In this document: one piece after another, positions 1-64,000 of the stretch
How the letters are laid out: every line of letters starts with the position of its first letter
Position numbering within the stretch: position 1 is the first letter of the stretch
Assembly (NCBI GenBank): GCA_963924555.1
Contig: OZ004585.1
Span: forward strand, 4,167,488 to 4,231,487
Length of the DNA: 64,000 bases
Source: Crambe crambe
Lineage: Eukaryota > Porifera > Demospongiae > Poecilosclerida > Crambeidae
Direction: 5' to 3'
Translations under genes and position numbers: made by a program
Notes under the pieces: model-generated
The model's database searches: none
What the model was told of the DNA's origin: nothing
Seen by the model: only the letters and a program-made list of their open reading frames with translations

Positions 1-1429
1 GCTCCCAAGAGAGCGCAAAGCGCAGAAATAATCAATATAATGATGAGCTTCGAGTGTCTTCATGCGATCATTGCTTTCTTGCAATATCTCTTTCTTTATG
101 TAGGTACCGTATGTAAATCATCATAGCAGTATAAGAAAGTGGCCCCCAGCACCCCCATGTATGCCACCCCTGATTATAGTAAGAAAATGCATAGCTAGTC
201 ATCTGTATCGTCAGCTGACATTAATTTAATCCAGCCTGTCTCTTAGCAGGGTTCATCTAAGGGGGGGGGGGAAACTCCCCCCAAACTAACCCAACTTCCC
301 CCCCCCCCCTTCGTTGACAACAGGTTGTTACATGTAGTCACCAAAGGGAGTAATTAAGGACCAATTAGAGATACTTCAGAATAGTAAGCATTTTTGGCTT
401 CGCACTTTGCACAGGAGCTAGGCCTCCTCTCACTGTGGCCTATGGGCATCTCATTGGTGAGGTTCCTCCCCAAGGTGAAATTCCTAGATGAAACCCTGCA
501 AGTTAGTTGGCTAAAGCAATTGACTTTATAAAGACATACATACGTAGACTGAGAAATGTGAGTTCCAGCACACAGTAATTCCATGCAAAATATGTAGTTT
601 AAATTTTTCTATAGCTACTTATAATTGGATCAGTCTGTCCATCTATCCAATAAGCTTGTCCTTCAAGTATGACAGGTCAATTGAAATGATATTTTTGGAA
701 CACAACCTTGGTATTAACAAATTCAACGGCTGCCTAACCACTCTAACTTGCTACTGGTTAGAAAAAAAAAGTCACTAAGTGTGGTAACTAGCTAGCTACA
801 CTATTATGGACCAACAGTCGGTTTGTATTATAATAATGTGAGTAGAATCTTATATCTATGCATTCAAAATTGACTACTTAGGTAGGTATTTGATTATACA
901 GCAGAGTTATTAATTGAATTCACCCAGACTCTTAATTTTCATGTGAGCATGTGGTTACTTGTAATTGTGAAATTTTTACTTATCATTTTGGTCATGTTCA
1001 ATAGCGAAAATTAATCACATGAAATAATTACCTTGTAAAAAATAGTGTGAAAGCTAATTACAAGTAAGTAAGCTGTAACAATGGAAATAAATTAACATGA
1101 AACACGAATAATATCTAACAAAAATTTCCCTATTTCTGGTAGTTCAGATGAAATACCCATGGGTTCTTTAGCTTAACAAGAATGGTGGCTGGAAGGGGGG
1201 GGGGGGGGGGGGGGGGGGCTAATGAATCTAGTTTTTTTTCCAATCTCACTGAGCCTTAGTATTGCTATAGTAGTATACAGAGACCATCAGAACCCTCCAT
1301 TCCTATACTACTGCACTATAGGCAAATTGCTAGCTGTGTAACTCACTCTTAACTACATTTAGTGAATTACATGCATCTTACCAATTACAGTACTATTTTC
1401 TTGTTGAGGGTCATCAGTCAGCATCTTAC
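1..1429. other. Intron of IgR1 between stalk exon and the off-window tail exon
   Basis: No coding exon is seen. Most of the stretch is shared with the corresponding introns of IgR5 (about 19.9-21.7 kb) and IgR9 (about 53.2-54.7 kb), both of which carry their long-tail exon further left. This is why the IgR1 tail is inferred to lie about 1-2 kb beyond the left edge. The stretch contains G and C homopolymers (about 261-270, 299-309 and a 24-nt G run near 1195-1218) and a conserved block at about 340-590 also found at 20.5-20.8 and 53.45-53.7 kb. A roughly 50-bp direct duplication of part of the stalk exon lies at 1376-1425. Confidence 0.7.
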
Positions 1430-3609
1430 CAATTACAGTACTATTTTCTTGTTGAGGGTCATCAGTCAATATCACTGTTGTACTATTTTCTTCTAAATTC
1501 AATAATAGTAGCGTTCATGATAGCTATTCGAGGTTTTTAAAAATTCTGCCACTCACCAAAATTTATTACTTGAAGATATGCAGACAATGTGAAGGTAATG
1601 TTAATATAATCACTTCTTAGTGATGAAGAGACCAGATTTTGTTCCACAATGCACTGAATTGTGTAGTTTTCCATTATAAGCTCACCTGTACTGATCTCCA
1701 AGGTGGAGCTAATCATGAAACTATTGTTATTCATTTTCTCAGTTCTAATAATAGATATCCCATTCTGTTCACAGCTATCAGGACCACAAGGTGATTCATT
1801 AAATATCCACCTCACACTGATGTTACTTCCTCTAGCATTGCAATGAAAGATAGCTGTGTCACCATTTGCTACTGTCTGGGATGAAGGGGAGACCATTATT
1901 TCACTTCTCTCTAGAATATAATCAGTGTACAAAAAGTTCCACTAAAGTTGTCCTTACAAACTACATACATGTACGTAAATGTAGTTACCAATTTTCAAAA
2001 CAATGGTAGCTTTGGAACCACTTTTTTAGAACTCTCATTGTATGCTTCGATTTGGTACCAATATCTCAAAACTTGTGTTGTAAGAAATTATATTTTTTCT
2101 CAGTCATACATATAACTAAATACACACTTATCAACTTACCTAGCACACGGACCTTCATGAAAGGTCCTGTCACTTCCCACTGACAGTACCAAGGTAGAGA
2201 GCATCGTTGCATTCTTAACTTATACTGGAATACCCTCTGATCAATAGAGTCTGATATAAGTACAGAAAGGGTTCTGTTATCTTGAGAGAGCACATATTCT
2301 CTTGACTCTGTATCATTCATTAACTGCATATGATGTGAATCCACAGTTACTTGTTCCCATATTATAGTATAAAGAGTAGGCAGTGGTATGGGGCATGTCA
2401 GCATTGCATATGTATCAAGGAATACATCAGTCAAGATAGTTTCATTAGACACATTTGGAACAGCTGCATTAAGATAAGAAAACAATAATTATTTGCTCAG
2501 TCAATGTGCATGTTTCTAATTATGCTTTGGATTTAGCTATGTTGTACCATGCTTCATGTAATGGTTATAACATACCTATAGCTAATTTTAAGTCAATATG
2601 TGCACATGAGGATAATGTGATATCTAGTGCACTCGGTTACATAATGCACTCACCTTTGGCTTGTGCATATGTAACCTCATGCACTATCGCATCATCCGAA
2701 TGTGCCTCATTAAAAGACGTAAAGTATAGGCTTGACATAAGTGTTTTATTGCTGGTCACATGTCTTGGGTCTAATCAAATTTCAGTTAACTGGTGAAATG
2801 TCAAAGTTTATAAAAGAAGACTTTCAGTTCTGTAAGCACTTGGGACTGAGGCTGGAAGGCCATAGTCCAAGTGGATCTGCCTATGTACAGTATGTATCTT
2901 TACCACAAGTTCCTCAAGTGTGCAATAAAAGTTAATATGTAGATAAAGTACACTCTTCAGAGGATTTGTTGGTCACAATTAAGTCATGTAACTAGCAATA
3001 ATGTCATGTACTATACTGACTCTTGGTACATGGTACCATAGGTACCTATTGTAAGTGATATGCTAGCAATTGCTCTTTTAATATTATGTTACGTAGAAAC
3101 TGAATCCTTTGAGATCATGCAAGATCTCTTAGGGTTCTAATTCATGTTACTCAATCAGCTATGAATTTTCAACAGGTTATTAAAGCTACTGCTAAACTAA
3201 TAGCTGTAGGCAGGCACAGTTAGTAGCTAAACTGCAACACTCCTTTACATGGACTCATTAATAGCTACATATTGTGTAGATAATATTACTATCACTAACC
3301 ATAGAACATGACAGATTCAGAGTGTTCTCCTTGTATTTCACAACGAATATTAACTTCAAAATCTGCTGCAATGTCGTATGTCAGATAGTCTTCATTGACA
3401 TCTGTAGGTTGCTCCATCAATAATTCATCACTAGTATTATAAAACTTGAATCTTGCATTGGTGTCAGCCACACCACTGTCAGCAATACATTCGAGCCTTA
3501 GTACATTTGGAGCTTCCCTTGAAGGCAAGTATTGGTCCAGAGTAGGAATGCCTAGAATGACATGGATGGAGCACCAAACTAGAGTGTAGATGAACAAAGA
3601 TGCCATCAT
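1430..3609 (-). CDS. IgR1: Ig-like transmembrane receptor, 3' end off the window
   Basis: Single-pass surface receptor of the local Ig-like family, partial. Exons on the minus strand: 3609-3300 (start ATG ATG GCA, hydrophobic signal peptide, D1), 2463-2140 (D2), 1910-1557 (D3) and 1492-1430 (stalk). Each junction has GT/AG borders and keeps phase 1. D1 has a Cys pair (LEC and IRCE). D2 has LTC, a Trp about 15 residues later and further cysteines (MQRCSLPWYC). D3 has IFHC, VRW and YTIQC, the usual Ig Cys-Trp-Cys spacing, plus the extra PCGPDSC loop. Several N-x-S/T glycosylation sites are present. The membrane and cytoplasmic exon is not in the window. Because the left-hand intron matches those of IgR5 and IgR9, the missing end is probably the long tail. 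The stalk exon is followed by a partial tandem copy of itself (1376-1425). Ligand unknown. Confidence 0.85.
2590..2715. repeat. Imperfect hairpin in intron 1 (IgR1 copy)
   Basis: The two halves are imperfect inverted repeats, centred on ggttacataatgcac and gtgcatatgtaacc near 2634-2673 with weaker pairing outward. The same block is in intron 1 of IgR2 (about 7290-7400), IgR9 (about 55.92-56.03 kb) and IgR10 (about 62.2-62.3 kb) and absent from intron 1 of IgR3, IgR5 and IgR6. It looks like an old short inverted-repeat element inherited through gene duplication. Confidence 0.5.
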
Positions 3610-5361
3610 CAGATAGAGAGACGTGCATGCAGACTATATAGTTAATATTCTTTAATGGAGCGAGTATGATCAGTTTTTATTATGCAATACCATATATGAT
3701 ATGAATAGCTGGAAACAGCTTATCATTATACACTGTGTTTATACACACAAGTGCTCACTCACAATAACAAGTTTTCTAAACTGGAACTTACCATAAATTC
3801 TCTGTACAGTAAAGATTGATCAATGACAAAAAATAGTGAGTATACGAAATATTATCTGGCTCTATAGCTAAGAGGTGGTACAACTGATGGTGGTACAGAG
3901 AGTGCAAGAGAGCAATGAGAGAGGGTCTATAGGTTTGGGAAGTATCTTGTAGAGTATGAATGCTCAACAATCACTAGCAGCAGTGTATGATGATTGGCCT
4001 TATATACAGCATGCACCTGAATCATATAGCTACGTATGCTAGCAAATCCCTGCAGAACTGTGAAGTTCAATTGTCTTATAAAAGTACCCTCTATATTGAG
4101 ATTTCTTGGAGATGGATCATGAGAATTGTCATCATAAACTTATAATCATTCTTATGGTCAGGATTTCATTATACTAGCTATCTAATCAGTATCTTTTACG
4201 TATTTAGTTTGCATGCATTCTATAGAAAAGCATAATTGTTTTGTCATATTTTATCATGTTATGGATAGTATGATAACATGTATGCATGATCTGGACTTGT
4301 CCCTCAAGTTGAATCATGCTTTGTAAGAGTACATACGTAGCTACAGAGTAGCAATGATAATACTCGTGAAATGCATAAGGAGATAAGGCATGTGGTAAAG
4401 CCACTCCATTAGCAGAATATCGATTAAACTTATGATCTCCTACGTATATATTTCTAAAGATGTGTCAGTAATATAATCTCTGCTACAGCTTACTCAGGAT
4501 CCATGCTTTGCTTGCAATGTGAGCAATAATCGATCATGCCAAACAGGAACTCCCTAAGGCCTTCAGTCCTTCACCCATTCTACCCACACATTCATGCATA
4601 AAAATTACATGCTGGTCTCACTGAGAGTGAAGGTAGAAATGAAAGATAGAGCTTGATAACAGAATGTTAGTCAGGCTGCTTAATCTAAAAAGGGTAATAA
4701 TGTACGTAGCTGATTCTGAACATAGTGAAACTGCTGTGTCTTCTGAGCTCAAAGTTGGAGGATGTACGTACTAATTTACTACAATAGAAATTGTGTTCAG
4801 AAATCTCAGTAGTTTCAGAACTACCCTGAACTATTTCATGGTTTACATGTATCAATATCTCTAGTGCAACCATTAATTCTCTGTATAGACAAGAACTAAG
4901 CAATATGAATGAGTGCAAGCATATTGGCTGTTGATTCAACTGATGGTGAATTTTTTGATGGGAATGTCGGTAAACTAGCACAGAAGAATTATTAATAATT
5001 AAATTAATGAGGGAGGAGGACAGTCTCTTTTTTAAATTTTTATTTCTTTCTCTCCATGCATCACATCCCAGACTACTCTTAAATTAGCTAGGGAATGTTA
5101 TTGAATTGGGACTCATCAATCAAAAACATTTAAAAATGAACTGGATGCAAAAACAATAGCAAAAAAACAAACTAAAAAACTGGTTATTCATGTTGTAGTA
5201 AGTACATATAGTTACTTGTTATGCAAACAATTGAAGCTGTTGTGCATAACTAGCAATCTCCTACTCTTTACTTCATGCACATAATAAGGAGCTATAATAA
5301 TTATAGTAAACAATAATTATGGTTGATCATACAGTGAATGATATTCTCAACATTTGCTATT
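3610..5361. other. Intergenic: upstream of IgR1, downstream of IgR2
   Basis: No credible exon was found. The stretch must hold the IgR1 promoter (just right of 3609) and the IgR2 3' UTR (just left of 5362). It is closely related to 56.9-58.5 kb, between IgR9 and IgR10, consistent with duplication of a long-tail plus short-tail gene pair. No TATA box or other promoter element could be assigned with confidence. Confidence 0.6.
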
Positions 5362-8276
5362 TCAATTTTTTTTGGTAATCACTCCATAAGCAGAACATTG
5401 TTGGATCTTAATATCACCCTCATGTGAAGTAGGGACATCTAAATCACAAATCTTCACGTCTTCATAGTTGTGATGGCAGGAATCTGTGATTTTATTTGCT
5501 GCTGCATAAGCAGGGCATTGTGTAATGCTGTATGAGGTAGAAGGTGTAGCAATTTCTTCATATATGACTGTGCTAGGTACAGATTCTACTTCAGTTTCAG
5601 ATGCATTCAATTGAACCTGAGCTTTCCTTGGTCTTTCTCTAAAATAGTGTTCAATAATAACATTGATTGAGTGAACTCTCTAATATAGTTGTATAGACAG
5701 CTTACCCTAAATCCGTGCATTGCTTACGAGTGATTAAAATTCCACCAGTTAATGAAACGGTTATTATAAGAAGAGTACCAGCTACTCCAATCACAATGCC
5801 TGTGTGTATTATTTAATGTGGACAAAATATGGTCAATAAATTATGATTGAAACTTGGCAATTCTACCCACTTCCAGACAAAATATCTCCACCCCCCTCCA
5901 CACACACACACACATGTATGCATGCACATATGCATGTGGTTATATAATGGAGAGTGCATGCAGCAAGGAAACATTTGCGCAACCATAATAGGGGTACAGA
6001 AAAGCGTACACAATGAAATGATATTATTCCATGATACTATGCTATTTAGTAATAGTCTGGTAAGTGGTCACTCACATTTTCCTGAATAATTATGTCTTAC
6101 CTATTACAATAAAATTTTCTTGTTGAGAATCCACAGTAAGTATCACTGTTGTACCATTTTCTTTTTGAGGATTCACCATCGAAGTCACCATTTTACCATT
6201 TTCTCCTAGTCGAAGATGGATTAATGGCATTCATGTATAGTTAATTGAAAATTCTACCACTCACCTAAATTTAATTCTTGAAGATGTGCAGAGAACGTAA
6301 AGGTAATGTTAATGTTATCTCCCCTTAGTGATGAAGAGATCAGATTTTGCTCCACAATGCACTGAATTGTGTAGTTTTCCATTATAAGCTCACCAGTACT
6401 GATCTCCAAGGTGGAGTTAATCATGAAACTATTATTATTTTCTCTCTCAATTCTATTAATAGATATCCCATTCTGTTCACAGCTATCAGGACCACAAGGT
6501 GATCCATTAAATCTCCACCTCACACTGATGTTACTTCCTCTAGCATTGCAATGAAAGGTGGCTGTGTCACCATTTGCTACTGTCTGGGATGAAGGGGAGA
6601 CCATTATTTCACTTCTATCTAGAATGAAAGTGTATAAAAAGTTCCACTAAAGTTATCTTTACAAACTACATAAAAATGTAGCTACAACCAATCAATTTTC
6701 AAAACAATGGTAGCTTTAGAGTCACTTTTTTGGAACTCTCATTGTATGCTTTAATTCAGTACCAATACCTGTGTAATTTTTTATGTGAAATTATATTTTT
6801 TTCTCAGTCATACATAAATATACTTATCAACCTACCTAGCACACGGACCTTCATGAGAGGTCCTGTCACTTCCCACTGACAGTTCTCAGGAAGAGAGCAT
6901 CGTTGCATTCTTAACTTACACAAGAATGCCCTCTTATCAATAGAGTCTGATATAAGTACAGAAAGGGTTCTGTTATCTTGAGAGAGCACATATTCTCTTG
7001 ACTCTGTATCATTCATTAACTGCATTCGATGTGAGTCCACAGTTACTTGTTCCCATTTTATAGTATAAAGAGTAGGCAGTGGTATGGGACATGTCAGCAT
7101 TGCATATGTATCAAGGAATACATCAGTCAAGATAGTTTCATTAGACACACTTGGAACAGCTGCATTAAGATAAGAAAACAATAATTATTTGCTAATAATT
7201 ATTATGCTTTAGATTTAGCTATGCTGTACCATGCTTCATGTAATGGTTATAGCATGCCTATAATTTATAGCTAATTTTAAGTCAATATGTGCATATGAGG
7301 ATAATGTGATAGCTAGTGCACTCGGTTACATAATGCACTTGCCTTTGGCTAGTGCCTCATGCACTATCACATCATCCGAGTGTGCCTCATTAAAGACACA
7401 AAGTTAGCTAGGCTTGTCATAGCTTAGTGTTTTATTGTTGGTCACATGTCTTGGGTCTAATCAAATTTCAGTTAGCTAGTGAAATGCCAAAGTTTATAAA
7501 AGAAGACATTCAGTTTTGTAAGCACTTTGGACTGAGGCTGGAAGGTCATAGTAAGTGGATCTGCCTATGTATCTTCACCACAAGTTCCTCAAGTGTGCAA
7601 TAAACGTTAAAATGTATTCAGAGGATCTGTTGGTCACAATTAAGTCGTGTAACTACCAATAATGTCATGTACTATGCTTACTCTTGGTACATGGTTACAT
7701 AGGTACCTATTGTAAATGACATGCTAGCAATTGCTCTTTTAATATTATGTTACGTAGAAACTGAATCCTTTGAGATCATGCAAGATCTCTTTGGGTTCTA
7801 ATTCACTTTAATCATGTTACTCAATCAGCTATGAATTTTAAACAGGTTATTAAAGCTACTGCTAAACTAATAGCTGTAGGCAGGCACAGTTAGTAGCTAA
7901 ACTGCAACACTCCTTTACATAGACTCATTAATAGCTACATATTGTGTAGATAATATTACTATCACTAACCATAGAACATGACAGATTCAGAGTGTTCTCC
8001 TTGTATTTCACAACGAATATTAACTTCAAAATCTGCTGCAATGTCGTATGTCAGATAGTCTTCATTAACATCTGTAGGTTGCTCCATCAATAACTCATCA
8101 CTAGCATTATAAAACTTGAATCTTGCATTGGTGTCAGCCACACCACTGTCAGGAATGCATTCAAGCCTTAGTACATTTGGAGCTTCCCTTGAAGGCAAGT
8201 AATAGTCCAGAGTAGGAATGCCTAGAATGACATGGATGGAGCACCAAACTAGAGTGTAGATGAACAAAGATGCCAT
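5362..8276 (-). CDS. IgR2: three-Ig-domain receptor with short tail
   Basis: Complete predicted type I membrane protein of 486 aa. Exons: 8276-7970 (signal peptide, D1; residues 1-102), 7159-6836 (D2, 103-210), 6618-6265 (D3, 211-328), 6205-6101 (stalk, 329-363, longer than the usual 21 residues), 5799-5706 (membrane span GIVIGVAGTLLIITV, then basic RKQC), 5638-5362 (tail, stop TGA). Exon lengths add up in frame with phase 1 junctions, except phase 2 before the tail exon. D2 and D3 have Ig-like Cys/Trp spacing and extra cysteines (RCSLPENC in D2, PCGPDSC in D3). The tail contains V-I-Y-E-E-I near residue 421, which fits both the ITIM consensus and a Src-type SH2 ligand, and a later Y-E-D-V. 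It is the short-tailed partner between long-tailed IgR1 and IgR3. Recognition and signalling roles are inferred. Confidence 0.87.
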
Positions 8277-9744
8277 TATGTGATCTTTCTCATTACAGAT
8301 AGACTAAGAGAGACGTGAACATTGGAATATATGATGGAGTGAATAACATCAGTTTTTTTTAAATGTATGACCATATATGGTATGAATAGCTCTATGGTTT
8401 ATATTTTAATGCAAGCAGTCACTGTTGACATGAAGGTTCTTGAACATTTTCCAAACTGGAATTCACCAGTAACCATTACAGACAACAGTGGATCATTTTC
8501 AATAACAAAGTAATTTGAGTGAGTACAAATTTTGGATTGCTATAAAAGGTTGTAGCTAGCTACGTAGTTAAAACTGATCATGGACTTTTGATTTAGCTGT
8601 GAACTATGCAAGAGAGCAATGAGGGAGAGGCAGGAAATGAGAGGTTCTTGGCATAGTTACTACATGTACAGCATTTATTAATGGCCTTTAGCATGCACCT
8701 GAATCTTATTGCTACATGTGCAATAATGATTATACTCTCCATGATGTAATGATTTGTATATGCCGTGTATATTTCAATATAGGCACTCCATTAGCAATCA
8801 ATAAATTGTGATGAACCATACATCTCTGAAACTCGGTATAACATTGAGCAATCTCTGCTAGCTACAGCTTATTGATTGCTTGTGAGTGGCAATCAGAATT
8901 CCCTTCAGTCCTTAACTAGCATCATTACTACACAGTGGCCAAAAAGTACTTAGAACTCACTGAAACACCAATTCTTAATTGTATAATTGCCACTCAATAG
9001 CAACATTTATACACCATCCCTTGACATTTAGCACCCAGGCTTGCCATACTTGAATAATACTATTGGGTTTGATGCTTACTAGCATGACTGTGACTACACA
9101 TAAAGCATGCTATGAGCTCCAACAACACATTCTAAAAATCTTCTAGCAGAAGCTGCAGGTACTCCAGTATAGCACTAATCTTACTGCTGATTATATACTC
9201 TGGTTTAAGACTAGCTTTCATGCCAGTTTTGCAGTGGGACTTTATAAAATTCCCTCAAGGTATGGTATGCAATTAAGTATACAGAAAGACTGTACTTTCA
9301 TGCTTTCCAGACTTCATAATTATACATAATAATAATTATTATATAGATAACCTACATAGCTACCCTAGCACGCACGCACACACACACACACACACACACG
9401 CACGCACGCACGCATACACGCACGCACGCACGCACGCACGCACGCACACAGGGTTTGAGGTATATCATAACAGAAGCCTCTACCATAAGGAGGGTCATAT
9501 TAACCTCTGTCACACATACGTACATGTACACATTATCCTCTCACAATTCAATAGTGACCTATTCCAACATCAGACATTCTTTGTTTAAGCAGTCTATAGT
9601 TAAAACTATCAGCTCATAAATGTTGATGGTAATTCAATAGGAAAATGGCACCAAATATAGCTATTTAACTACAAGTCTACTGCTATTGATTTTTTTTTGT
9701 GCTGAGTTAAAGTGTGTTCGGTAGCTAGTCCACAGGGTACATCA
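8277..9744. other. Intergenic between IgR2 and IgR3
   Basis: No exon recognised. Much of it is shared with 16.56-18.1 kb (between IgR4 and IgR5), including the microsatellite position, so the whole spacer was duplicated with the genes. The IgR2 promoter should lie just right of 8276 and the IgR3 3' UTR just left of 9745. Confidence 0.6.
9368..9450. repeat. Microsatellite (CA)n/(CGCA)n
   Basis: Mixed CA and GCAC tandem repeats, about 83 bp, at the position of the much longer array at 17.55-17.85 kb in the paralogous spacer. Confidence 0.9.
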
Positions 9745-12700
9745 TTAACAAATCAAATGGGGGATTTCAGGAGCTTCCTCTTCTTGCTCAAAAGCTGTAG
9801 AGTTTGGAATATGATCTGTGACTTGACATTTTGACTTTGTTTTTTCATCAATGACTGAATAGTTGGGATCACATGTGTCTGATACTGGATTATTCAGTTT
9901 TAACTGAGGCTTTTTCTTGACTACATTGCTGTACATTTCATTGCCAGGGTCATTCAATTCAAGTGCATCTAATCCTCCATAATCACTACTTCTGGGTGGC
10001 TTCTTCTTATTCACGATGGCATATATTATGCAGTTATCATGAATGTCCTCCTCATCGGATTTCACAGCAGTTTTTTTCACAGCAGTTTTGGTGGATTTTT
10101 TATTTACTGTGGAATAAATATGGGAAGGATCCCATGTTTCAGAACCCTTTTGCATTTGAGTTTCCTTCTGCACGGAAACATCACATGGTGTAAGGTCTAT
10201 TTCTTCGTAATTGCTTGCAGCATTTGCAAATGTCTTCTTCATCACTGTAGCAGAGTGGGAGCCATCCCTATTATCAGATGCATACGATTTCTTCTTTCTC
10301 TCATTATGTACTGGAGGAAATTTATCGCTACATCGTGTACCTTTTAATGATGTTACAGTGCTATAATTTAGATCATTCTCAATAATCCCAAATTCTTGGC
10401 TAGATAAATCTTCACGAGTATCTCTGTTCTCCGATTCTGTTGCAGGAAGATTTTCAGTTACATTCAGTGTTGATGCTATGCATATTTCTGTCTCTTTCTT
10501 GACGCGAGTTTGAATGAGATATAGTCTACATAATGTTATTGAACTGATAATTGTCAGTAATAAAGCTCCAATTCCAGCTCCAATTCCAACTCCAATTCCA
10601 ACTCCAATTCGTATTACTATAAGTGTTGCAAAATAATAATTGAGAGTGATAATGATAGCTACAGAATTTTTTGAAAAGGGGTGGGGGCAGCTTACAGAGC
10701 CACCTACTTACTAGCTACAGGCATGAATGATTGGTGAGTAAGATGGAACTTCATTTACAGATAATAATGGCCATGTTCTGGGTATGAATTACGTAGTACT
10801 GTTTCCTAACTAGGTATTATATCTTATCAACTAAGCAAGCTAATCATTGCATTCCTACTACAATAATTAAACAGCAGTCATTGCCAATTTGAAACTTTTG
10901 ATTTATATGCTGCATATGATTTCTACCTGGAATTATTGTATACTGGAACTAAAAATCAATAAGGATGGGCTGGATAAATAATCATGTCAGCTGACAATAC
11001 AATTGACTAACTATCGACCCTTCAAAATGCAGACAAACTCTGAATGACATGCTCCCTATTGATTCTCTGAAATAACACACACCCCCATTTAATAAAATGT
11101 GCGTCCATGGAGTTAAAAATGTCTTCATTTTCTCTATAGCTATGTGTGATTCAGGTCTGTGAAGAATAAGGGATCTTCACTCCATACGTCTTTTTCTCAG
11201 ATGCTGAATAGATAGCCACTGTATCATGGCTGGTCTCACTTCAGTTGGAGTCTGTCCTGTTGTTTTGTCCATCTATCCAATAGCTATAAATTATGCATAT
11301 ACACTGGTGTAGGAACAGGGGTGAAAGTGGCCTGGGCCACCCTATAATTTTGGTTTAAACACATCCCAACAAACCACAATTCAGCACACACACATGCAAC
11401 TCCTTACCAATTACAGTACTACCTTGTTGAGGGTCATCAGTCAATGTCATTGTTGTACCATTTTCTCCTAGTTGAAGATGGATAGAATATAATGGTAACG
11501 TTCATCATAGTTATTTGAGGTTTTTTAAAAAAATTCTGCCGCTCACCTAAATTTAATTTTTGAAGACACGCAGACAATGTGATGGTAATGTTAATATTAT
11601 CTCTCCTTAATGATGAAGAGGTCAAATCTTGCTCCACAATGCACTGAATTGTGTAGTTTTCCATTATAAGCTCACCAGTACTGATCTCCAAGGTGGAGTT
11701 AATCATGAAACTATTGTTATTTACTCTCTCAGTTCTATCAATAAATGTCCCATTCTGTTCACAGCTATCAAGATCACAAGGTGATCCATTAAATATCCAC
11801 CTCACACTGATGTTACTTCCTCTAGCATTGCAATGAAAGATAGCTGTGTCACCATTTGCTACTGTCTGGGATGAAGGGGAGACCATTATTTCACTTCTCT
11901 CTAGAATAATAATCAGTGTATAAAAAGTTCCATTAAAGTTATACTTATCAACTTACCTAGCACACGGACCTTCATGAGAGGTCCTGTCACTTCCCACTGA
12001 CAGTTCTCAGGAAGAGAGCATCGTTGCATTCTTAACTTACACTGGAATGTCCTCTGATCAATTGAGTCTGATATAAGTACAGAAAGAGTTGTGTTATCTT
12101 GAGAGAGCACATATTCTCTTAACTCTGTATCATTCATTAACTGCTTTCGATGTGAATCCACAGTTTCTTGTTCCCATTTTATAGTATAAAGAGTAGGCAG
12201 TGGTATGGGGCATGTCAGCATTGCATATGTATCAAGGAGTACATCAGTTAAGATAGTTTCATTAGACACACTTGGAATAGCTGCATTAGGATCAGAATTA
12301 GTAATCATTTGCTCAGTCATGTGAATGTGTCTAATTTATGCTTTTATATTGTAGCTACCTAGCTAACCTATTCTTGCTTGTGCTTTATAATCATATGCTG
12401 ATTCTTTGTACATAGTTATGTATACGTAGTTACAGTATTATGATGATCTTACGTAGAAACTGAATCTTTTTGGATTATGCAAGATCTCTTTAGGTTCTAA
12501 TTTATGTTACTCAATCAGATCTGAATTTAAACAGGCTATTAAAGCTCTCATAGCTATAGGCACAGTTAGTAAACGACTCCTTTACATGCATTCTAACTAC
12601 TTTTACATGTAGCTAGCATAATTACAATAGCTAAGCATTGAACATAGCCCTTTGGGATCTCATCCATGTTTGTAAATCAGCTGCATTGCTTTATGGCATA

Positions 12701-13130
12701 ACAGGTAACTACGTATACTGCTAAACTATAGGCACAGTTAGTAAACTGCAACACTCATTTTACATGCACTCGTAGCCAAGTACTTATGCATTATAATTGT
12801 GTAGATATACTACCACTAACCATAGAATTTAGCAAATTCAGAGTGATTTCCTTGTATTTCACAACTAATATTGACTTCAAAATCTGCTGCAATGTCGTAT
12901 GTCAGATAGTCTTCATTATCATCTGTAGGTTGCTCCATCAATAACACATTGCTAGTGTTATAGAAATTGAATCTTGCATTGGTGTCAGGCACACCACTGT
13001 CGGCAATACATTCGAGCCTTAGTACATTTGGAGTTTCCCTTGAAGGCAAGTAATAGTCCAGAGTAGGAATGCCTAGAATGACATGGATGGAGCACCAAAC
13101 TAGAGTGTAGATGAACAAAGATGCCATCAT
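9745..13130 (-). CDS. IgR3: three-Ig-domain receptor with long tyrosine-rich tail
   Basis: Predicted 639-aa type I membrane protein. Exons: 13130-12821 (signal, D1; residues 1-103), 12280-11957 (D2, 104-211), 11900-11547 (D3, 212-329), 11467-11408 (stalk, 20 residues), 10616-9745 (membrane span plus tail, 350-639). The last exon opens after an AG with a Val/Ile-Gly repeat (IGVGIGVGIGAGIGALLL) and continues open to the stop. Tail motifs, in order: NYSTV, NYEEI, HIYSTV, I-I-Y-A-I-V and D-Y-G-G-L (ten residues apart, ITAM-like spacing; both also fit ITIM), MYSNV, NYSVI. The D2-D3 intron is only 56 nt, against about 200 in paralogues. One G is missing in a G run near 9758 compared with IgR9, so the conserved C-terminal end (PPF...MMYPVD) is replaced by PHLIC. 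The protein is probably otherwise functional. Confidence 0.83.
10617..11407. other. Intron of IgR3 (stalk to tail)
   Basis: About 790 bp without a recognisable exon. It is much shorter than the matching introns of IgR5 (2.7 kb) and IgR9 (2.2 kb) and lacks most of the repeat material found there. Confidence 0.65.
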
Positions 13131-15206
13131 GAGATCTTTCTCATTTCAGATAGAGAGACGTGCATGCAGACTAGCATTGACTTATTATCCTAAATGGAGC
13201 AATTACGTATAGCATCACATGATGCAATATGTCATATATGGTATGAATAGCGGAATGGTTTATATTGTATATTCAAAAAAGCTTATCATATAGCTACATT
13301 ACATGCATGCATGTGTTTTATACACACAAGCAGTCATTGTCAATATGTTAACAAGTTCTCTAAAATGGAACTGACCAGTTTAAAAAAAAATCTCTATGCA
13401 GTAAACAGTGAAGTATTTTAATGACAAAAAATAATGAGTAAACAATTAAAGTTGTTGTGCATAACTAGGGACACGAATCTCCATGTCTTCATAGTTGTGA
13501 TGGCAGACTTGATTTGCTGCTGCATAAGCAGGGCATTGTGTAAAGCTGTATGTGGTAGGAGTAGCTATTTCTTCATAATATGACTGTGCTAGGTACAGAT
13601 TCTACTTCAGTTTCAGGCACATTCAATTGAACATGAGCTTTTCTTGACTTTTCTCTAAAATAGTGTTCATAAATAATATTGATTGAGCGAACTTTCCAAT
13701 ATAGTTATAATTATAGACAACTTACCCTAAATCTGTGCATTGCTTACGAGCGATTAAAATTCCGCCAGCTAAGAAAACAGTTATTGTAGGAAGAGTACCA
13801 GCTACTCCAATCACAATGCCTGTATACGTAATTCAATAAGATATGACTGAAACTTGGCTATCCTACCTTCTTCCAGACAAAATTCTCCACCCCCATCCAC
13901 ACACACGCACGCATGCACACACTTATGCATATTGTCATTTAATGGGGAGTGCAGCAAGAAAACATTGGTGAAACCGTAATACAGAAAAAAAAATTCCATC
14001 ATACTACACTATTTTAGATAATAGTGTCTGGTAAGTGGTCACTCACTTATTCCTGGATTATGTCTTAGCTATTACAGTAAAATTTTCTTGTTGAGAATGC
14101 ATGGTAAATGTCACTGTCATGCAGTTGTACCATTTTCTTTTGAGGATCCACCATCGAAGTCACCATTTGACTTCTCCATGATACAAAATAATAGCATTCA
14201 TGATAGTTAATAAGAGTTATTTTTTTAATTAAGACACTCACCTAAATTTAATATTTGAAGATATGCAGACAATGTGATGGTAATGTTATTACTATTTCCC
14301 CTTATTGATGAAGTGACCAGATTTTGCTCCACAATGGTATAGTTTTCCATTATAAGCTCACCAGTACTGATCTCCAAGGTGGAGTTAATCATGAAACTAT
14401 TATTATTTTCTCTCTCAGTTCTATTAATAGATATCCCATTCTGTTCACAACTATCAGGATCACAAGGTGATCCATTAAATATCCACCTCACACTGATGTT
14501 ACTTCCTCTAGCATTGCAATGAAAGATAGCTGTGTCACCGCACACTACTGTCTGGGATGAAGGGGAGACCATTATTTCACTTCTCTCTAGAATAATAATT
14601 ATTATAAGTGTATAATAGTTCCACTAAAACTGTTAGAGCCGTACAAGCTACATAAAAATTTAGCTACAATAGATGGTAGCTTTGGAACCAAATCTATATA
14701 GTTTGGAATAGATCTTTCTTGGAACTGTCATTAATTTTTATTCTCCAATTTGGTGAATTGTGTTTTTTTTCTCAGTCATGCACACACAACTTACTCAGCA
14801 CACAGACTTTCATGAGAGGTCCTGTTATTACCCATGCACTGACAGATCTGAGGAAGAGAACATTGTTGCATTCTTAACTTACATTGGAATGCCCTCTGAT
14901 CAATAGAGTCTGATATAAGTACAGAAAGGGTTCTGTTATCTTGAGAGAGCACATATTCTCTTGTCTCTGTATCATTCATTAACTGCATTCGATGTGAATC
15001 CACAGTTACTTGTTCCCATTTTATAGTATAAAGAGTAGGCAGTGGTATGGGGCATGTCAGCATTGCATATGTATCAAGGAATACATCAGTCAAGATAGTT
15101 TCAGTAGACACATTTGGAACAGCTGCATTAGGATCAGAATTATTTCAGTCAAGTGCATGTCTGATTTATGCTTCAGGTTTAGTAGCTACCTATAGCTAAC
15201 CTATTC

Positions 15207-15507
15207 TTGCTTATACTTTATTGTCATGCAGTGCTCAGGATAAGAGCATCGTTGCATTCTTAACTTACACTGGAATGTCCTCTGATAAATAGAGTCATAT
15301 ATAAGTACAGAAAGGGTTCTGTTATCTTGAGAGAGCACATATTCTCTTGACTCTGTATCATTAACTGCATTCGATGTGAATTCACAGTTATTTGTTCCCA
15401 TCTTATAGTATAAAGAGTAGTAGGCAGTGCTATGGGGCATGTCAGCATTGCATATGTATCAAGGAATACATCAGTCAAAATAGTTTCATTAGACACATTT
15501 GGAACAG
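15207..15507 (-). pseudogene. Supernumerary D2 exon in IgR4
   Basis: A second D2-like exon sits just upstream (minus strand) of the main D2 of IgR4. It keeps the acceptor and the LTCP...WEQ core. A 4-bp deletion near 15360 shifts the frame, and the 3' part encoding WEVTGP...VLG with the splice donor is missing. It shows local exon duplication within the array. Confidence 0.8.
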
Positions 15508-16090
15508 CTGCATTAAGATAATTATTGTTTGCTCAGTCATGTGCATGTGTCTAATTTATATGCTTAAAAATAGATTTAGCTATGTTGTAACCTATTCTTG
15601 CATGCTTGTACTTTATTATCATGTATGCTGATTCTTGGTACATAGTTATGTAGATATGTGATATGTTAGCAATTGCTTTGTATAGTGCCTTATTAAACTT
15701 GCTCTTTCGGTATGTTACAGTACTATGTATGTATGATGGACATTACATATGAAACTGTATCCATTGGGATTATGCAAGATTCACATTAATCATCCATGTT
15801 ACTTAATCAGCAATTTTAAACAGGCTATTAAAGCTATAGGCACAGTTAGTAAACTGCAATGCTCCTTCATCGTGTTAAAAAATTTAATGGTATACATTTA
15901 GCTAGCACTATAACCATTGAACATAACTCTTAGGGTTTTAATTCATGTTTGTAAATCAGCTAGCTCTATGACATCACAATTTTGAACAGCTAGCTATACT
16001 GCTAAACTATAGGCACAGTTAGTAACTAAACTGCAACACTCCTTTACATGCTCTCATTAATAGAATTTGTGTACGTAGATATTATAGCCT

Positions 16091-16169
16091 ATCACTAACC
16101 ATAGAACATGACAAATTCAGAGTGTTCTCCTTGTATTTCACAACGAATATTAACTTCAACTAACTAACT
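16091..16169 (-). repeat. Partial duplicate of the D1 exon 3' end
   Basis: About 70 bp matching the end of D1 and its donor (ccatagaacatgac... to attaacttcaa) lies just left of the true IgR4 exon 1 end at 16229, followed by an actaact-rich stretch. It is too short to be an exon on its own. Confidence 0.7.
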
Positions 16170-16538
16170 AAATAACTTCAATAGATTGTGTAGATATTAT
16201 AGCTAGCATAATTATCACTATCACTAACCATAAAATGCAACATTTTCAGAGTGTTCTCCTTGTATTGCACAATGAATATTAACTTCAAAATAAGCTATAA
16301 TGTCGTATGTCAGATAGTCTTTATTAACATCTGTAGGTTGCTCCATCAATAACACATCACTAGCATTATAAAACTTGAATCTTGCATTGGTGTCTTGAAC
16401 ACCACTGTCACTATAACATTCAAGCCTTAGTACATTTGGAGCTTCCCTTGAAGGCAAATAATAGTCCAGAGTAGGAATGCCTAGAATGACATGGATGGAG
16501 CACCAAACTAGAGTGTAGATGAACAAAGATGCCATCAT

Positions 16539-18107
16539 GAGATCTTTCTTGTTTTAGATAGACTAAGAAAGATGTGCATGTAGACTAACATTGGAATATC
16601 TGATGGAGTGAATACAGCGTCAGTTTTCATGATGCAATTTAAATGTATGACCATATAAGGTATGAAGCTGGCTTATATTTTAATGCAAGCAGTCACTGTT
16701 GACATGAAAGGTTCTTGAACATTTTCCAAACTGGAATTCATCAGTTAACCATTACAGACAACAGTTTAATTTGAGTGAGTACATTTGGATTGCTATAAAA
16801 GTTGGTAGTTAGTTAGCTAAAACTGATCGTTGACATTAGCTATAGCTGTGAACTATGTATGAGAGCAATGAAGGAGAGGCAGGAAATGAGATAGTTACTA
16901 CATGTATAGCATAATTAATGGCCTTTAGCATGCACCTGAATCATATTGCTACTTATGTGTACAATGATAATTTTATACTCTCCATGATGTAATGATTACT
17001 GTGTACGTATATTATTTTGACATTCCATTAGCAGATTAACTTATGATCAACCATGCATCTCTGAAACTCAGTATGCCATTGAGCAATCTCTGCTATAGCT
17101 TATTGATTGCTTGTGAGTAGCAATCAGAATTCCCTTCAGTCCTTAACTAGCATCATTACTACAGTGGCCAAAAAGTACTTGGAACTCACTGAAACACCAA
17201 TTCTTAATTGTATAATTGCCACTCAATGGCAACATTTATACACCATCCCTTTCATGTAGCACCCAGGCTTGACACACTTTAATAAAACTATTGGGTTTGA
17301 TGCTTACTAACATGACTGTGACAACTCATAAAACATGCTATGAGCTCTAACAACACATTCTAAAAATGTTCTAGCAGAAGCTGCAGGTACTCCAGTATAG
17401 CACTATAGCCTTTTTTTACTGCTGATGATAATATTATAGCTACTCTGGTTTAAGACTATATAGCTTTAATGTGGGACTTTATAAAATCCCCTCAAGGTAT
17501 GGTATACTAGAATACAGAAGACTGTACTTTCATGCATAACCTAGCTACCCTTCCACACACACACACATGCGCGCGTGCACACACACACACACGTACGCAC
17601 ACACACATGTACGCACATACACAAATGTACGCGCACACACACACATACATGCGCGTGCACACACACACATGTACGCGCGCACACGCACACACATATATGC
17701 ACACACACAAATGTATATGTGTACACACACACACACATACATGCACGCACACACACACATGTACACGCGCACACACACACACACAACACACACACCACAC
17801 AACACACACACACACATACACGCAGCGCACACACACACACACACACATCAAGGGTATATCATAACAGAAGCCTCTACCATAAAGATCGAAGGCCTTAATT
17901 TTCTTCTGTTAAATACCAGTCACACATACACATTATCCTCTCACAATTCGATAGTGACCTATTCTAACATCAGCTCATAAAAGTTGATGGTGATAAAAAG
18001 TATTTCAATTTTAGGAAAATGGCACCATTCTTAATGATTACAGCGTCTGTGAATATAGTTAACTATAAGTCTACTGCTATTGATCTTTTTCGTGCTGTGT
18101 TCGGTAG
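16539..18107. other. Intergenic between IgR4 and IgR5
   Basis: Paralogous to 8.28-9.74 kb. No exon seen. It contains the large CA-rich microsatellite at 17553-17847, whose six reading frames are open only because of the repeat. Confidence 0.65.
17553..17847. repeat. Compound CA-rich microsatellite, about 295 bp
   Basis: Blocks of (CA)n interrupted by gtacgc, atgcgcgtgc and atgtac words. It is far longer than the 83-bp array at the homologous position (9368-9450), showing expansion after duplication. All overlapping open frames (Cys/Val or His/Thr repeats) are artefacts of the repeat. Confidence 0.93.
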
Positions 18108-21100
18108 CTAGTCCACAGGGTACATCATTGAAAAATCAAATGGGGGAATTTCAGGAGCTCCCTCTTCTTGCTCAGAAGTGATTTTTTCTGTAGAGTCCAG
18201 AATATAATCTGTAACTTGACATTTCGGCTTTGTTTTTTTATCAATGACTGAATAGTTGGGATCACATGTGTCTGATACTGGATCATTCAGTTCTAACTGA
18301 GGCCTTTTCTTCATGCTGCTGACTACATTGCTGTACATTTCATTGCCAGGGTCATTTAATTCAAGTGCATTTGATTCAAGTGTGTCTAACTCTCCATAAT
18401 CACTACTTCTGGGTGGTACCTTTGGCTTCTTCTTATCCACGATGGCATATATTAAGCAGTCATCATGAGTGGATTTCTCGGCAGTTTTTTTCACAGCAGT
18501 TTTGGTGGACTTTTTATTTACTGCAGAATAAATATGGGAAGGATCCCATGTTTCAGAACCCTTTTGCATTTGAGTTTCCTTCTGCACTGAAACATCACAT
18601 GGTGTAAGGTCTATTTCTTCATAATTGCTTGCAGCATTTGCAAATGTCTTCTTTATCACTGTAGCAGAGTGGGAGTCATCCCTATTATCAGATGCATACT
18701 TTCTCTCAACTTCATAATGTACTGGAGGAAATTGATTAATACATTGTGCATCTTTAAATGATATTACTGCACTATAATTTGGATCATTGTCTGTAATCTC
18801 AAAATCTTGGTTAGATAAATCTTCACGAGTTTCTCTGTTTTCCAATTCTGTAGCAGGAAGATTTTCAGTTACATTCGGTGTTGATGTTATGCATACTCCA
18901 GTATCGTCCTTGACGTCAGTTTGAATGAGATATAGTCTACATAATGTTATTGAACTGATAATACTAATAATTGTTAGTAATAGAAAAGCTCCAATTCCAA
19001 CTCCAACTCCAATTCGTATTACTACAAGTATTGATGAGTCTAGAAAAGTAATAATTGATATAATTATAATTATCATGTAAACAGGTACAAATACTTAACT
19101 CTGTTACTCTTTGAATTAATCTATTCGCTAAAACAATAATTATTCAGAGAGAGACTAAATATAGGGATTGTGGAATAATACTATCCATACATCTGATTCA
19201 TGCCTATTTTAACCTTTAGCGTATACGTATTAGAACCTTTACCATATGCGCGTGCATGTGCAAGCCATATCAGTACCAGTGAACTATTAGCTAAAGCGAT
19301 ACAGTAAATACAGAAAGTAAAGGTCTTTTAAAAAGTAAACAAACTAGTGAAAGGGGAAAAAATTATGTTAATAAAAAGTCCATGTAGGGTTAGTCTGTAT
19401 AGCAGTTTCTGTGAACAAACATCAAAATTATGCTGCCTACATCACTGCCTAAACCAAGCACAACTGACATGAGCAATTAAAGCAGCTTGGTGGGAGGTAG
19501 TGATGTAGGGATTATATATTATTGAAGGCAGCATAATTTTGATGGAAACTGCTATACAGACTAACCCTTTTTATTTAGCATAATTTTTTTCCCTTCACCT
19601 TCAGCCAACCTTTACCAATGTTTACACTAGTTACCATTAATTGACCATGCACACTGTGAAACTGTATAAATTAACTGGTTCACAAATAATTATCTTCAAA
19701 CTACTACAGGGATGCCCCAGCAATGGAGTTTCTCAGAATTAAATATGATAGCTGCAACAGTCTTAGACAAATTTGTGTGCAGTAAACACTTTCATATTTA
19801 CTTTTACAGTGTATGAATTACGTAATACTGTTTTCTAACTCCGTGTTATCCTATCATCTAAATTTTATGCTACATAAGATTTATTATCAGGGATGGCATA
19901 GCCGATCCAAACATAGTGGAGCTAGAAAAAATGATTCTGCCCCCAAGAGAGCGCAAAGCGCAGAAGTAATCAGTATAATGATGAGCTTCGAGTGTCATTG
20001 CTTTCTTGCAATATCTCTTCTTTATGTGGGTACCGTACGTAAATCATCATAGCAGTATAAGAAAGTGGCCCCCCAGCCCCCCCCCCCTGATTATAGTCAG
20101 AAAATGCATCTGTATTGTCAGCTGACATTAATTTCTCTGGACTGAAAATTATAGGAAAAAAATAATGGAAGGTAAGTTATGAAACACATAATCTAGACAT
20201 GAAGTAATGCCCAATTTTTTTTCCTACAGAGGAGTAATTGATAGGAGTGTCATAAGGAACTATCAACCCACAAAAGAAGAGGATTGTGTTGTCTGTAACT
20301 CTTTCTGTCTTCCTGGGTTTTAGACTTTTTTCCCACCTTTGCTGGGAGAGGGCAGCCTCTCTCTCCCTTTTCTTTTTTCTTTTTGTCTTGTGTGAAATCA
20401 CAAAAATCTTTGTCCAAGTGTTCTGACTTGATTTACAGAGTCTGGGATGCACTGGGCTGGGAGGAAATTACCTCAGTGGACTCTGGGGATTGGGGATTAC
20501 TAGATGTTTACAACAGGTTGTTACATGTAGACACCAAAGGGAGCAATTAAGGACCAATTTTGGGATATTTCAGAGTGGTAAGCATTTTTGGCTTTGCGCT
20601 ATGCACAGGAGGGGGCACATCCCCCTCCCCTCACTGTGGCCTATGGCCATGTGATTGGTGAGCTTCCTCCCCAAGGTGAAATTCCTAGATGAAACCCTGT
20701 TTAGTTGGCTAAAGCAATTGACTTTATAAAGACATACATACGTAGACTGAGAAATGTGAGTTCCAGCACACAGTAATTCCATGCAAAATATATAGTTTAA
20801 ATTTTTCCATAGCTAGCTAGCTACATATAATGGGATTTAGAATAATGAATCTTCAGTCTGTCCATCTATCCAATAAGCTATGCATATCATAGTCCTTCAA
20901 GTATGAGAGGTCAATTGAAATGGTACTTTTGGAACACAGCCAAGTAGTCAACATATTTGACAGCTGCCTAACCACTCTAACTTGGAAAAAAAGAGCCACT
21001 AAGTGTGGTAACTAGCTAGCAACACTATTATGGACCAACAGTCGGTTTGTATTATAATAATGTGATTAGAATCCTATATCTATGCACTCAAAATTGACTA

Positions 21101-23533
21101 GGTATTTGATTATACTGCAGAGTTATTAATTGAATTCACCCAGACTCTTAATTTTCATGTGAGCATGTGGTTGCTTATAAATTGTGGAATTTTTATTTAT
21201 TATCTTGGTCATGTTCAATAGCGAAAATTAATCACATTAAATAATTACTTTGTAAAAAATAGTATGAAAGCTAATTATAAGTAAGCTGTAACAATGGAAA
21301 TAAATTAACATGAATAATATCTACGTAACAAGAATTTCCCTATTTGTGGTAGTTCAGATCAAATACCCATGGGTTCTTTATATAGATTAACAAGAATGGT
21401 GGCTGGAAGGGGGGGAGTAATGAATCTAGCTTTTTCTCCAATCTCACTGAGCCTTAGTATTGATATAGTACGTAGTATACTGAGACCATAGGAATATGTT
21501 TACTATTAGGGAGGCAACGATATGGGGGGTAGAGCTGACTGTGTGGCAGTGATGGAGAAGGAATGTGCGTAAATAGCTATATATCACAACCAGCTATGGT
21601 ATTATGGGGCGGGGGAGCTCCAGCCCTCAGCACCCTCCATTCCACTGCACTATAGGCAAATTGCTAGCTGTATAACTCACTCTTAACTACACATGTATCT
21701 TACCAATTATAGTTCTATTTTCCTGTTGAGGGTCATCAGTCAATATCACTGTCGTACCATTTTCTTCTAAATTCAATAATAGTAGCATTCATGATAGCTT
21801 TTCGAGGTTTTTAAAAATTCTGCCACTCACCAAAATTTATTACTTGAAGATATGCAGACAATGTGATGGTAATGTTAATATTATCACTTCTTAGTGATGA
21901 AGAGGTCAGATTTTGTTCCACAATGCACTGAATTGTGTAGTTTTCCATTATAAGCTCACCGGTACTGATCTTCAAGGTGGAGTTAATCATGAAACTATTA
22001 TTATTTACTCTCTCAGTTCTATTAATAGATGTCCAATTCTGTTCACAGCTATCAGGACCACAAGGTGATCCATTAAATATCCACCTCACACTGATGTTAC
22101 TTCCTCTAGCATTGCAATGAAAGATAGCTGTGTCACCATTTGCTACTGTCTGGGATGAAGGGGAGGCAATTATTTCACTTCTCTCTAGAATATAATCAGT
22201 GTACAAAAAGTTCCACTAAAGTTGTCCATACAAACTACATAAATGTAGCTACAATGAATCCAATTTTCAAACAATGGTAGCTTTGGACCACTTTTTTAGA
22301 ACTCTCATTTTATTGCTTTGATTTGGTACCAATATCTCAAAACTTGTGTATTTTTTGGTAATAAATTATATATTTTTTCTCAGTCATACATAGCTAACTA
22401 TTACACTTATCAACTTACCTAGCACATGGACCTTCATGAGAGGTCCTGTCACTTCCCACTGACAGTTCTTAGAAAGAGAGCATCGTTGCATTCTTAACTT
22501 ACACTGGAATGCCCTCTGATCAATAGAGTCTGATATAAGTACAGAAAGGGTTCTGTTATCTTGAGAGAGCACATATTCTCTTGACTCTGTATCATTCATT
22601 AACTCTATTCGAATTAAATCCACAATTTGTTCCCATCTTATAGTATAAAGAGTAGGCAGTGGTATGGGGCATGTCAGCATTGCATATGTATCAAGGAATA
22701 CATCAGTCAAGATAGTTTCATTGGACACATTTGGAACAGCTGCATTAAGATAAGAATTCAGTCATGTGCATGTCAGATTTATGTTGTAGCTACCTAGCTA
22801 CAGTAATCTCGTTCTTTATTGTCATGTGCTGATACTATAGCTAGTTACGTATAGTTACAGTATTATGATGATCTTACATATGTAGAAACTGAATCATTTG
22901 GAATTATGCAAGATCTCTTTAGGTTCTAATTTACTCAATCAGATCTGAATTTTAAACAGGTTATTAAAGCTACTGCTAAACTAATAGCTATAGGAAACTA
23001 CTTTTATGTTATACATGTAGCTAGCATAATCACAATAGCTAAGCATTGAACATAGCTCTTTGGGATCTTATTCATGTTCGTAAATCAGCTAGCTCTATGG
23101 CATCACAATTTTTAACAGGTAGCTATACTGCTAAATTATAGGCACAGTTAGTAAACTGCAACACTGAAGTCATATAGCTACGTAACTACTTATGCATTGT
23201 AATTGTGTAGATATACTACCACTAACCATAGAATATAACAAATTCAGAGTGTTCTTGTATTTCACAACTAATATTGACTTCAAAATCTGCTGCAATGTCG
23301 TAAGTCAGATAGTCTTCATTATCATCTGTAGGTTGTTCCATCAATAACACACCGCTAGTGTTATAGAAATTGAATCTTGCATTGGTGTCAGGCACACCAC
23401 TGTCGCCAATACATTCGAGCCTTAGTACATTTGGAGCTTCCCTTGAAGGCAAGTAATTGTCCAGAGTAGGAATGCCTTGAATGACATGGATGGAGCACCA
23501 AACTAGAGTGTAGATGCACAAAGATGCCATCAT
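18108..23533 (-). CDS. IgR5: three-Ig-domain receptor with the fullest long tail
   Basis: Predicted 652-aa type I membrane protein. Exons: 23533-23227 (signal, D1; 1-102), 22739-22419 (D2, 103-209), 22184-21831 (D3, 210-327), 21766-21704 (stalk, 21 residues), 19021-18108 (membrane span and tail, 349-652). An in-frame upstream ATG at 23560 exists because a short stretch of leader is deleted here; 23533 is preferred because it matches all paralogues. The tail shows NYSAV, NYEEI, HIYSAV, L-I-Y-A-I-V, S-D-Y-G-E-L, MYSNV and NYSVI, so seven Y-x-x-hydrophobic motifs, two fitting the ITIM consensus. A P-K-V-P-P-R stretch fits a class II SH3 ligand. It ends in MMYPVD. D1 is identical, and D2/D3 nearly identical, to short-tailed IgR6. 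The Ngaro element begins about 1 kb upstream of the start codon. Confidence 0.86.
19022..21703. other. Long intron of IgR5 (stalk to tail)
   Basis: About 2.7 kb without an exon. It contains an inverted-repeat element (19.33-19.61 kb), a block with gagagcgcaaagcgcag near 19.95 kb and a block at 20.5-20.8 kb, the latter two shared with the introns of IgR1 and IgR9. Confidence 0.65.
19333..19612. mobile_element. MITE-like inverted repeat in IgR5 intron
   Basis: The left arm (aaaaattatgttaataaaaag, then gggttagtctgtatagcag) is repeated in inverted orientation on the right (ctgctatacagactaaccc, then ctttttatttagcataattt). Inner arms share catcaaaattatgctgcc. IgR9 lacks the inverted repeat at the matching place (about 52.92 kb), so it is an insertion. 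No coding capacity. Confidence 0.65.
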
Positions 23534-24523
23534 GATATCTTTAGAGAGACGTGCACACATGTAGATTATAACAATGATGAATATGCAGTTAGTATATCTT
23601 AATTGGAGTGAGTAGCATCAGTTTTCATGATGCAATACCATATATGGTATGATTGGAAACTTGTGTATCGGAGTATAGTCAAAAAGTTTATAATTAATTA
23701 TTATAGCTAGCTATACACACACACAAGTAACATTTTCAAAACTGAAATTCTCTGTACAAATTATTTCAATGACAGAGCAATGAAATAAGTACTAATATAT
23801 AGCTGGTCATAAGAGGATGTTGTACAATGATGGTGGATTCCTTGTTTTAGCTGCTGGTAAACTAGCACAGAGAGTGCAAGAGAGCAATGAGGGAGCATTA
23901 GTGTATGATTGCCCTAACCTGAATTATATTGTATGCTTAGCTAATCCCTGCAGAACTGTGAAGTTCGATTGTACCTCATTATAGCTTCAGAATTCTTTCA
24001 TTTTTAGTAGACAAGATGCATCAAGATCTATGCTTCATACATGCAGTATTATGATAGCTGGACTTGTCAAGTGGAATCATGCTTTGTTCATGATAATTAT
24101 AATAGTGATGCAGTATTGCTTATAATATTAAGCACTCAAACCATAATCAAATTTCTATTCTAACTGGAAAGATGTTAGCTAAGCAAGCCTCAATTAATGG
24201 GACTTAAAGAAGTTATATATGAACTCTTGATGCAAAACATATTATTATTGTAAGCTTGTAACGATACCACAAGCAATGTGAATGAGTACAAGCATAATTA
24301 TTATTTAGCTGTTGATTCAACTGATGATAAATTTTTTGGTTAAAGAGAAGGAATGGGACAGTAGCTAGCTCTGTCCCGGCTTCATCTTCTTCCTTTTTTA
24401 TCCTCGACTATACTCTTAAATCAGCTATAGGGAATGTTATCGAACTGGGACTTAAAATCAACTCTTATAATTGATACAAAAACAGGTTATTCATGTTGCA
24501 GTAAGTATGTAGTTAACTGTTAT
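23534..24523. other. Upstream region of IgR5
   Basis: No exon. It is nearly identical to 33.76-34.70 kb upstream of IgR6, as expected from the recent tandem duplication. The IgR5 promoter should be here, but no core element could be identified with confidence. Confidence 0.65.
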
Positions 24524-24605
24524 ATGCTATTTAAACTCTAGTTTAAATGAGGTTAACAGGAAGCGGGGCCACTTCCCAGCTGTGAGGTTGTGCACGTGCG
24601 TGGTC

Positions 24606-25343
24606 TAGCCTCGTCCCCAGGCCTTATTAAAATAAGGGCCTGGTATCCACTGTTTGCGCATGTGCTGGTTTTTCACGCTTTTCCGTGAATTTGTGCACTT
24701 TTGGAAATTTTAGGATACGTAACACGTCACAATATATTGGGCGGGGCCTTGTTTCTATGACAGCTAGTTACAACAGGGTGCTTCTCCAGTTTCAGCTACG
24801 CCACCAATGTGGCTACCAGCGGCAATGATATTTGTTTCTCTGACGCCGTCGCTTTCCAAGGCTTGGAGACGTTGGGCTTGCCTTATGTGGAGGAACAGAG
24901 CTTGGCCCATCAGGTCTGTCTACGAAGTATTTTTATGTCTACCGACTGGTTTTGGGAAGAGCTAAGTTCTGCCGTTTGTAGTGGACCACCAGAACTTCCA
25001 TTTGTCTCGGAAAGGTCTGGCCGCGCGAGATTCTTTAATAAGAAAAAGAGGTGGTAGCTAGCTGGGAAGAGAAGCGCAGTTCTTGCTCCAGATGGAGGAT
25101 CAGGTGAGAGGATTGAGAAAGAAGTATGTGAAGGGCTCCATAATCACCTCTTTAAAGTCTGCTTCCAAGGAGAACTTGGCTACTGAGTCTTGTTCCTGCG
25201 GCAAAGATCGAGTCATCAAATTAGCACCTCCCACTCAACGGCGTCATCCGCACACTATAATGATATTCATAGATGCTGGGATCACGCACGCGCAAACAGT
25301 GGATACCAGGCCCTTATTTTAATAAGGCCTGGGGACGAGGCTA
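24606..25343. mobile_element. 738-bp TIR element carrying a RecQ-like helicase fragment
   Basis: Perfect 54-bp terminal inverted repeats (starting tagcctcgtccccagg) flanked by a 10-bp direct repeat gtgcgtggtc (24596-24605 and 25344-25353). No transposase is present. The long target duplication and gene-fragment cargo recall Pack-MULE-type elements, but the superfamily is not proven. It lies inside the Ngaro element 5' region and so inserted after, or travels with, that element. Confidence 0.8.
24807..25230 (+). pseudogene. Decayed RecQ/SF2 helicase fragment
   Basis: Seen: in the frame of ATG 24807 the stretch V-F-L-C-L-P-T-G-F-G-K-S (about 24936-24971) matches the Walker A motif I of RecQ-type SF2 helicases. 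It is followed at once by a stop and then, same frame, V-L-P-F-V-V-D-H. Further on, in another frame (from about 25092), M-E-D-Q-V-R-G-L-R-K-K-Y-V-K and S-I-I-T-S match motif Ia and the following strand. Frame changes and stops between these islands show a dead gene fragment. A ggcggggcc GC-box-like site at about 24740 lies upstream. Helicase activity is not expected. Confidence 0.65.
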
Positions 25344-25455
25344 GTGCGTGGTCTTGCAGGAGCACAGACTAGCGCTAGCAGATACAGTCTGAAGAGAAGA
25401 GGAACGTTTTTAATTTCCCATAGTTTCTGTGACTGTGACTACGTTGTTGTTCAAG

Positions 25456-26172
25456 ATGCCTAAGAGTAAGAGCCGAGGTTCGAGGACAGCAGCTGGGCCT
25501 AAGCGCCCACGCCGCGGTGCCGCTACCCCCAGAACCACTTCGACCACCGGCACTACGTCGAGCACTACATGTACAACGACGGCGACGATGACAGAGGCTG
25601 TCCTTCCACCTGACAACCTCCTTCCGCCAACGACTCCTCAGAGCACGGTAGCGTCGATGACATTGGAACAGTTGATGAACGCCGTGGGGACCAGAGTTCG
25701 GCTAGAGATGCAGGCACAATCGTCCGAGGCGACACGGCAGGCATCGCACGTACAATGGAGTGATTCAGCATCCACTTCAAGTGAGTTTCTGGTCTGTGTG
25801 GGAGAGTATTGGCATGGCTCAGTAGCGTACTGGGCAGGGCAGGGCAGCATGGGACTTTCTAGGTAGCTCTTAAACATTGGGAATTAGGGATAGCTATGGA
25901 TGAACAAGTTTGCAATGGGTCAAGAGACTAAATTATTGAATGTATGAATGAAGAACCTGGTTGAGATCTGCCACCATACTCTGCGTGGTGGGCAGGCCTG
26001 TGGTCATGGTCTGTTGGCAACCACGCATGGTTGGGCAAAGCCTGTGGTCACTGGTCATGTATATTATGTGGTGTGTGTGTGTCTGAACTTTGAGTTGTGG
26101 ATCACCCATAGTATGGCAGTATATATATCATGACCTTATATGTGGTGTGTGTTGTGTCCGAAATTTCAATAC

Positions 26173-26208
<36 letters not shown>

Positions 26209-27334
26209 TAATAATAATAAATAGACTTATAATAATGAGTAATACGTTACTTATTGGAAAACAACATCTATAGCAAGCTGTCCCATCCCCTCCCAGCCAA
26301 CTGGCTATCCTTGATACGCCTGATAACTCCCCGTTATATGCATCTGTACGTATATATATTTCCTAGGCAGTCAGCAGTGTTCCTATAGCCTTGGTATTAT
26401 GCCCTCACCTGAGGCATTGGCAGCAGTCCCTCTGTTCTCTCAGGCATCACGAGATCGTCATTGCACCTCTACTTGGTCTCGGGCCGATCATGCACTATTG
26501 GGGGCCCAAAGCGTGACTGGAGCAGCGTCTGTCCCCAGCATACTGCCACCTACAGGAGTTAGTCTCTCCCCAGCTACGGAGCCATTCCCACAGAAGCTGG
26601 TTGATAAGATCCGCTCAGGCCAATATGTACCCATGCGAGATCTATTGACAGATAACATCTCCCTCCTTCAGCAGCTTGAGTCCTTTGGGGGCCATAACTA
26701 CTGTGCACTTCCTGGGGCACTGAAACCTCGCTTCAGAGAAGTCACTGCTCTTCCTTCATGGCTATACTGTTACTTGGCATACGTGGCCATTAGGTCATCA
26801 GAGCCGGCTACGCAGGACATGCTGGCTTATGCTCGGCTGCTGATTCGGGAGTCCCAGAGGCATGGGGGAACTGGATGGTTGGAATATGATAAAGTTTTCC
26901 GTCAACAGGCAGCACTTGATAACACCTTGCAGTGGAATACCTTGCATCCTGGCATCCAGGCTTCAACATTGATGGGTAAGGTGTCTGGACCAACCTCCTT
27001 TTGCTCTCTGTGCAGGGGAACAGACCACACAGCAGTCCAGTGTGCTTTGGTATATTTCCAGAACCCTGCGAACCTGCCACATGCTACCATGACAGAACCA
27101 TTTCAGCGGTCACGGCCGCTGCCCAGGAGGTACCCCGAGTCGTTAGTAGGCATTTGTGTGTCCTGGAACAAGGGAAGATGCAGTTTCCCGAATGTGTGCA
27201 AGTTTAGACATGTATGTGCCACTTGCCACAAGCCACACATGGCTAAGGATTGTACTTCAACTCCTGCCAGTTCCGAGTACAAGACCGACATACGTATCCC
27301 TATCCGGGCCCCTGCTCCATACTCACGGCTATAG
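25456..27334 (+). CDS. Ngaro-like Gag protein (two exons)
   Basis: Structural (Gag-like) ORF of the retrotransposon. Exon 1, 25456-25780, starts at ATG within a Lys/Arg-rich N-terminus (MPKSKSRGSR). Exon 2, 26367-27334. The junction is supported by donor aa|gtgagt at 25781, acceptor tttcctag at 26366 and an open frame across it (phase 1), giving about 430 aa. The intron holds an (AAT)n run at 26169-26221. The C-terminal part has Cys/His clusters (CSLC...H...C near 27003-27040; C...C...C..H and C..C...H....C at 27165-27255) that look like nucleic-acid-binding fingers. The motif K-I-R-S-G-Q-Y-V-P-M-R-D-L-L is typical of this element class as I know it. If the intron is not used, translation could begin at ATG 26399. 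Confidence 0.7.
26169..26221. repeat. (AAT)n microsatellite
   Basis: About 53 bp of aat/ata triplets in the presumed intron of the Ngaro Gag ORF, with one caa interruption. Confidence 0.9.
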
Positions 27335-27647
27335 CTAATCGGATATTTTGGACCACTGATGTGTGTACCTATTTACTTTACTGGCTTCTGATCACTATTA
27401 TTGCAGTTATGATTATGTCCATTGAATGTTTATAGCTAATATTGACTGTAAAACCTGCTTAATTATAACCAATGGTACAACAAGGTCGGTGGGCTGGGTG
27501 ATTGGATGAGACAGGGTGGCCCCCGCTAAGGTTTTCTCGTATTAGTGTGCGTATATAACTATCTCAGGCACCAGTTCAGTATCTAGAACCGCTTGGGCAG
27601 GGGCTAGCCTACTGCATGGGTAGATTTCAGCTCATCCAAATCCCTCT

Positions 27648-29456
27648 TTGCACACTACAGGTGTGAACCCTACACTTGGACTCCCAGAACCTACAAGTGG
27701 TATCACCCTCCCAGCTGCAAACATCACCAATGGTCGGTACAGGTATATGGAAGATCTTCTCCAGTTTGATAGGTGCAGGGATGACTCTCATCCCATGGCA
27801 TGGCCCACTGGTCCATCGCCTATACATCTCTCTAACTGGATGGAATTCCTGCTTTCTCACCCAGACCCCAGGTTTGCATCATACATTCATTCGGGGTTAT
27901 CGGAGGGATTCCGTATAGGCTTCAGCCGATGTGGCCCTGCCTTGCAGTCAGCTTCCAGAAACCATCCTTCAGCTTCGGGGAATCCATCGGTAGTGCGGGA
28001 GTACATAAGAGTGGAGTCAGAGGCAGGGCGGCTCATGGGCCCATTGCTGAGGCCATTACACACCTCCATCCACACTAGCCCGATTGGCCTGGTCCCTAAG
28101 TCTCAGGCAAATAGGTGGCGCATGATCGTCGACCTCTCATTCCCAAAGGACCACAGTGTGAACGACGGGATCTCACCGGACCTGTCATCCATCTCCTATG
28201 CCTCCATAGATCAGGCAATCCAGCACATCTTGAGGCTTGGCAGAGGGGCGGAGCTGGTCAAGCTTGACCTCAAAAATGCATACCGCATGGTGCCAATTCA
28301 CCCACAGGACCACCATCTATTGGCAATTGAATGGGAGGGGTCCATATATGTCGATCGTGCCCTCCCATTTGGATTGAGATCGGCACCAAAAATCTTCTCC
28401 GCAGTGGCAGATATGGTTACATGGGCGCTGCACTGCGCAGGAGTGCAACACCTCATCCACTACCTGGACGATTTTCTGCTCATGGGATCCCCAAACTCGA
28501 GAGAAGGGGCGGAAGCCTTGACCACGGCCATGAGAATACTAAAGTTCCTGGGGATCCCTGTGGCAATCCAAAAAACTGAAGGACCTTCATGCTGTGTGAC
28601 TTTCCTTGGTATCCTCATCGACACCAAAGCATTGGAGCTGAGACTACCGGCCGAAAAAATTGAGCGCTTGCAGACTCTGCTGCAAGGATGGTGTCTCAGG
28701 AAGTCAAGCACCAGGAAAGAACTAGAGTCATTGCTTGGGCATTTGTCGCATGCGGCTACAGTAGTACGCCCTGGCCGCACGTTCCTTCGCCAACTCTTCA
28801 GTTTGCTTCATCAAGCCAAGCTACCAAGTCATTTCGTACGCCTTACTGCAGGAGCCAGGGCTGACTTGGCATGGTGGAAATGTTTCCTTCAATCCTGGAA
28901 TGGCTCATCATTTTTTCCACTTCCTGACCCAGCTTGCCACGTGTACTCGGACGCCTCAGGTTCATATGGTGGCGGGGCAGTCGTGGATACATGGGGGTGG
29001 TTCCAAGTTCAGTGGCCTGGGGAATGGAACGAAGTGGATATTTCGGTAAAGGAGATGGTACCCATAGTTATAGCAGCAGCTCTTTGGGGGAAGTACTGGC
29101 AGGGCAAGCATATTCACTTCCATTCAGATAACATGGCAGTGGTCGCTATCCTCAATAGCAGGACTGCCAAGACCCCCCAACTGATGCACCTACTGCGGTG
29201 TTTTTCGTTTTATTGTGCATATTATCAATTCCACTCATCATCCAGTCATGTCCCAGGGGTGATGAATAAGGCAGCAGATGCAATATCCCGTGATAACCTA
29301 ACATTATTCTCATCTCTTGTCCCCCAGGTGACTCGGTTCTCCACCCCACCTTCCCTTCGCAAGCTGTTAATAACCACAAGGCCGGACTGGGGGTCTCAGA
29401 CCTGGACTCAACTGTTTGTGCACTCGTTAAACGAGGTGTTGCCAACTCCACCTTGA
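27648..29456 (+). CDS. Ngaro-like reverse transcriptase and RNase H
   Basis: About 600-aa ORF that copies element RNA and removes the RNA strand. An N-terminal region (H-P-D-P-R-F ... G-F-R-I-G-F) is followed by the RT fingers (G-L-V-P-K-S), motif A L-D-L-K-N-A-Y-R, L-P-F-G-L-R-S-A-P and the catalytic Y-L-D-D in motif C. RNase H follows with Y-S-D-A-S-G, a downstream Glu (K-E-M-V-P-I), H-S-D-N-M-A and A-D-A-I-S-R, so the four acidic positions appear present. A possible splice acceptor (cacactacag at 27651-27660) lies near the start, so the true N-terminus may be spliced. Its stop overlaps the start of the next ORF as TGATG (29454-29458), suggesting coupled reinitiation. No internal stop or frameshift was seen. 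Confidence 0.88.
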   Translation: MHTTGVNPTLGLPEPTSGITLPAANITNGRYRYMEDLLQFDRCRDDSHPMAWPTGPSPIHLSNWMEFLLSHPDPRFASYIHSGLSEGFRIGFSRCGPALQSASRNHPSASGNPSVVREYIRVESEAGRLMGPLLRPLHTSIHTSPIGLVPKSQANRWRMIVDLSFPKDHSVNDGISPDLSSISYASIDQAIQHILRLGRGAELVKLDLKNAYRMVPIHPQDHHLLAIEWEGSIYVDRALPFGLRSAPKIFSAVADMVTWALHCAGVQHLIHYLDDFLLMGSPNSREGAEALTTAMRILKFLGIPVAIQKTEGPSCCVTFLGILIDTKALELRLPAEKIERLQTLLQGWCLRKSSTRKELESLLGHLSHAATVVRPGRTFLRQLFSLLHQAKLPSHFVRLTAGARADLAWWKCFLQSWNGSSFFPLPDPACHVYSDASGSYGGGAVVDTWGWFQVQWPGEWNEVDISVKEMVPIVIAAALWGKYWQGKHIHFHSDNMAVVAILNSRTAKTPQLMHLLRCFSFYCAYYQFHSSSSHVPGVMNKAADAISRDNLTLFSSLVPQVTRFSTPPSLRKLLITTRPDWGSQTWTQLFVHSLNEVLPTPP

Positions 29457-30367
29457 TGGCATACGCATCTGGTAAAAGGAAGTATCTCTCATTCTGTGCT
29501 CAGTTTCACTATGAACCCTTGCCAGTGGAGGAAAGTACCCTCCTCCGCTTTGTGGCCTTCTTATTTTCGTTGTCCCTCAGCTATTCATCCATTCGTTTAT
29601 ATTTGTGTGCCGTCCGTCACTTACAGATAATGGGTAACCTGCCAGACCCGGCACTGACAGCATTTCCAAAACTGAATTATGCATTGCGGGGACTCCGACG
29701 AGAGGGTCCACGGCTGCGGACATGCCCTCGGTTGCCTATCACACCGGAGCTGCTCAGGAAGATATACCAGGTGTGGTCTCAGCGACCCAAGAGCTACAAC
29801 CTGACGATGCTATGGGCAGCTTTTTGTTTGGGCTTTTTTGCCTTTCTGCGTTCAGGGGAATTCACTTGCTCCTCTTGGGAGGCCTATACCCCAGATATGC
29901 TTTCTCCAGGTGATATCTCGGTCGACTCACATGCTGCCCCTTCGCATGTGGCCATTCATTTAAAGAGGAGCAAAAATGACCCCTTTGCAGTGGGAACAAT
30001 CCTGCACTTGGGTATCACAGGGGATGTCTTGTGTCCAGTTACATCGATGCTGGGGTACCTGGCGATTCGACCCCTGACCCCAGGGCCACTGTTCCTGTTT
30101 GAGGATGGCTGCACTCTCTCAAGACCTAAGCTGGTGCACTTTCTACGACAGGCTCTGCAGGCAGCAGGAGTGGATGATTCCTGCTTTAGTGGACATAGTT
30201 TCCGCATCGGTGCAGCAACGACAGCTGCTAAAATGGGCTTGAGTGATTCTCTCATAAAGACTCTTGGACGTTGGAAATCATCAGCATTTGAATCATACAT
30301 CCGCACCCCACAACAACAACTAGCAGCAGTCTCAGCCACATTAATTGGCACTCACACCATTATCTGA
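29456..30367 (+). CDS. Ngaro/DIRS tyrosine recombinase
   Basis: About 303-aa site-specific recombinase that integrates the circular DNA copy, in place of a DDE integrase. Start ATG 29456 overlaps the RT stop. An N-terminal SAM-like helical region (residues about 1-90) is followed by the catalytic domain. The first catalytic Arg is in F-L-R-S-G-E-F. Box II is H-S-F-R-I-G-A-A-T (H-x-x-R). The nucleophile Tyr is in L-G-R-W-K-S-S-A-F-E-S-Y-I-R. All expected catalytic positions are visible and the frame is open, so the enzyme could be active. Confidence 0.9.
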   Translation: MAYASGKRKYLSFCAQFHYEPLPVEESTLLRFVAFLFSLSLSYSSIRLYLCAVRHLQIMGNLPDPALTAFPKLNYALRGLRREGPRLRTCPRLPITPELLRKIYQVWSQRPKSYNLTMLWAAFCLGFFAFLRSGEFTCSSWEAYTPDMLSPGDISVDSHAAPSHVAIHLKRSKNDPFAVGTILHLGITGDVLCPVTSMLGYLAIRPLTPGPLFLFEDGCTLSRPKLVHFLRQALQAAGVDDSCFSGHSFRIGAATTAAKMGLSDSLIKTLGRWKSSAFESYIRTPQQQLAAVSATLIGTHTII

Positions 30368-30802
30368 TGCATAATTTATATATATGATTAGCTGGTCAGC
30401 TGATTGCCATAATCATTATGCCGATTAAATTATAAGGGGAGGGGGGTGTAGCAATAGCGGTAATGATGAGGAAGGTGTGAATAGATATAATCATGTATCA
30501 TGTACTAATGGGTTAGTAGATTTGGGGAGTGTGGCTGCGCCACTGGAGGATGTCTGGTCTGACATTCACTCCCCTAAATCTCCGGGGCTTACGAAAAGGT
30601 GTTTGGACAGACAGTCCACAGACGGGTGGATGTTCCCAGTCTAGGGGACAAATAGAGTGTAAAGGGCCCGTCAGTTGGCCTGGGATGGGTCAGGCATCCC
30701 ACCCACATGAGGGGAGTGGCCCTTGTAATTTTCCAACCTTTTCTCCATCTCGACATGAGTTACGGAGACTAGTCAGTTAATACAAAACCCGCACAATGTT
30801 AA
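30368..30802 (+). repeat. 3' terminal region of the Ngaro element
   Basis: Noncoding end of the element. From about 30517 to 30802 (ggatgtctggtctgacattc to cccgcacaatgtta) it is about 95% identical by eye to the inverted copy at 42378-42650. The open frame at 30529-30780 has no recognisable domain and is probably not a gene. Confidence 0.7.
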
Positions 30803-30926
30803 GTAAACAAAATCATTGTGCATAACTAGCACTACAATAATGTTTTCGATGCACAAAAGAGCTATAGCTAGCTACGTAGTTATTATATTACAGTGAATGT
30901 TATTCTCAACATTTGCTATTTCAATT

Positions 30927-33755
30927 CTACTTGGTAGTCACTCCATAAGCATGACATAATTGGATCTTAATATCACCCTCGCATGAAGTAGGAACACAAA
31001 TCTCTATGCCTTCATAGTTGTGATGGCAGGAATCTGTGACTTGATTTGCTGCTGCATAAGCAGGGCATTGTGTAAAGCTGTATGTGGTAGAAGGAGTAGT
31101 AATTTCTTCATATATGACAGTGCTAGGTACAGATTCTACTCCAGTTTCAGGCACATTCAATTGAACCTGAGCTTTCCTTGATCTTCCTCTAAAATAGATA
31201 ACATTGATTGAGCGAACTCTCTAATATAGTTGTATAGACAGCTTACCCTAAATCTGTGCATTGCTTACGAACAATTAAAATTCCACCAACTAAGAAAACA
31301 GTTATTGTAAGAAGAGTACCAGCTACTCCAACCACAATGCCTGTATTATGGAAGTATAATTTGTGACTGAAACTTGTCAATTCTGCCTTCTTCCACTCCA
31401 CCCCCATCCACACACGCACGCACGCACATGTATGTATGTGGTTATATAATGGAGAGTGCACCAAGAAAACATTTGTGAATCATAATAGTTAATAATTATA
31501 CTCCATGATACTATACTATTTAGATAATAGTCTGATATATAAATTTAATGAGACCAGAATTTGCTCCACAATGCTATACACAGTCCTTCATGCAATCATT
31601 GCTTTCTTGCAATATCTCTTTCTTTATGTAGGTACCTTACGTAAATCATCAAAGTGGCCCCCAGCCCCACCCCTGATTATAGTCAGAAAATGCTTAGCTA
31701 GCTAGTCATCTGTATTGTCAGCTGACAATACAGATGAATCTAGCTTTTTCTCCAATCTCACTGAGCCTTAGTATTGCTATAGTAGTATACTGAGACCATG
31801 GTCCTTCACACTACAGTGGCATAGGAATATTAGGGGAGGCACCTTTTAAAATTTTTTTAATATTTTTTACATTTTATGAATTACATACATCTTACCAAGT
31901 ACAGTTCTATTTTCTTGTTGAGGGTCATCAGTCAATATCACTGTTGTACCATTTTCTTCTAAATTCAATAATAGTAGCATTCATGATAGCTATTCGAGGT
32001 TTTTAAAAAGTTCTGCCACTCACCAAAATTTATTACTTGAAGATATGCAGACAATGTGATGGTAATGTTAATATTATCTCTTCTTAGTGATGAAGAGGTC
32101 AGATTTTGTTCCACAATGCACTGAATTGTGTAGTTTTCCATTATAAGCTCACCGGTACTGATCTTCAAGGTGGAGTTAATCATGAAACTATTATTATTTA
32201 CTCTCTCAGTTCTATTAATAGATGTCCAATTCTGTTCACAGCTATCAGGACCACAAGGTGATCCATTAAATATCCACCTCACACTGATGTTACTTCCTCT
32301 AGCATTGCAATGAAAGATAGCTGTGTCACCATTTGCTACTGTCTGGGATGAAGGGGAGACCATTATTTCACTTCTCTCTAGAATATAATCAGTGTATAAA
32401 AAGTTCCACTAAAGTTGTCCTTACAAACCATGTACATGTAAATGTAGTTAACTACAATGAATCTAATTTTCAAAACAATGGTACATAGCTTTGGAACCAC
32501 TTTTGTATAACTCTCATTTTATGCTTTGATTTGGTACCAATATCTCAAAACTTGTGTATTAATTTTTTTTGTAAGAAATTATATTTTTTCTCAGTCATAC
32601 ATAGCTAAATACTTATACCTATAACACTTATCAACTTACCTAGCACATGGACCTTCATGAGCGGTCCTGTCACTTCCCACTGACAGTTCTTAGAAAGAGA
32701 GCATCGTTGCATTCTTAACTTACACTGGAATGCCCTCTGATCAATAGAGTCTGATATAAGTACAGAAAGGGTTCTGTTATCTTGAGAGAGCACATATTCT
32801 CTTGACTCTGTATCATTCATTAACTCTATTCGATTTAAATCCACAATTTGTTCCCATCTTATAGTATAAAGAGTAGTAGGCAGTGCTATGGGACATGTCA
32901 GCATTGCATATGTATCAAGGAATACATCAGTCAAGATAGTTTCATTGGACACATTTGGAACAGCTGCATTAAGATAAGAATTCAGTCATGTGCATATCAG
33001 ATTTATGTTGTAGCTACCTAGCTACAGTAATCTCGTTCTTTATTGTCATGTGCTGATACTATAGCTATAGTTACGTATAGTTACAGTATTATGATGATCT
33101 TATGTAGAAACTGAATCATTTGGAATTATGCAAGATCTCTTTAGGTTCTAATTTACTCAATCAGATCTGAATTTTAAACAGGTTATTAAAGCTACTGCTA
33201 AACTAATAGCTATAGGAAACTACTTTTATGTTATACATGTAGCTAGCATAATCACAATAGCTAAGCATTGAACATAGCTCTTTGGGATCTTATTCATGTT
33301 CGTAAATCAGCTAGCTCTATGGCATCACAATTTTTAACAGGTAGCTATACTGCTAAATTATAGGCACAGTTAGTAAACTGCAACACTGAAGTCATATAGC
33401 TACGTAACTACTTATGCATTGTAATTGTGTAGATATACTACCACTAACCATAGAATATAACAAATTCAGAGTGTTCTTGTATTTCACAACTAATATTGAC
33501 TTCAAAATCTGCTGCAATGTCGTAAGTCAGATAGTCTTCATTATCATCTGTAGGTTGTTCCATCAATAACACACCGCTAGTGTTATAGAAATTGAATCTT
33601 GCATTGGTGTCAGGCACACCACTGTCGCCAATACATTCGAGCCTTAGCACATTTGGAGCTTCCCTTGAAGGCAAGTAATTGTCCAGAGTAGGAATGCCTT
33701 GAATGACATGGATGGAGCACCAAACTAGAGTGTAGATGCACAAAGATGCCATCAT
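30927..33755 (-). CDS. IgR6: short-tail receptor with the IgR5 ectodomain
   Basis: Predicted 467-aa type I membrane protein. Exons: 33755-33449 (signal, D1; 1-102), 32963-32640 (D2, 103-210), 32377-32024 (D3, 211-328), 31958-31896 (stalk, 21), 31340-31247 (membrane span GIVVGVAGTLLTITV), 31188-30927 (tail, stop). Start 33755 is chosen over the in-frame ATG at 33782 because it aligns with all paralogues. The tail carries V-I-Y-E-E-I and N-Y-E-G-I and ends AYGVTTK. D1 is identical to IgR5 and D2/D3 differ at only a few residues, whereas the tail and membrane exons are nearly identical to those of IgR7. The gene is therefore a recombinant that couples the IgR5 ectodomain to a short tail. Confidence 0.87.
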
Positions 33756-34823
33756 GATATCTTTAGAGAGACGTGCACACATGTAGATTATAACAATGAT
33801 GAATATGCAGTTAGTATATCTTAATTGGAGTGAGTAGCATCAGTTTTCATGATGCAATACCATATATGGTATGATTGGAAACTTGTGTATCGGAGTATAG
33901 TCAAAAAGTTTATAATTAATTATTATAGCTAGCTATACACACACACAAGTAACATTTTCAAAACTGAAATTCTCTGTACAAATTATGACAGAGCAATGAA
34001 GATGGTGGAATCCTTGTTTTAGCTGCTGGTAAACTAGCACAGAGAGTGCAAGAGAGCAATGAGGGAGCATTAGTGTATGATTGCCCTAACCTGAATTATA
34101 TTGTATGCCTAGCTAATCCCTGCAGAACTGTGAAGTTCTGTGTACCTCATTATAGCTTCAGAATTCTTTCATTTAGCTATTAGTAGACAAGATGCATCAA
34201 GATCTATGCTTCATACATGCAGTATTATGATAGCTGGACTTGTCAAGTGGAATCATGCTTTGTTCATGATAATTATAATAGTGATGCAGTATTGCTTATA
34301 ATATTAAGCACTCAAACCATAATCAAATTTCTATTCTAACTGGAAAGATGTTAGCTAAGCAAGCCTCAATTAATGGGACTTAAAGAAGTTATATATGAAC
34401 TCTTGATGCAAAACATATTATTATTGTAAGCTTGTAACAATACCACAAGCAATGTGAATGAGTACAAGCATAATTATTATTTAGCTGTCAATTCAACTGA
34501 TGATAAATTTTTTGGTTAAAGAGAAGGAATGGGACAGTAGCTAGCTCTGTCCCGGCTTCATCTTCTTCCTTTTCTATCCTCGACTATACTCTTAAATCAG
34601 CTATAGGGAATGTTATCGAACTGGGACTTAAAATCAACTCTTATAATTGATACAAAAACAGGTTATTCATGTTGCAGTAAGTATGTAGTTAACTGTTATG
34701 TAAACAAAATCATTGTGCATAACTAGCACTACCATAATGTTTTCGATGCACAAAAGAGCTATAGCTAGCTACGTAGTTATTATATTACAGTGAATGTTAT
34801 TCTCAACATTTGCTATTTCAATT
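33756..34823. other. Spacer between IgR6 and IgR7, with Ngaro empty site
   Basis: Nearly identical to 23.53-24.52 kb plus 30.80-30.93 kb, but without the Ngaro element. The uninterrupted junction at about 34688-34710 is the empty target site. No exon. Confidence 0.75.
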
Positions 34824-36115
34824 CTACTTGGTAGTCACTCCATAAGCATGACATAATTGGATCTTAATATCACCCTCGCATGAAGTAGGAACACAAATCT
34901 CTATGCCTTCATAGTTGTGATGGCAGGAATCTGTGACTTGATTTGCTGCTGCATAAGCAGGGCATTGTGTAAAGCTGTATGTGGTAGAAGGAGTAGTAAT
35001 TTCTTCATATATGACAGTGCTAGGTACAGATTCTACTCCAGTTTCAGGCACATTCAATTGAACCTGAGCTTTCCTTGATCTTCCTCTAAAATAGATAACA
35101 TTGATTGAGTGAACTCTCTAATATAGTTGTATAGACAGCTTACCCTAAATCCATGCATTGCTTACGAACAATTAAAATTCCACCAACTAAGAAAACAGTT
35201 ATTGTAAGAAGAGTACCAGCTACTCCAATTACAATGCCTGTATTATGGAAGTATAATTTGTGACTGAAACTTGTCAATTCTGCCTTCTTCCACTCCACCC
35301 CCATCCACACACGCACGCACGCACATGTATGTATGTGGTTATATAATGGAGAGTGCAGCAAGAAAACATTTGTGAATCATAATAGTTGATAATTATATTC
35401 CATGATACTATACTATTTAGATAATAGTCTGATAAATTTAATGAGACCAGATTTTGCTCCACAATGCTATACACAGTCCTTCATGCAATCATTGCTTTCT
35501 TGCAATATCTCTTTCTTTATGTAGGTACCTTACGTAAATCATCAAAGTGCCCCCAGCCCCACCCCTGATTATAGTCAGAAAATGCTTAGCTAGCTAGTCA
35601 TCTGTATTGTCAGCTGACAATACAGATGAATCTAGCTTTTTCTCCAATCTCACTGAGCCTTAGTATTGCTATAGTAGTATACTGAGACCATTGTCCTTCA
35701 CACTACAGTGGCATAGGAATATTAGGGGAGGCACCTTTTTATTTTTATTTTTTATTTTATTTTTTACATTTTATGAATTACATACATCTTACCAAGTACA
35801 GTTCTATTTTCTTGTTGAGGGTCATCAGTCAATATCACTGTTGTACCGTTTTCTTCTAAATTCAATAATAGTAGCATTCATGATAGCTATTCGAGGTTTT
35901 TAAAAAATTCTGCCACTCACCAAAATTTATTACTTGAAGATATGCAGACAATGTGATGGTAATGTTAATATTATCATTTCTTAGTGATGAAGAGGTCAGA
36001 TTTTGTTCCACAATGCACTGAATTGTGTAGTTTTCCATTATAAGCTCACCAGTACTGATCTCCAAGGTGAAGTTAATCATGAAACTATTATTTACTCTCT
36101 TAGTTCTATTAATAG

Positions 36116-36564
36116 ACAAGTGAGCGTAAAAAATTTCTTCGAAATAAAAATGTGAAGTAGGGATGCTATTATAACTGCAGCTTCATTATGAAAACCAAGT
36201 ACTGCAGCATCGAAGCAGTATGGCCCAAAAATCTAGCTGGAATATGTATTATAACTGCATGCAAGAGAGTGAATTTAGTGAAGTGACCCTTACCCATCAT
36301 CAAGTACGAGATACTATTCCTACTTCACTCCCTTGGCCCTTGATCATGGGAGTGAAGTAGGAATGGTATCTTGTACTTGATGATGGGTAAGGGTCACTTC
36401 ACTAAATTCACTCTCTTGCATGCAGTTATAATACATATTCCAGCTAGATTTTTGGGCCATACTGCTTCGATGCTGCAGTACTTGGTTTTCATAATGAAGC
36501 TGCAGTTATAATAGCATCCCTACTTCACATTTTTATTTCGAAGAAATTTTTTACGCTCACTTGT
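36116..36564. mobile_element. 449-bp near-perfect palindrome (foldback element)
   Basis: Two arms of about 217 bp (36116-36332 and 36348-36564) are inverted copies of each other with very few mismatches (two noted near 36307-36316), separated by a 15-nt loop (ttggcccttgatcat). Ends read acaagtgagcg ... cgctcacttgt. No coding capacity. It interrupts the D3 exon of IgR7 at the codons after S-I-N-R. Confidence 0.9.
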
Positions 36565-37256
36565 TTCTATCCTTTTTCTTAGTGCTTGAAGTTGAATGAG
36601 GGAGGCTACAGTACAGTACTATACAAAGCCAGCTCTACATAAACCTCTTTTGTAGGTACATACAGTGTCTCTAGTTGAAGAATTTGTTTAGCTATTTAAG
36701 TTTTGTTGATATAAAACTTTACAGCAACAGCAATGTAAATGACATGTACACGGCATGGTGAAGTGAGCTGACTACACTACAGTACTGGCTAAAGACCTTG
36801 GCTATAGCTAAACTTAAGCTTACGTGGCTCCGCCCATAAGCCCCGCCCCCTTCAAAATGGCGTAGAAAGATTAGCAGCTGTGTTCCGAGTGCTATCGAAT
36901 AGTGAAGTAGAGCCTTAGTCAAAAATAATAGCAAAAGATCAGCCTCTAGGTGCCGCTCTAACAGATGGCCAAAGCAGAATTTTGATGACTATAGCCAGTA
37001 AGTCGGTACGTCGATCTTATACATTATTATTATTATTATAAAGAAAAAGAACGAAAAGTCAATTTTAGAACTCGTTTTTTTCTTATGTTGGCGAATGAAT
37101 TTTTGGCTTTTGAACATTCTCCTCTCTTCTTTGTAGATATAATAATTCACTGTAGCCTTCTGAGAACCTGTAGAGTAAGGGTAGAAGAGAAAGAAGAGTT
37201 TTTAGTTTATACTGTCCTATGGACTTTGACCTGCCATCCCTACTTAGAGAGTGCTA
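36565..37256. other. Foreign insert next to the palindrome in IgR7 D3
   Basis: About 690 bp with no match elsewhere in the array. It contains a GC-box-like cluster (ggctccgccc and ccccgccccc, 36826-36850) in otherwise AT-rich DNA, an (ATT)n run at 37025-37039 and, at its right end, a small perfect hairpin agagagtgc/gcactctct (about 37235-37265) exactly where the D3 exon resumes. Whether this and the palindrome form one element is unclear. No convincing ORF. Confidence 0.55.
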
Positions 37257-37475
37257 CCGCACTCTCTGATATCCCATTCTGTTCACAACTATCAGGACCA
37301 CAAGGTGATCCATTAAATATCCACCTCACACTGATGTTACTTCCCCTAGCATTGCAATAAAAGATAGCTGTGTCACCATTGGCTACTGTCTGGGATGAAG
37401 GGGAGACCATTATTTCACTTCTCTCTAGAATATAATCAGTGTACAAAAAGTTCCATTAAAGTTGTCCTTACAAAC

Positions 37476-37663
37476 TGTGGTAGACTGACTGTGTAACTAT
37501 AAATAATCATATTCATGCATGCATTAAATACCCACGTGGTTTTATTCATTTCCTGTTACTGTATAATTTAGTTGTGTGTCATGGTCACTTTTTGCTTGGC
37601 TGTGTTGTCTTCTTGTTGAGAATAAACTTGTGTGTAAGGGTCGCGTGCACTCAGGTTATCACA
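37476..37663 (+). repeat. 5' LTR
   Basis: 188 bp, tgtggtag to ttatcaca. Contains a TATA-like box tataaata (37498-37505) and a poly(A) signal aataaa (37621-37626). Confidence 0.93.
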
Positions 37664-37693
37664 CATTTGGCGACGAGGATAAAAAGAAGGTCT

Positions 37694-38269
37694 ATGGCTA
37701 CTTACGGCTCCATGGAAAAGTTCGACCCAAAAGTCGACGAATGGTCAACTTACGCTCAACGACTAAAGCACTACTTCATTGCTAATGGTGTGGATAACGG
37801 AGACAAGAAGCGCTCCATCTTACTGACTGTCGTTGGGACACCTACTTACAGACTGTTGCGAAGCTTGGCTGGAAAAGATGACACCGGGAGCGAGAAAATC
37901 GACTCCACTTCCTTTGACGATCTGGTCAGCTTGCTAACTAAGCATTACAATCCTCAACAATCAACTATCGTTAGGCGATTCCACTTTAACACCCGTGTGC
38001 GAGCCCAAGGCGAGTCCATTGCAGACTATGTCGACTTGTTTGTGGAGTCAATCATAAAGGGATCCAGAAGAAGTTGCTGGCTGAGGCTGATCTCACCTAT
38101 GACAAAGCCTACACCTTGGCCCAAAGTGCTGAAGCGTCAGAGAGAGACTCCAAAACGATTGAAACACAGCAAGGAGGTCGGGAGCGACCCCCATTCACCC
38201 CTACAGGTGACCTGCATCACCAAACAACTCGTGCCAATCACCAGAAAGGTCCTATGAAGCCCAAAGTCT
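37694..38269 (+). pseudogene. Damaged gag of the Ty3/gypsy element
   Basis: Capsid-type ORF from ATG 37694 (MATYGSMEKF) in the same frame as pol. After about residue 120 the reading frame changes: the continuation (I-Q-K-K-L-L-A-E-A-D-L) is in another frame from about 38062, and a stretch usual for gag of this group appears to be missing there, so a deletion with frame change is likely. A second one-base frame change occurs just before the first Cys-His knuckle (near 38265-38270), returning to the pol frame. The original frame stops at 38255-38257. A functional Gag is not expected from this copy. Confidence 0.8.
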
Positions 38270-41200
38270 TGTTATAGGTGTGGTGGACCCCATTTAGCCC
38301 CTCAATGCAAGCACAAGGAGACTATCTGCAATTTCTGCAAGAAGAAAGGGCACCTTGCTCGGGTATGCAAGACCAAGGCTAGAGCAGAGCTAGCACAACA
38401 AAAGGACCAGGAAAAGAAGAAAAAGCCCACGAACTATGTCGAACAAGATTCAACTCCGCCGCCTGCAGACGACCAATTAGACATGTTCTGCCTCTCCTCC
38501 AAACCCTCCAAACCCTATTACCTTGATGTCACCCTTAATGATGTCCTAGTCCAAATGGAATTGGATACAGGAGCTGCGGTCTCAGTGATCAACAGTGCCA
38601 CTTACAACTCTCTTCGACAGCAGACTCATGTCTCACCTCTTCAATCGACTGACACTTCTCTACATACCTACACTGGTGCAGCCATCAAGGTCATGGGCAT
38701 CACTAAGGTCAGAGCTAAGTATGGTGGGAAAGAGTTGTACCTGTCTATTCATGTTGTGGGAGGAGATGGACCTAACTTAATGGGAAGGGACTGGCTAGGT
38801 CAGTTTGATGTAAACTTCAAAGATGTACATGTGGTTGGGCAGCCTATTGAATTCAAAAGTTTACTCAATAAATACTCAGATGTATTCAAAGATGAATTGG
38901 GTTGCCTCAAAGGAATGCCTGTCAAATTACTGGTGCATGAAAATGCAAAACCCAAGTTTTTCAAGCCTAGGCCTGTTCCCATTTTACTGAAGGATAAAGT
39001 GACCAAGGAGTTGGAGGACCTACAAGCAAAAGGGATAATTTCTCCAGTGCAATCCTCCCCATGGGCAGCCCCAGTGGTTCCAGTGCTAAAGAAGAACGGG
39101 AAAGTCAGGCTCTGTGGCGACTATAAAATCACCTACAATCAGGCTGCACCTACTGAGACTTACCCCTTACCCCGAATTGAGGAGCTGTACGCTAAACTGT
39201 CTGGAGGAAAGCTCTTCACAAAACTGGATTTGGCAAACGCTTACCTACAGCTACCCCTGGACGAAGACTCAAAACTGTATTGTACCATCAACACCCATAA
39301 GGGATTATTCCAATACAATCGACTTCCTTTTGGGATCTCGGCATCGCCTGCTATCTTCCAAAGGCAAATGGATACATTACTACAGGGGTTCAGTGGAGTC
39401 ACGGTATACATTGATGACATCTTAGTCACTGGCTCTTCCACAGAGGACCATCTACAGAACCTCCAGAAGGTCCTTGAGAAATTGCAGTCAGCGGGGCTCC
39501 GTCTGAACATGGACAAGTGTTTCTTCCTTCGACCCAGCATCACCTACCTGGGCCATGTCATTGACAAAGAGGGTCTCCACCCAACTCAGGAGAAGATACA
39601 AGCTATCAAGGAGGCACCAAGACCCAGGAATGTCACCGAACTTCGCTCTTTCCTTGGTCTCATAAACTATTACGGCAAATTCTTCCCGAACCTCTCTACA
39701 ACCCTCTCGCCCCTCTACATCTTGCTGAACAAAAAGCAGAAGTGGGAATGGTCCACTGTCCAAGACCAAGCCTTCCAACTAGCCAAAGAAGCACTTCAAG
39801 ACGACTCACTGTTGGTTCACTACAATACGAAGAAGCCACTGGTGTTAGCCTGTGACGCTTCTCAATACGGAATTGGGGCAGTACTGTCTCACATCATGGA
39901 CGAGGGACACGAAAGGCCAATTGCATACATTTCCAGGACTCTGTCAGCTGCTGAGAAAAACTACTGTCAACTTGAAAAGGAGGCTTTGGCTATAATTTAT
40001 GCTGTTCGGAAGTTTCACAATTATCTGTATGGTCGTCAGTTCATCATTGAATCTGACCACAAGCCTCTCTCTTACCTTTTTGATGAGAAGAAGAGAATCC
40101 CTGAAATGGCCTCTGCCAGAATCCAGCGCTGGGCCCTCACATTGTCAGCATACACTTACAGCATCCGCTATAAGGCAGGGAAGAAACTCGGCAATGCAGA
40201 TGCCCTAAGCCGTCTCCCTCGACCCACTACCTCATCACAGGATCATTTCCCAGAAGATCTCAATGTGTTGATTAATCACCTCTCCTCAATCTCAATAGGA
40301 GCTGCAAACATCAAAGAATGGACAGCGAAGGACCCCGTCTTGTCGTGTGTCAGGAGATTCATCACTACAGGGTGGCCTGAGAAAAACTTAGGAGACAAGT
40401 ACTCACCTTATGCCACAAAGAGACACGAGCTCAGCACATTGGATGGGTGCATTCTCTGGGGATCGCGTGTCATCGTACCCTCCCCCGGCAGAAAGCTCGT
40501 TCTGGACGAGTTGCACTCCACACATCCGGGCATTAGCAAGATGAAGGCTCTGGCCCGTGCCTACATGTGGTGGCCAGGCATGGATACTGACATCACTCGG
40601 ATGGTGAAGTCTTGTCGTGTTTGCCAGGAGTCCCGTCCCACTCCGGCAGCTGCACCGCTCCACCCCTGGGAGTGGCCTTCCCAGCCCTGGAGCCGCATCC
40701 ACTTAGACTACGCAGGTCCATTCCTGGGCCACAGATTCCTCATCATTGTGGACGCTCACTCAAAATGGATTGACGCCCACATCATGCAGACTATCACAGC
40801 CACTGAAACAATCACGAAGCTGAGGACTGTCTTTGCAATTCATGGCCTACCACGCAAGGTCGTAACAGATAATGGATCATCCTTCACCAGTGAAGAATTT
40901 CGTACATTCATGTCGGACAATGGTATCGTGCATGTGACATCTGCACCTTATCATCCCTCAAGCAATGGCTTAGCCGAACGTGCCGTACAGACAGTAAAAC
41001 AAGGCCTCAAACGTACTCCAGGCACATCTATGCAGGAAAGGCTATCGAAAGTGCTGTTCACATATCGCATCACTCCTCAATCAACTACTGGTACTCCACC
41101 TGCAGAACTCCTCATGGGACGACGTATACGTTCCAGGCTGGATAGACTCTTCCCAGATTTGACTGAGAGAGTTGAAGCACAACAGGGTAAACAAGCGAAA

Positions 41201-41617
41201 TATCATGATTCATCCAAACCCCTCAGATCATTCAAGGAAGGAGATCTGGTGTATACCAAGGATTTCTCCACTACTCCTGTTACTTGGGTACCTGGCAAGA
41301 TTACCAAGAAAACCAGCCCCTTATCCTATCATGTGGAACTCCTGGACCGGCGTGTTGTTCGACGTCACATCGATGCTCTCAGGAACAGGGAAGTACAGTA
41401 CCCTCGACCTCCCGTGGTCCAGGATGACTCTGAGGATGATTTTTACCTCCCTAATGTGACCCCTGCTGCTGCTACACCTCCAGTTCACCCACCACCGGCT
41501 CCAGCCAACCCGGCTAGCCCCATTCGTCCTGCTCGCCGCAGACAAGCAGCTGCACCATCACAACCTACTCGCTCTTCAGCTCGAGCTCACAATCCACCTG
41601 ACAGATTTGGATGGTGA
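38270..41617 (+). CDS. Ty3/gypsy nucleocapsid knuckles and Pol polyprotein
   Basis: Open frame from the upstream stop at 38257 to 41617; first ATG at 38483 (1044 aa). Order: two zinc knuckles (C-Y-R-C...C and C-N-F-C...C, 38270-38371); aspartic protease with L-D-T-G-A; reverse transcriptase with L-D-L-A-N-A-Y and catalytic Y-I-D-D; RNase H with A-C-D-A-S-Q-Y-G; integrase with an H-H-C-C finger (H-P-G-I-S-K ... C-R-V-C-Q) and the D, D, E catalytic residues (H-L-D-Y-A-G, T-D-N-G-S-S, N-G-L-A-E-R). It ends in a Pro-rich tail just before the polypurine tract. No internal stop was seen, so Pol looks intact although gag is not. It would normally be made as a Gag-Pol fusion, which the gag lesions prevent here. 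Confidence 0.92.
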   Translation, partial: CYRCGGPHLAPQCKHKETICNFCKKKGHLARVCKTKARAELAQQKDQEKKKKPTNYVEQDSTPPPADDQLDMFCLSSKPSKPYYLDVTLNDVLVQMELDTGAAVSVINSATYNSLRQQTHVSPLQSTDTSLHTYTGAAIKVMGITKVRAKYGGKELYLSIHVVGGDGPNLMGRDWLGQFDVNFKDVHVVGQPIEFKSLLNKYSDVFKDELGCLKGMPVKLLVHENAKPKFFKPRPVPILLKDKVTKELEDLQAKGIISPVQSSPWAAPVVPVLKKNGKVRLCGDYKITYNQAAPTETYPLPRIEELYAKLSGGKLFTKLDLANAYLQLPLDEDSKLYCTINTHKGLFQYNRLPFGISASPAIFQRQMDTLLQGFSGVTVYIDDILVTGSSTEDHLQNLQKVLEKLQSAGLRLNMDKCFFLRPSITYLGHVIDKEGLHPTQEKIQAIKEAPRPRNVTELRSFLGLINYYGKFFPNLSTTLSPLYILLNKKQKWEWSTVQDQAFQLAKEALQDDSLLVHYNTKKPLVLACDASQYGIGAVLSHIMDEGHERPIAYISRTLSAAEKNYCQLEKEALAIIYAVRKFHNYLYGRQFIIESDHKPLSYLFDEKKRIPEMASARIQRWALTLSAYTYSIRYKAGKKLGNADALSRLPRPTTSSQDHFPEDLNVLINHLSSISIGAANIKEWTAKDPVLSCVRRFITTGWPEKNLGDKYSPYATKRHELSTLDGCILWGSRVIVPSPGRKLVLDELHSTHPGISKMKALARAYMWWPGMDTDITRMVKSCRVCQESRPTPAAAPLHPWEWPSQPWSRIHLDYAGPFLGHRFLIIVDAHSKWIDAHIMQTITATETITKLRTVFAIHGLPRKVVTDNGSSFTSEEFRTFMSDNGIVHVTSAPYHPSSNGLAERAVQTVKQGLKRTPGTSMQERLSKVLFTYRITPQSTTGTPPAELLMGRRIRSRLDRLFPDLTERVEAQQGKQAKYHDSSKPLRSFKEGDLVYTKDFSTTPVTWVPGKITKKTSPLSYHVELLDRRVVRRHIDALRNREVQYPRPPVVQDDSEDDFYLPNVTPAAATPPVHPPPAPANPASPIRPARRRQAAAPSQPTRSSARAHNPPDRFGW

Positions 41618-41645
41618 CTGACATCATATCCTACAGGGGGGGATG

Positions 41646-41833
41646 TGTGGTAGACTGACTGTGTAACTATAAATAATCATATTCATGCATGCATTAAATA
41701 CCCACGTGGTTTTATTCATTTCCTGTTACTGTATAATTTAGTTGTGTGTCATTGTCACTTTTTGCTTGGCTGTGTTGTCTTCTTGTTGAGAATAAACTTG
41801 TGTGTAAGGGTCGCGTGCACTCAGGTTATCACA
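41646..41833 (+). repeat. 3' LTR
   Basis: 188 bp, identical to the 5' LTR except for one g/t difference (cat[g/t]gtcact). Directly preceded by the polypurine tract at about 41633-41645. Confidence 0.93.
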
Positions 41834-42377
41834 CAAACTACATACATGTAGTTACAATGAATCCGATTTTCAAAACAATGGTAGCTTTGGAACTCTCATT
41901 GTATGCTTTGATTTGGTACTAATATGCAAAACTTGCGTATTTTTTTTTGTAAGAAATTCTATTTTTTCTCAGTCATAGCTATACATAAATACCTATTACA
42001 CTTATCAACTTACCTAGCACACGGACCTTCATGAGAGGTCCTGTCACTTCCCACTGACAGTTCTCAGGAAGAGAGCATCGTTGCATTCTTAACTTACACT
42101 GGAATATGCCCTCTGATCAATAGAGTCTGATATAAGTACAGAAAGGGTTCTGTTATCTTGAGAGAGCACATATTCTCTTGACTCTGTATCATTCATTAAC
42201 TGCATATGATGTGAATCCACAGTTACTTGTTCCCATATTATAGTATAAAGAGTAGGCAGTGGTATGGGGCATGTCAGCATTGCATATGTATCAAGGAATA
42301 CATAAGTCAAGATAGTTTCATTAGACACATTTGGAACAGCTGCATTAAGATAAGAAAACAATAATTATTTGCTCAGT

Positions 42378-42650
42378 TAACATTGTGCGGGTTTTGTATT
42401 AACTAACTAGTCTCCGTAACTCATGTCGAGATGGAGAAAAGGTTGGAAAATTACAAGGGCCACTCCCCTCATGTGGGTGGGATGCCTGACCCATCCCAGC
42501 CCAACCGACAGGCCCTTTACACTCTATTTGTCCCCTAGACTGGGAACATCCACTCGTCTGTGGACTGTCTGTCCAAACACCTTTTTGTAAGCCCCGGAGA
42601 TTTAGAGGAGTGAATGTCAGACCAGACATCCTCCCCAATTATAGGAATTG
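42378..42650 (-). mobile_element. Inverted solo fragment of the Ngaro 3' end
   Basis: Matches 30517-30802 in the opposite orientation, ending at the same terminal bases (taacattgtgcgggttttg on the plus strand). No ORF of the element is attached. Its left flank is IgR intron 1 sequence just upstream of D2 and its right flank is sequence normally upstream of exon 1, so it marks a deletion of IgR7 exon 1. Confidence 0.8.
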
Positions 42651-44770
42651 AGAGGGGATTGTAAACTAGCACAGAGAGTGCAAGAGAGCAATGATCAGGG
42701 AGGGGCAAGAAATGAGTGGTTACTAATGCATGTACAGCACTATCAATGGCATCAGTTGGATGGTTGTCCTTTTAGCATGCACCTAAATCATATTGCATGC
42801 TAGCTACACAATATGCTGCATGGACTGTGTAGTTCGATGGTTATGATAAAATAGTACTCCCTCATTAAATAACAAAATGTTATAACTACGGAAAGGTTAT
42901 ATGAATGGATAAAGTTATTGGATTGTATGTGCAAGTGTTCATATCCGGAATCGGATAGTCTTTAGACAGAACATACTGAATTCACAGGTTATACGTGTGG
43001 CCAGCTACAGAAGGGGTGATTCCCTTCTGTATTGATACATATTGTATTCTGTAGTAAAATTATAATTATACCCACTAATGATTATAATAATAATATTGGC
43101 ATAGGCAGAGGAACAGGTAAGGCCAGTCAGGCCCAAGCCTGGGATAAACAGGTTAATTAAGGTTAATTATCATGTTAAATTCAGTGGCTATCAATCAATG
43201 ACGAAAGTAATGCTCCAATATAGCAAATTATAGAGCTTTTGTGGTCTGGGGGAATATGCTTCAATTTCGGGCCTGACCAATTGAGTCTTGCTTCCAACAC
43301 CTCTGACTAATGACAGCAAGTGTTTCTAAAATATAATCTAGCTATAGCTAAGCTAGTCGATCCTGACTTCATACTGTTATTGAACTTAAAGACCGTTCTG
43401 TATACAAATGAATCAGTAAATTATACTAAATTCTAGAATGGCCAAGTCCCAAAACTTTACTGATTTATACTGAAGAATTTCAAAAAAAATTAATACTGAA
43501 ATTTAGGCAAATTCACTATACACATTAATTGATTGCTAGCTATTATAGTGCTTAAAAATGCTGAAAATAGCTAGCTACTGAAATTCATAGTAAAAATACT
43601 GAAAATGAGACAATTTAATGAATTTACGTATACTAAAATCAAAGTTCACAGCTTGGAGGCACTGCTAATGGAGGAGGTAGCTAACTAGAGATTTACAGTC
43701 ACATGCACACATGCATGCAGCAATGTCATATGTAGCTAATGTGTTTACAGTGTATAGAGAGTATGATAGTATTCTCAACGTAGAGATGACATGGATGTCA
43801 CATTGCAATAATACACTTCTCTTCAACTCCTTAGCTATCCTGTGATAGACCAATCCTGCTCAATACATTGCTTTTCATGGCAAAGGGATATTAAAGTATG
43901 CACACTCAGTTTTATTAAATCAGTCTAATTCAGCAGCAAATTCTTAAAGATCTGGAACTAATTGTAGCTTTGTAGTAATTGTAGCTTTGTAGTTATGATA
44001 TTATAGTCAATTGCTAGATGTTTTAGTTTGGGAGATGTTGTGAACTGTAACAGTGCATATAAGCTATGATGGCATTGTAGCTATGATGGGGTATATAGTA
44101 GCTATGGCAAGCTCAATCTGGCATGAATAATGCTCATTGCATGTGCAATGAGTGAGGGTTACAGTACTAAGTCGTGTTCATAATTATATCCATGTGTCTG
44201 TGTGTCTGTGTAGCTATGTATCTGTTTCATTGACTCTGCAACCAATTATAGTGATTAGAACACTTATAACTTCAGCCTCATTAGTTCCTACATAGATGAT
44301 ATACTCTCCAGTGCTTGAATTACATGTATCTTCTACTGGCTATATAGAGCATAAACTTACAGTGTGCATGTGTATGAAGTTGATGTTTTAGCAGCCCATG
44401 GAGGTACATACCATCTATATTTCATTTTGTGTCATGTGCATTCCATATTGTTGTAAGATGAGTAATGTTTGACAGATATTATGCCATTAGCTATCCTAAA
44501 ATTGATCATATTTAAGGAATTAATAATACATGAAATATGTAAGCATAATTTTGTGTACTGTATATAGCTGTAGGCCAAGTTTAAGATACGTACATGTACA
44601 TAGCTATATGCATACTGATTTAGTAATTAGATTGTGGCAGTTTGTATAGCGCAATATGAGTACAGTTAGGGTGGTTTGGGAGTAACTTAAATCCCTTGTT
44701 CTTAACTGTTATAACTAAAGTCCTTTTATACTTTATTTATGCAAATGATAGCTAGCTACGTATCACCGTC
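42651..44770. other. Spacer between IgR7 and IgR8
   Basis: The first few hundred bases resemble the upstream region of IgR10 (63.5-64.0 kb), so they are the old IgR7 upstream flank. The rest is AT-rich with no exon or RNA gene recognised. Confidence 0.6.
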
Positions 44771-45196
44771 TTAATTTCTTTTATCATTCACTCCATAAGC
44801 TAAACATTGTTGGATTTTATCATCATCCTCATGGACATCTAGATAACTGCAAAGTTTTATGTCTTCATACTCATGATGACAAGAATTAGCCACTTCATTA
44901 GAGTGAGGATTTTGCTTTGTTTTTAGCTGAATTTGACTGAACCTGTGCATTCCTAGATTCTTGTCCTAATCTGAAAAAAAAAATTGTTAAACCTATAATA
45001 GCTAGTTCTACACATATATAATAGGCATGTAAACAGAGAGTGTGTTCTACCCGAAGAGAAAAAACTCAATATGAATACAATCATAATACATGAGCTAGCT
45101 AGCTATACTCTAGTTTAGGGCGTGCTTCAGTCCTTGTTCTAACTAGCACACGAATGTTAGCTCATGAAGGCTCTTCTGTGTGCACTATTTTCAAAA

Positions 45197-45300
45197 TGAT
45201 GCCAGCCCCAGGCGATTTCATGAGTAATTATTATATTTAGCTTCACACGCAAGCAATAATAATAACTGTGCATGAAATTGCCTGGGAATGAGGCTAATCT
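45197..45300. repeat. Small foldback element in IgR8
   Basis: agccccaggcgatttcatg and catgaaattgcctgggaatgaggct form imperfect inverted repeats about 50 bp apart, in the intron between membrane and tail exons of IgR8. Confidence 0.55.
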
Positions 45301-46367
45301 TATGCAGGCACTATTGTGATCATACCTAGCATCCATGTATCGCTTCTTAGTTATTAAGATGATTGTTAAAATTCCACCTGATATCATAATTACTGTGAGA
45401 AGAGCAACACCTATTCCAAATTATTAACAGGATTCAATACATTTTTGACAGGAGATCAGCTTCTATTAATTTTAATCTTCACAAAATAGCTATCTACGTA
45501 ACATCAACATGCAGGCTGATAAGATGGAGATGATAGTTGGACCAATGGCTAAATATGTATTTCTAAGAGCATGAATCCACTGAGTCTAGCTAAAAGCATA
45601 CAAAAGAGCACCACACTTACCTATTCTAGTACTCTTTGCTGTCGAAGACGTACAGTCAAAGTAACAGTATCATTTATAGTTCCACTCATTTGTATGGGGC
45701 CCAGATTTTATTCTACTATACACTGAATAGTGTAGGTTTTCTTCTCCATTATGACAGAATGAAGCTCACCTGTCCAGATCTCCAAAGTAGTATTGATCAC
45801 AAAGCTGTTGCTATCTGTACTTTGAGTATATTTTATATATATCCCATTCTGTTCACAGCTATCAAATACACAAGACGATCCATTAAACATCCATCTCACA
45901 CTGATATTACTTCCTTTGGCATAACACTGAAATATTGCAGTGTCACCGTTTGTTATATTCTGGGTTGATGGAAACACTGATACTTCACTCCTCTCTGAGC
46001 AAATAGTGTATAAATTCCTTAAACTCTAAATCATGTGGTAGCTAGATCTTACTTATTATTAGAACTTCCATGTGTAGTCCTACAATTATTGTATCCAATG
46101 GACAACGTTGAGGATCAGAGCAACGTTGCATTATTACTTTACATTGAAATACCATCCAATCAGTGGAGTTTGAGATCAATACGGAAAGGGTTTTGTTGTC
46201 TTGAGAGAGTATGTATCTTCCGGACTCTAAATCATTCATTAGTGGTATTGAATCCACAAGTTGCTCCCATATTATAATATTATGAACTGCATACAGTAGG
46301 TAGTAATATGGGACACATCAACATTGCATATGTATCATCATGGAATGCACCAGTCATATTTACCCGT

Positions 46368-47536
46368 GTAGAATATAGCGCAAAATAGCGCACAATCTAA
46401 CAATAATCGCGTTATTACACGTATCAACTCCTTTCAACTCCTTTTATCGCGCTACAAAATACGCGCAATGCATCAACGTAAAAACGTGCGAAATCGCGGA
46501 AATCTGTGTATAATCGAATTCCATTATTAAAAAAAAAAAAAAAAAAAAAAAAAATGTAAAAAAAAAGAAAAAAAAAAGGAAATCTGTACGCGTACGCGCA
46601 GTGGCTTTACTTTTTTTTGGTGGATTTTATTTTTTTGTTGATATGGCCTTGGCTAATCTCTTTACCATGAGCGACAAAAATATTTTTTTCACCAAATTAT
46701 CGGACTAAACTTCGCGAAAATGCGCGATTGAGCGCAGTGTGCACTGCGCGTTAATGTGCGCTAAACGGCGCTCTTACGCGAATTTACGTGGCCATAATAA
46801 CACGTAATCCGCGACTTTTTACGTGAAATGACGTTATGATGTAATAGATAGACATGTGATATAGACCTCATGCTATGTAGACATTGGAAAAGAAATTAAA
46901 GAATCCATTATAATCTAGTCAATGGTGGATGTCAGGGTTTTCAACCCCTTCGCTCCTTCAAACAGCAGCTCCACCCTTGACAACTGCTACACCAAACATG
47001 AGCGTGAGAAAATACGTGCTTATGGACGTCGGGTAAGAGATGTTGAACATGCTACTTTCGTCCCTCTAGTGATGTCTGCAACTGGTGGTCTCGCCAGACA
47101 AGCGACCAATTTCTACAAGCGACTGGCATCCCTCCTCGCAGACAAGTGGATGCAACCCTACAGCACCACTTGTACTGGCTGCGCTGTTCACTATCCTTTA
47201 GCTTACTCCGTTCAGCCATCCAGTGCATACGGTGCACGATCTTCAAGAGGTCATGCTGTGAAACTTTCACCAGTTGATCTGGTGACTGCAGAGGCCCTTC
47301 GACCCGATCCATTCCATCATCCAGTGCATGCATGCAGTGAGGACTGAACTTTTCTGTTTTTTTGCTTTTTTCTCTTGCTTTAATAATCAATATATTTCTT
47401 CCTATTCTCTCCCTCATTTCAAAATTAAAATTACTAATTCGTTCAAAAAAAAACAAAAAACGTTACTACGCGTCGATTTTGACAGCGAATTAACGCATTA
47501 TTACGCGCTATATCGCGCGAAGTTCGATACGGATAG
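46368..47536. mobile_element. CpG-rich insert with imperfect inverted ends in IgR8 D2
   Basis: The ends ccgtgtagaatatagcgc (left) and, inverted, ccgtatcgaacttcgcgc (right) match at about two thirds of 33 positions. The ends and flanking 400 bp are unusually rich in cg and cgcg words compared with the depleted surroundings. It contains an A-rich run (46526-46578) and a LINE-like ORF fragment. It interrupts D2 just after the codons for the T-I-L-T-D region. Class uncertain; target duplication unclear. Confidence 0.6.
46922..47344 (+). pseudogene. LINE-like ORF fragment (C-terminal part)
   Basis: 141-codon open frame. F-N-P-F-A-P-S-N-S-S, the K-H-E-R-E-K-I-R-A-Y-G-R-R-V-R-D-V-E-H motif and F-Y-K-R-L-A-S-L-L-A resemble the region after the reverse transcriptase in non-LTR retrotransposon proteins of marine invertebrates as I know them. 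No RT catalytic motif is present, so this is a fragment. The trailing part after about residue 95 appears shifted out of the usual frame. Confidence 0.55.
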
Positions 47537-47567
47537 TAGTTTGATTAGACACTGTTGGGATAGCTGC

Positions 47568-49925
47568 ATTGAGATTAATCTAAATTTTGGCTGAATTAAT
47601 AATTATATGGCATGTGACTACTAGCTACATAGCTACTGACTGAGGAGCAGGGCAACTGGGGCACTCACCCAAGTAAAATTTTCATGGAATCAGTTCCAGA
47701 TCAATTAATTAGCTATAGTGGCAAGAGTTATAGTCATTATTACTTGCGGCCAAACAAGTACACAGCCCCACCAAATCCAAAATCCTAGCTACTCTCTTGA
47801 CTTATTCAATGCTGGCTGAGGTACCAGATGAGATTGGTTTTGTGTGACATTAATGGGTATTTCAATTAATTAGCTATAGTGGTACGTCTGTCAGAGTTTT
47901 GGGGGATGAGATATTCTACTAGAGAAATGCAGGGCATTGTGGGGGGAGCCTGATTTGTCAATGATTATTGGTAGTCTGGATTGAATGAGAATATAAATTA
48001 TGTACACATGATGCTGGAAGTAAGAGTAGCTAGGTAAGAGCTGGAAGTAAGTAAATTATATACACATGATCTCTCACATAATATAATGCCCAATATTATA
48101 AGAATGTTAGGTTTTTATTATTTTCTTGGATACCAGTATCTGAGGTATCTGAGTATCTTTTTCTAAATACTATAGGCACTAGTATAGTTTAAATAGCTGT
48201 ACTACTATAGGATTGACTAGGTGTCCGTTATTTGGATTGCTATAGGTGTATAGGGTAGGTGTGGGTATTATGAGTCAGCTAAGTATTGTTGCTCTTTTCT
48301 TGGAAACGGACTATCTTAGGATCCTGAAAATTCCTCCAGATATAAAATAGGTTATGTAGAACTAATGTGTGGAGAAAGTAAGCATCTTGTAGATAGGAGT
48401 TATTATCTTACATAACATACTCAGGAAGGTATTATGAGTCGCTGGCTTGATTTTTGTCTCTAAAAATTGATAATGTAGCTAAGATTTCTACAAAATAAAA
48501 ATAATAACCTTAGATTACTTAAGAATTCTCCATCTTGTGGCATCGTTGCTTCCTTGCGCTTTTTTTATTCAGATTGGTTACGATTGTACCCATTTTAAAA
48601 CTTCTCATTAAAAATTATGTTTATGCATGAATGAGGCATTTTCTGGATGATTTTATTTGATCAAAAGACCAAAAAAATGATTAAGTTTTCATATCTAGAG
48701 TATCAACTCTTGTAGATTCTTATCAAGTGGTGAACCCATAATAGGGATTGACTCATAATACCCACACCTACCCTAGGTCTTCGTTTCGGACCTAGAACCA
48801 TGCAGCATCTGCCCCTAAGGGTTTGGCTAAGGCCGGACTGCTAGATGTCCGTTATTCCGATTGCTAGGTGTATAGGACTTTTTGTTTGGTTTTCGGACCT
48901 AGAACCAGCATCTGCCCCTAAGGGTTTGGCTAAGGCCACAAGAGAATATGATTATTACAGGGCTTATCCTTATTACATAGGTGTCTGTTATTCAGATTGC
49001 TATAGGTGTCAGAGATTTTCATAATACCTCCAGATACCAGATACTTTCAGATATACCTCCAGATACCTCCAGATACCTCCAGATACCTCCAGATACCCCC
49101 AGATACCTACAGATACCTACAGATACCTCCAGATACCTGCAGATACCTCCAGATACTTGTACATACCTCCAGATACCTGCAGATACTACCCCCAAATACC
49201 TGCAGATACCTGCAGATACCTCCAGATACTATATTATATAGCTATACATTCATAACTATTTTCTTCCAATTCTTGCATCAATGAGCAAGTATAATATAGA
49301 ACTTGAATAAATTATGTTGACCAAAAACAGCAGCAAGACATGCATATACAGTAGGAGAAAACACATCAAAAGTTAGCTCTCCGCAAGGTCGGAATTACCA
49401 AGACCCGGCCAGACTACTGCGACAAATTCCAGTTCCACAATGGGGGGAGAGAGGAGCAAAACATACAGCCTTCAAGATACTGAACCAAAATCCTGAAAAT
49501 ATAACTGAGAATAGTGAACGTTGGCTGATTTCCCTGGCCAAACTCCTACACCTAAAACCAGATTGGTTTCACATCTCCCATTTCTGGAGTGCTTATTACT
49601 AAGGGAAAGATGTAATATTATTATCATCACACTACACATGATTCATGCCTTGAGAGTTATCTAGCTAGGAGATACCTTGTAGAAATAACTGTTAAATGTA
49701 CATATCAGAACAACTTGGGATAAGAGGTAAAAAATTAATGAAGCCTCTATCTATGTGTACTGTAGTGACTATAGTGATGGGTAAATGAGGTTGTTACCTT
49801 TTGAGGTGAGAGCTACATACAAAGCTTAGCTACATTATACATGCATGAGACATACGTAGCTATAAACTATACATGCATGAGACTATCATTCCACAGCGTA
49901 TAATATTGGATGTAACTATACCATA
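47568..49925. other. Intron 1 of IgR8 with low-copy repeats
   Basis: No exon. A motif around taggtgtccgttattcggat occurs three times (about 48217, 48845 and 48963). A roughly 48-bp block (ttcggacctagaaccagcat to ggctaaggcc) occurs at about 48784-48833 and 48893-48937. The decanucleotide minisatellite is listed separately. Confidence 0.6.
49024..49233. repeat. Decanucleotide minisatellite (agatacctcc)n
   Basis: About 20 tandem copies of a 10-bp unit agatacctcc with variants ending ctac, ctgc or cccc. The open frames across it (Ser-Arg-Tyr-Leu-Gln-Ile-Pro-Pro-Asp-Thr repeats) are repeat artefacts. Confidence 0.92.
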
Positions 49926-50228
49926 AAACACGACAGCCTCAGAGTAATCTTCTCCAGTAGTACAGCGAACACTGGCCTCAAAATCTTCAGTTATGTGAAG
50001 TAGTCCTCATTGACATCTGTAGATGTATTTCTGATAAATACACCCATACTGTCATTAAACTCAAATCTTGCATTGGGGTCAGCCAAATCACCATCTGGAT
50101 TAATACACTGGAGCTGGAATATATTTGGAGCTTCCTTCAATGAAGGTCCAAAACAGGAGTCCCCAAGACAGAACAAAAAAAACAAAAAAAAAAAAAACAA
50201 ACACAGAGGTTATAAGCAAAGATGCCAT

Positions 50229-51841
50229 TTTCTTGAAGATCTGGAACTAATCATGCTTTGTAGATGTTTTGGGTTGAGACATGACTAACTGATAACAATT
50301 TAAGTATCCCAATTATTATATAGTGGGTATATTTTCAATGTGATTGTATGCATGTAGATAGGGTCAGTGGGGGTAGCCAGTGCACTATTATCTGTCAACC
50401 ATTATAGCTACTTATATATATATTTATAGCCCGTTGCCATGGTAACGGGCGATTTACATGGATTTATAAATGTGATACAGTTATATATATACGTATATAT
50501 ATATATATAGCTGCTACTCCTCTTACATATCTAGCCAATTAACTAGATGTTTTGAATTGGGAGATGTTGCGGAAAGATAACAAGTTTAATAGGGGGTATG
50601 CATGGCTATACGTATTTTAGCAAACTATGGCTATAGCTGACTTGGCAGTATTTGCTTATGTTATTATATAGCTAGTGAGTACTTGAATAACGTTTTCTAA
50701 ACTTCACATGTGATCAACTTGCCCTTATAGCTATGTCTGCCTTGGCCTTATTAATGCTGTCCAAATATGGAGAAGCTACTCAGTATAGTATATTAGTGCA
50801 TCATGCAGAATCCAGATGCCCAAATATGCTCATGAGGTCTGCTGTAATAATTAGTTGTACATTCATGTATATATTACTGTAAAGCTGTAAAGTTTATACG
50901 CTTTTTATAACCACTAGACTATCTTTCATGCCATGCAGTTAATTTGTCAAATTGTAAACTTTCATGCTTTCCAAACTTCATATATAGATAACTAGTTACC
51001 CTCCCACACACCTTGAACCTTGAAACCACCCACAACTTGGAAAGCCGTGATAGTGAAGCCCTCAGCAAAATAGCCTTGGCTGGCAATATGTAGCCCCTCT
51101 GGTGTCTAGTGAGGTCCCCCTGTCTCCTTCCACACACACATGAAGGTCTTCTCTTGGGAACCACCACAGCACTCCACCAATGTTCTAATATTCTAACTTC
51201 CCACTACTAAACTCCTTCTACTAGTAAGATTTCTTCCTCTTTTTTTGGCCAAACATAACCTAATTCTCGTGCAGTATAATGATGTCACCTCTCTTGGGTT
51301 GTAAGCGCCAAGTTACGTAAGTTTTCAACTGGTCTACACCACATGATAGTCGACAGTAGTTGAGTGGATTTAGCCACCTATCACTAGACATTGCCTGTCC
51401 TTGGAGGTACTACTTGACTAGGGGACACTCCCTCCCACACACACACACGTACATCAAAGGTAATCAATTATCTTAGCTTTCTTCTGTCATAACAGAAGCC
51501 TCTACCATAAGTAGGGTCATATCAACCTTAATTTTCTACCGGTCACACATACACATTATCCTCTCACAATTCAATAGTGACCTATTCCAACACCGGACAT
51601 TCTTTGTCTAGTTAAAACTATCAGCTCATAACAAAGTAATGAGCCATGCTTTAATTAATAAGTCTGGTATAGCAGTCCGGTCAGCAATGTACACCAGACT
51701 AGTGTTCAGTTGATGGTGATAAAAAGTAATTCAATTGAGGAAAAAATGGTGCCACACTTAATAATTATATAGTCTGTGAATATAACTACAAGTCTATGTA
51801 GCTACTGCTTTTTTTGTGCTGAGTTAAAGTGTGTTCGGTAG
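50229..51841. other. Spacer between IgR8 and IgR9
   Basis: No exon recognised. The right part (51.47-51.84 kb) matches the 3' flank of IgR3 and IgR5. The open frame at 50919-51167 (minus) has no recognisable domain. A 22-bp palindromic X-box-like site is at 50429-50450. Confidence 0.6.
50429..50450. promoter_or_regulatory. X-box-like palindrome
   Basis: gcccgttgccatggtaacgggc: a nearly perfect palindrome whose core gttgccatggtaac fits the RFX-factor X-box half-site pattern (GTTGCC-N2-GGTAAC). It lies about 200 bp upstream of the IgR8 start codon. Binding is not shown, and the match could be chance or a repeat remnant. Confidence 0.35.
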
Positions 51842-53370
51842 CTAGTCCACAGGGTACATCATTGATAAATCAAATGGGGGGATTTCAGGAGCTTCCTCTT
51901 CTTGTTCAAAAGCTGTAGAGTCTGGAATATAATCTGTGACACTACTTCTGGGTGGTACCTTTGTCTTCTTCTTATCCACAACGGCATATATTATGCAGTT
52001 ATCGTGAGTGGATTTCATGGCAGTTTCTTTCACAGCAGTTTTGGTGGATTTTTTGTTTACTGCAGAATAAATATGGGAAGGATCCCATGTTTCAGGACCC
52101 TTTTGCATTTGAGTTTCCTTCTGCACTGAAACATCACATGGTGTAAGGTCTATTTCTTCGTAATTGCTTGCAGCATTTGTGAATGTCTTCTTCATCACTG
52201 TAGCAGAATGGGAGCAATCCCTATTATCAGATGCATATGATTTCTTCTTTCTCTCGTTATGTACTGGAGAAAATTTATCACCACATCGGGTACCTTTTAA
52301 TGATGTTATAGTGCTATAATTTAGATCATTCTCAGTAATCTCAAATTCTCGGTTGGATAAATCTTTATAAGTTTCTCCGTTCTCCAATTCTGTTGCAGGA
52401 AGATTTTCAGTTATATTCAGTGTTGATGCTATGTATACTCCAGTCTTGTTCTTGACATGAGTTTGAATGAGATATAGTCTAAACAATATTATTATTGAAC
52501 TAATAATTGTTAGTAATAAAAAAGCTCCAATTCCAACTCCAACTCCAATTTGTATTACTACAAGTATTGGAAAAATAATATTTGATATAATTATAGTTAT
52601 CATGTAAATAGATACAAATACTTAGCTCTGTTACTCTCTGAATTGGGGAACACTAATTTTATTAGCTAAAAACCATAATTATTCTAAATATAGGGATTGT
52701 GGAATAAATGCTGTCCACACATCTGATTCACACCTATTTAACCTTTAGCCATGTATTAGAACCTTTACCAACCTTTACCACATGCACGTGCGCATGCAAG
52801 CCATATCAGCCATATCAGTACCAGTGAACGATTAGCTAAAACGATACAGTAAATAAACTAAAGGTCATTAACTAAAGTTGATACAGAAAGTAAAGGTCTT
52901 TTAAAAAGTAAACAAACAAGTGATGGGAAAAAATTATGCTAATAATTATCTTCAAACTACTACAGAGAAGGGAGTTTCTCAGAATTAAGTATGATAGCTG
53001 CAACAGTGTTAGACAAATTTGTGTGCAGTAAACACTTTCATATTTACTTTTACAATGTATGAATTACGTAATACTGTTTTCTAACTCCGTGTTATCCTAT
53101 CATCTAAATCTTATGCACTCATAAGATTTATATGCTGTATTATCAGGGATGGCACAGCCGATCCAAACGTGGCGGAGCTAGAAAAATGATTTAGTTTAGT
53201 GTGCCCCCAAGAGAGCGCAAAGCGCAGAAATAATCAATATAATGATGAGCTTCGAGTGTCTTCATGCGATCATTGCTTTCTTGACATTAATTTAATCCAG
53301 CCTGTCTCTTAGCAGGGTTCATCTAGGGGGGGGGGGGCACAGGGGAAGCTTCCCCCCAAACAGCTCAATT

Positions 53371-53402
<32 letters not shown>

Positions 53403-56400
53403 TATTAAATAGATATTTTCTAGGCTACTCCCTTTGGTGACCACAGGTTGTTACATGTAGTCACCAAAGGGAGTAATTAAGAACCAATTTGGGATACTTC
53501 GGAGTAGTAAGCATTTTTGGTTTTGTGCTTTGCACAGGAGGGGGCACATCCCCCTCCTCTCACTGTAGCCTATGGCCATGTGATAGGTGAGCTTCCTCCC
53601 CAAGGTGAAATTCCTAGATGAAACCCTGCTTAGTTGTATGGCTAAAACAATTGATTTTATAAAGACATACATACGTGGACTGAGAAATGTGAGTTCCAGC
53701 ACACAGTAATTCCATGCAAAATATGTAGTTTAAATTTTTCTATAGCTATATATAATGGGATTTCGAATAATGAATCTTCAGTCTGTCCATCTATCCAATA
53801 AGCTATGCATATTATAGTCCTTCAAGTATGAGAGGTCAATTGAAATGATACTTTTGGAACACAACCAAGTAGTCGTTGATATTAACAAATTTGATGGCTG
53901 CCTAACCACTCTAATTTGCTACTGGCTAGAAAAAAAGAGCCACTAAGTGTGGTAACTAGCTAGCTACACTATTATGGACCAACAGTCGGTTTGTATTATA
54001 ATAATGTGATTAGAATCTTATATCTATGCATTCAAAATTGACTACTTAGGTAGGTATTAATTTGATTATACAGCAGAGTTATTAATTGAATTCACCCAGA
54101 CTCTTAATTTTCATGTGAGCATGTGGTTACTTGTAATTATGAAATTTTTATTTATTATCTTGGTCATGTTCAATAGTGAAAATTAATCACATGAAATAAT
54201 TACCTTGTAAAAAATAGTGTGAAAGCTAATTACAAGTAAGTAAGCTGTAACAACGGAAATAAATTAACATGAAATTGTAAACACAAATAATATCTAACAA
54301 AAATTTCCCTATTTCTTGTAGTTCAGATCAAATACCCATGGGCTCTTTAGCTTAACAAGAATGGTGGCTGGAAGGGGGGACTAATGAATCTAGTTTTTTC
54401 TCCAATCTCACTGAGCCTTAGTATTGATATAGAAGTATACTGAGACCATGGTCCTTCACACTACAGTGGCATAGGAATATGTTTTACTATTAGGGGGGCA
54501 CCAATTTTTTGGGGGGTACAGCTGACTGTGTGGCACAGCATGGAGAAGGGATGTGCATAAATAGCTATTATACCACAACCAGCTATGGTATTATGGGGGG
54601 GGGGGGGGGGGGGGAGGGAGGGGCTCCAGCCCTCAGAACCCTCCATTCCTACACCACTGCACTATAGGCAAATTGCTAGCTGTATAACTCACTCTTAACT
54701 ACATTTAGTGAATTACATGCATCTTACCAATTACAGTACTATTTTCTTGTTGAGGGTCATCAGTCAATATCACTGTTGTACTATTTTCTTCTAAATTCAA
54801 TAATAGTAGCATTCATGATAGCTATTCGAGGTTTTAAAAAATTCTGCCACTCACCAAAATTTATTACTTGAAGATAATATGCAGACAATGTGAAGGTAAT
54901 GTTGATATAATCACTTCTTAGTGATGAAGAGACCAGATTTTGTTCCACAATGCACTGAATTGTGTAGTTTTCCATTATAAGCTCACCTGTACTGATTTCC
55001 AAGGTGGAGTTAATCATCAAACTATTATTATCTACTCTCTCAATTCTATTAATAGATATCCCATTCTGTTCACAGCTTTCAAGACCACAAGGTGATTCAT
55101 TAAATATCCACCTCACACTGATGTTACTTCCTCTAGCATTGCAATGAAAGATAGCTGTGTCACCATTTGCTACTGTCTGGGATGAAGGGGGGACCATTAT
55201 TTCACTTCTCTCTAGAATAGAATCAGTGTACAAAAAGTTCCACTAAAGTTGTCCATACAAACTACATACATGTACGTAAATCTAGTTACAATGAATCCAA
55301 TTTTCAAAACAATGGTAGCTTTGGAAACTTTTTTAGAACTCTCATTGTATGCTTCGATTTGGTACCAATATTTTAAAACTTGTGTTGTAGGAAATTATAT
55401 TTTTTTCTCAGTCATACATAGCTAAATACTTATACCTATTACACTTATCAACTTACCTAGCACACGGACCTTCATGAGAGGTCCTGTCACTTCCCACTGA
55501 CAGTTCTCAGGAAGAGAGCATCGTTGCATTCTTAACTTACACTGGAATGCCCTCTGATCAATAGAGTCTGATATAAGTACAGAAAGGGTTCTGTTATCTT
55601 GAGAGAGCACATATTCTCTTGACTCTGTATCATTCATTAACTGCATTCGATGTGAATCCACAGTTACTTGTTCCCATTTTATAGTATAAAGAGTAGGCAG
55701 TGGTATGGGGCATGTCAGCATTGCATATGTATCAAGGAATACATCAGTCAAGATAGTTTCATTAGACACACTTGGAACAGCTGCATTAAGATAAGAAAAC
55801 AATAATTATTTGCTCAGTCATGTGCATGTGGCTTTAGATTTAGCTATATTGTACCATGCTTCATGTAATGGTTATAGCATGCCTATATAGCTAATTTTAA
55901 GTCAATAATTATGTGCACATGAGGATAATGTGATTGCTAGTGCACTCGGTTACATAATGCACTTGCCTTTGGCTTGTGCATTATGTAACCTCATGCACTA
56001 TCACATCATCCGAGTGTGCCTCATTAAAGACACAAAGTTAGCTATAGGCTTGTCATAGCTAAGTGTTTTATTGCTGGTCACATGGTGAAATGCCAAAGTT
56101 TATAAAAGAAGACATTCAGTTCTGTAAGCACTTGGGACTGAGGCTGGAAGGTCATAGTAAGTGGATCTGCCTATGTATCTTCACCATGAGTTCCTCAAGT
56201 GTGCAATAAACGTTAGAATGTATTCAGAGGATCTGTTGATCGCAATTAAGTCATGTAACTAGCAATAATGTCATGTACTATGCTGACTCTTGGTACATGG
56301 TTACATAGGTACCTATTGTAAGTGACATGCTAGCAATTGCTCTTTTAATATTATGTTACGTAGAAACTGAACCCTTTGAGATCATGCAAGATCTCTTTGG

Positions 56401-56894
56401 GTTCTAATTCACTTTAATCATGTTACTCAATCAGCTATGAATTTTAAATAGGTTATTAAAGCTACTGCTAAACTAATAGTTGTAGGCAGGCACAGTTAGT
56501 AGCTAAACTGCAACACTCCTTTACATGCACTCATTAACTACATAATTGTGTAGATATTATAGCTAGTATATTATTACTATCACTAACCATAGAACATTAC
56601 AGATTCAGAGTGTTCTTGTATTTTACAACGAATATTAACTTCAAAATAAGCTGCAATGTCGTATGTCAGATAGTCTTCATTAAGATCTGTAGGTTGCTCC
56701 ATCAATAACACATCACTAGCATTATAAAACTTGAATCTTGCATTGGTGTCAGCCACACCACTGTCGGCAATACATTCGAACCTTAGTACATTTGGAGCTT
56801 CCCTTGAAGGCAAGTAATAGTCCAGAGTAGGAATGCCTAGAATGACATGGATGGAGCACCAAACTAGAGTGTAGATGAACAAAGATGCCATCAT
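51842..56894 (-). CDS. IgR9: three-Ig-domain receptor with shortened long tail
   Basis: Predicted 588-aa type I membrane protein. Exons: 56894-56588 (signal, D1; 1-102), 55780-55457 (D2, 103-210), 55211-54855 (D3, 211-329), 54790-54728 (stalk, 21), 52557-51842 (membrane span and tail, 351-588). The tail starts with I-G-V-G-V-G-I-G-A-F-L-L-L and has NYSTI, NYEEI, HIYSAV and I-I-Y-A-V-V. It lacks about 66 residues compared with IgR5, losing the S-D-Y-G-E-L, MYSNV and NYSVI motifs in frame. It keeps the conserved PPF...MMYPVD end. The PKVPPR SH3-type motif of IgR5 is TKVPPR here. It is most like IgR1 in its introns. A signalling receptor with fewer docking sites is the likely reading. Confidence 0.85.
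52558..54727. other. Long intron of IgR9 (stalk to tail)
   Basis: No exon. It shares blocks with the introns of IgR1 and IgR5. It contains long C and G homopolymers (C run about 53369-53398, G run about 54595-54615) that differ in length from the matching runs in IgR1 and IgR5. Confidence 0.65.
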
Positions 56895-58536
56895 CAGCTA
56901 GAGAGACGTGCATGCAGACTAGTTAATATTCTTTAATGGAGCGAGTATCATCAGTTTTCATTATACAATACCATATATGATATGAATAGCTGGAAACAGC
57001 TTATCATTATACACTGTGTTTATACACACAAGTGCTCACTCACAATAACAAGTTCTCTAAACTGGAACTTACCATAAATTCTCTGTACAGTAAAGATTGA
57101 TCAATGATAAAAAAAATTGAGAGAGTACTAAATAAGCTGACTGTATAGCTAAGAGGTGGTAAAACTGATGGTGGCCGGTACAGAGAGTGCAAGAGAGCAA
57201 TGAGAGAGGGTAGATTTGGGAAGTACTCAACGATCACCAGCATTAGTGTATGATGATTGGTCTTATAGCTACATAGCATGCACCTGAATCATATAGCTAG
57301 CTAGTATGCTAGCAAATCACTGCAGAACTATGAGGTTCAATTGTCTTGTAAAAGTACCCTCAATATTGAAATGGATGAGATTTTTTGGAGATGGGTCATA
57401 AGAATTGGCATCATAAACTTAGTCATTCTTTGCAGTACAAGAATTTCATTACTATCTAATCAGTATCTTTTATTTAGTTTGCATGCATTCTATAGAAAAG
57501 CATAATTATTTTGTCAGATTTTATCATGTTATGCATAGTATGATAACATGTATATGCATGGTCTGGACTTAATTGTCCCTCAAGTGGAATCATGCTTTGT
57601 TCATGCATGATAACTATAATAGTCATGCCCTAACTTACAGTATTGCCTATAATATTAGACATTCAAACCGTAACCAAATTGTCATTCCCTTAGAACTAAC
57701 TAAAAGAGAATTAGCTAAGCAAGCCTTACTTAATGGATACATGGTCTCTGAAGATATGTCAGTAATATAATCTCTGCTACAGCTTACTCAGGATCCATGC
57801 TTTGCTTGCAATGTGAGCAATGATCATGTCAATCAGGAACCTTCAGTCCTTCACCCACTCTACCCACACATTCATGCATAATTACGTAGCTACAGCAGAA
57901 AATAAAATTACATGCTGGTCTCACTGAGAGTAAAGGTTAGAGATGAAAGATAGAGCTTGATAGCAGTGTTAGTCAAGCTGCTTCATCTAAAAAGGGTAAT
58001 AATGTACGTAGCTAATTATGAACATAGCGAAACTGCTCTGACTTCTGACCTCAAGTTGGAGGATGTACGTACTAATTTACTACAATAGAAATTGTGTTCA
58101 GAAATCTCAGTAGTTTCAGAATTACCCTGCATTGTTTCATGGTTTACATGTATCAATATCTCTAGTGCAACCATTAATACTCTGTATAGACAAGAACTAT
58201 GTAAGCAATTTGAATGAGTGCAAGCATATTGGCTGTTGATTCAACTGATGGTGAATTTTTTATGGGAGTGTCGGTAAACTAGCACAAATAAGGGAGGAGG
58301 ACAGTCTCTTTTTTTTATTTCTCTCTGACTACTCTTAAACTAGCTAGGGAATGTTATTGAAATGGGACTTATCAATCAAAAACATTTAAAAATGCAAAAA
58401 CAATAGAAAAAGTTATGCAAACAATTGAAGCTGTTGTGCATAACTAGCAATCTCCTACTCTCTACAATGAAATGTTTCATGCACATACGTAATAAGGAGC
58501 TATAATAATTATAGTAAACAATAATGATATTCTATT
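56895..58536. other. Spacer between IgR9 and IgR10
   Basis: Closely related to 3.6-5.4 kb. No exon recognised. It holds the presumed IgR9 promoter and the IgR10 3' UTR. Confidence 0.6.
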
Positions 58537-59873
58537 TCAATTTTTCTTAGTAGTCACTCCATAAGCAGAACATTGTTGGATCCTAATATCACCCTCATGT
58601 GAAGTAGCTGGGACATCTAAATCACAAATCTTCATGTCTTCATAGTTGTGATTGCAGGAATCTGTGACTTGATTTGCTGCTGCATAAGCAGGGCATTGTG
58701 TAAAGCTGTATGTGCTGGAAGGAGCAACAATTTCTTCATATATGACTGTGCTAGGTACAGATTCTACTACAGTTTCAGACGTATTCAATTGAACATGAGC
58801 TTTCCTTGATCTTCCTCTAAAGAAGTGTTTCAATATAACATTGAGCAAGCTCATTATAGACAGCATATGTACCTTAAATCCGTGCATTGCTTACGAGCAA
58901 TAAAAAATTTAAAGATTCCACCAGTTAACAAAACAGTTATTATAAGAAGAGCACCAGCTACTCCAATCACAATGCCTGTACAATTCAATTGAAACTTGGC
59001 AATTCAACCCTCTTCCAGACAAATGTGACAGTACTTGGGAAAAGGTACAACATTAAAAGCTGTTAAACTCTTGTAAAGTTTACAAGCTACATATAAAATG
59101 TACAAGAGATGTAAAATTCAATTGAGTATAACTCAGGAACAAAGTGGTGCATAAATTTGATTTAAAAGCCATGTAAATCTCCAGATTAAGAACTTTAAAA
59201 TGATACCAATAACTCAATTTTGAATTTTTGAGCGAAAAGGTACCTTTTCCCAAGTAATGTCACAAATTTCTCCACTCCCTCTCTCTACACACACACGTAC
59301 ACATGCACATGTATGTGCGTAAACACACAAACATACATACTCTCTCTCATTCTATCTGTATACCCACACTGCTAAACAAATATATAGATGCAACCAAGAA
59401 ATATTACGTAATTACTCCACAGTATACCCACAGACTAATACATCATGCATAAGTGAACATCTGCAAGAAAGAAACGTAATCTTCAGCCATCAGGTACATA
59501 ACTCATCCCTACTAGTTACATTATTCTGTTACTAGCTAGAGTAGATAAAGATGACCAAAAAAAAAAAAAGACTGGAGTGCTACTCTTAAAAAAAAGACAC
59601 TCTACAAAGCAGAGACTCTCTAATTCACGTGATAACCAATTTAATGACAAGTGCACTAATAACACGAATCTAGAACCTTCCCTTTTCGTAGCTGACTCTG
59701 GGTCAGGAAATTAATGGGACAGAAACCCAATGATAGGATTGGGTTCTTTGATAACTGTACCAAAATTACTGAGTATTAGGCTATAAAATTATAACATGGT
59801 TCCAATTAGCAGCACAGTGGACAAGATCATTTCCAAAGTTTCATATTTTGTTTCAGCTTTGAAACCCCCTCAA

Positions 59874-59925
<52 letters not shown>

Positions 59926-60452
59926 GGATGAGCTGGAGGGTTTAAGCTCCGTCAGTTGCCGCCACGTAAGAGGGTTGCTGCCACCAGGATTCTGTCTATG
60001 GCCCCAGCTAGTTTTACCCAGCGCAGGATCAGGAATAGAATAAATTATTATTCACTTGAGTAAGATAAAAATCAACTGACAGAAATGAGGTGGACACTTT
60101 TATACCCTTCACCTCGTCAAACTAAACATAGTAACACACACTATAAATAGAACTGCTGTGGAAGGTTCTGGAACCTGAGTTCGTCAACACATACAACATA
60201 TTCACACACACATAAGACATTGATGAGAGGTGACACAATAATGATTAGAACATGCAGGAACAAGGATTAACACATACACATGATGATACAGAATTACACG
60301 AACATAAAGGGCATGTGGTGATTACAGAATTACATACATACATAGATACATACATTCATTACACATGGTGATACAAAATTATACACATACACATGTACAT
60401 TCCCCTACATCGTACCGCCATGGGTCACCTCACGTGGAGGCTGTCCCTCCAC

Positions 60453-60532
<80 letters not shown>

Positions 60533-60767
60533 CCAAAATGCAAATCATTTAGCTGCCGCTGAGTGGTCATGCGCACCTGGTCAAGCCAGGATGCAGGTAC
60601 CCATTTTCAGCTGGGTGGACTGGTGGCATGGTGTTAGATGGATATTCACAGCAAATTAATGCTGGTGAAAAGGAGGATGGATAAACACCATTATGTCACT
60701 GGTGGGACTCGAACTCACAGTCTCCCGCTTACAAGCCCAGAGTGCAAACCACTCACTACCAGTGACT

Positions 60768-60833
<66 letters not shown>

Positions 60834-63211
60834 CAGGCTGATTAGAAGCTATGTACAACAATTTCCCTACTGTATGGTCCCTCAACTTTGATGTCAGGCA
60901 ATTATTATTCCTCTAATTATTGGTTAGAAATATATAGCTAGTTATACTCAATTTTGCTTTTTGAATTATTATGACTTACCAATTATAGTGAAATTTAGTT
61001 GTTGAGGATCCAGAATAAATGTCACTGCTGTACTATTCTCACCTACATGTACGTAGTAAAAGATGCATGGATTCAGTATAAAGAAGGTAGCATTCCGAAT
61101 TTCATGATATATTTTCTTTAAAAATTCTGCCACTCACCTAAATTTAATTCTTGATGAGGATACGCAGACAATGTGATGGTAATGTCAATATTATCTCCCC
61201 TTAGTGATGAAGAGGTCAGATTTTGCTCCACAATGCACTGAATTATGTAGTTTTCCATTATGATGATATTAAGCTCACCAGTACTGATCTCCAAGGTGGA
61301 ATTAATCATGAAACTATTATTATTTATTCTCTCAGTTCTATTAATAGATATCCCATTCTGTTCACAGATATCAGGACCACAAGGTGATCCATTAAATATC
61401 CACCTCACACTGATGTTACTTCCTCTAGCATTGCAATGAAAGATAGCTCTGTCACCATTTGCTACTGTCTGGGATGAAGGGGAGACCATTATTTCACTTC
61501 TCTCTAGAATATAATCAGTGTATAAAAAGTTCCACTAAAGTTGTCCTTACAAACTAGCTACATAGCTAGCTACAATGAGTCCAATTATTAAAACGATGGT
61601 AGCTTTGGAACCACTTAATTTAAACTCTCATTGTTTGGTACCAATATCTCAAAACTTGTGTAATTCTTTGTGTAAATTATATATTTTTTCTCAGTCATAC
61701 ATAAATACCTGTACCTATACTTATCAACTTACCTAGCACACGGACCTTCATGAAAGGTCCTGTCACTTCCCACTGACAGTTCTCAGGAAGAGAGCATCGT
61801 TGCATTCTTAACTTACACTGGAATGTCCTCTGATCAATAAAGTCTGATATAAGTACAGAAAGGGTTCTGTTATCTTGAGAGAGCACATATTCTCTTGACT
61901 CTGTATCATTCATTAACTGCATATGATGTGAATCCACAGTTACTAGTTCCCATATTATAGTATAAAGAGTAGGCAGTGGTATGGGGCATGTCAGCATTGC
62001 ATATGTATCAAGGAACACATCAGTCGAGATAGTTTCATTAGACACATTTGGAACAGCTGCATTAAGATAAGAAAACAATAATTATTTGCTCAGTCAATGT
62101 GCATGTTTCTAATTATGCTTTGGATTTAGCTATGTTGTACCATGCTCCATGTAATGGTTATAACATACCTATAGCTAATTTTAAGTCAATACGTGCACAT
62201 GAGGATAATGTGATATCTAGTGCACTCGGTTACATAATGCACTCACCTTTGGCTTGTGCATATGTAACCTCATGCACTATCGCATCATCCAAATGTGTCT
62301 CATTAAAAGACGTAAAGTATAGGCTTGTCATAAGTGTTTTATTGCTGGTCACATGTCTTGGGTCTAATCAAATTTCAGTTAACTGGTGAAATGCCAAAGT
62401 TTATAAAAGAAGACTTTCAGTTCTGTAAGCACTTGGGACTGAGGCTGGAAGGTCATAGTCCAAGTGGATCTGCCTATGTACAGTACGTATCTTTACCACA
62501 AGTTCCTCAAGTGTGCAATAAAAGTTAATATGTAGATAAAGTACACTCTTCAGAGGATTTGTTGGTCACAATTAAGTCATGTAACTAGCAATTATGTCAT
62601 TACTATACTGACTCTTGGTGCATGGTTACATAGGTACCTATTGTAAGTGACATGCTAGCAATTGCTCTTTTAATATTATGTTACGTAGAAACTGAATCCT
62701 TTGAGATTATGCAAGATCTCTTAGGGTTCTAATTCATGTTTCTCAATCAGCTATGAATTTTAAACAGGTTATTAAAGCTACTGCAAAACTAATAGCTGTG
62801 CAGGCACAGTTAGTAGCTACGTAAACTGCAACGCTCTTTTACATGCACTCATTAATAGCTAACTATATAATTATTGTGTAGATAATATTACTATAACTAA
62901 CCATAGAACATGACAGATTCAGAGTGTTCTCCTCGTATTTCACAACGAATATTAACTTCAAAATCTGCTGCTATGTCGTATGTCAGATAGTCTTCAGTGA
63001 CATCTGTAGGTTGCTCCATCAATAACTCATCACTAGTATTATAAAACTTGAATCTTGCTTTGGTGTCAGCCACACCACTGTCAGCAATACATTCGAGCCT
63101 TAGTACATTTGGAGCTTCCCTTGATGGCAAGTAATGGTCCAGAGTAGGAATGCCTAGAATGACGTGGATGGAGCACCAAACTAGAGTGTAGATGAACAAA
63201 GATGCCATCAT
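58537..63211 (-). CDS. IgR10: three-Ig-domain receptor with short tail
   Basis: Predicted 481-aa type I membrane protein. Exons: 63211-62902 (signal, D1; 1-103), 62056-61733 (D2, 104-211), 61503-61138 (D3, 212-333; four residues longer than usual near GELNIIIMENY), 61042-60980 (stalk, 21), 58975-58873 (membrane exon, 103 nt: three extra codons giving IFKFFIARKQC), 58816-58537 (tail, stop). Junctions are GT/AG and the summed lengths stay in frame. The tail carries V-I-Y-E-E-I and Y-E-D-M. D2 and its intron are very close to IgR1. The stalk-membrane intron is expanded to 2 kb by CA repeats, a SINE-like unit and a MITE. It is the short-tailed partner of IgR9. Confidence 0.86.
59024..59264. mobile_element. 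241-bp MITE-like element in IgR10 intron
   Basis: Terminal inverted repeats tgtgacagtacttggg and, inverted at the right end, tgtgacattacttggg, extending through aaaaggtac on both sides (one mismatch). Flanking DNA (cttccagacaaa / tttctccac) is contiguous in paralogues at 5.87 and 13.87 kb, confirming insertion. No ORF. Confidence 0.75.
59874..59923. repeat. (CA)n microsatellite
   Basis: About 50 bp of uninterrupted CA repeats. Confidence 0.95.
60454..60831 (-). mobile_element. tRNA-derived SINE-like unit between (CA)n tracts
   Basis: On the minus strand, from about 60769 to 60697, the sequence begins ggagtcactggtagtgagtgg and includes tgagttcgagtcccacc. These fit the A- and B-box elements of a tRNA-type polymerase III promoter. 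gtcactg and cagtgac at the two ends can pair as an acceptor stem, and the loop cttgtaa would give a TGT (Thr) anticodon, but the anticodon stem pairs poorly. An unrelated body of about 170 bp follows (tgaaaatgggtacctgc), ending in a (TG)n tract at 60528-60454. This is the layout of a tRNA-derived SINE. A second CA tract (60769-60831) borders it. Confidence 0.55.
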
Positions 63212-64000
63212 GAGATTTTTCTTGCTTCAGATAGAGAGACGTGCACGCAGACTAACATTGCGTCAATTTTCATGATGCCATTTAGCTAATTGTAGCTATT
63301 ATGACTATATATGGCATGAATAGCTGGAAAATGGAATGGCTTATGCTGTATGTTGGATTATATTTTTAAAAACTTATTACTATTTTATATACACACAAGC
63401 AGTCACCGTTGACATGAAAGGTTCTCAAACGTTTTCCAACTGGGATTCACCAGTTTACATGTACATATACAAACAACATTAAATCATTTTCAATGCAGAG
63501 TGAGTACAAATTTTAGCAGGCTATAAGAGGTATGTGCAACTGATGATGATTTTAGCTGCTGGTAAACTAACATAGAGAGTGCAAGAGAGCAATGATCAAG
63601 GAGGGGCAAGAAATGAGATGTGGCATAATTACTATTAATTAGGTGTACAGCACTATCCATGCCATCAGTGTATGGTTGTCCTGTTATCCTTATCATGCAT
63701 GCTAGCTACAATATATAGCTATATCTATGCTGGACTGTGAAGTCTGATGGTTATGATAAAATAGTACTCCCTCGTTAGAATGTTATAGGTTAGATGAATG
63801 GATAGAGTCATTGGATTGTGTGTGCATGTGTTCATGTAAAGAAAATAAAAGAATTAGGTTGATACGACCTTTGTCCATCCCCTTGTAGAGTCCCCTAATT
63901 GGACAGTAGATAGTTCTTTATTATTAATTTTAAATAGAACATAATATACAGTACTGAAAATCACATGTTATAAGCCAGGGTGGGACCACTCCCTATGGGT
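63212..64000. other. Upstream region of IgR10
   Basis: No exon recognised. It should include the IgR10 promoter. The far part resembles 42.66-43.0 kb (old upstream flank of IgR7). The array may continue beyond the right edge. Confidence 0.55.

Follow-up and report, generated by a model that had tools for sequence, protein, structure and literature searches.

Paired receptors of vertebrates (KIR, LILR and SIRP) are clustered Ig-like molecules in which nearly identical ectodomains sit on different tails, the long tail bearing ITIMs; the clusters show exchange between members and contain pseudogenes. The adhesion molecules of the sponge Geodia cydonium occur in a long and a short form, are encoded by few genes and have two Ig domains; we know of no array or tyrosine-motif tail pair among them, nor of a two-tail scheme for Hydractinia Alr. 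Sponge aggregation factors are secreted proteoglycan-type molecules and, to our knowledge, the receptors of sponge self/non-self recognition have not been identified. According to the accessible parts of the sources, sponges tell self from nonself with remarkable specificity (PMC5450542), aggregation factors are linked with allorecognition (PMC12065747, PMC5450542), and an Ig-like adhesion molecule is noted for Geodia (PMC11999971). The Hydractinia Alr complex is described there as a cluster of about 40 Ig-superfamily genes, some of them potential pseudogenes, with ITIM/ITAM motifs, and Alr1/2 are reported to bind homophilically and to be polymorphic (PMC11876637, PMC12065747, PMC11999971). 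For Botryllus, the available text describes FF/FcoR pairs in fuhc, with tens of loci, adjoining genes, and long tails bearing ITIMs and core tyrosine motifs (Y-x-x-I/L/V); each FF gene adjoins and is expressed with its cognate FcoR, whose ectodomain consists of a V-type Ig, a sushi and two C2 Ig domains, and the SHP/Src/Syk machinery is expressed (PMC12065747).

The window analysed here, a stretch of 64 kb from Crambe crambe, contains ten D1-D2-D3-stalk units. All lie on the minus strand, and each ends in either a long (L) or a short (S) tail (Table 1). The ten same-strand copies of the preliminary description were thereby recovered, IgR7 having no D1 match, and so were its two broken short copies, IgR7 (frame break, split D3, and interruption by a Ty3-like element) and IgR8 (stop in D3). 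IgR4, which had been counted as intact, proved to be broken: its D2 is duplicated, its reading frame is interrupted in D2 and in the tail, 9 bases of D3 are lost together with its second cysteine, and the stalk splice sites are not GT-AG. The long tail assumed for IgR1 is real, with an L-type TM+tail exon at C8:4165398-4166003, about 1.5 kb beyond the window, but it ends early. Complete frames were found in six units (IgR2, IgR3, IgR5, IgR6, IgR9 and IgR10), and IgR1 is also open with a truncated tail. GT-AG introns join the exons in frame, six in IgR2 and five in IgR3. The S tail is encoded with its own TM exon. The stop of IgR6 lies two codons earlier than that of IgR2, the IgR9 tail has an internal deletion, and IgR10, an S-type unit, carries a stalk of the L kind.

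Table 1. Receptor units in the window (positions within the window).
Unit	Tail	State	Span	Strand	Parts
IgR1 (w1)	L		1430..3606	-	D1 3300-3606, D2 2140-2463, D3 1557-1910, stalk 1430-1492
IgR2 (w2)	S	complete, 486 aa	5362..8276	-	exons 7970-8276, 6836-7159, 6265-6618, 6101-6205, TM 5706-5799, tail 5362-5638
IgR3 (w3)	L	complete, 638 aa	9745..13127	-	exons 12821-13127, 11957-12280, 11547-11900, 11408-11467, TM+tail 9745-10616
IgR4 (w4)	S	broken	13409..16535	-	D2 duplicated: 14839-15126 + about 15228-15505; frame breaks in D2 and tail
IgR5 (w5)	L	open to stop	18108..23530	-	D1 23227-23530, D2 22419-22739, D3 21831-22184, stalk 21704-21766, TM+tail from 19021 down
IgR6 (w6)	S	open	30921..33752	-	D1 33449-33752, D2 32640-32963, D3 32024-32377, TM 31247-31340, tail 30921-31188
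IgR7 (w7)	S	broken	34821..42343	-	D2 42009-42343 (frame break), D3 pieces 37165-37425 + 35946-36173, S tail 34821-35117
IgR8 (w8)	S	diverged, broken	44774..50152	-	D1 pieces 49920-50152, D2 46048-46275, D3 45654-45995 (contains stop), S tail piece 44774-44902
IgR9 (w9)	L	open to stop	51842..56891	-	D1 56588-56891, D2 55457-55780, D3 54855-55211, stalk 54728-54790, TM+tail about 51862-52557
IgR10 (w10)	S	complete	58537..63208	-	D1 62902-63208, D2 61733-62056, D3 61138-61503, TM 58873-58975, tail 58537-58816

The ectodomain exon junctions are all phase 1 and would permit splicing between units, in which case adjoining units might form one gene with alternative tails, the S and L tails being ends of longer transcripts. 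Sister genes at C8 4.83, 4.87 and 5.88 Mb, in which the last exon is of S type and comes after a truncated L-type TM exon (the phase-2 splice sites matching in the one of the three that was read closely), point in the same direction. However, each complete unit comprises a signal-peptide exon, an entire ectodomain and a stop codon of its own, and searches of the window found no unit with both tails; we consider such joint transcripts very unlikely.

The 5′ parts of L and S genes were found to be common to both, at 91-97% identity ending behind D2, D3 or the stalk. IgR5 and IgR6 (L/S) are 95% identical over 2.7 kb, ending 13 bases past the stalk exon and nearly identical from D1 to stalk. In further L/S pairs, u04 and IgR10 agree at 94% until 21 bases past D3, u10 and u08 at 93.4% over 3.5 kb, and IgR1 and IgR10 over a common 5′ part at 91%, while IgR3 and b6 are 97% identical through D2, dropping to 85% across D3. 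The u10/u08 value comes from one comparison, a second one yielding no alignment owing to a gap in the u10 DNA. The nearest neighbour had the same tail type in 9 of 22 units for D1 (10.6 expected), 10 of 23 for D2 (11.0 expected) and 19 of 23 for D3 (11.0 expected, P=0.006), and a between-minus-within distance test by tail type gave P=0.91, 0.84 and 0.003, respectively; these tests include damaged units and were made without u05, for want of a tail sequence, and for D1 without b4, for want of a D1 sequence. The similarity of D1 and D2 is independent of tail type, and D3 goes with the tail, a robust feature of the family. Closely similar ectodomains on two tail classes characterise paired receptors of the vertebrate type, and the likeness is strengthened because the ectodomains are common to both tail types. 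A clustered Ig-like receptor family differing in its signalling tails, as proposed in the preliminary description, is thus seen in a sponge, with one ectodomain kind on two tails. Like KIR, LILR and SIRP, the array is clustered, combines similar ectodomains with two tails, of which the long one carries ITIMs, and shows exchange and broken copies; unlike them, its S partner still has an ITIM-like motif, and a charged TM residue that could couple to an ITAM adaptor is not conserved in it.

Only D3 among D1-D3 scored as Ig, passing the Ig_3 and I-set Pfam cut-offs, and the description as clustered genes with Ig-type ectodomains holds for D3 only. D3 also gave a PKD match; besides this and the Ig-type matches, no further Pfam match was obtained, and D1 and D2 had none. 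Since comparison of D1 with the D2-D3 profile gave no match, its position and its cysteine pair are the only grounds for calling D1 Ig-like. The structure model of D2-D3 is of modest confidence (mean pLDDT 62.7). Against PDB chain sequences, D2-D3 matched Ig proteins weakly, among them myosin-binding protein C over D3 (E 0.0003) and basigin over D2 (E 0.008), D1 gave unconvincing matches only, and no Alr-named chain was among the matches of either. Beyond the generic Ig signature in D3, no sequence kinship with vertebrate paired receptors was found. As in the Botryllus FF/FcoR system, so far as the available text describes it, the sponge genes are clustered and have ITIM-type motifs in their long tails; unlike the FF/FcoR pairs, the array places closely similar ectodomains on two tails, and in place of the FcoR layout (V Ig-sushi-C2-C2) its units have three domains, with no sushi match in D1-D3. 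It resembles the Geodia cydonium adhesion molecules as Ig-like surface proteins in forms of different length, and differs from sponge aggregation factors in encoding Ig receptors with TM and signalling-tail exons, the Pfam matches being only Ig-type and PKD (D3).

The L tail has about 205-270 cytoplasmic residues, and all eight open L tails carry three to four ITIM consensus motifs each, against about 0.4 expected (P 0.0005-0.011); by these predicted motifs, L tails correspond to the ITIM-bearing class of paired receptors. The S tail has about 90 residues and five tyrosines. VIYEEI is constant in eight of eight open S tails and a second ITIM-like motif occurs in two; the ITIM excess over shuffled S tails was not significant singly in six (P about 0.2) and gave P values of 0.017 and 0.028 in the other two. 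The motif test kept 16 of the 23 tail-bearing units, those with internal stops being dropped. The L tyrosines in NYEEI and YSxV are invariant across 14 L rows (12 distinct), down to a 43%-identical relative. In alignments that contain duplicate rows (2 of 14 L, 3 of 15 S), tyrosines were slightly more conserved than other residues in L tails (0.897 vs 0.849), and the values for S tails were 0.973 vs 0.830. Because of its ~90 residues with five tyrosines, the "short" tail is, judging by its sequence, not signalling-dead. It is also not the activating partner of the vertebrate type, which lacks ITIMs and has a charged residue in its TM, since S units keep an ITIM-consensus motif and their TM core has no conserved charged residue. 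An adaptor-coupled activating receptor, as the Arg at the beginning of the L TM segment might suggest, was likewise rejected, the third L TM residue being R in six of nine and Q in three.

Inhibition, or alternatively adhesion, could be the role of L and S alike. YEEI, the classic Src SH2 ligand, is present in both tails and would suit adhesion molecules for homophilic sorting or tissue cohesion, whose tyrosine motifs act on Src and the cytoskeleton and whose two tails are housekeeping variation. Such copy number, pseudogenes and exchange would be unusual for housekeeping adhesion genes, and the L tails are multi-ITIM. We regard this function as unlikely, although sponge IgSF molecules are associated mainly with adhesion and intercellular recognition in the accessible text of PMC11999971.

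From 5′ to 3′ (high to low coordinates), the tails follow the order S (IgR10), L (9), S (8, broken), S (7, broken), S (6), L (5), S (4), L (3), S (2), L (1). A locus built of strict long/short gene pairs had been proposed from this order. The two tails are indeed interspersed, and alternation in the window is marginal, with 8 runs in 8 when IgR7 and IgR8 are dropped (P=0.029) and 8 runs in 10 when they are kept (P=0.118). However, the nine all-exon units just upstream read SSSLLSSSL (4 runs, P=0.89). In the core at 4.14-4.33 Mb, 22 tails gave 16 runs vs 11.6 expected (P=0.037), in a series that includes damaged units and tails several kb from their ectodomains joined by order alone (4315040/4304647; 4158331/4150786); with only the 18 units in which all exons were found, P was 0.22. 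These P values are per test, several tests having been made, and the series took in no array B units (b1-b6), partial S pieces (C8:4325551, 4303748, 4267694), extra S tail (4244868) or second L copies (4284482 and 4234353), nor unit u05. Strict pairing as an organising rule is ruled out by the non-alternating order outside the window; where it occurs, it is local only. The window order fits duplication of two- and three-gene blocks: IgR5-IgR4 and u06-u07 (both L-S) have 8.2 kb in common at 98.2%, IgR2-IgR1 and b2-b3 (both S-L) 7.4 kb at 94.6%, and the tail regions of the adjoining IgR3 and b1 are 96.3% identical. Taken with the lack of alternation upstream, these copies indicate that alternation is very probably a by-product of multi-gene block tandem duplication, without functional meaning of its own. 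Block duplication accounts for the order, but not for ectodomains staying common to both tail types.

We favour, with moderate confidence, a family of type I membrane receptors of the sponge, diversified in the germline, that would act as paired recognition receptors. The two-tail model starts from the observed gene anatomy, common 5′ parts, association tests, motif counts and SH2/PTP/kinase exons, from which we infer expression, phosphorylation, partners, signalling direction and ligand. A single pool of three-domain ectodomains would be kept interchangeable between two signalling tails. Phosphorylation of the L tail by a Src-family kinase would recruit tandem-SH2 SHP-type phosphatases and give an inhibitory output; a candidate gene of SHP type lies at C18:6539084-6540942, where matches to two SH2 domains and a PTP domain follow in order, and a Src-type SH2+kinase match lies on C15. 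The S tail, with VIYEEI and four other tyrosine positions, may bind a different SH2 partner (Src or an adaptor), with an activating or modulatory output. L and S receptors would recognise identical or closely related ligands, displayed by adjacent cells or by microbes, and the cell would compare their outputs. The repertoire might be renewed by tandem and block duplication and by L/S gene exchange, the latter reaching only as far as the homology extends, to a point past D3 or the stalk.

The window covers a small fraction of a far larger receptor family, whose scale is invisible from the window alone. Of 102 D1 matches, 84 fall on the same chromosome (C8), and the matches spread over about 2.6 Mb of C8 and onto other contigs. 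We also observed an FN3 receptor carrying the L tail, and S-type tails in a cluster on another contig (C6), whose carrier was not revealed among the best 150 of 2146 candidates of an FN3 search. Paralogue pN/pS was 0.49 for D1 (bootstrap 0.31-0.77), 0.83 for D2 (0.52-1.40) and 0.62 for D3 (0.40-0.95), from 23, 21 and 23 units, respectively, in an analysis that also took in 5 S and 8 L tails and included damaged copies with an open exon; IgR4 and b4 codons behind the frame break add noise to D2. The point estimates are below 1 everywhere, and gene-wide diversifying selection among paralogues was not seen, the D2 range reaching 1.40.

These values speak against an allorecognition locus proper, in which at least some receptors would discriminate between self and foreign individuals of Crambe and govern whether they fuse or reject each other, as in Hydractinia Alr and Botryllus fuhc/FcoR. 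So does the main text of an Amphimedon graft transcriptome, with 0 occurrences of "immunoglobulin" and "receptor" (PMC5450542), and the same anatomy would suit microbial or symbiont recognition. The large clustered family, ITIM-bearing tails, broken copies and exchange argue for it, as do ITIM-bearing receptors in the Hydractinia and Botryllus loci, in the available text of PMC12065747. Clustered Ig-type genes with ITIM-like tails, the mark of Alr and invertebrate allorecognition loci, are found here, and broken copies occur among them, as potential pseudogenes do in Alr according to the accessible sources. We hold this function possible but doubtful. Similarly doubtful are innate immune or symbiont-recognition receptors, a germline repertoire against microbes: birth-and-death evolution agrees with the block duplication and with the mixture of intact and broken copies, and expanded SRCR and NLR repertoires are described in sponges in the accessible literature, but tail architecture says nothing on ligand. 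More speculatively, and rather improbably, the receptor side of sponge allorecognition might use multi-ITIM inhibitory and one-ITIM tails as movable 3′ cassettes on recombining ectodomains and other receptor types, paired-receptor signalling having arisen in Porifera independently of chordates.

Our comparisons suggest a sponge arrangement resembling vertebrate paired immune receptors, with ectodomains common to two unrelated tails. No comparable sponge array is described in the titles and abstract openings listed for the literature on sponge and invertebrate Ig molecules, allorecognition and ITIMs, a body of papers with few from subscription journals. The present analysis covers one haplotype of the locus; a chromosome-level genome and an alternate-haplotype assembly of Crambe crambe are deposited, according to the accessible text of PMC12166358. 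Fusion tests could be directed at the array as a named locus, and it is a promising starting point for studying how sponges recognise other cells. Cnidarian and tunicate allorecognition loci are described, in the available text, as unrelated receptors converging on ITIM-type signalling (PMC12065747); if borne out, a large sponge ITIM-tail family with interchangeable ectodomains would extend this convergence to Porifera.

The assembly searched comprised 143,139,886 bases in 119 contigs, and the window spans positions 4167488-4231487 of contig C8 (OZ004585.1). Within the window, tblastn with D1, D2, D3 and both tails, together with exon-by-exon reading, bore out the ten Ig-like receptor units with two tail types of the preliminary description (IgR1 to IgR10), all on the minus strand. 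Their common plan is D1, D2, D3 and a stalk, followed by a transmembrane segment and cytoplasmic tail of long (L) or short (S) type; IgR7 gave no D1 match. IgR2 (S) was modelled with six exons and 486 amino acids, and IgR3 (L) with five exons and 638 amino acids. The introns of both models are GT-AG, and the exon junctions are in phase 1, except for the S-type junction between transmembrane segment and tail, which is in phase 2. With these two models as templates, applied to eight window units (all except IgR7 and IgR8) and 16 sister units outside the window, most exons showed AG/GT at the template boundaries. The exceptions within the window belong to IgR4; among the outside units, u04, b1, b3, b4 and x1 each had at least one boundary that was not AG/GT. 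IgR2, IgR3 and IgR10 are complete by template, IgR5, IgR6 and IgR9 have open frames with ends slightly unlike it, and IgR4, IgR7 and IgR8 are broken. The ectodomain of IgR1 is open inside the window, and the long tail previously assumed for this unit was found beyond the window, where it stops early. In the outside unit u07 (L049, C8:4257797-4258477), the D2-D3 intron is absent and both domains lie in a single open stretch, in which its sisters differ.

The mixing of ectodomains across tail types is a stronger signal than the alternation of tails. The nearest paralogue shared the tail type no more often than chance predicts for D1 (9 of 22 units) and D2 (10 of 23); with D3 it did so in 19 of 23 (P = 0.006). 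IgR5 (L) and IgR6 (S) were 95% alike over 2.7 kb, with the similarity stopping 13 bases past the stalk exon, and u04 (L) matched IgR10 (S) at 94% up to 21 bases past D3. IgR1 (L) and IgR10 (S) were 91% alike, u10 (L) and u08 (S) 93.4% across 3.5 kb, and IgR3 (L) and b6 (S) 97% through D2 and 85% over D3. These similarities imply one 5′ cassette common to L and S genes and a 3′ cassette that differs. The L/S pattern calls for several exchanges between the tail classes, and a common 5′ cassette with two 3′ cassettes is what makes a paired receptor, structurally speaking.

The genes had been described as alternating long-tail/short-tail pairs. The window tail order, 5′ to 3′, is S L S† S† S L S† L S L (†, broken). 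Compared with random orders, its alternation gave P = 0.118 for all ten tails and P = 0.029 without IgR7 and IgR8. The nine all-exon units upstream of the window read SSSLLSSSL (P = 0.89); the 4.14-4.33 Mb core gave P = 0.037 over 22 tails and P = 0.22 over its 18 all-exon units. Alternation therefore holds locally but not as a rule. IgR5+IgR4 and u06+u07 form a duplicated L-S block (8.2 kb, 98.2%), and IgR2+IgR1 match b2+b3 of array B over 7.4 kb at 94.6%; the tail regions of the adjoining IgR3 and b1 are 96.3% alike. Since two-gene blocks were duplicated, the window tail order is at least partly inherited. The alternation, although real locally, has the look of a trace left by block duplication, of which strict long/short pairing is probably a by-product. 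A second receptor block, C8:4493278-4548018, has parts 94-97% alike to parts of the window array and is either a true segmental duplication or a retained haplotype.

Two mobile elements lie in the array. The insertion into IgR7 is a recent one. The tyrosine-recombinase match of the other (E 0.002) is below the Pfam cut-off; from its gene content we take this element to be of DIRS/Ngaro type.

Mobile elements within the receptor array
Element	Window position	Strand	Content
Ty3-like retroelement within IgR7	37476-41835	+	long pol-type frame; 190-base terminal repeats, 99% alike
RT-bearing element between IgR5 and IgR6	24605-30367	+	reverse transcriptase; weak tyrosine-recombinase match

The ITIM consensus was scored as [SIVL]xYxx[ILV] against shuffled tails. 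All eight open L tails contain 3-4 motifs (shuffled, ~0.4; P 0.0005 to 0.011). VIYEEI is present in all eight open S tails, two of which have a second motif; the excess over shuffled tails gave P of about 0.2 for the six one-motif tails, and 0.017 and 0.028 for the other two. Across 14 rows, of which 12 are distinct and one is a relative 43% identical, two L-tail tyrosines do not vary. Tyrosine columns had a mean conservation of 0.897 in L tails and 0.973 in S tails, and the remaining columns 0.849 and 0.830, respectively. No conserved charge was found in the core of the membrane segment in the S units read, and the third residue of the L segment is R in 6 of 9 units and Q in 3. For these reasons the Crambe tails depart from the vertebrate arrangement, in which one partner carries ITIMs and the other binds an adaptor; of the proposed likeness to paired receptors, the ectodomains common to two tails stand, but this arrangement does not.

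The genome contains 102 D1 matches, some of them pieces of one exon, with 84 on C8 at 3.9-6.6 Mb. All but one of the 26 L-tail matches are on C8, and 34 of the 68 S-tail matches are elsewhere, 25 of them on C6, where the genome-wide search found no D1 match. Twenty S-type tail matches (37-48% identical) cluster at C6:7739204-7914499 without any D1 match. The off-C8 L tail (L023, C20:3625685-3626509) is an ITIM tail, 64% identical to that of IgR3, and follows fibronectin III exons (Pfam fn3 5.5e-11, two exon pieces joined); it would represent an L-type tail on a different receptor type. At L046, L047 and L048 (C8, 5.88, 4.83 and 4.87 Mb), a truncated L-type transmembrane exon precedes an S-type last exon, which would fit a predicted composite L+S tail; in L047, the sole locus of the three read closely, phase-2 donor and acceptor match. 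The tails thus act as modules, given the L tail on a fibronectin III gene, the S tails without D1 on C6 and the predicted composite tails.

Among D1-D3, only D3 matched a Pfam Ig domain; the predicted D2-D3 structure is all beta (mean pLDDT 62.7). Paralogue pN/pS (bootstrap range) was 0.49 (0.31-0.77) for D1, 0.83 (0.52-1.40) for D2, 0.62 (0.40-0.95) for D3, 0.48 (0.27-1.03) for the S tail and 0.66 (0.50-0.89) for the L tail. Gene-wide diversifying selection among paralogues was not seen with this whole-exon measure, which is neither single-site nor allelic.

Among the matches listed, C18 has at 6.539-6.541 Mb a pair of SH2 matches and one phosphatase match, arranged as in SHP, and C15 has SH2-kinase matches of Src type; these genes are possible candidate readers of the L and S tails. 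Many SH2 exons, many paired a few hundred bases apart, form an array at C5:1417826-1656255; the matches listed there include one tyrosine-kinase gene and no phosphatase. SH2-only or adaptor-type proteins may have expanded at this site. Another array (C16:4976850-6050423) holds at least 26 tyrosine-kinase matches, mostly in long open frames. Large arrays at C9:2.3-3.5 Mb, C12:0.07-0.39 and 2.5-3.2 Mb, and C13:3.59-3.87 Mb have, among the matches listed, Ig, fibronectin III and/or tyrosine-phosphatase exons near one another, as would be expected of expanded receptor tyrosine phosphatases.

For the receptor family itself, the best supported reading is that it works like paired receptors, though this does not place it within KIR/LILR/SIRP, Alr or FcoR, and the role in allorecognition raised in the preliminary description is a plausible hypothesis.
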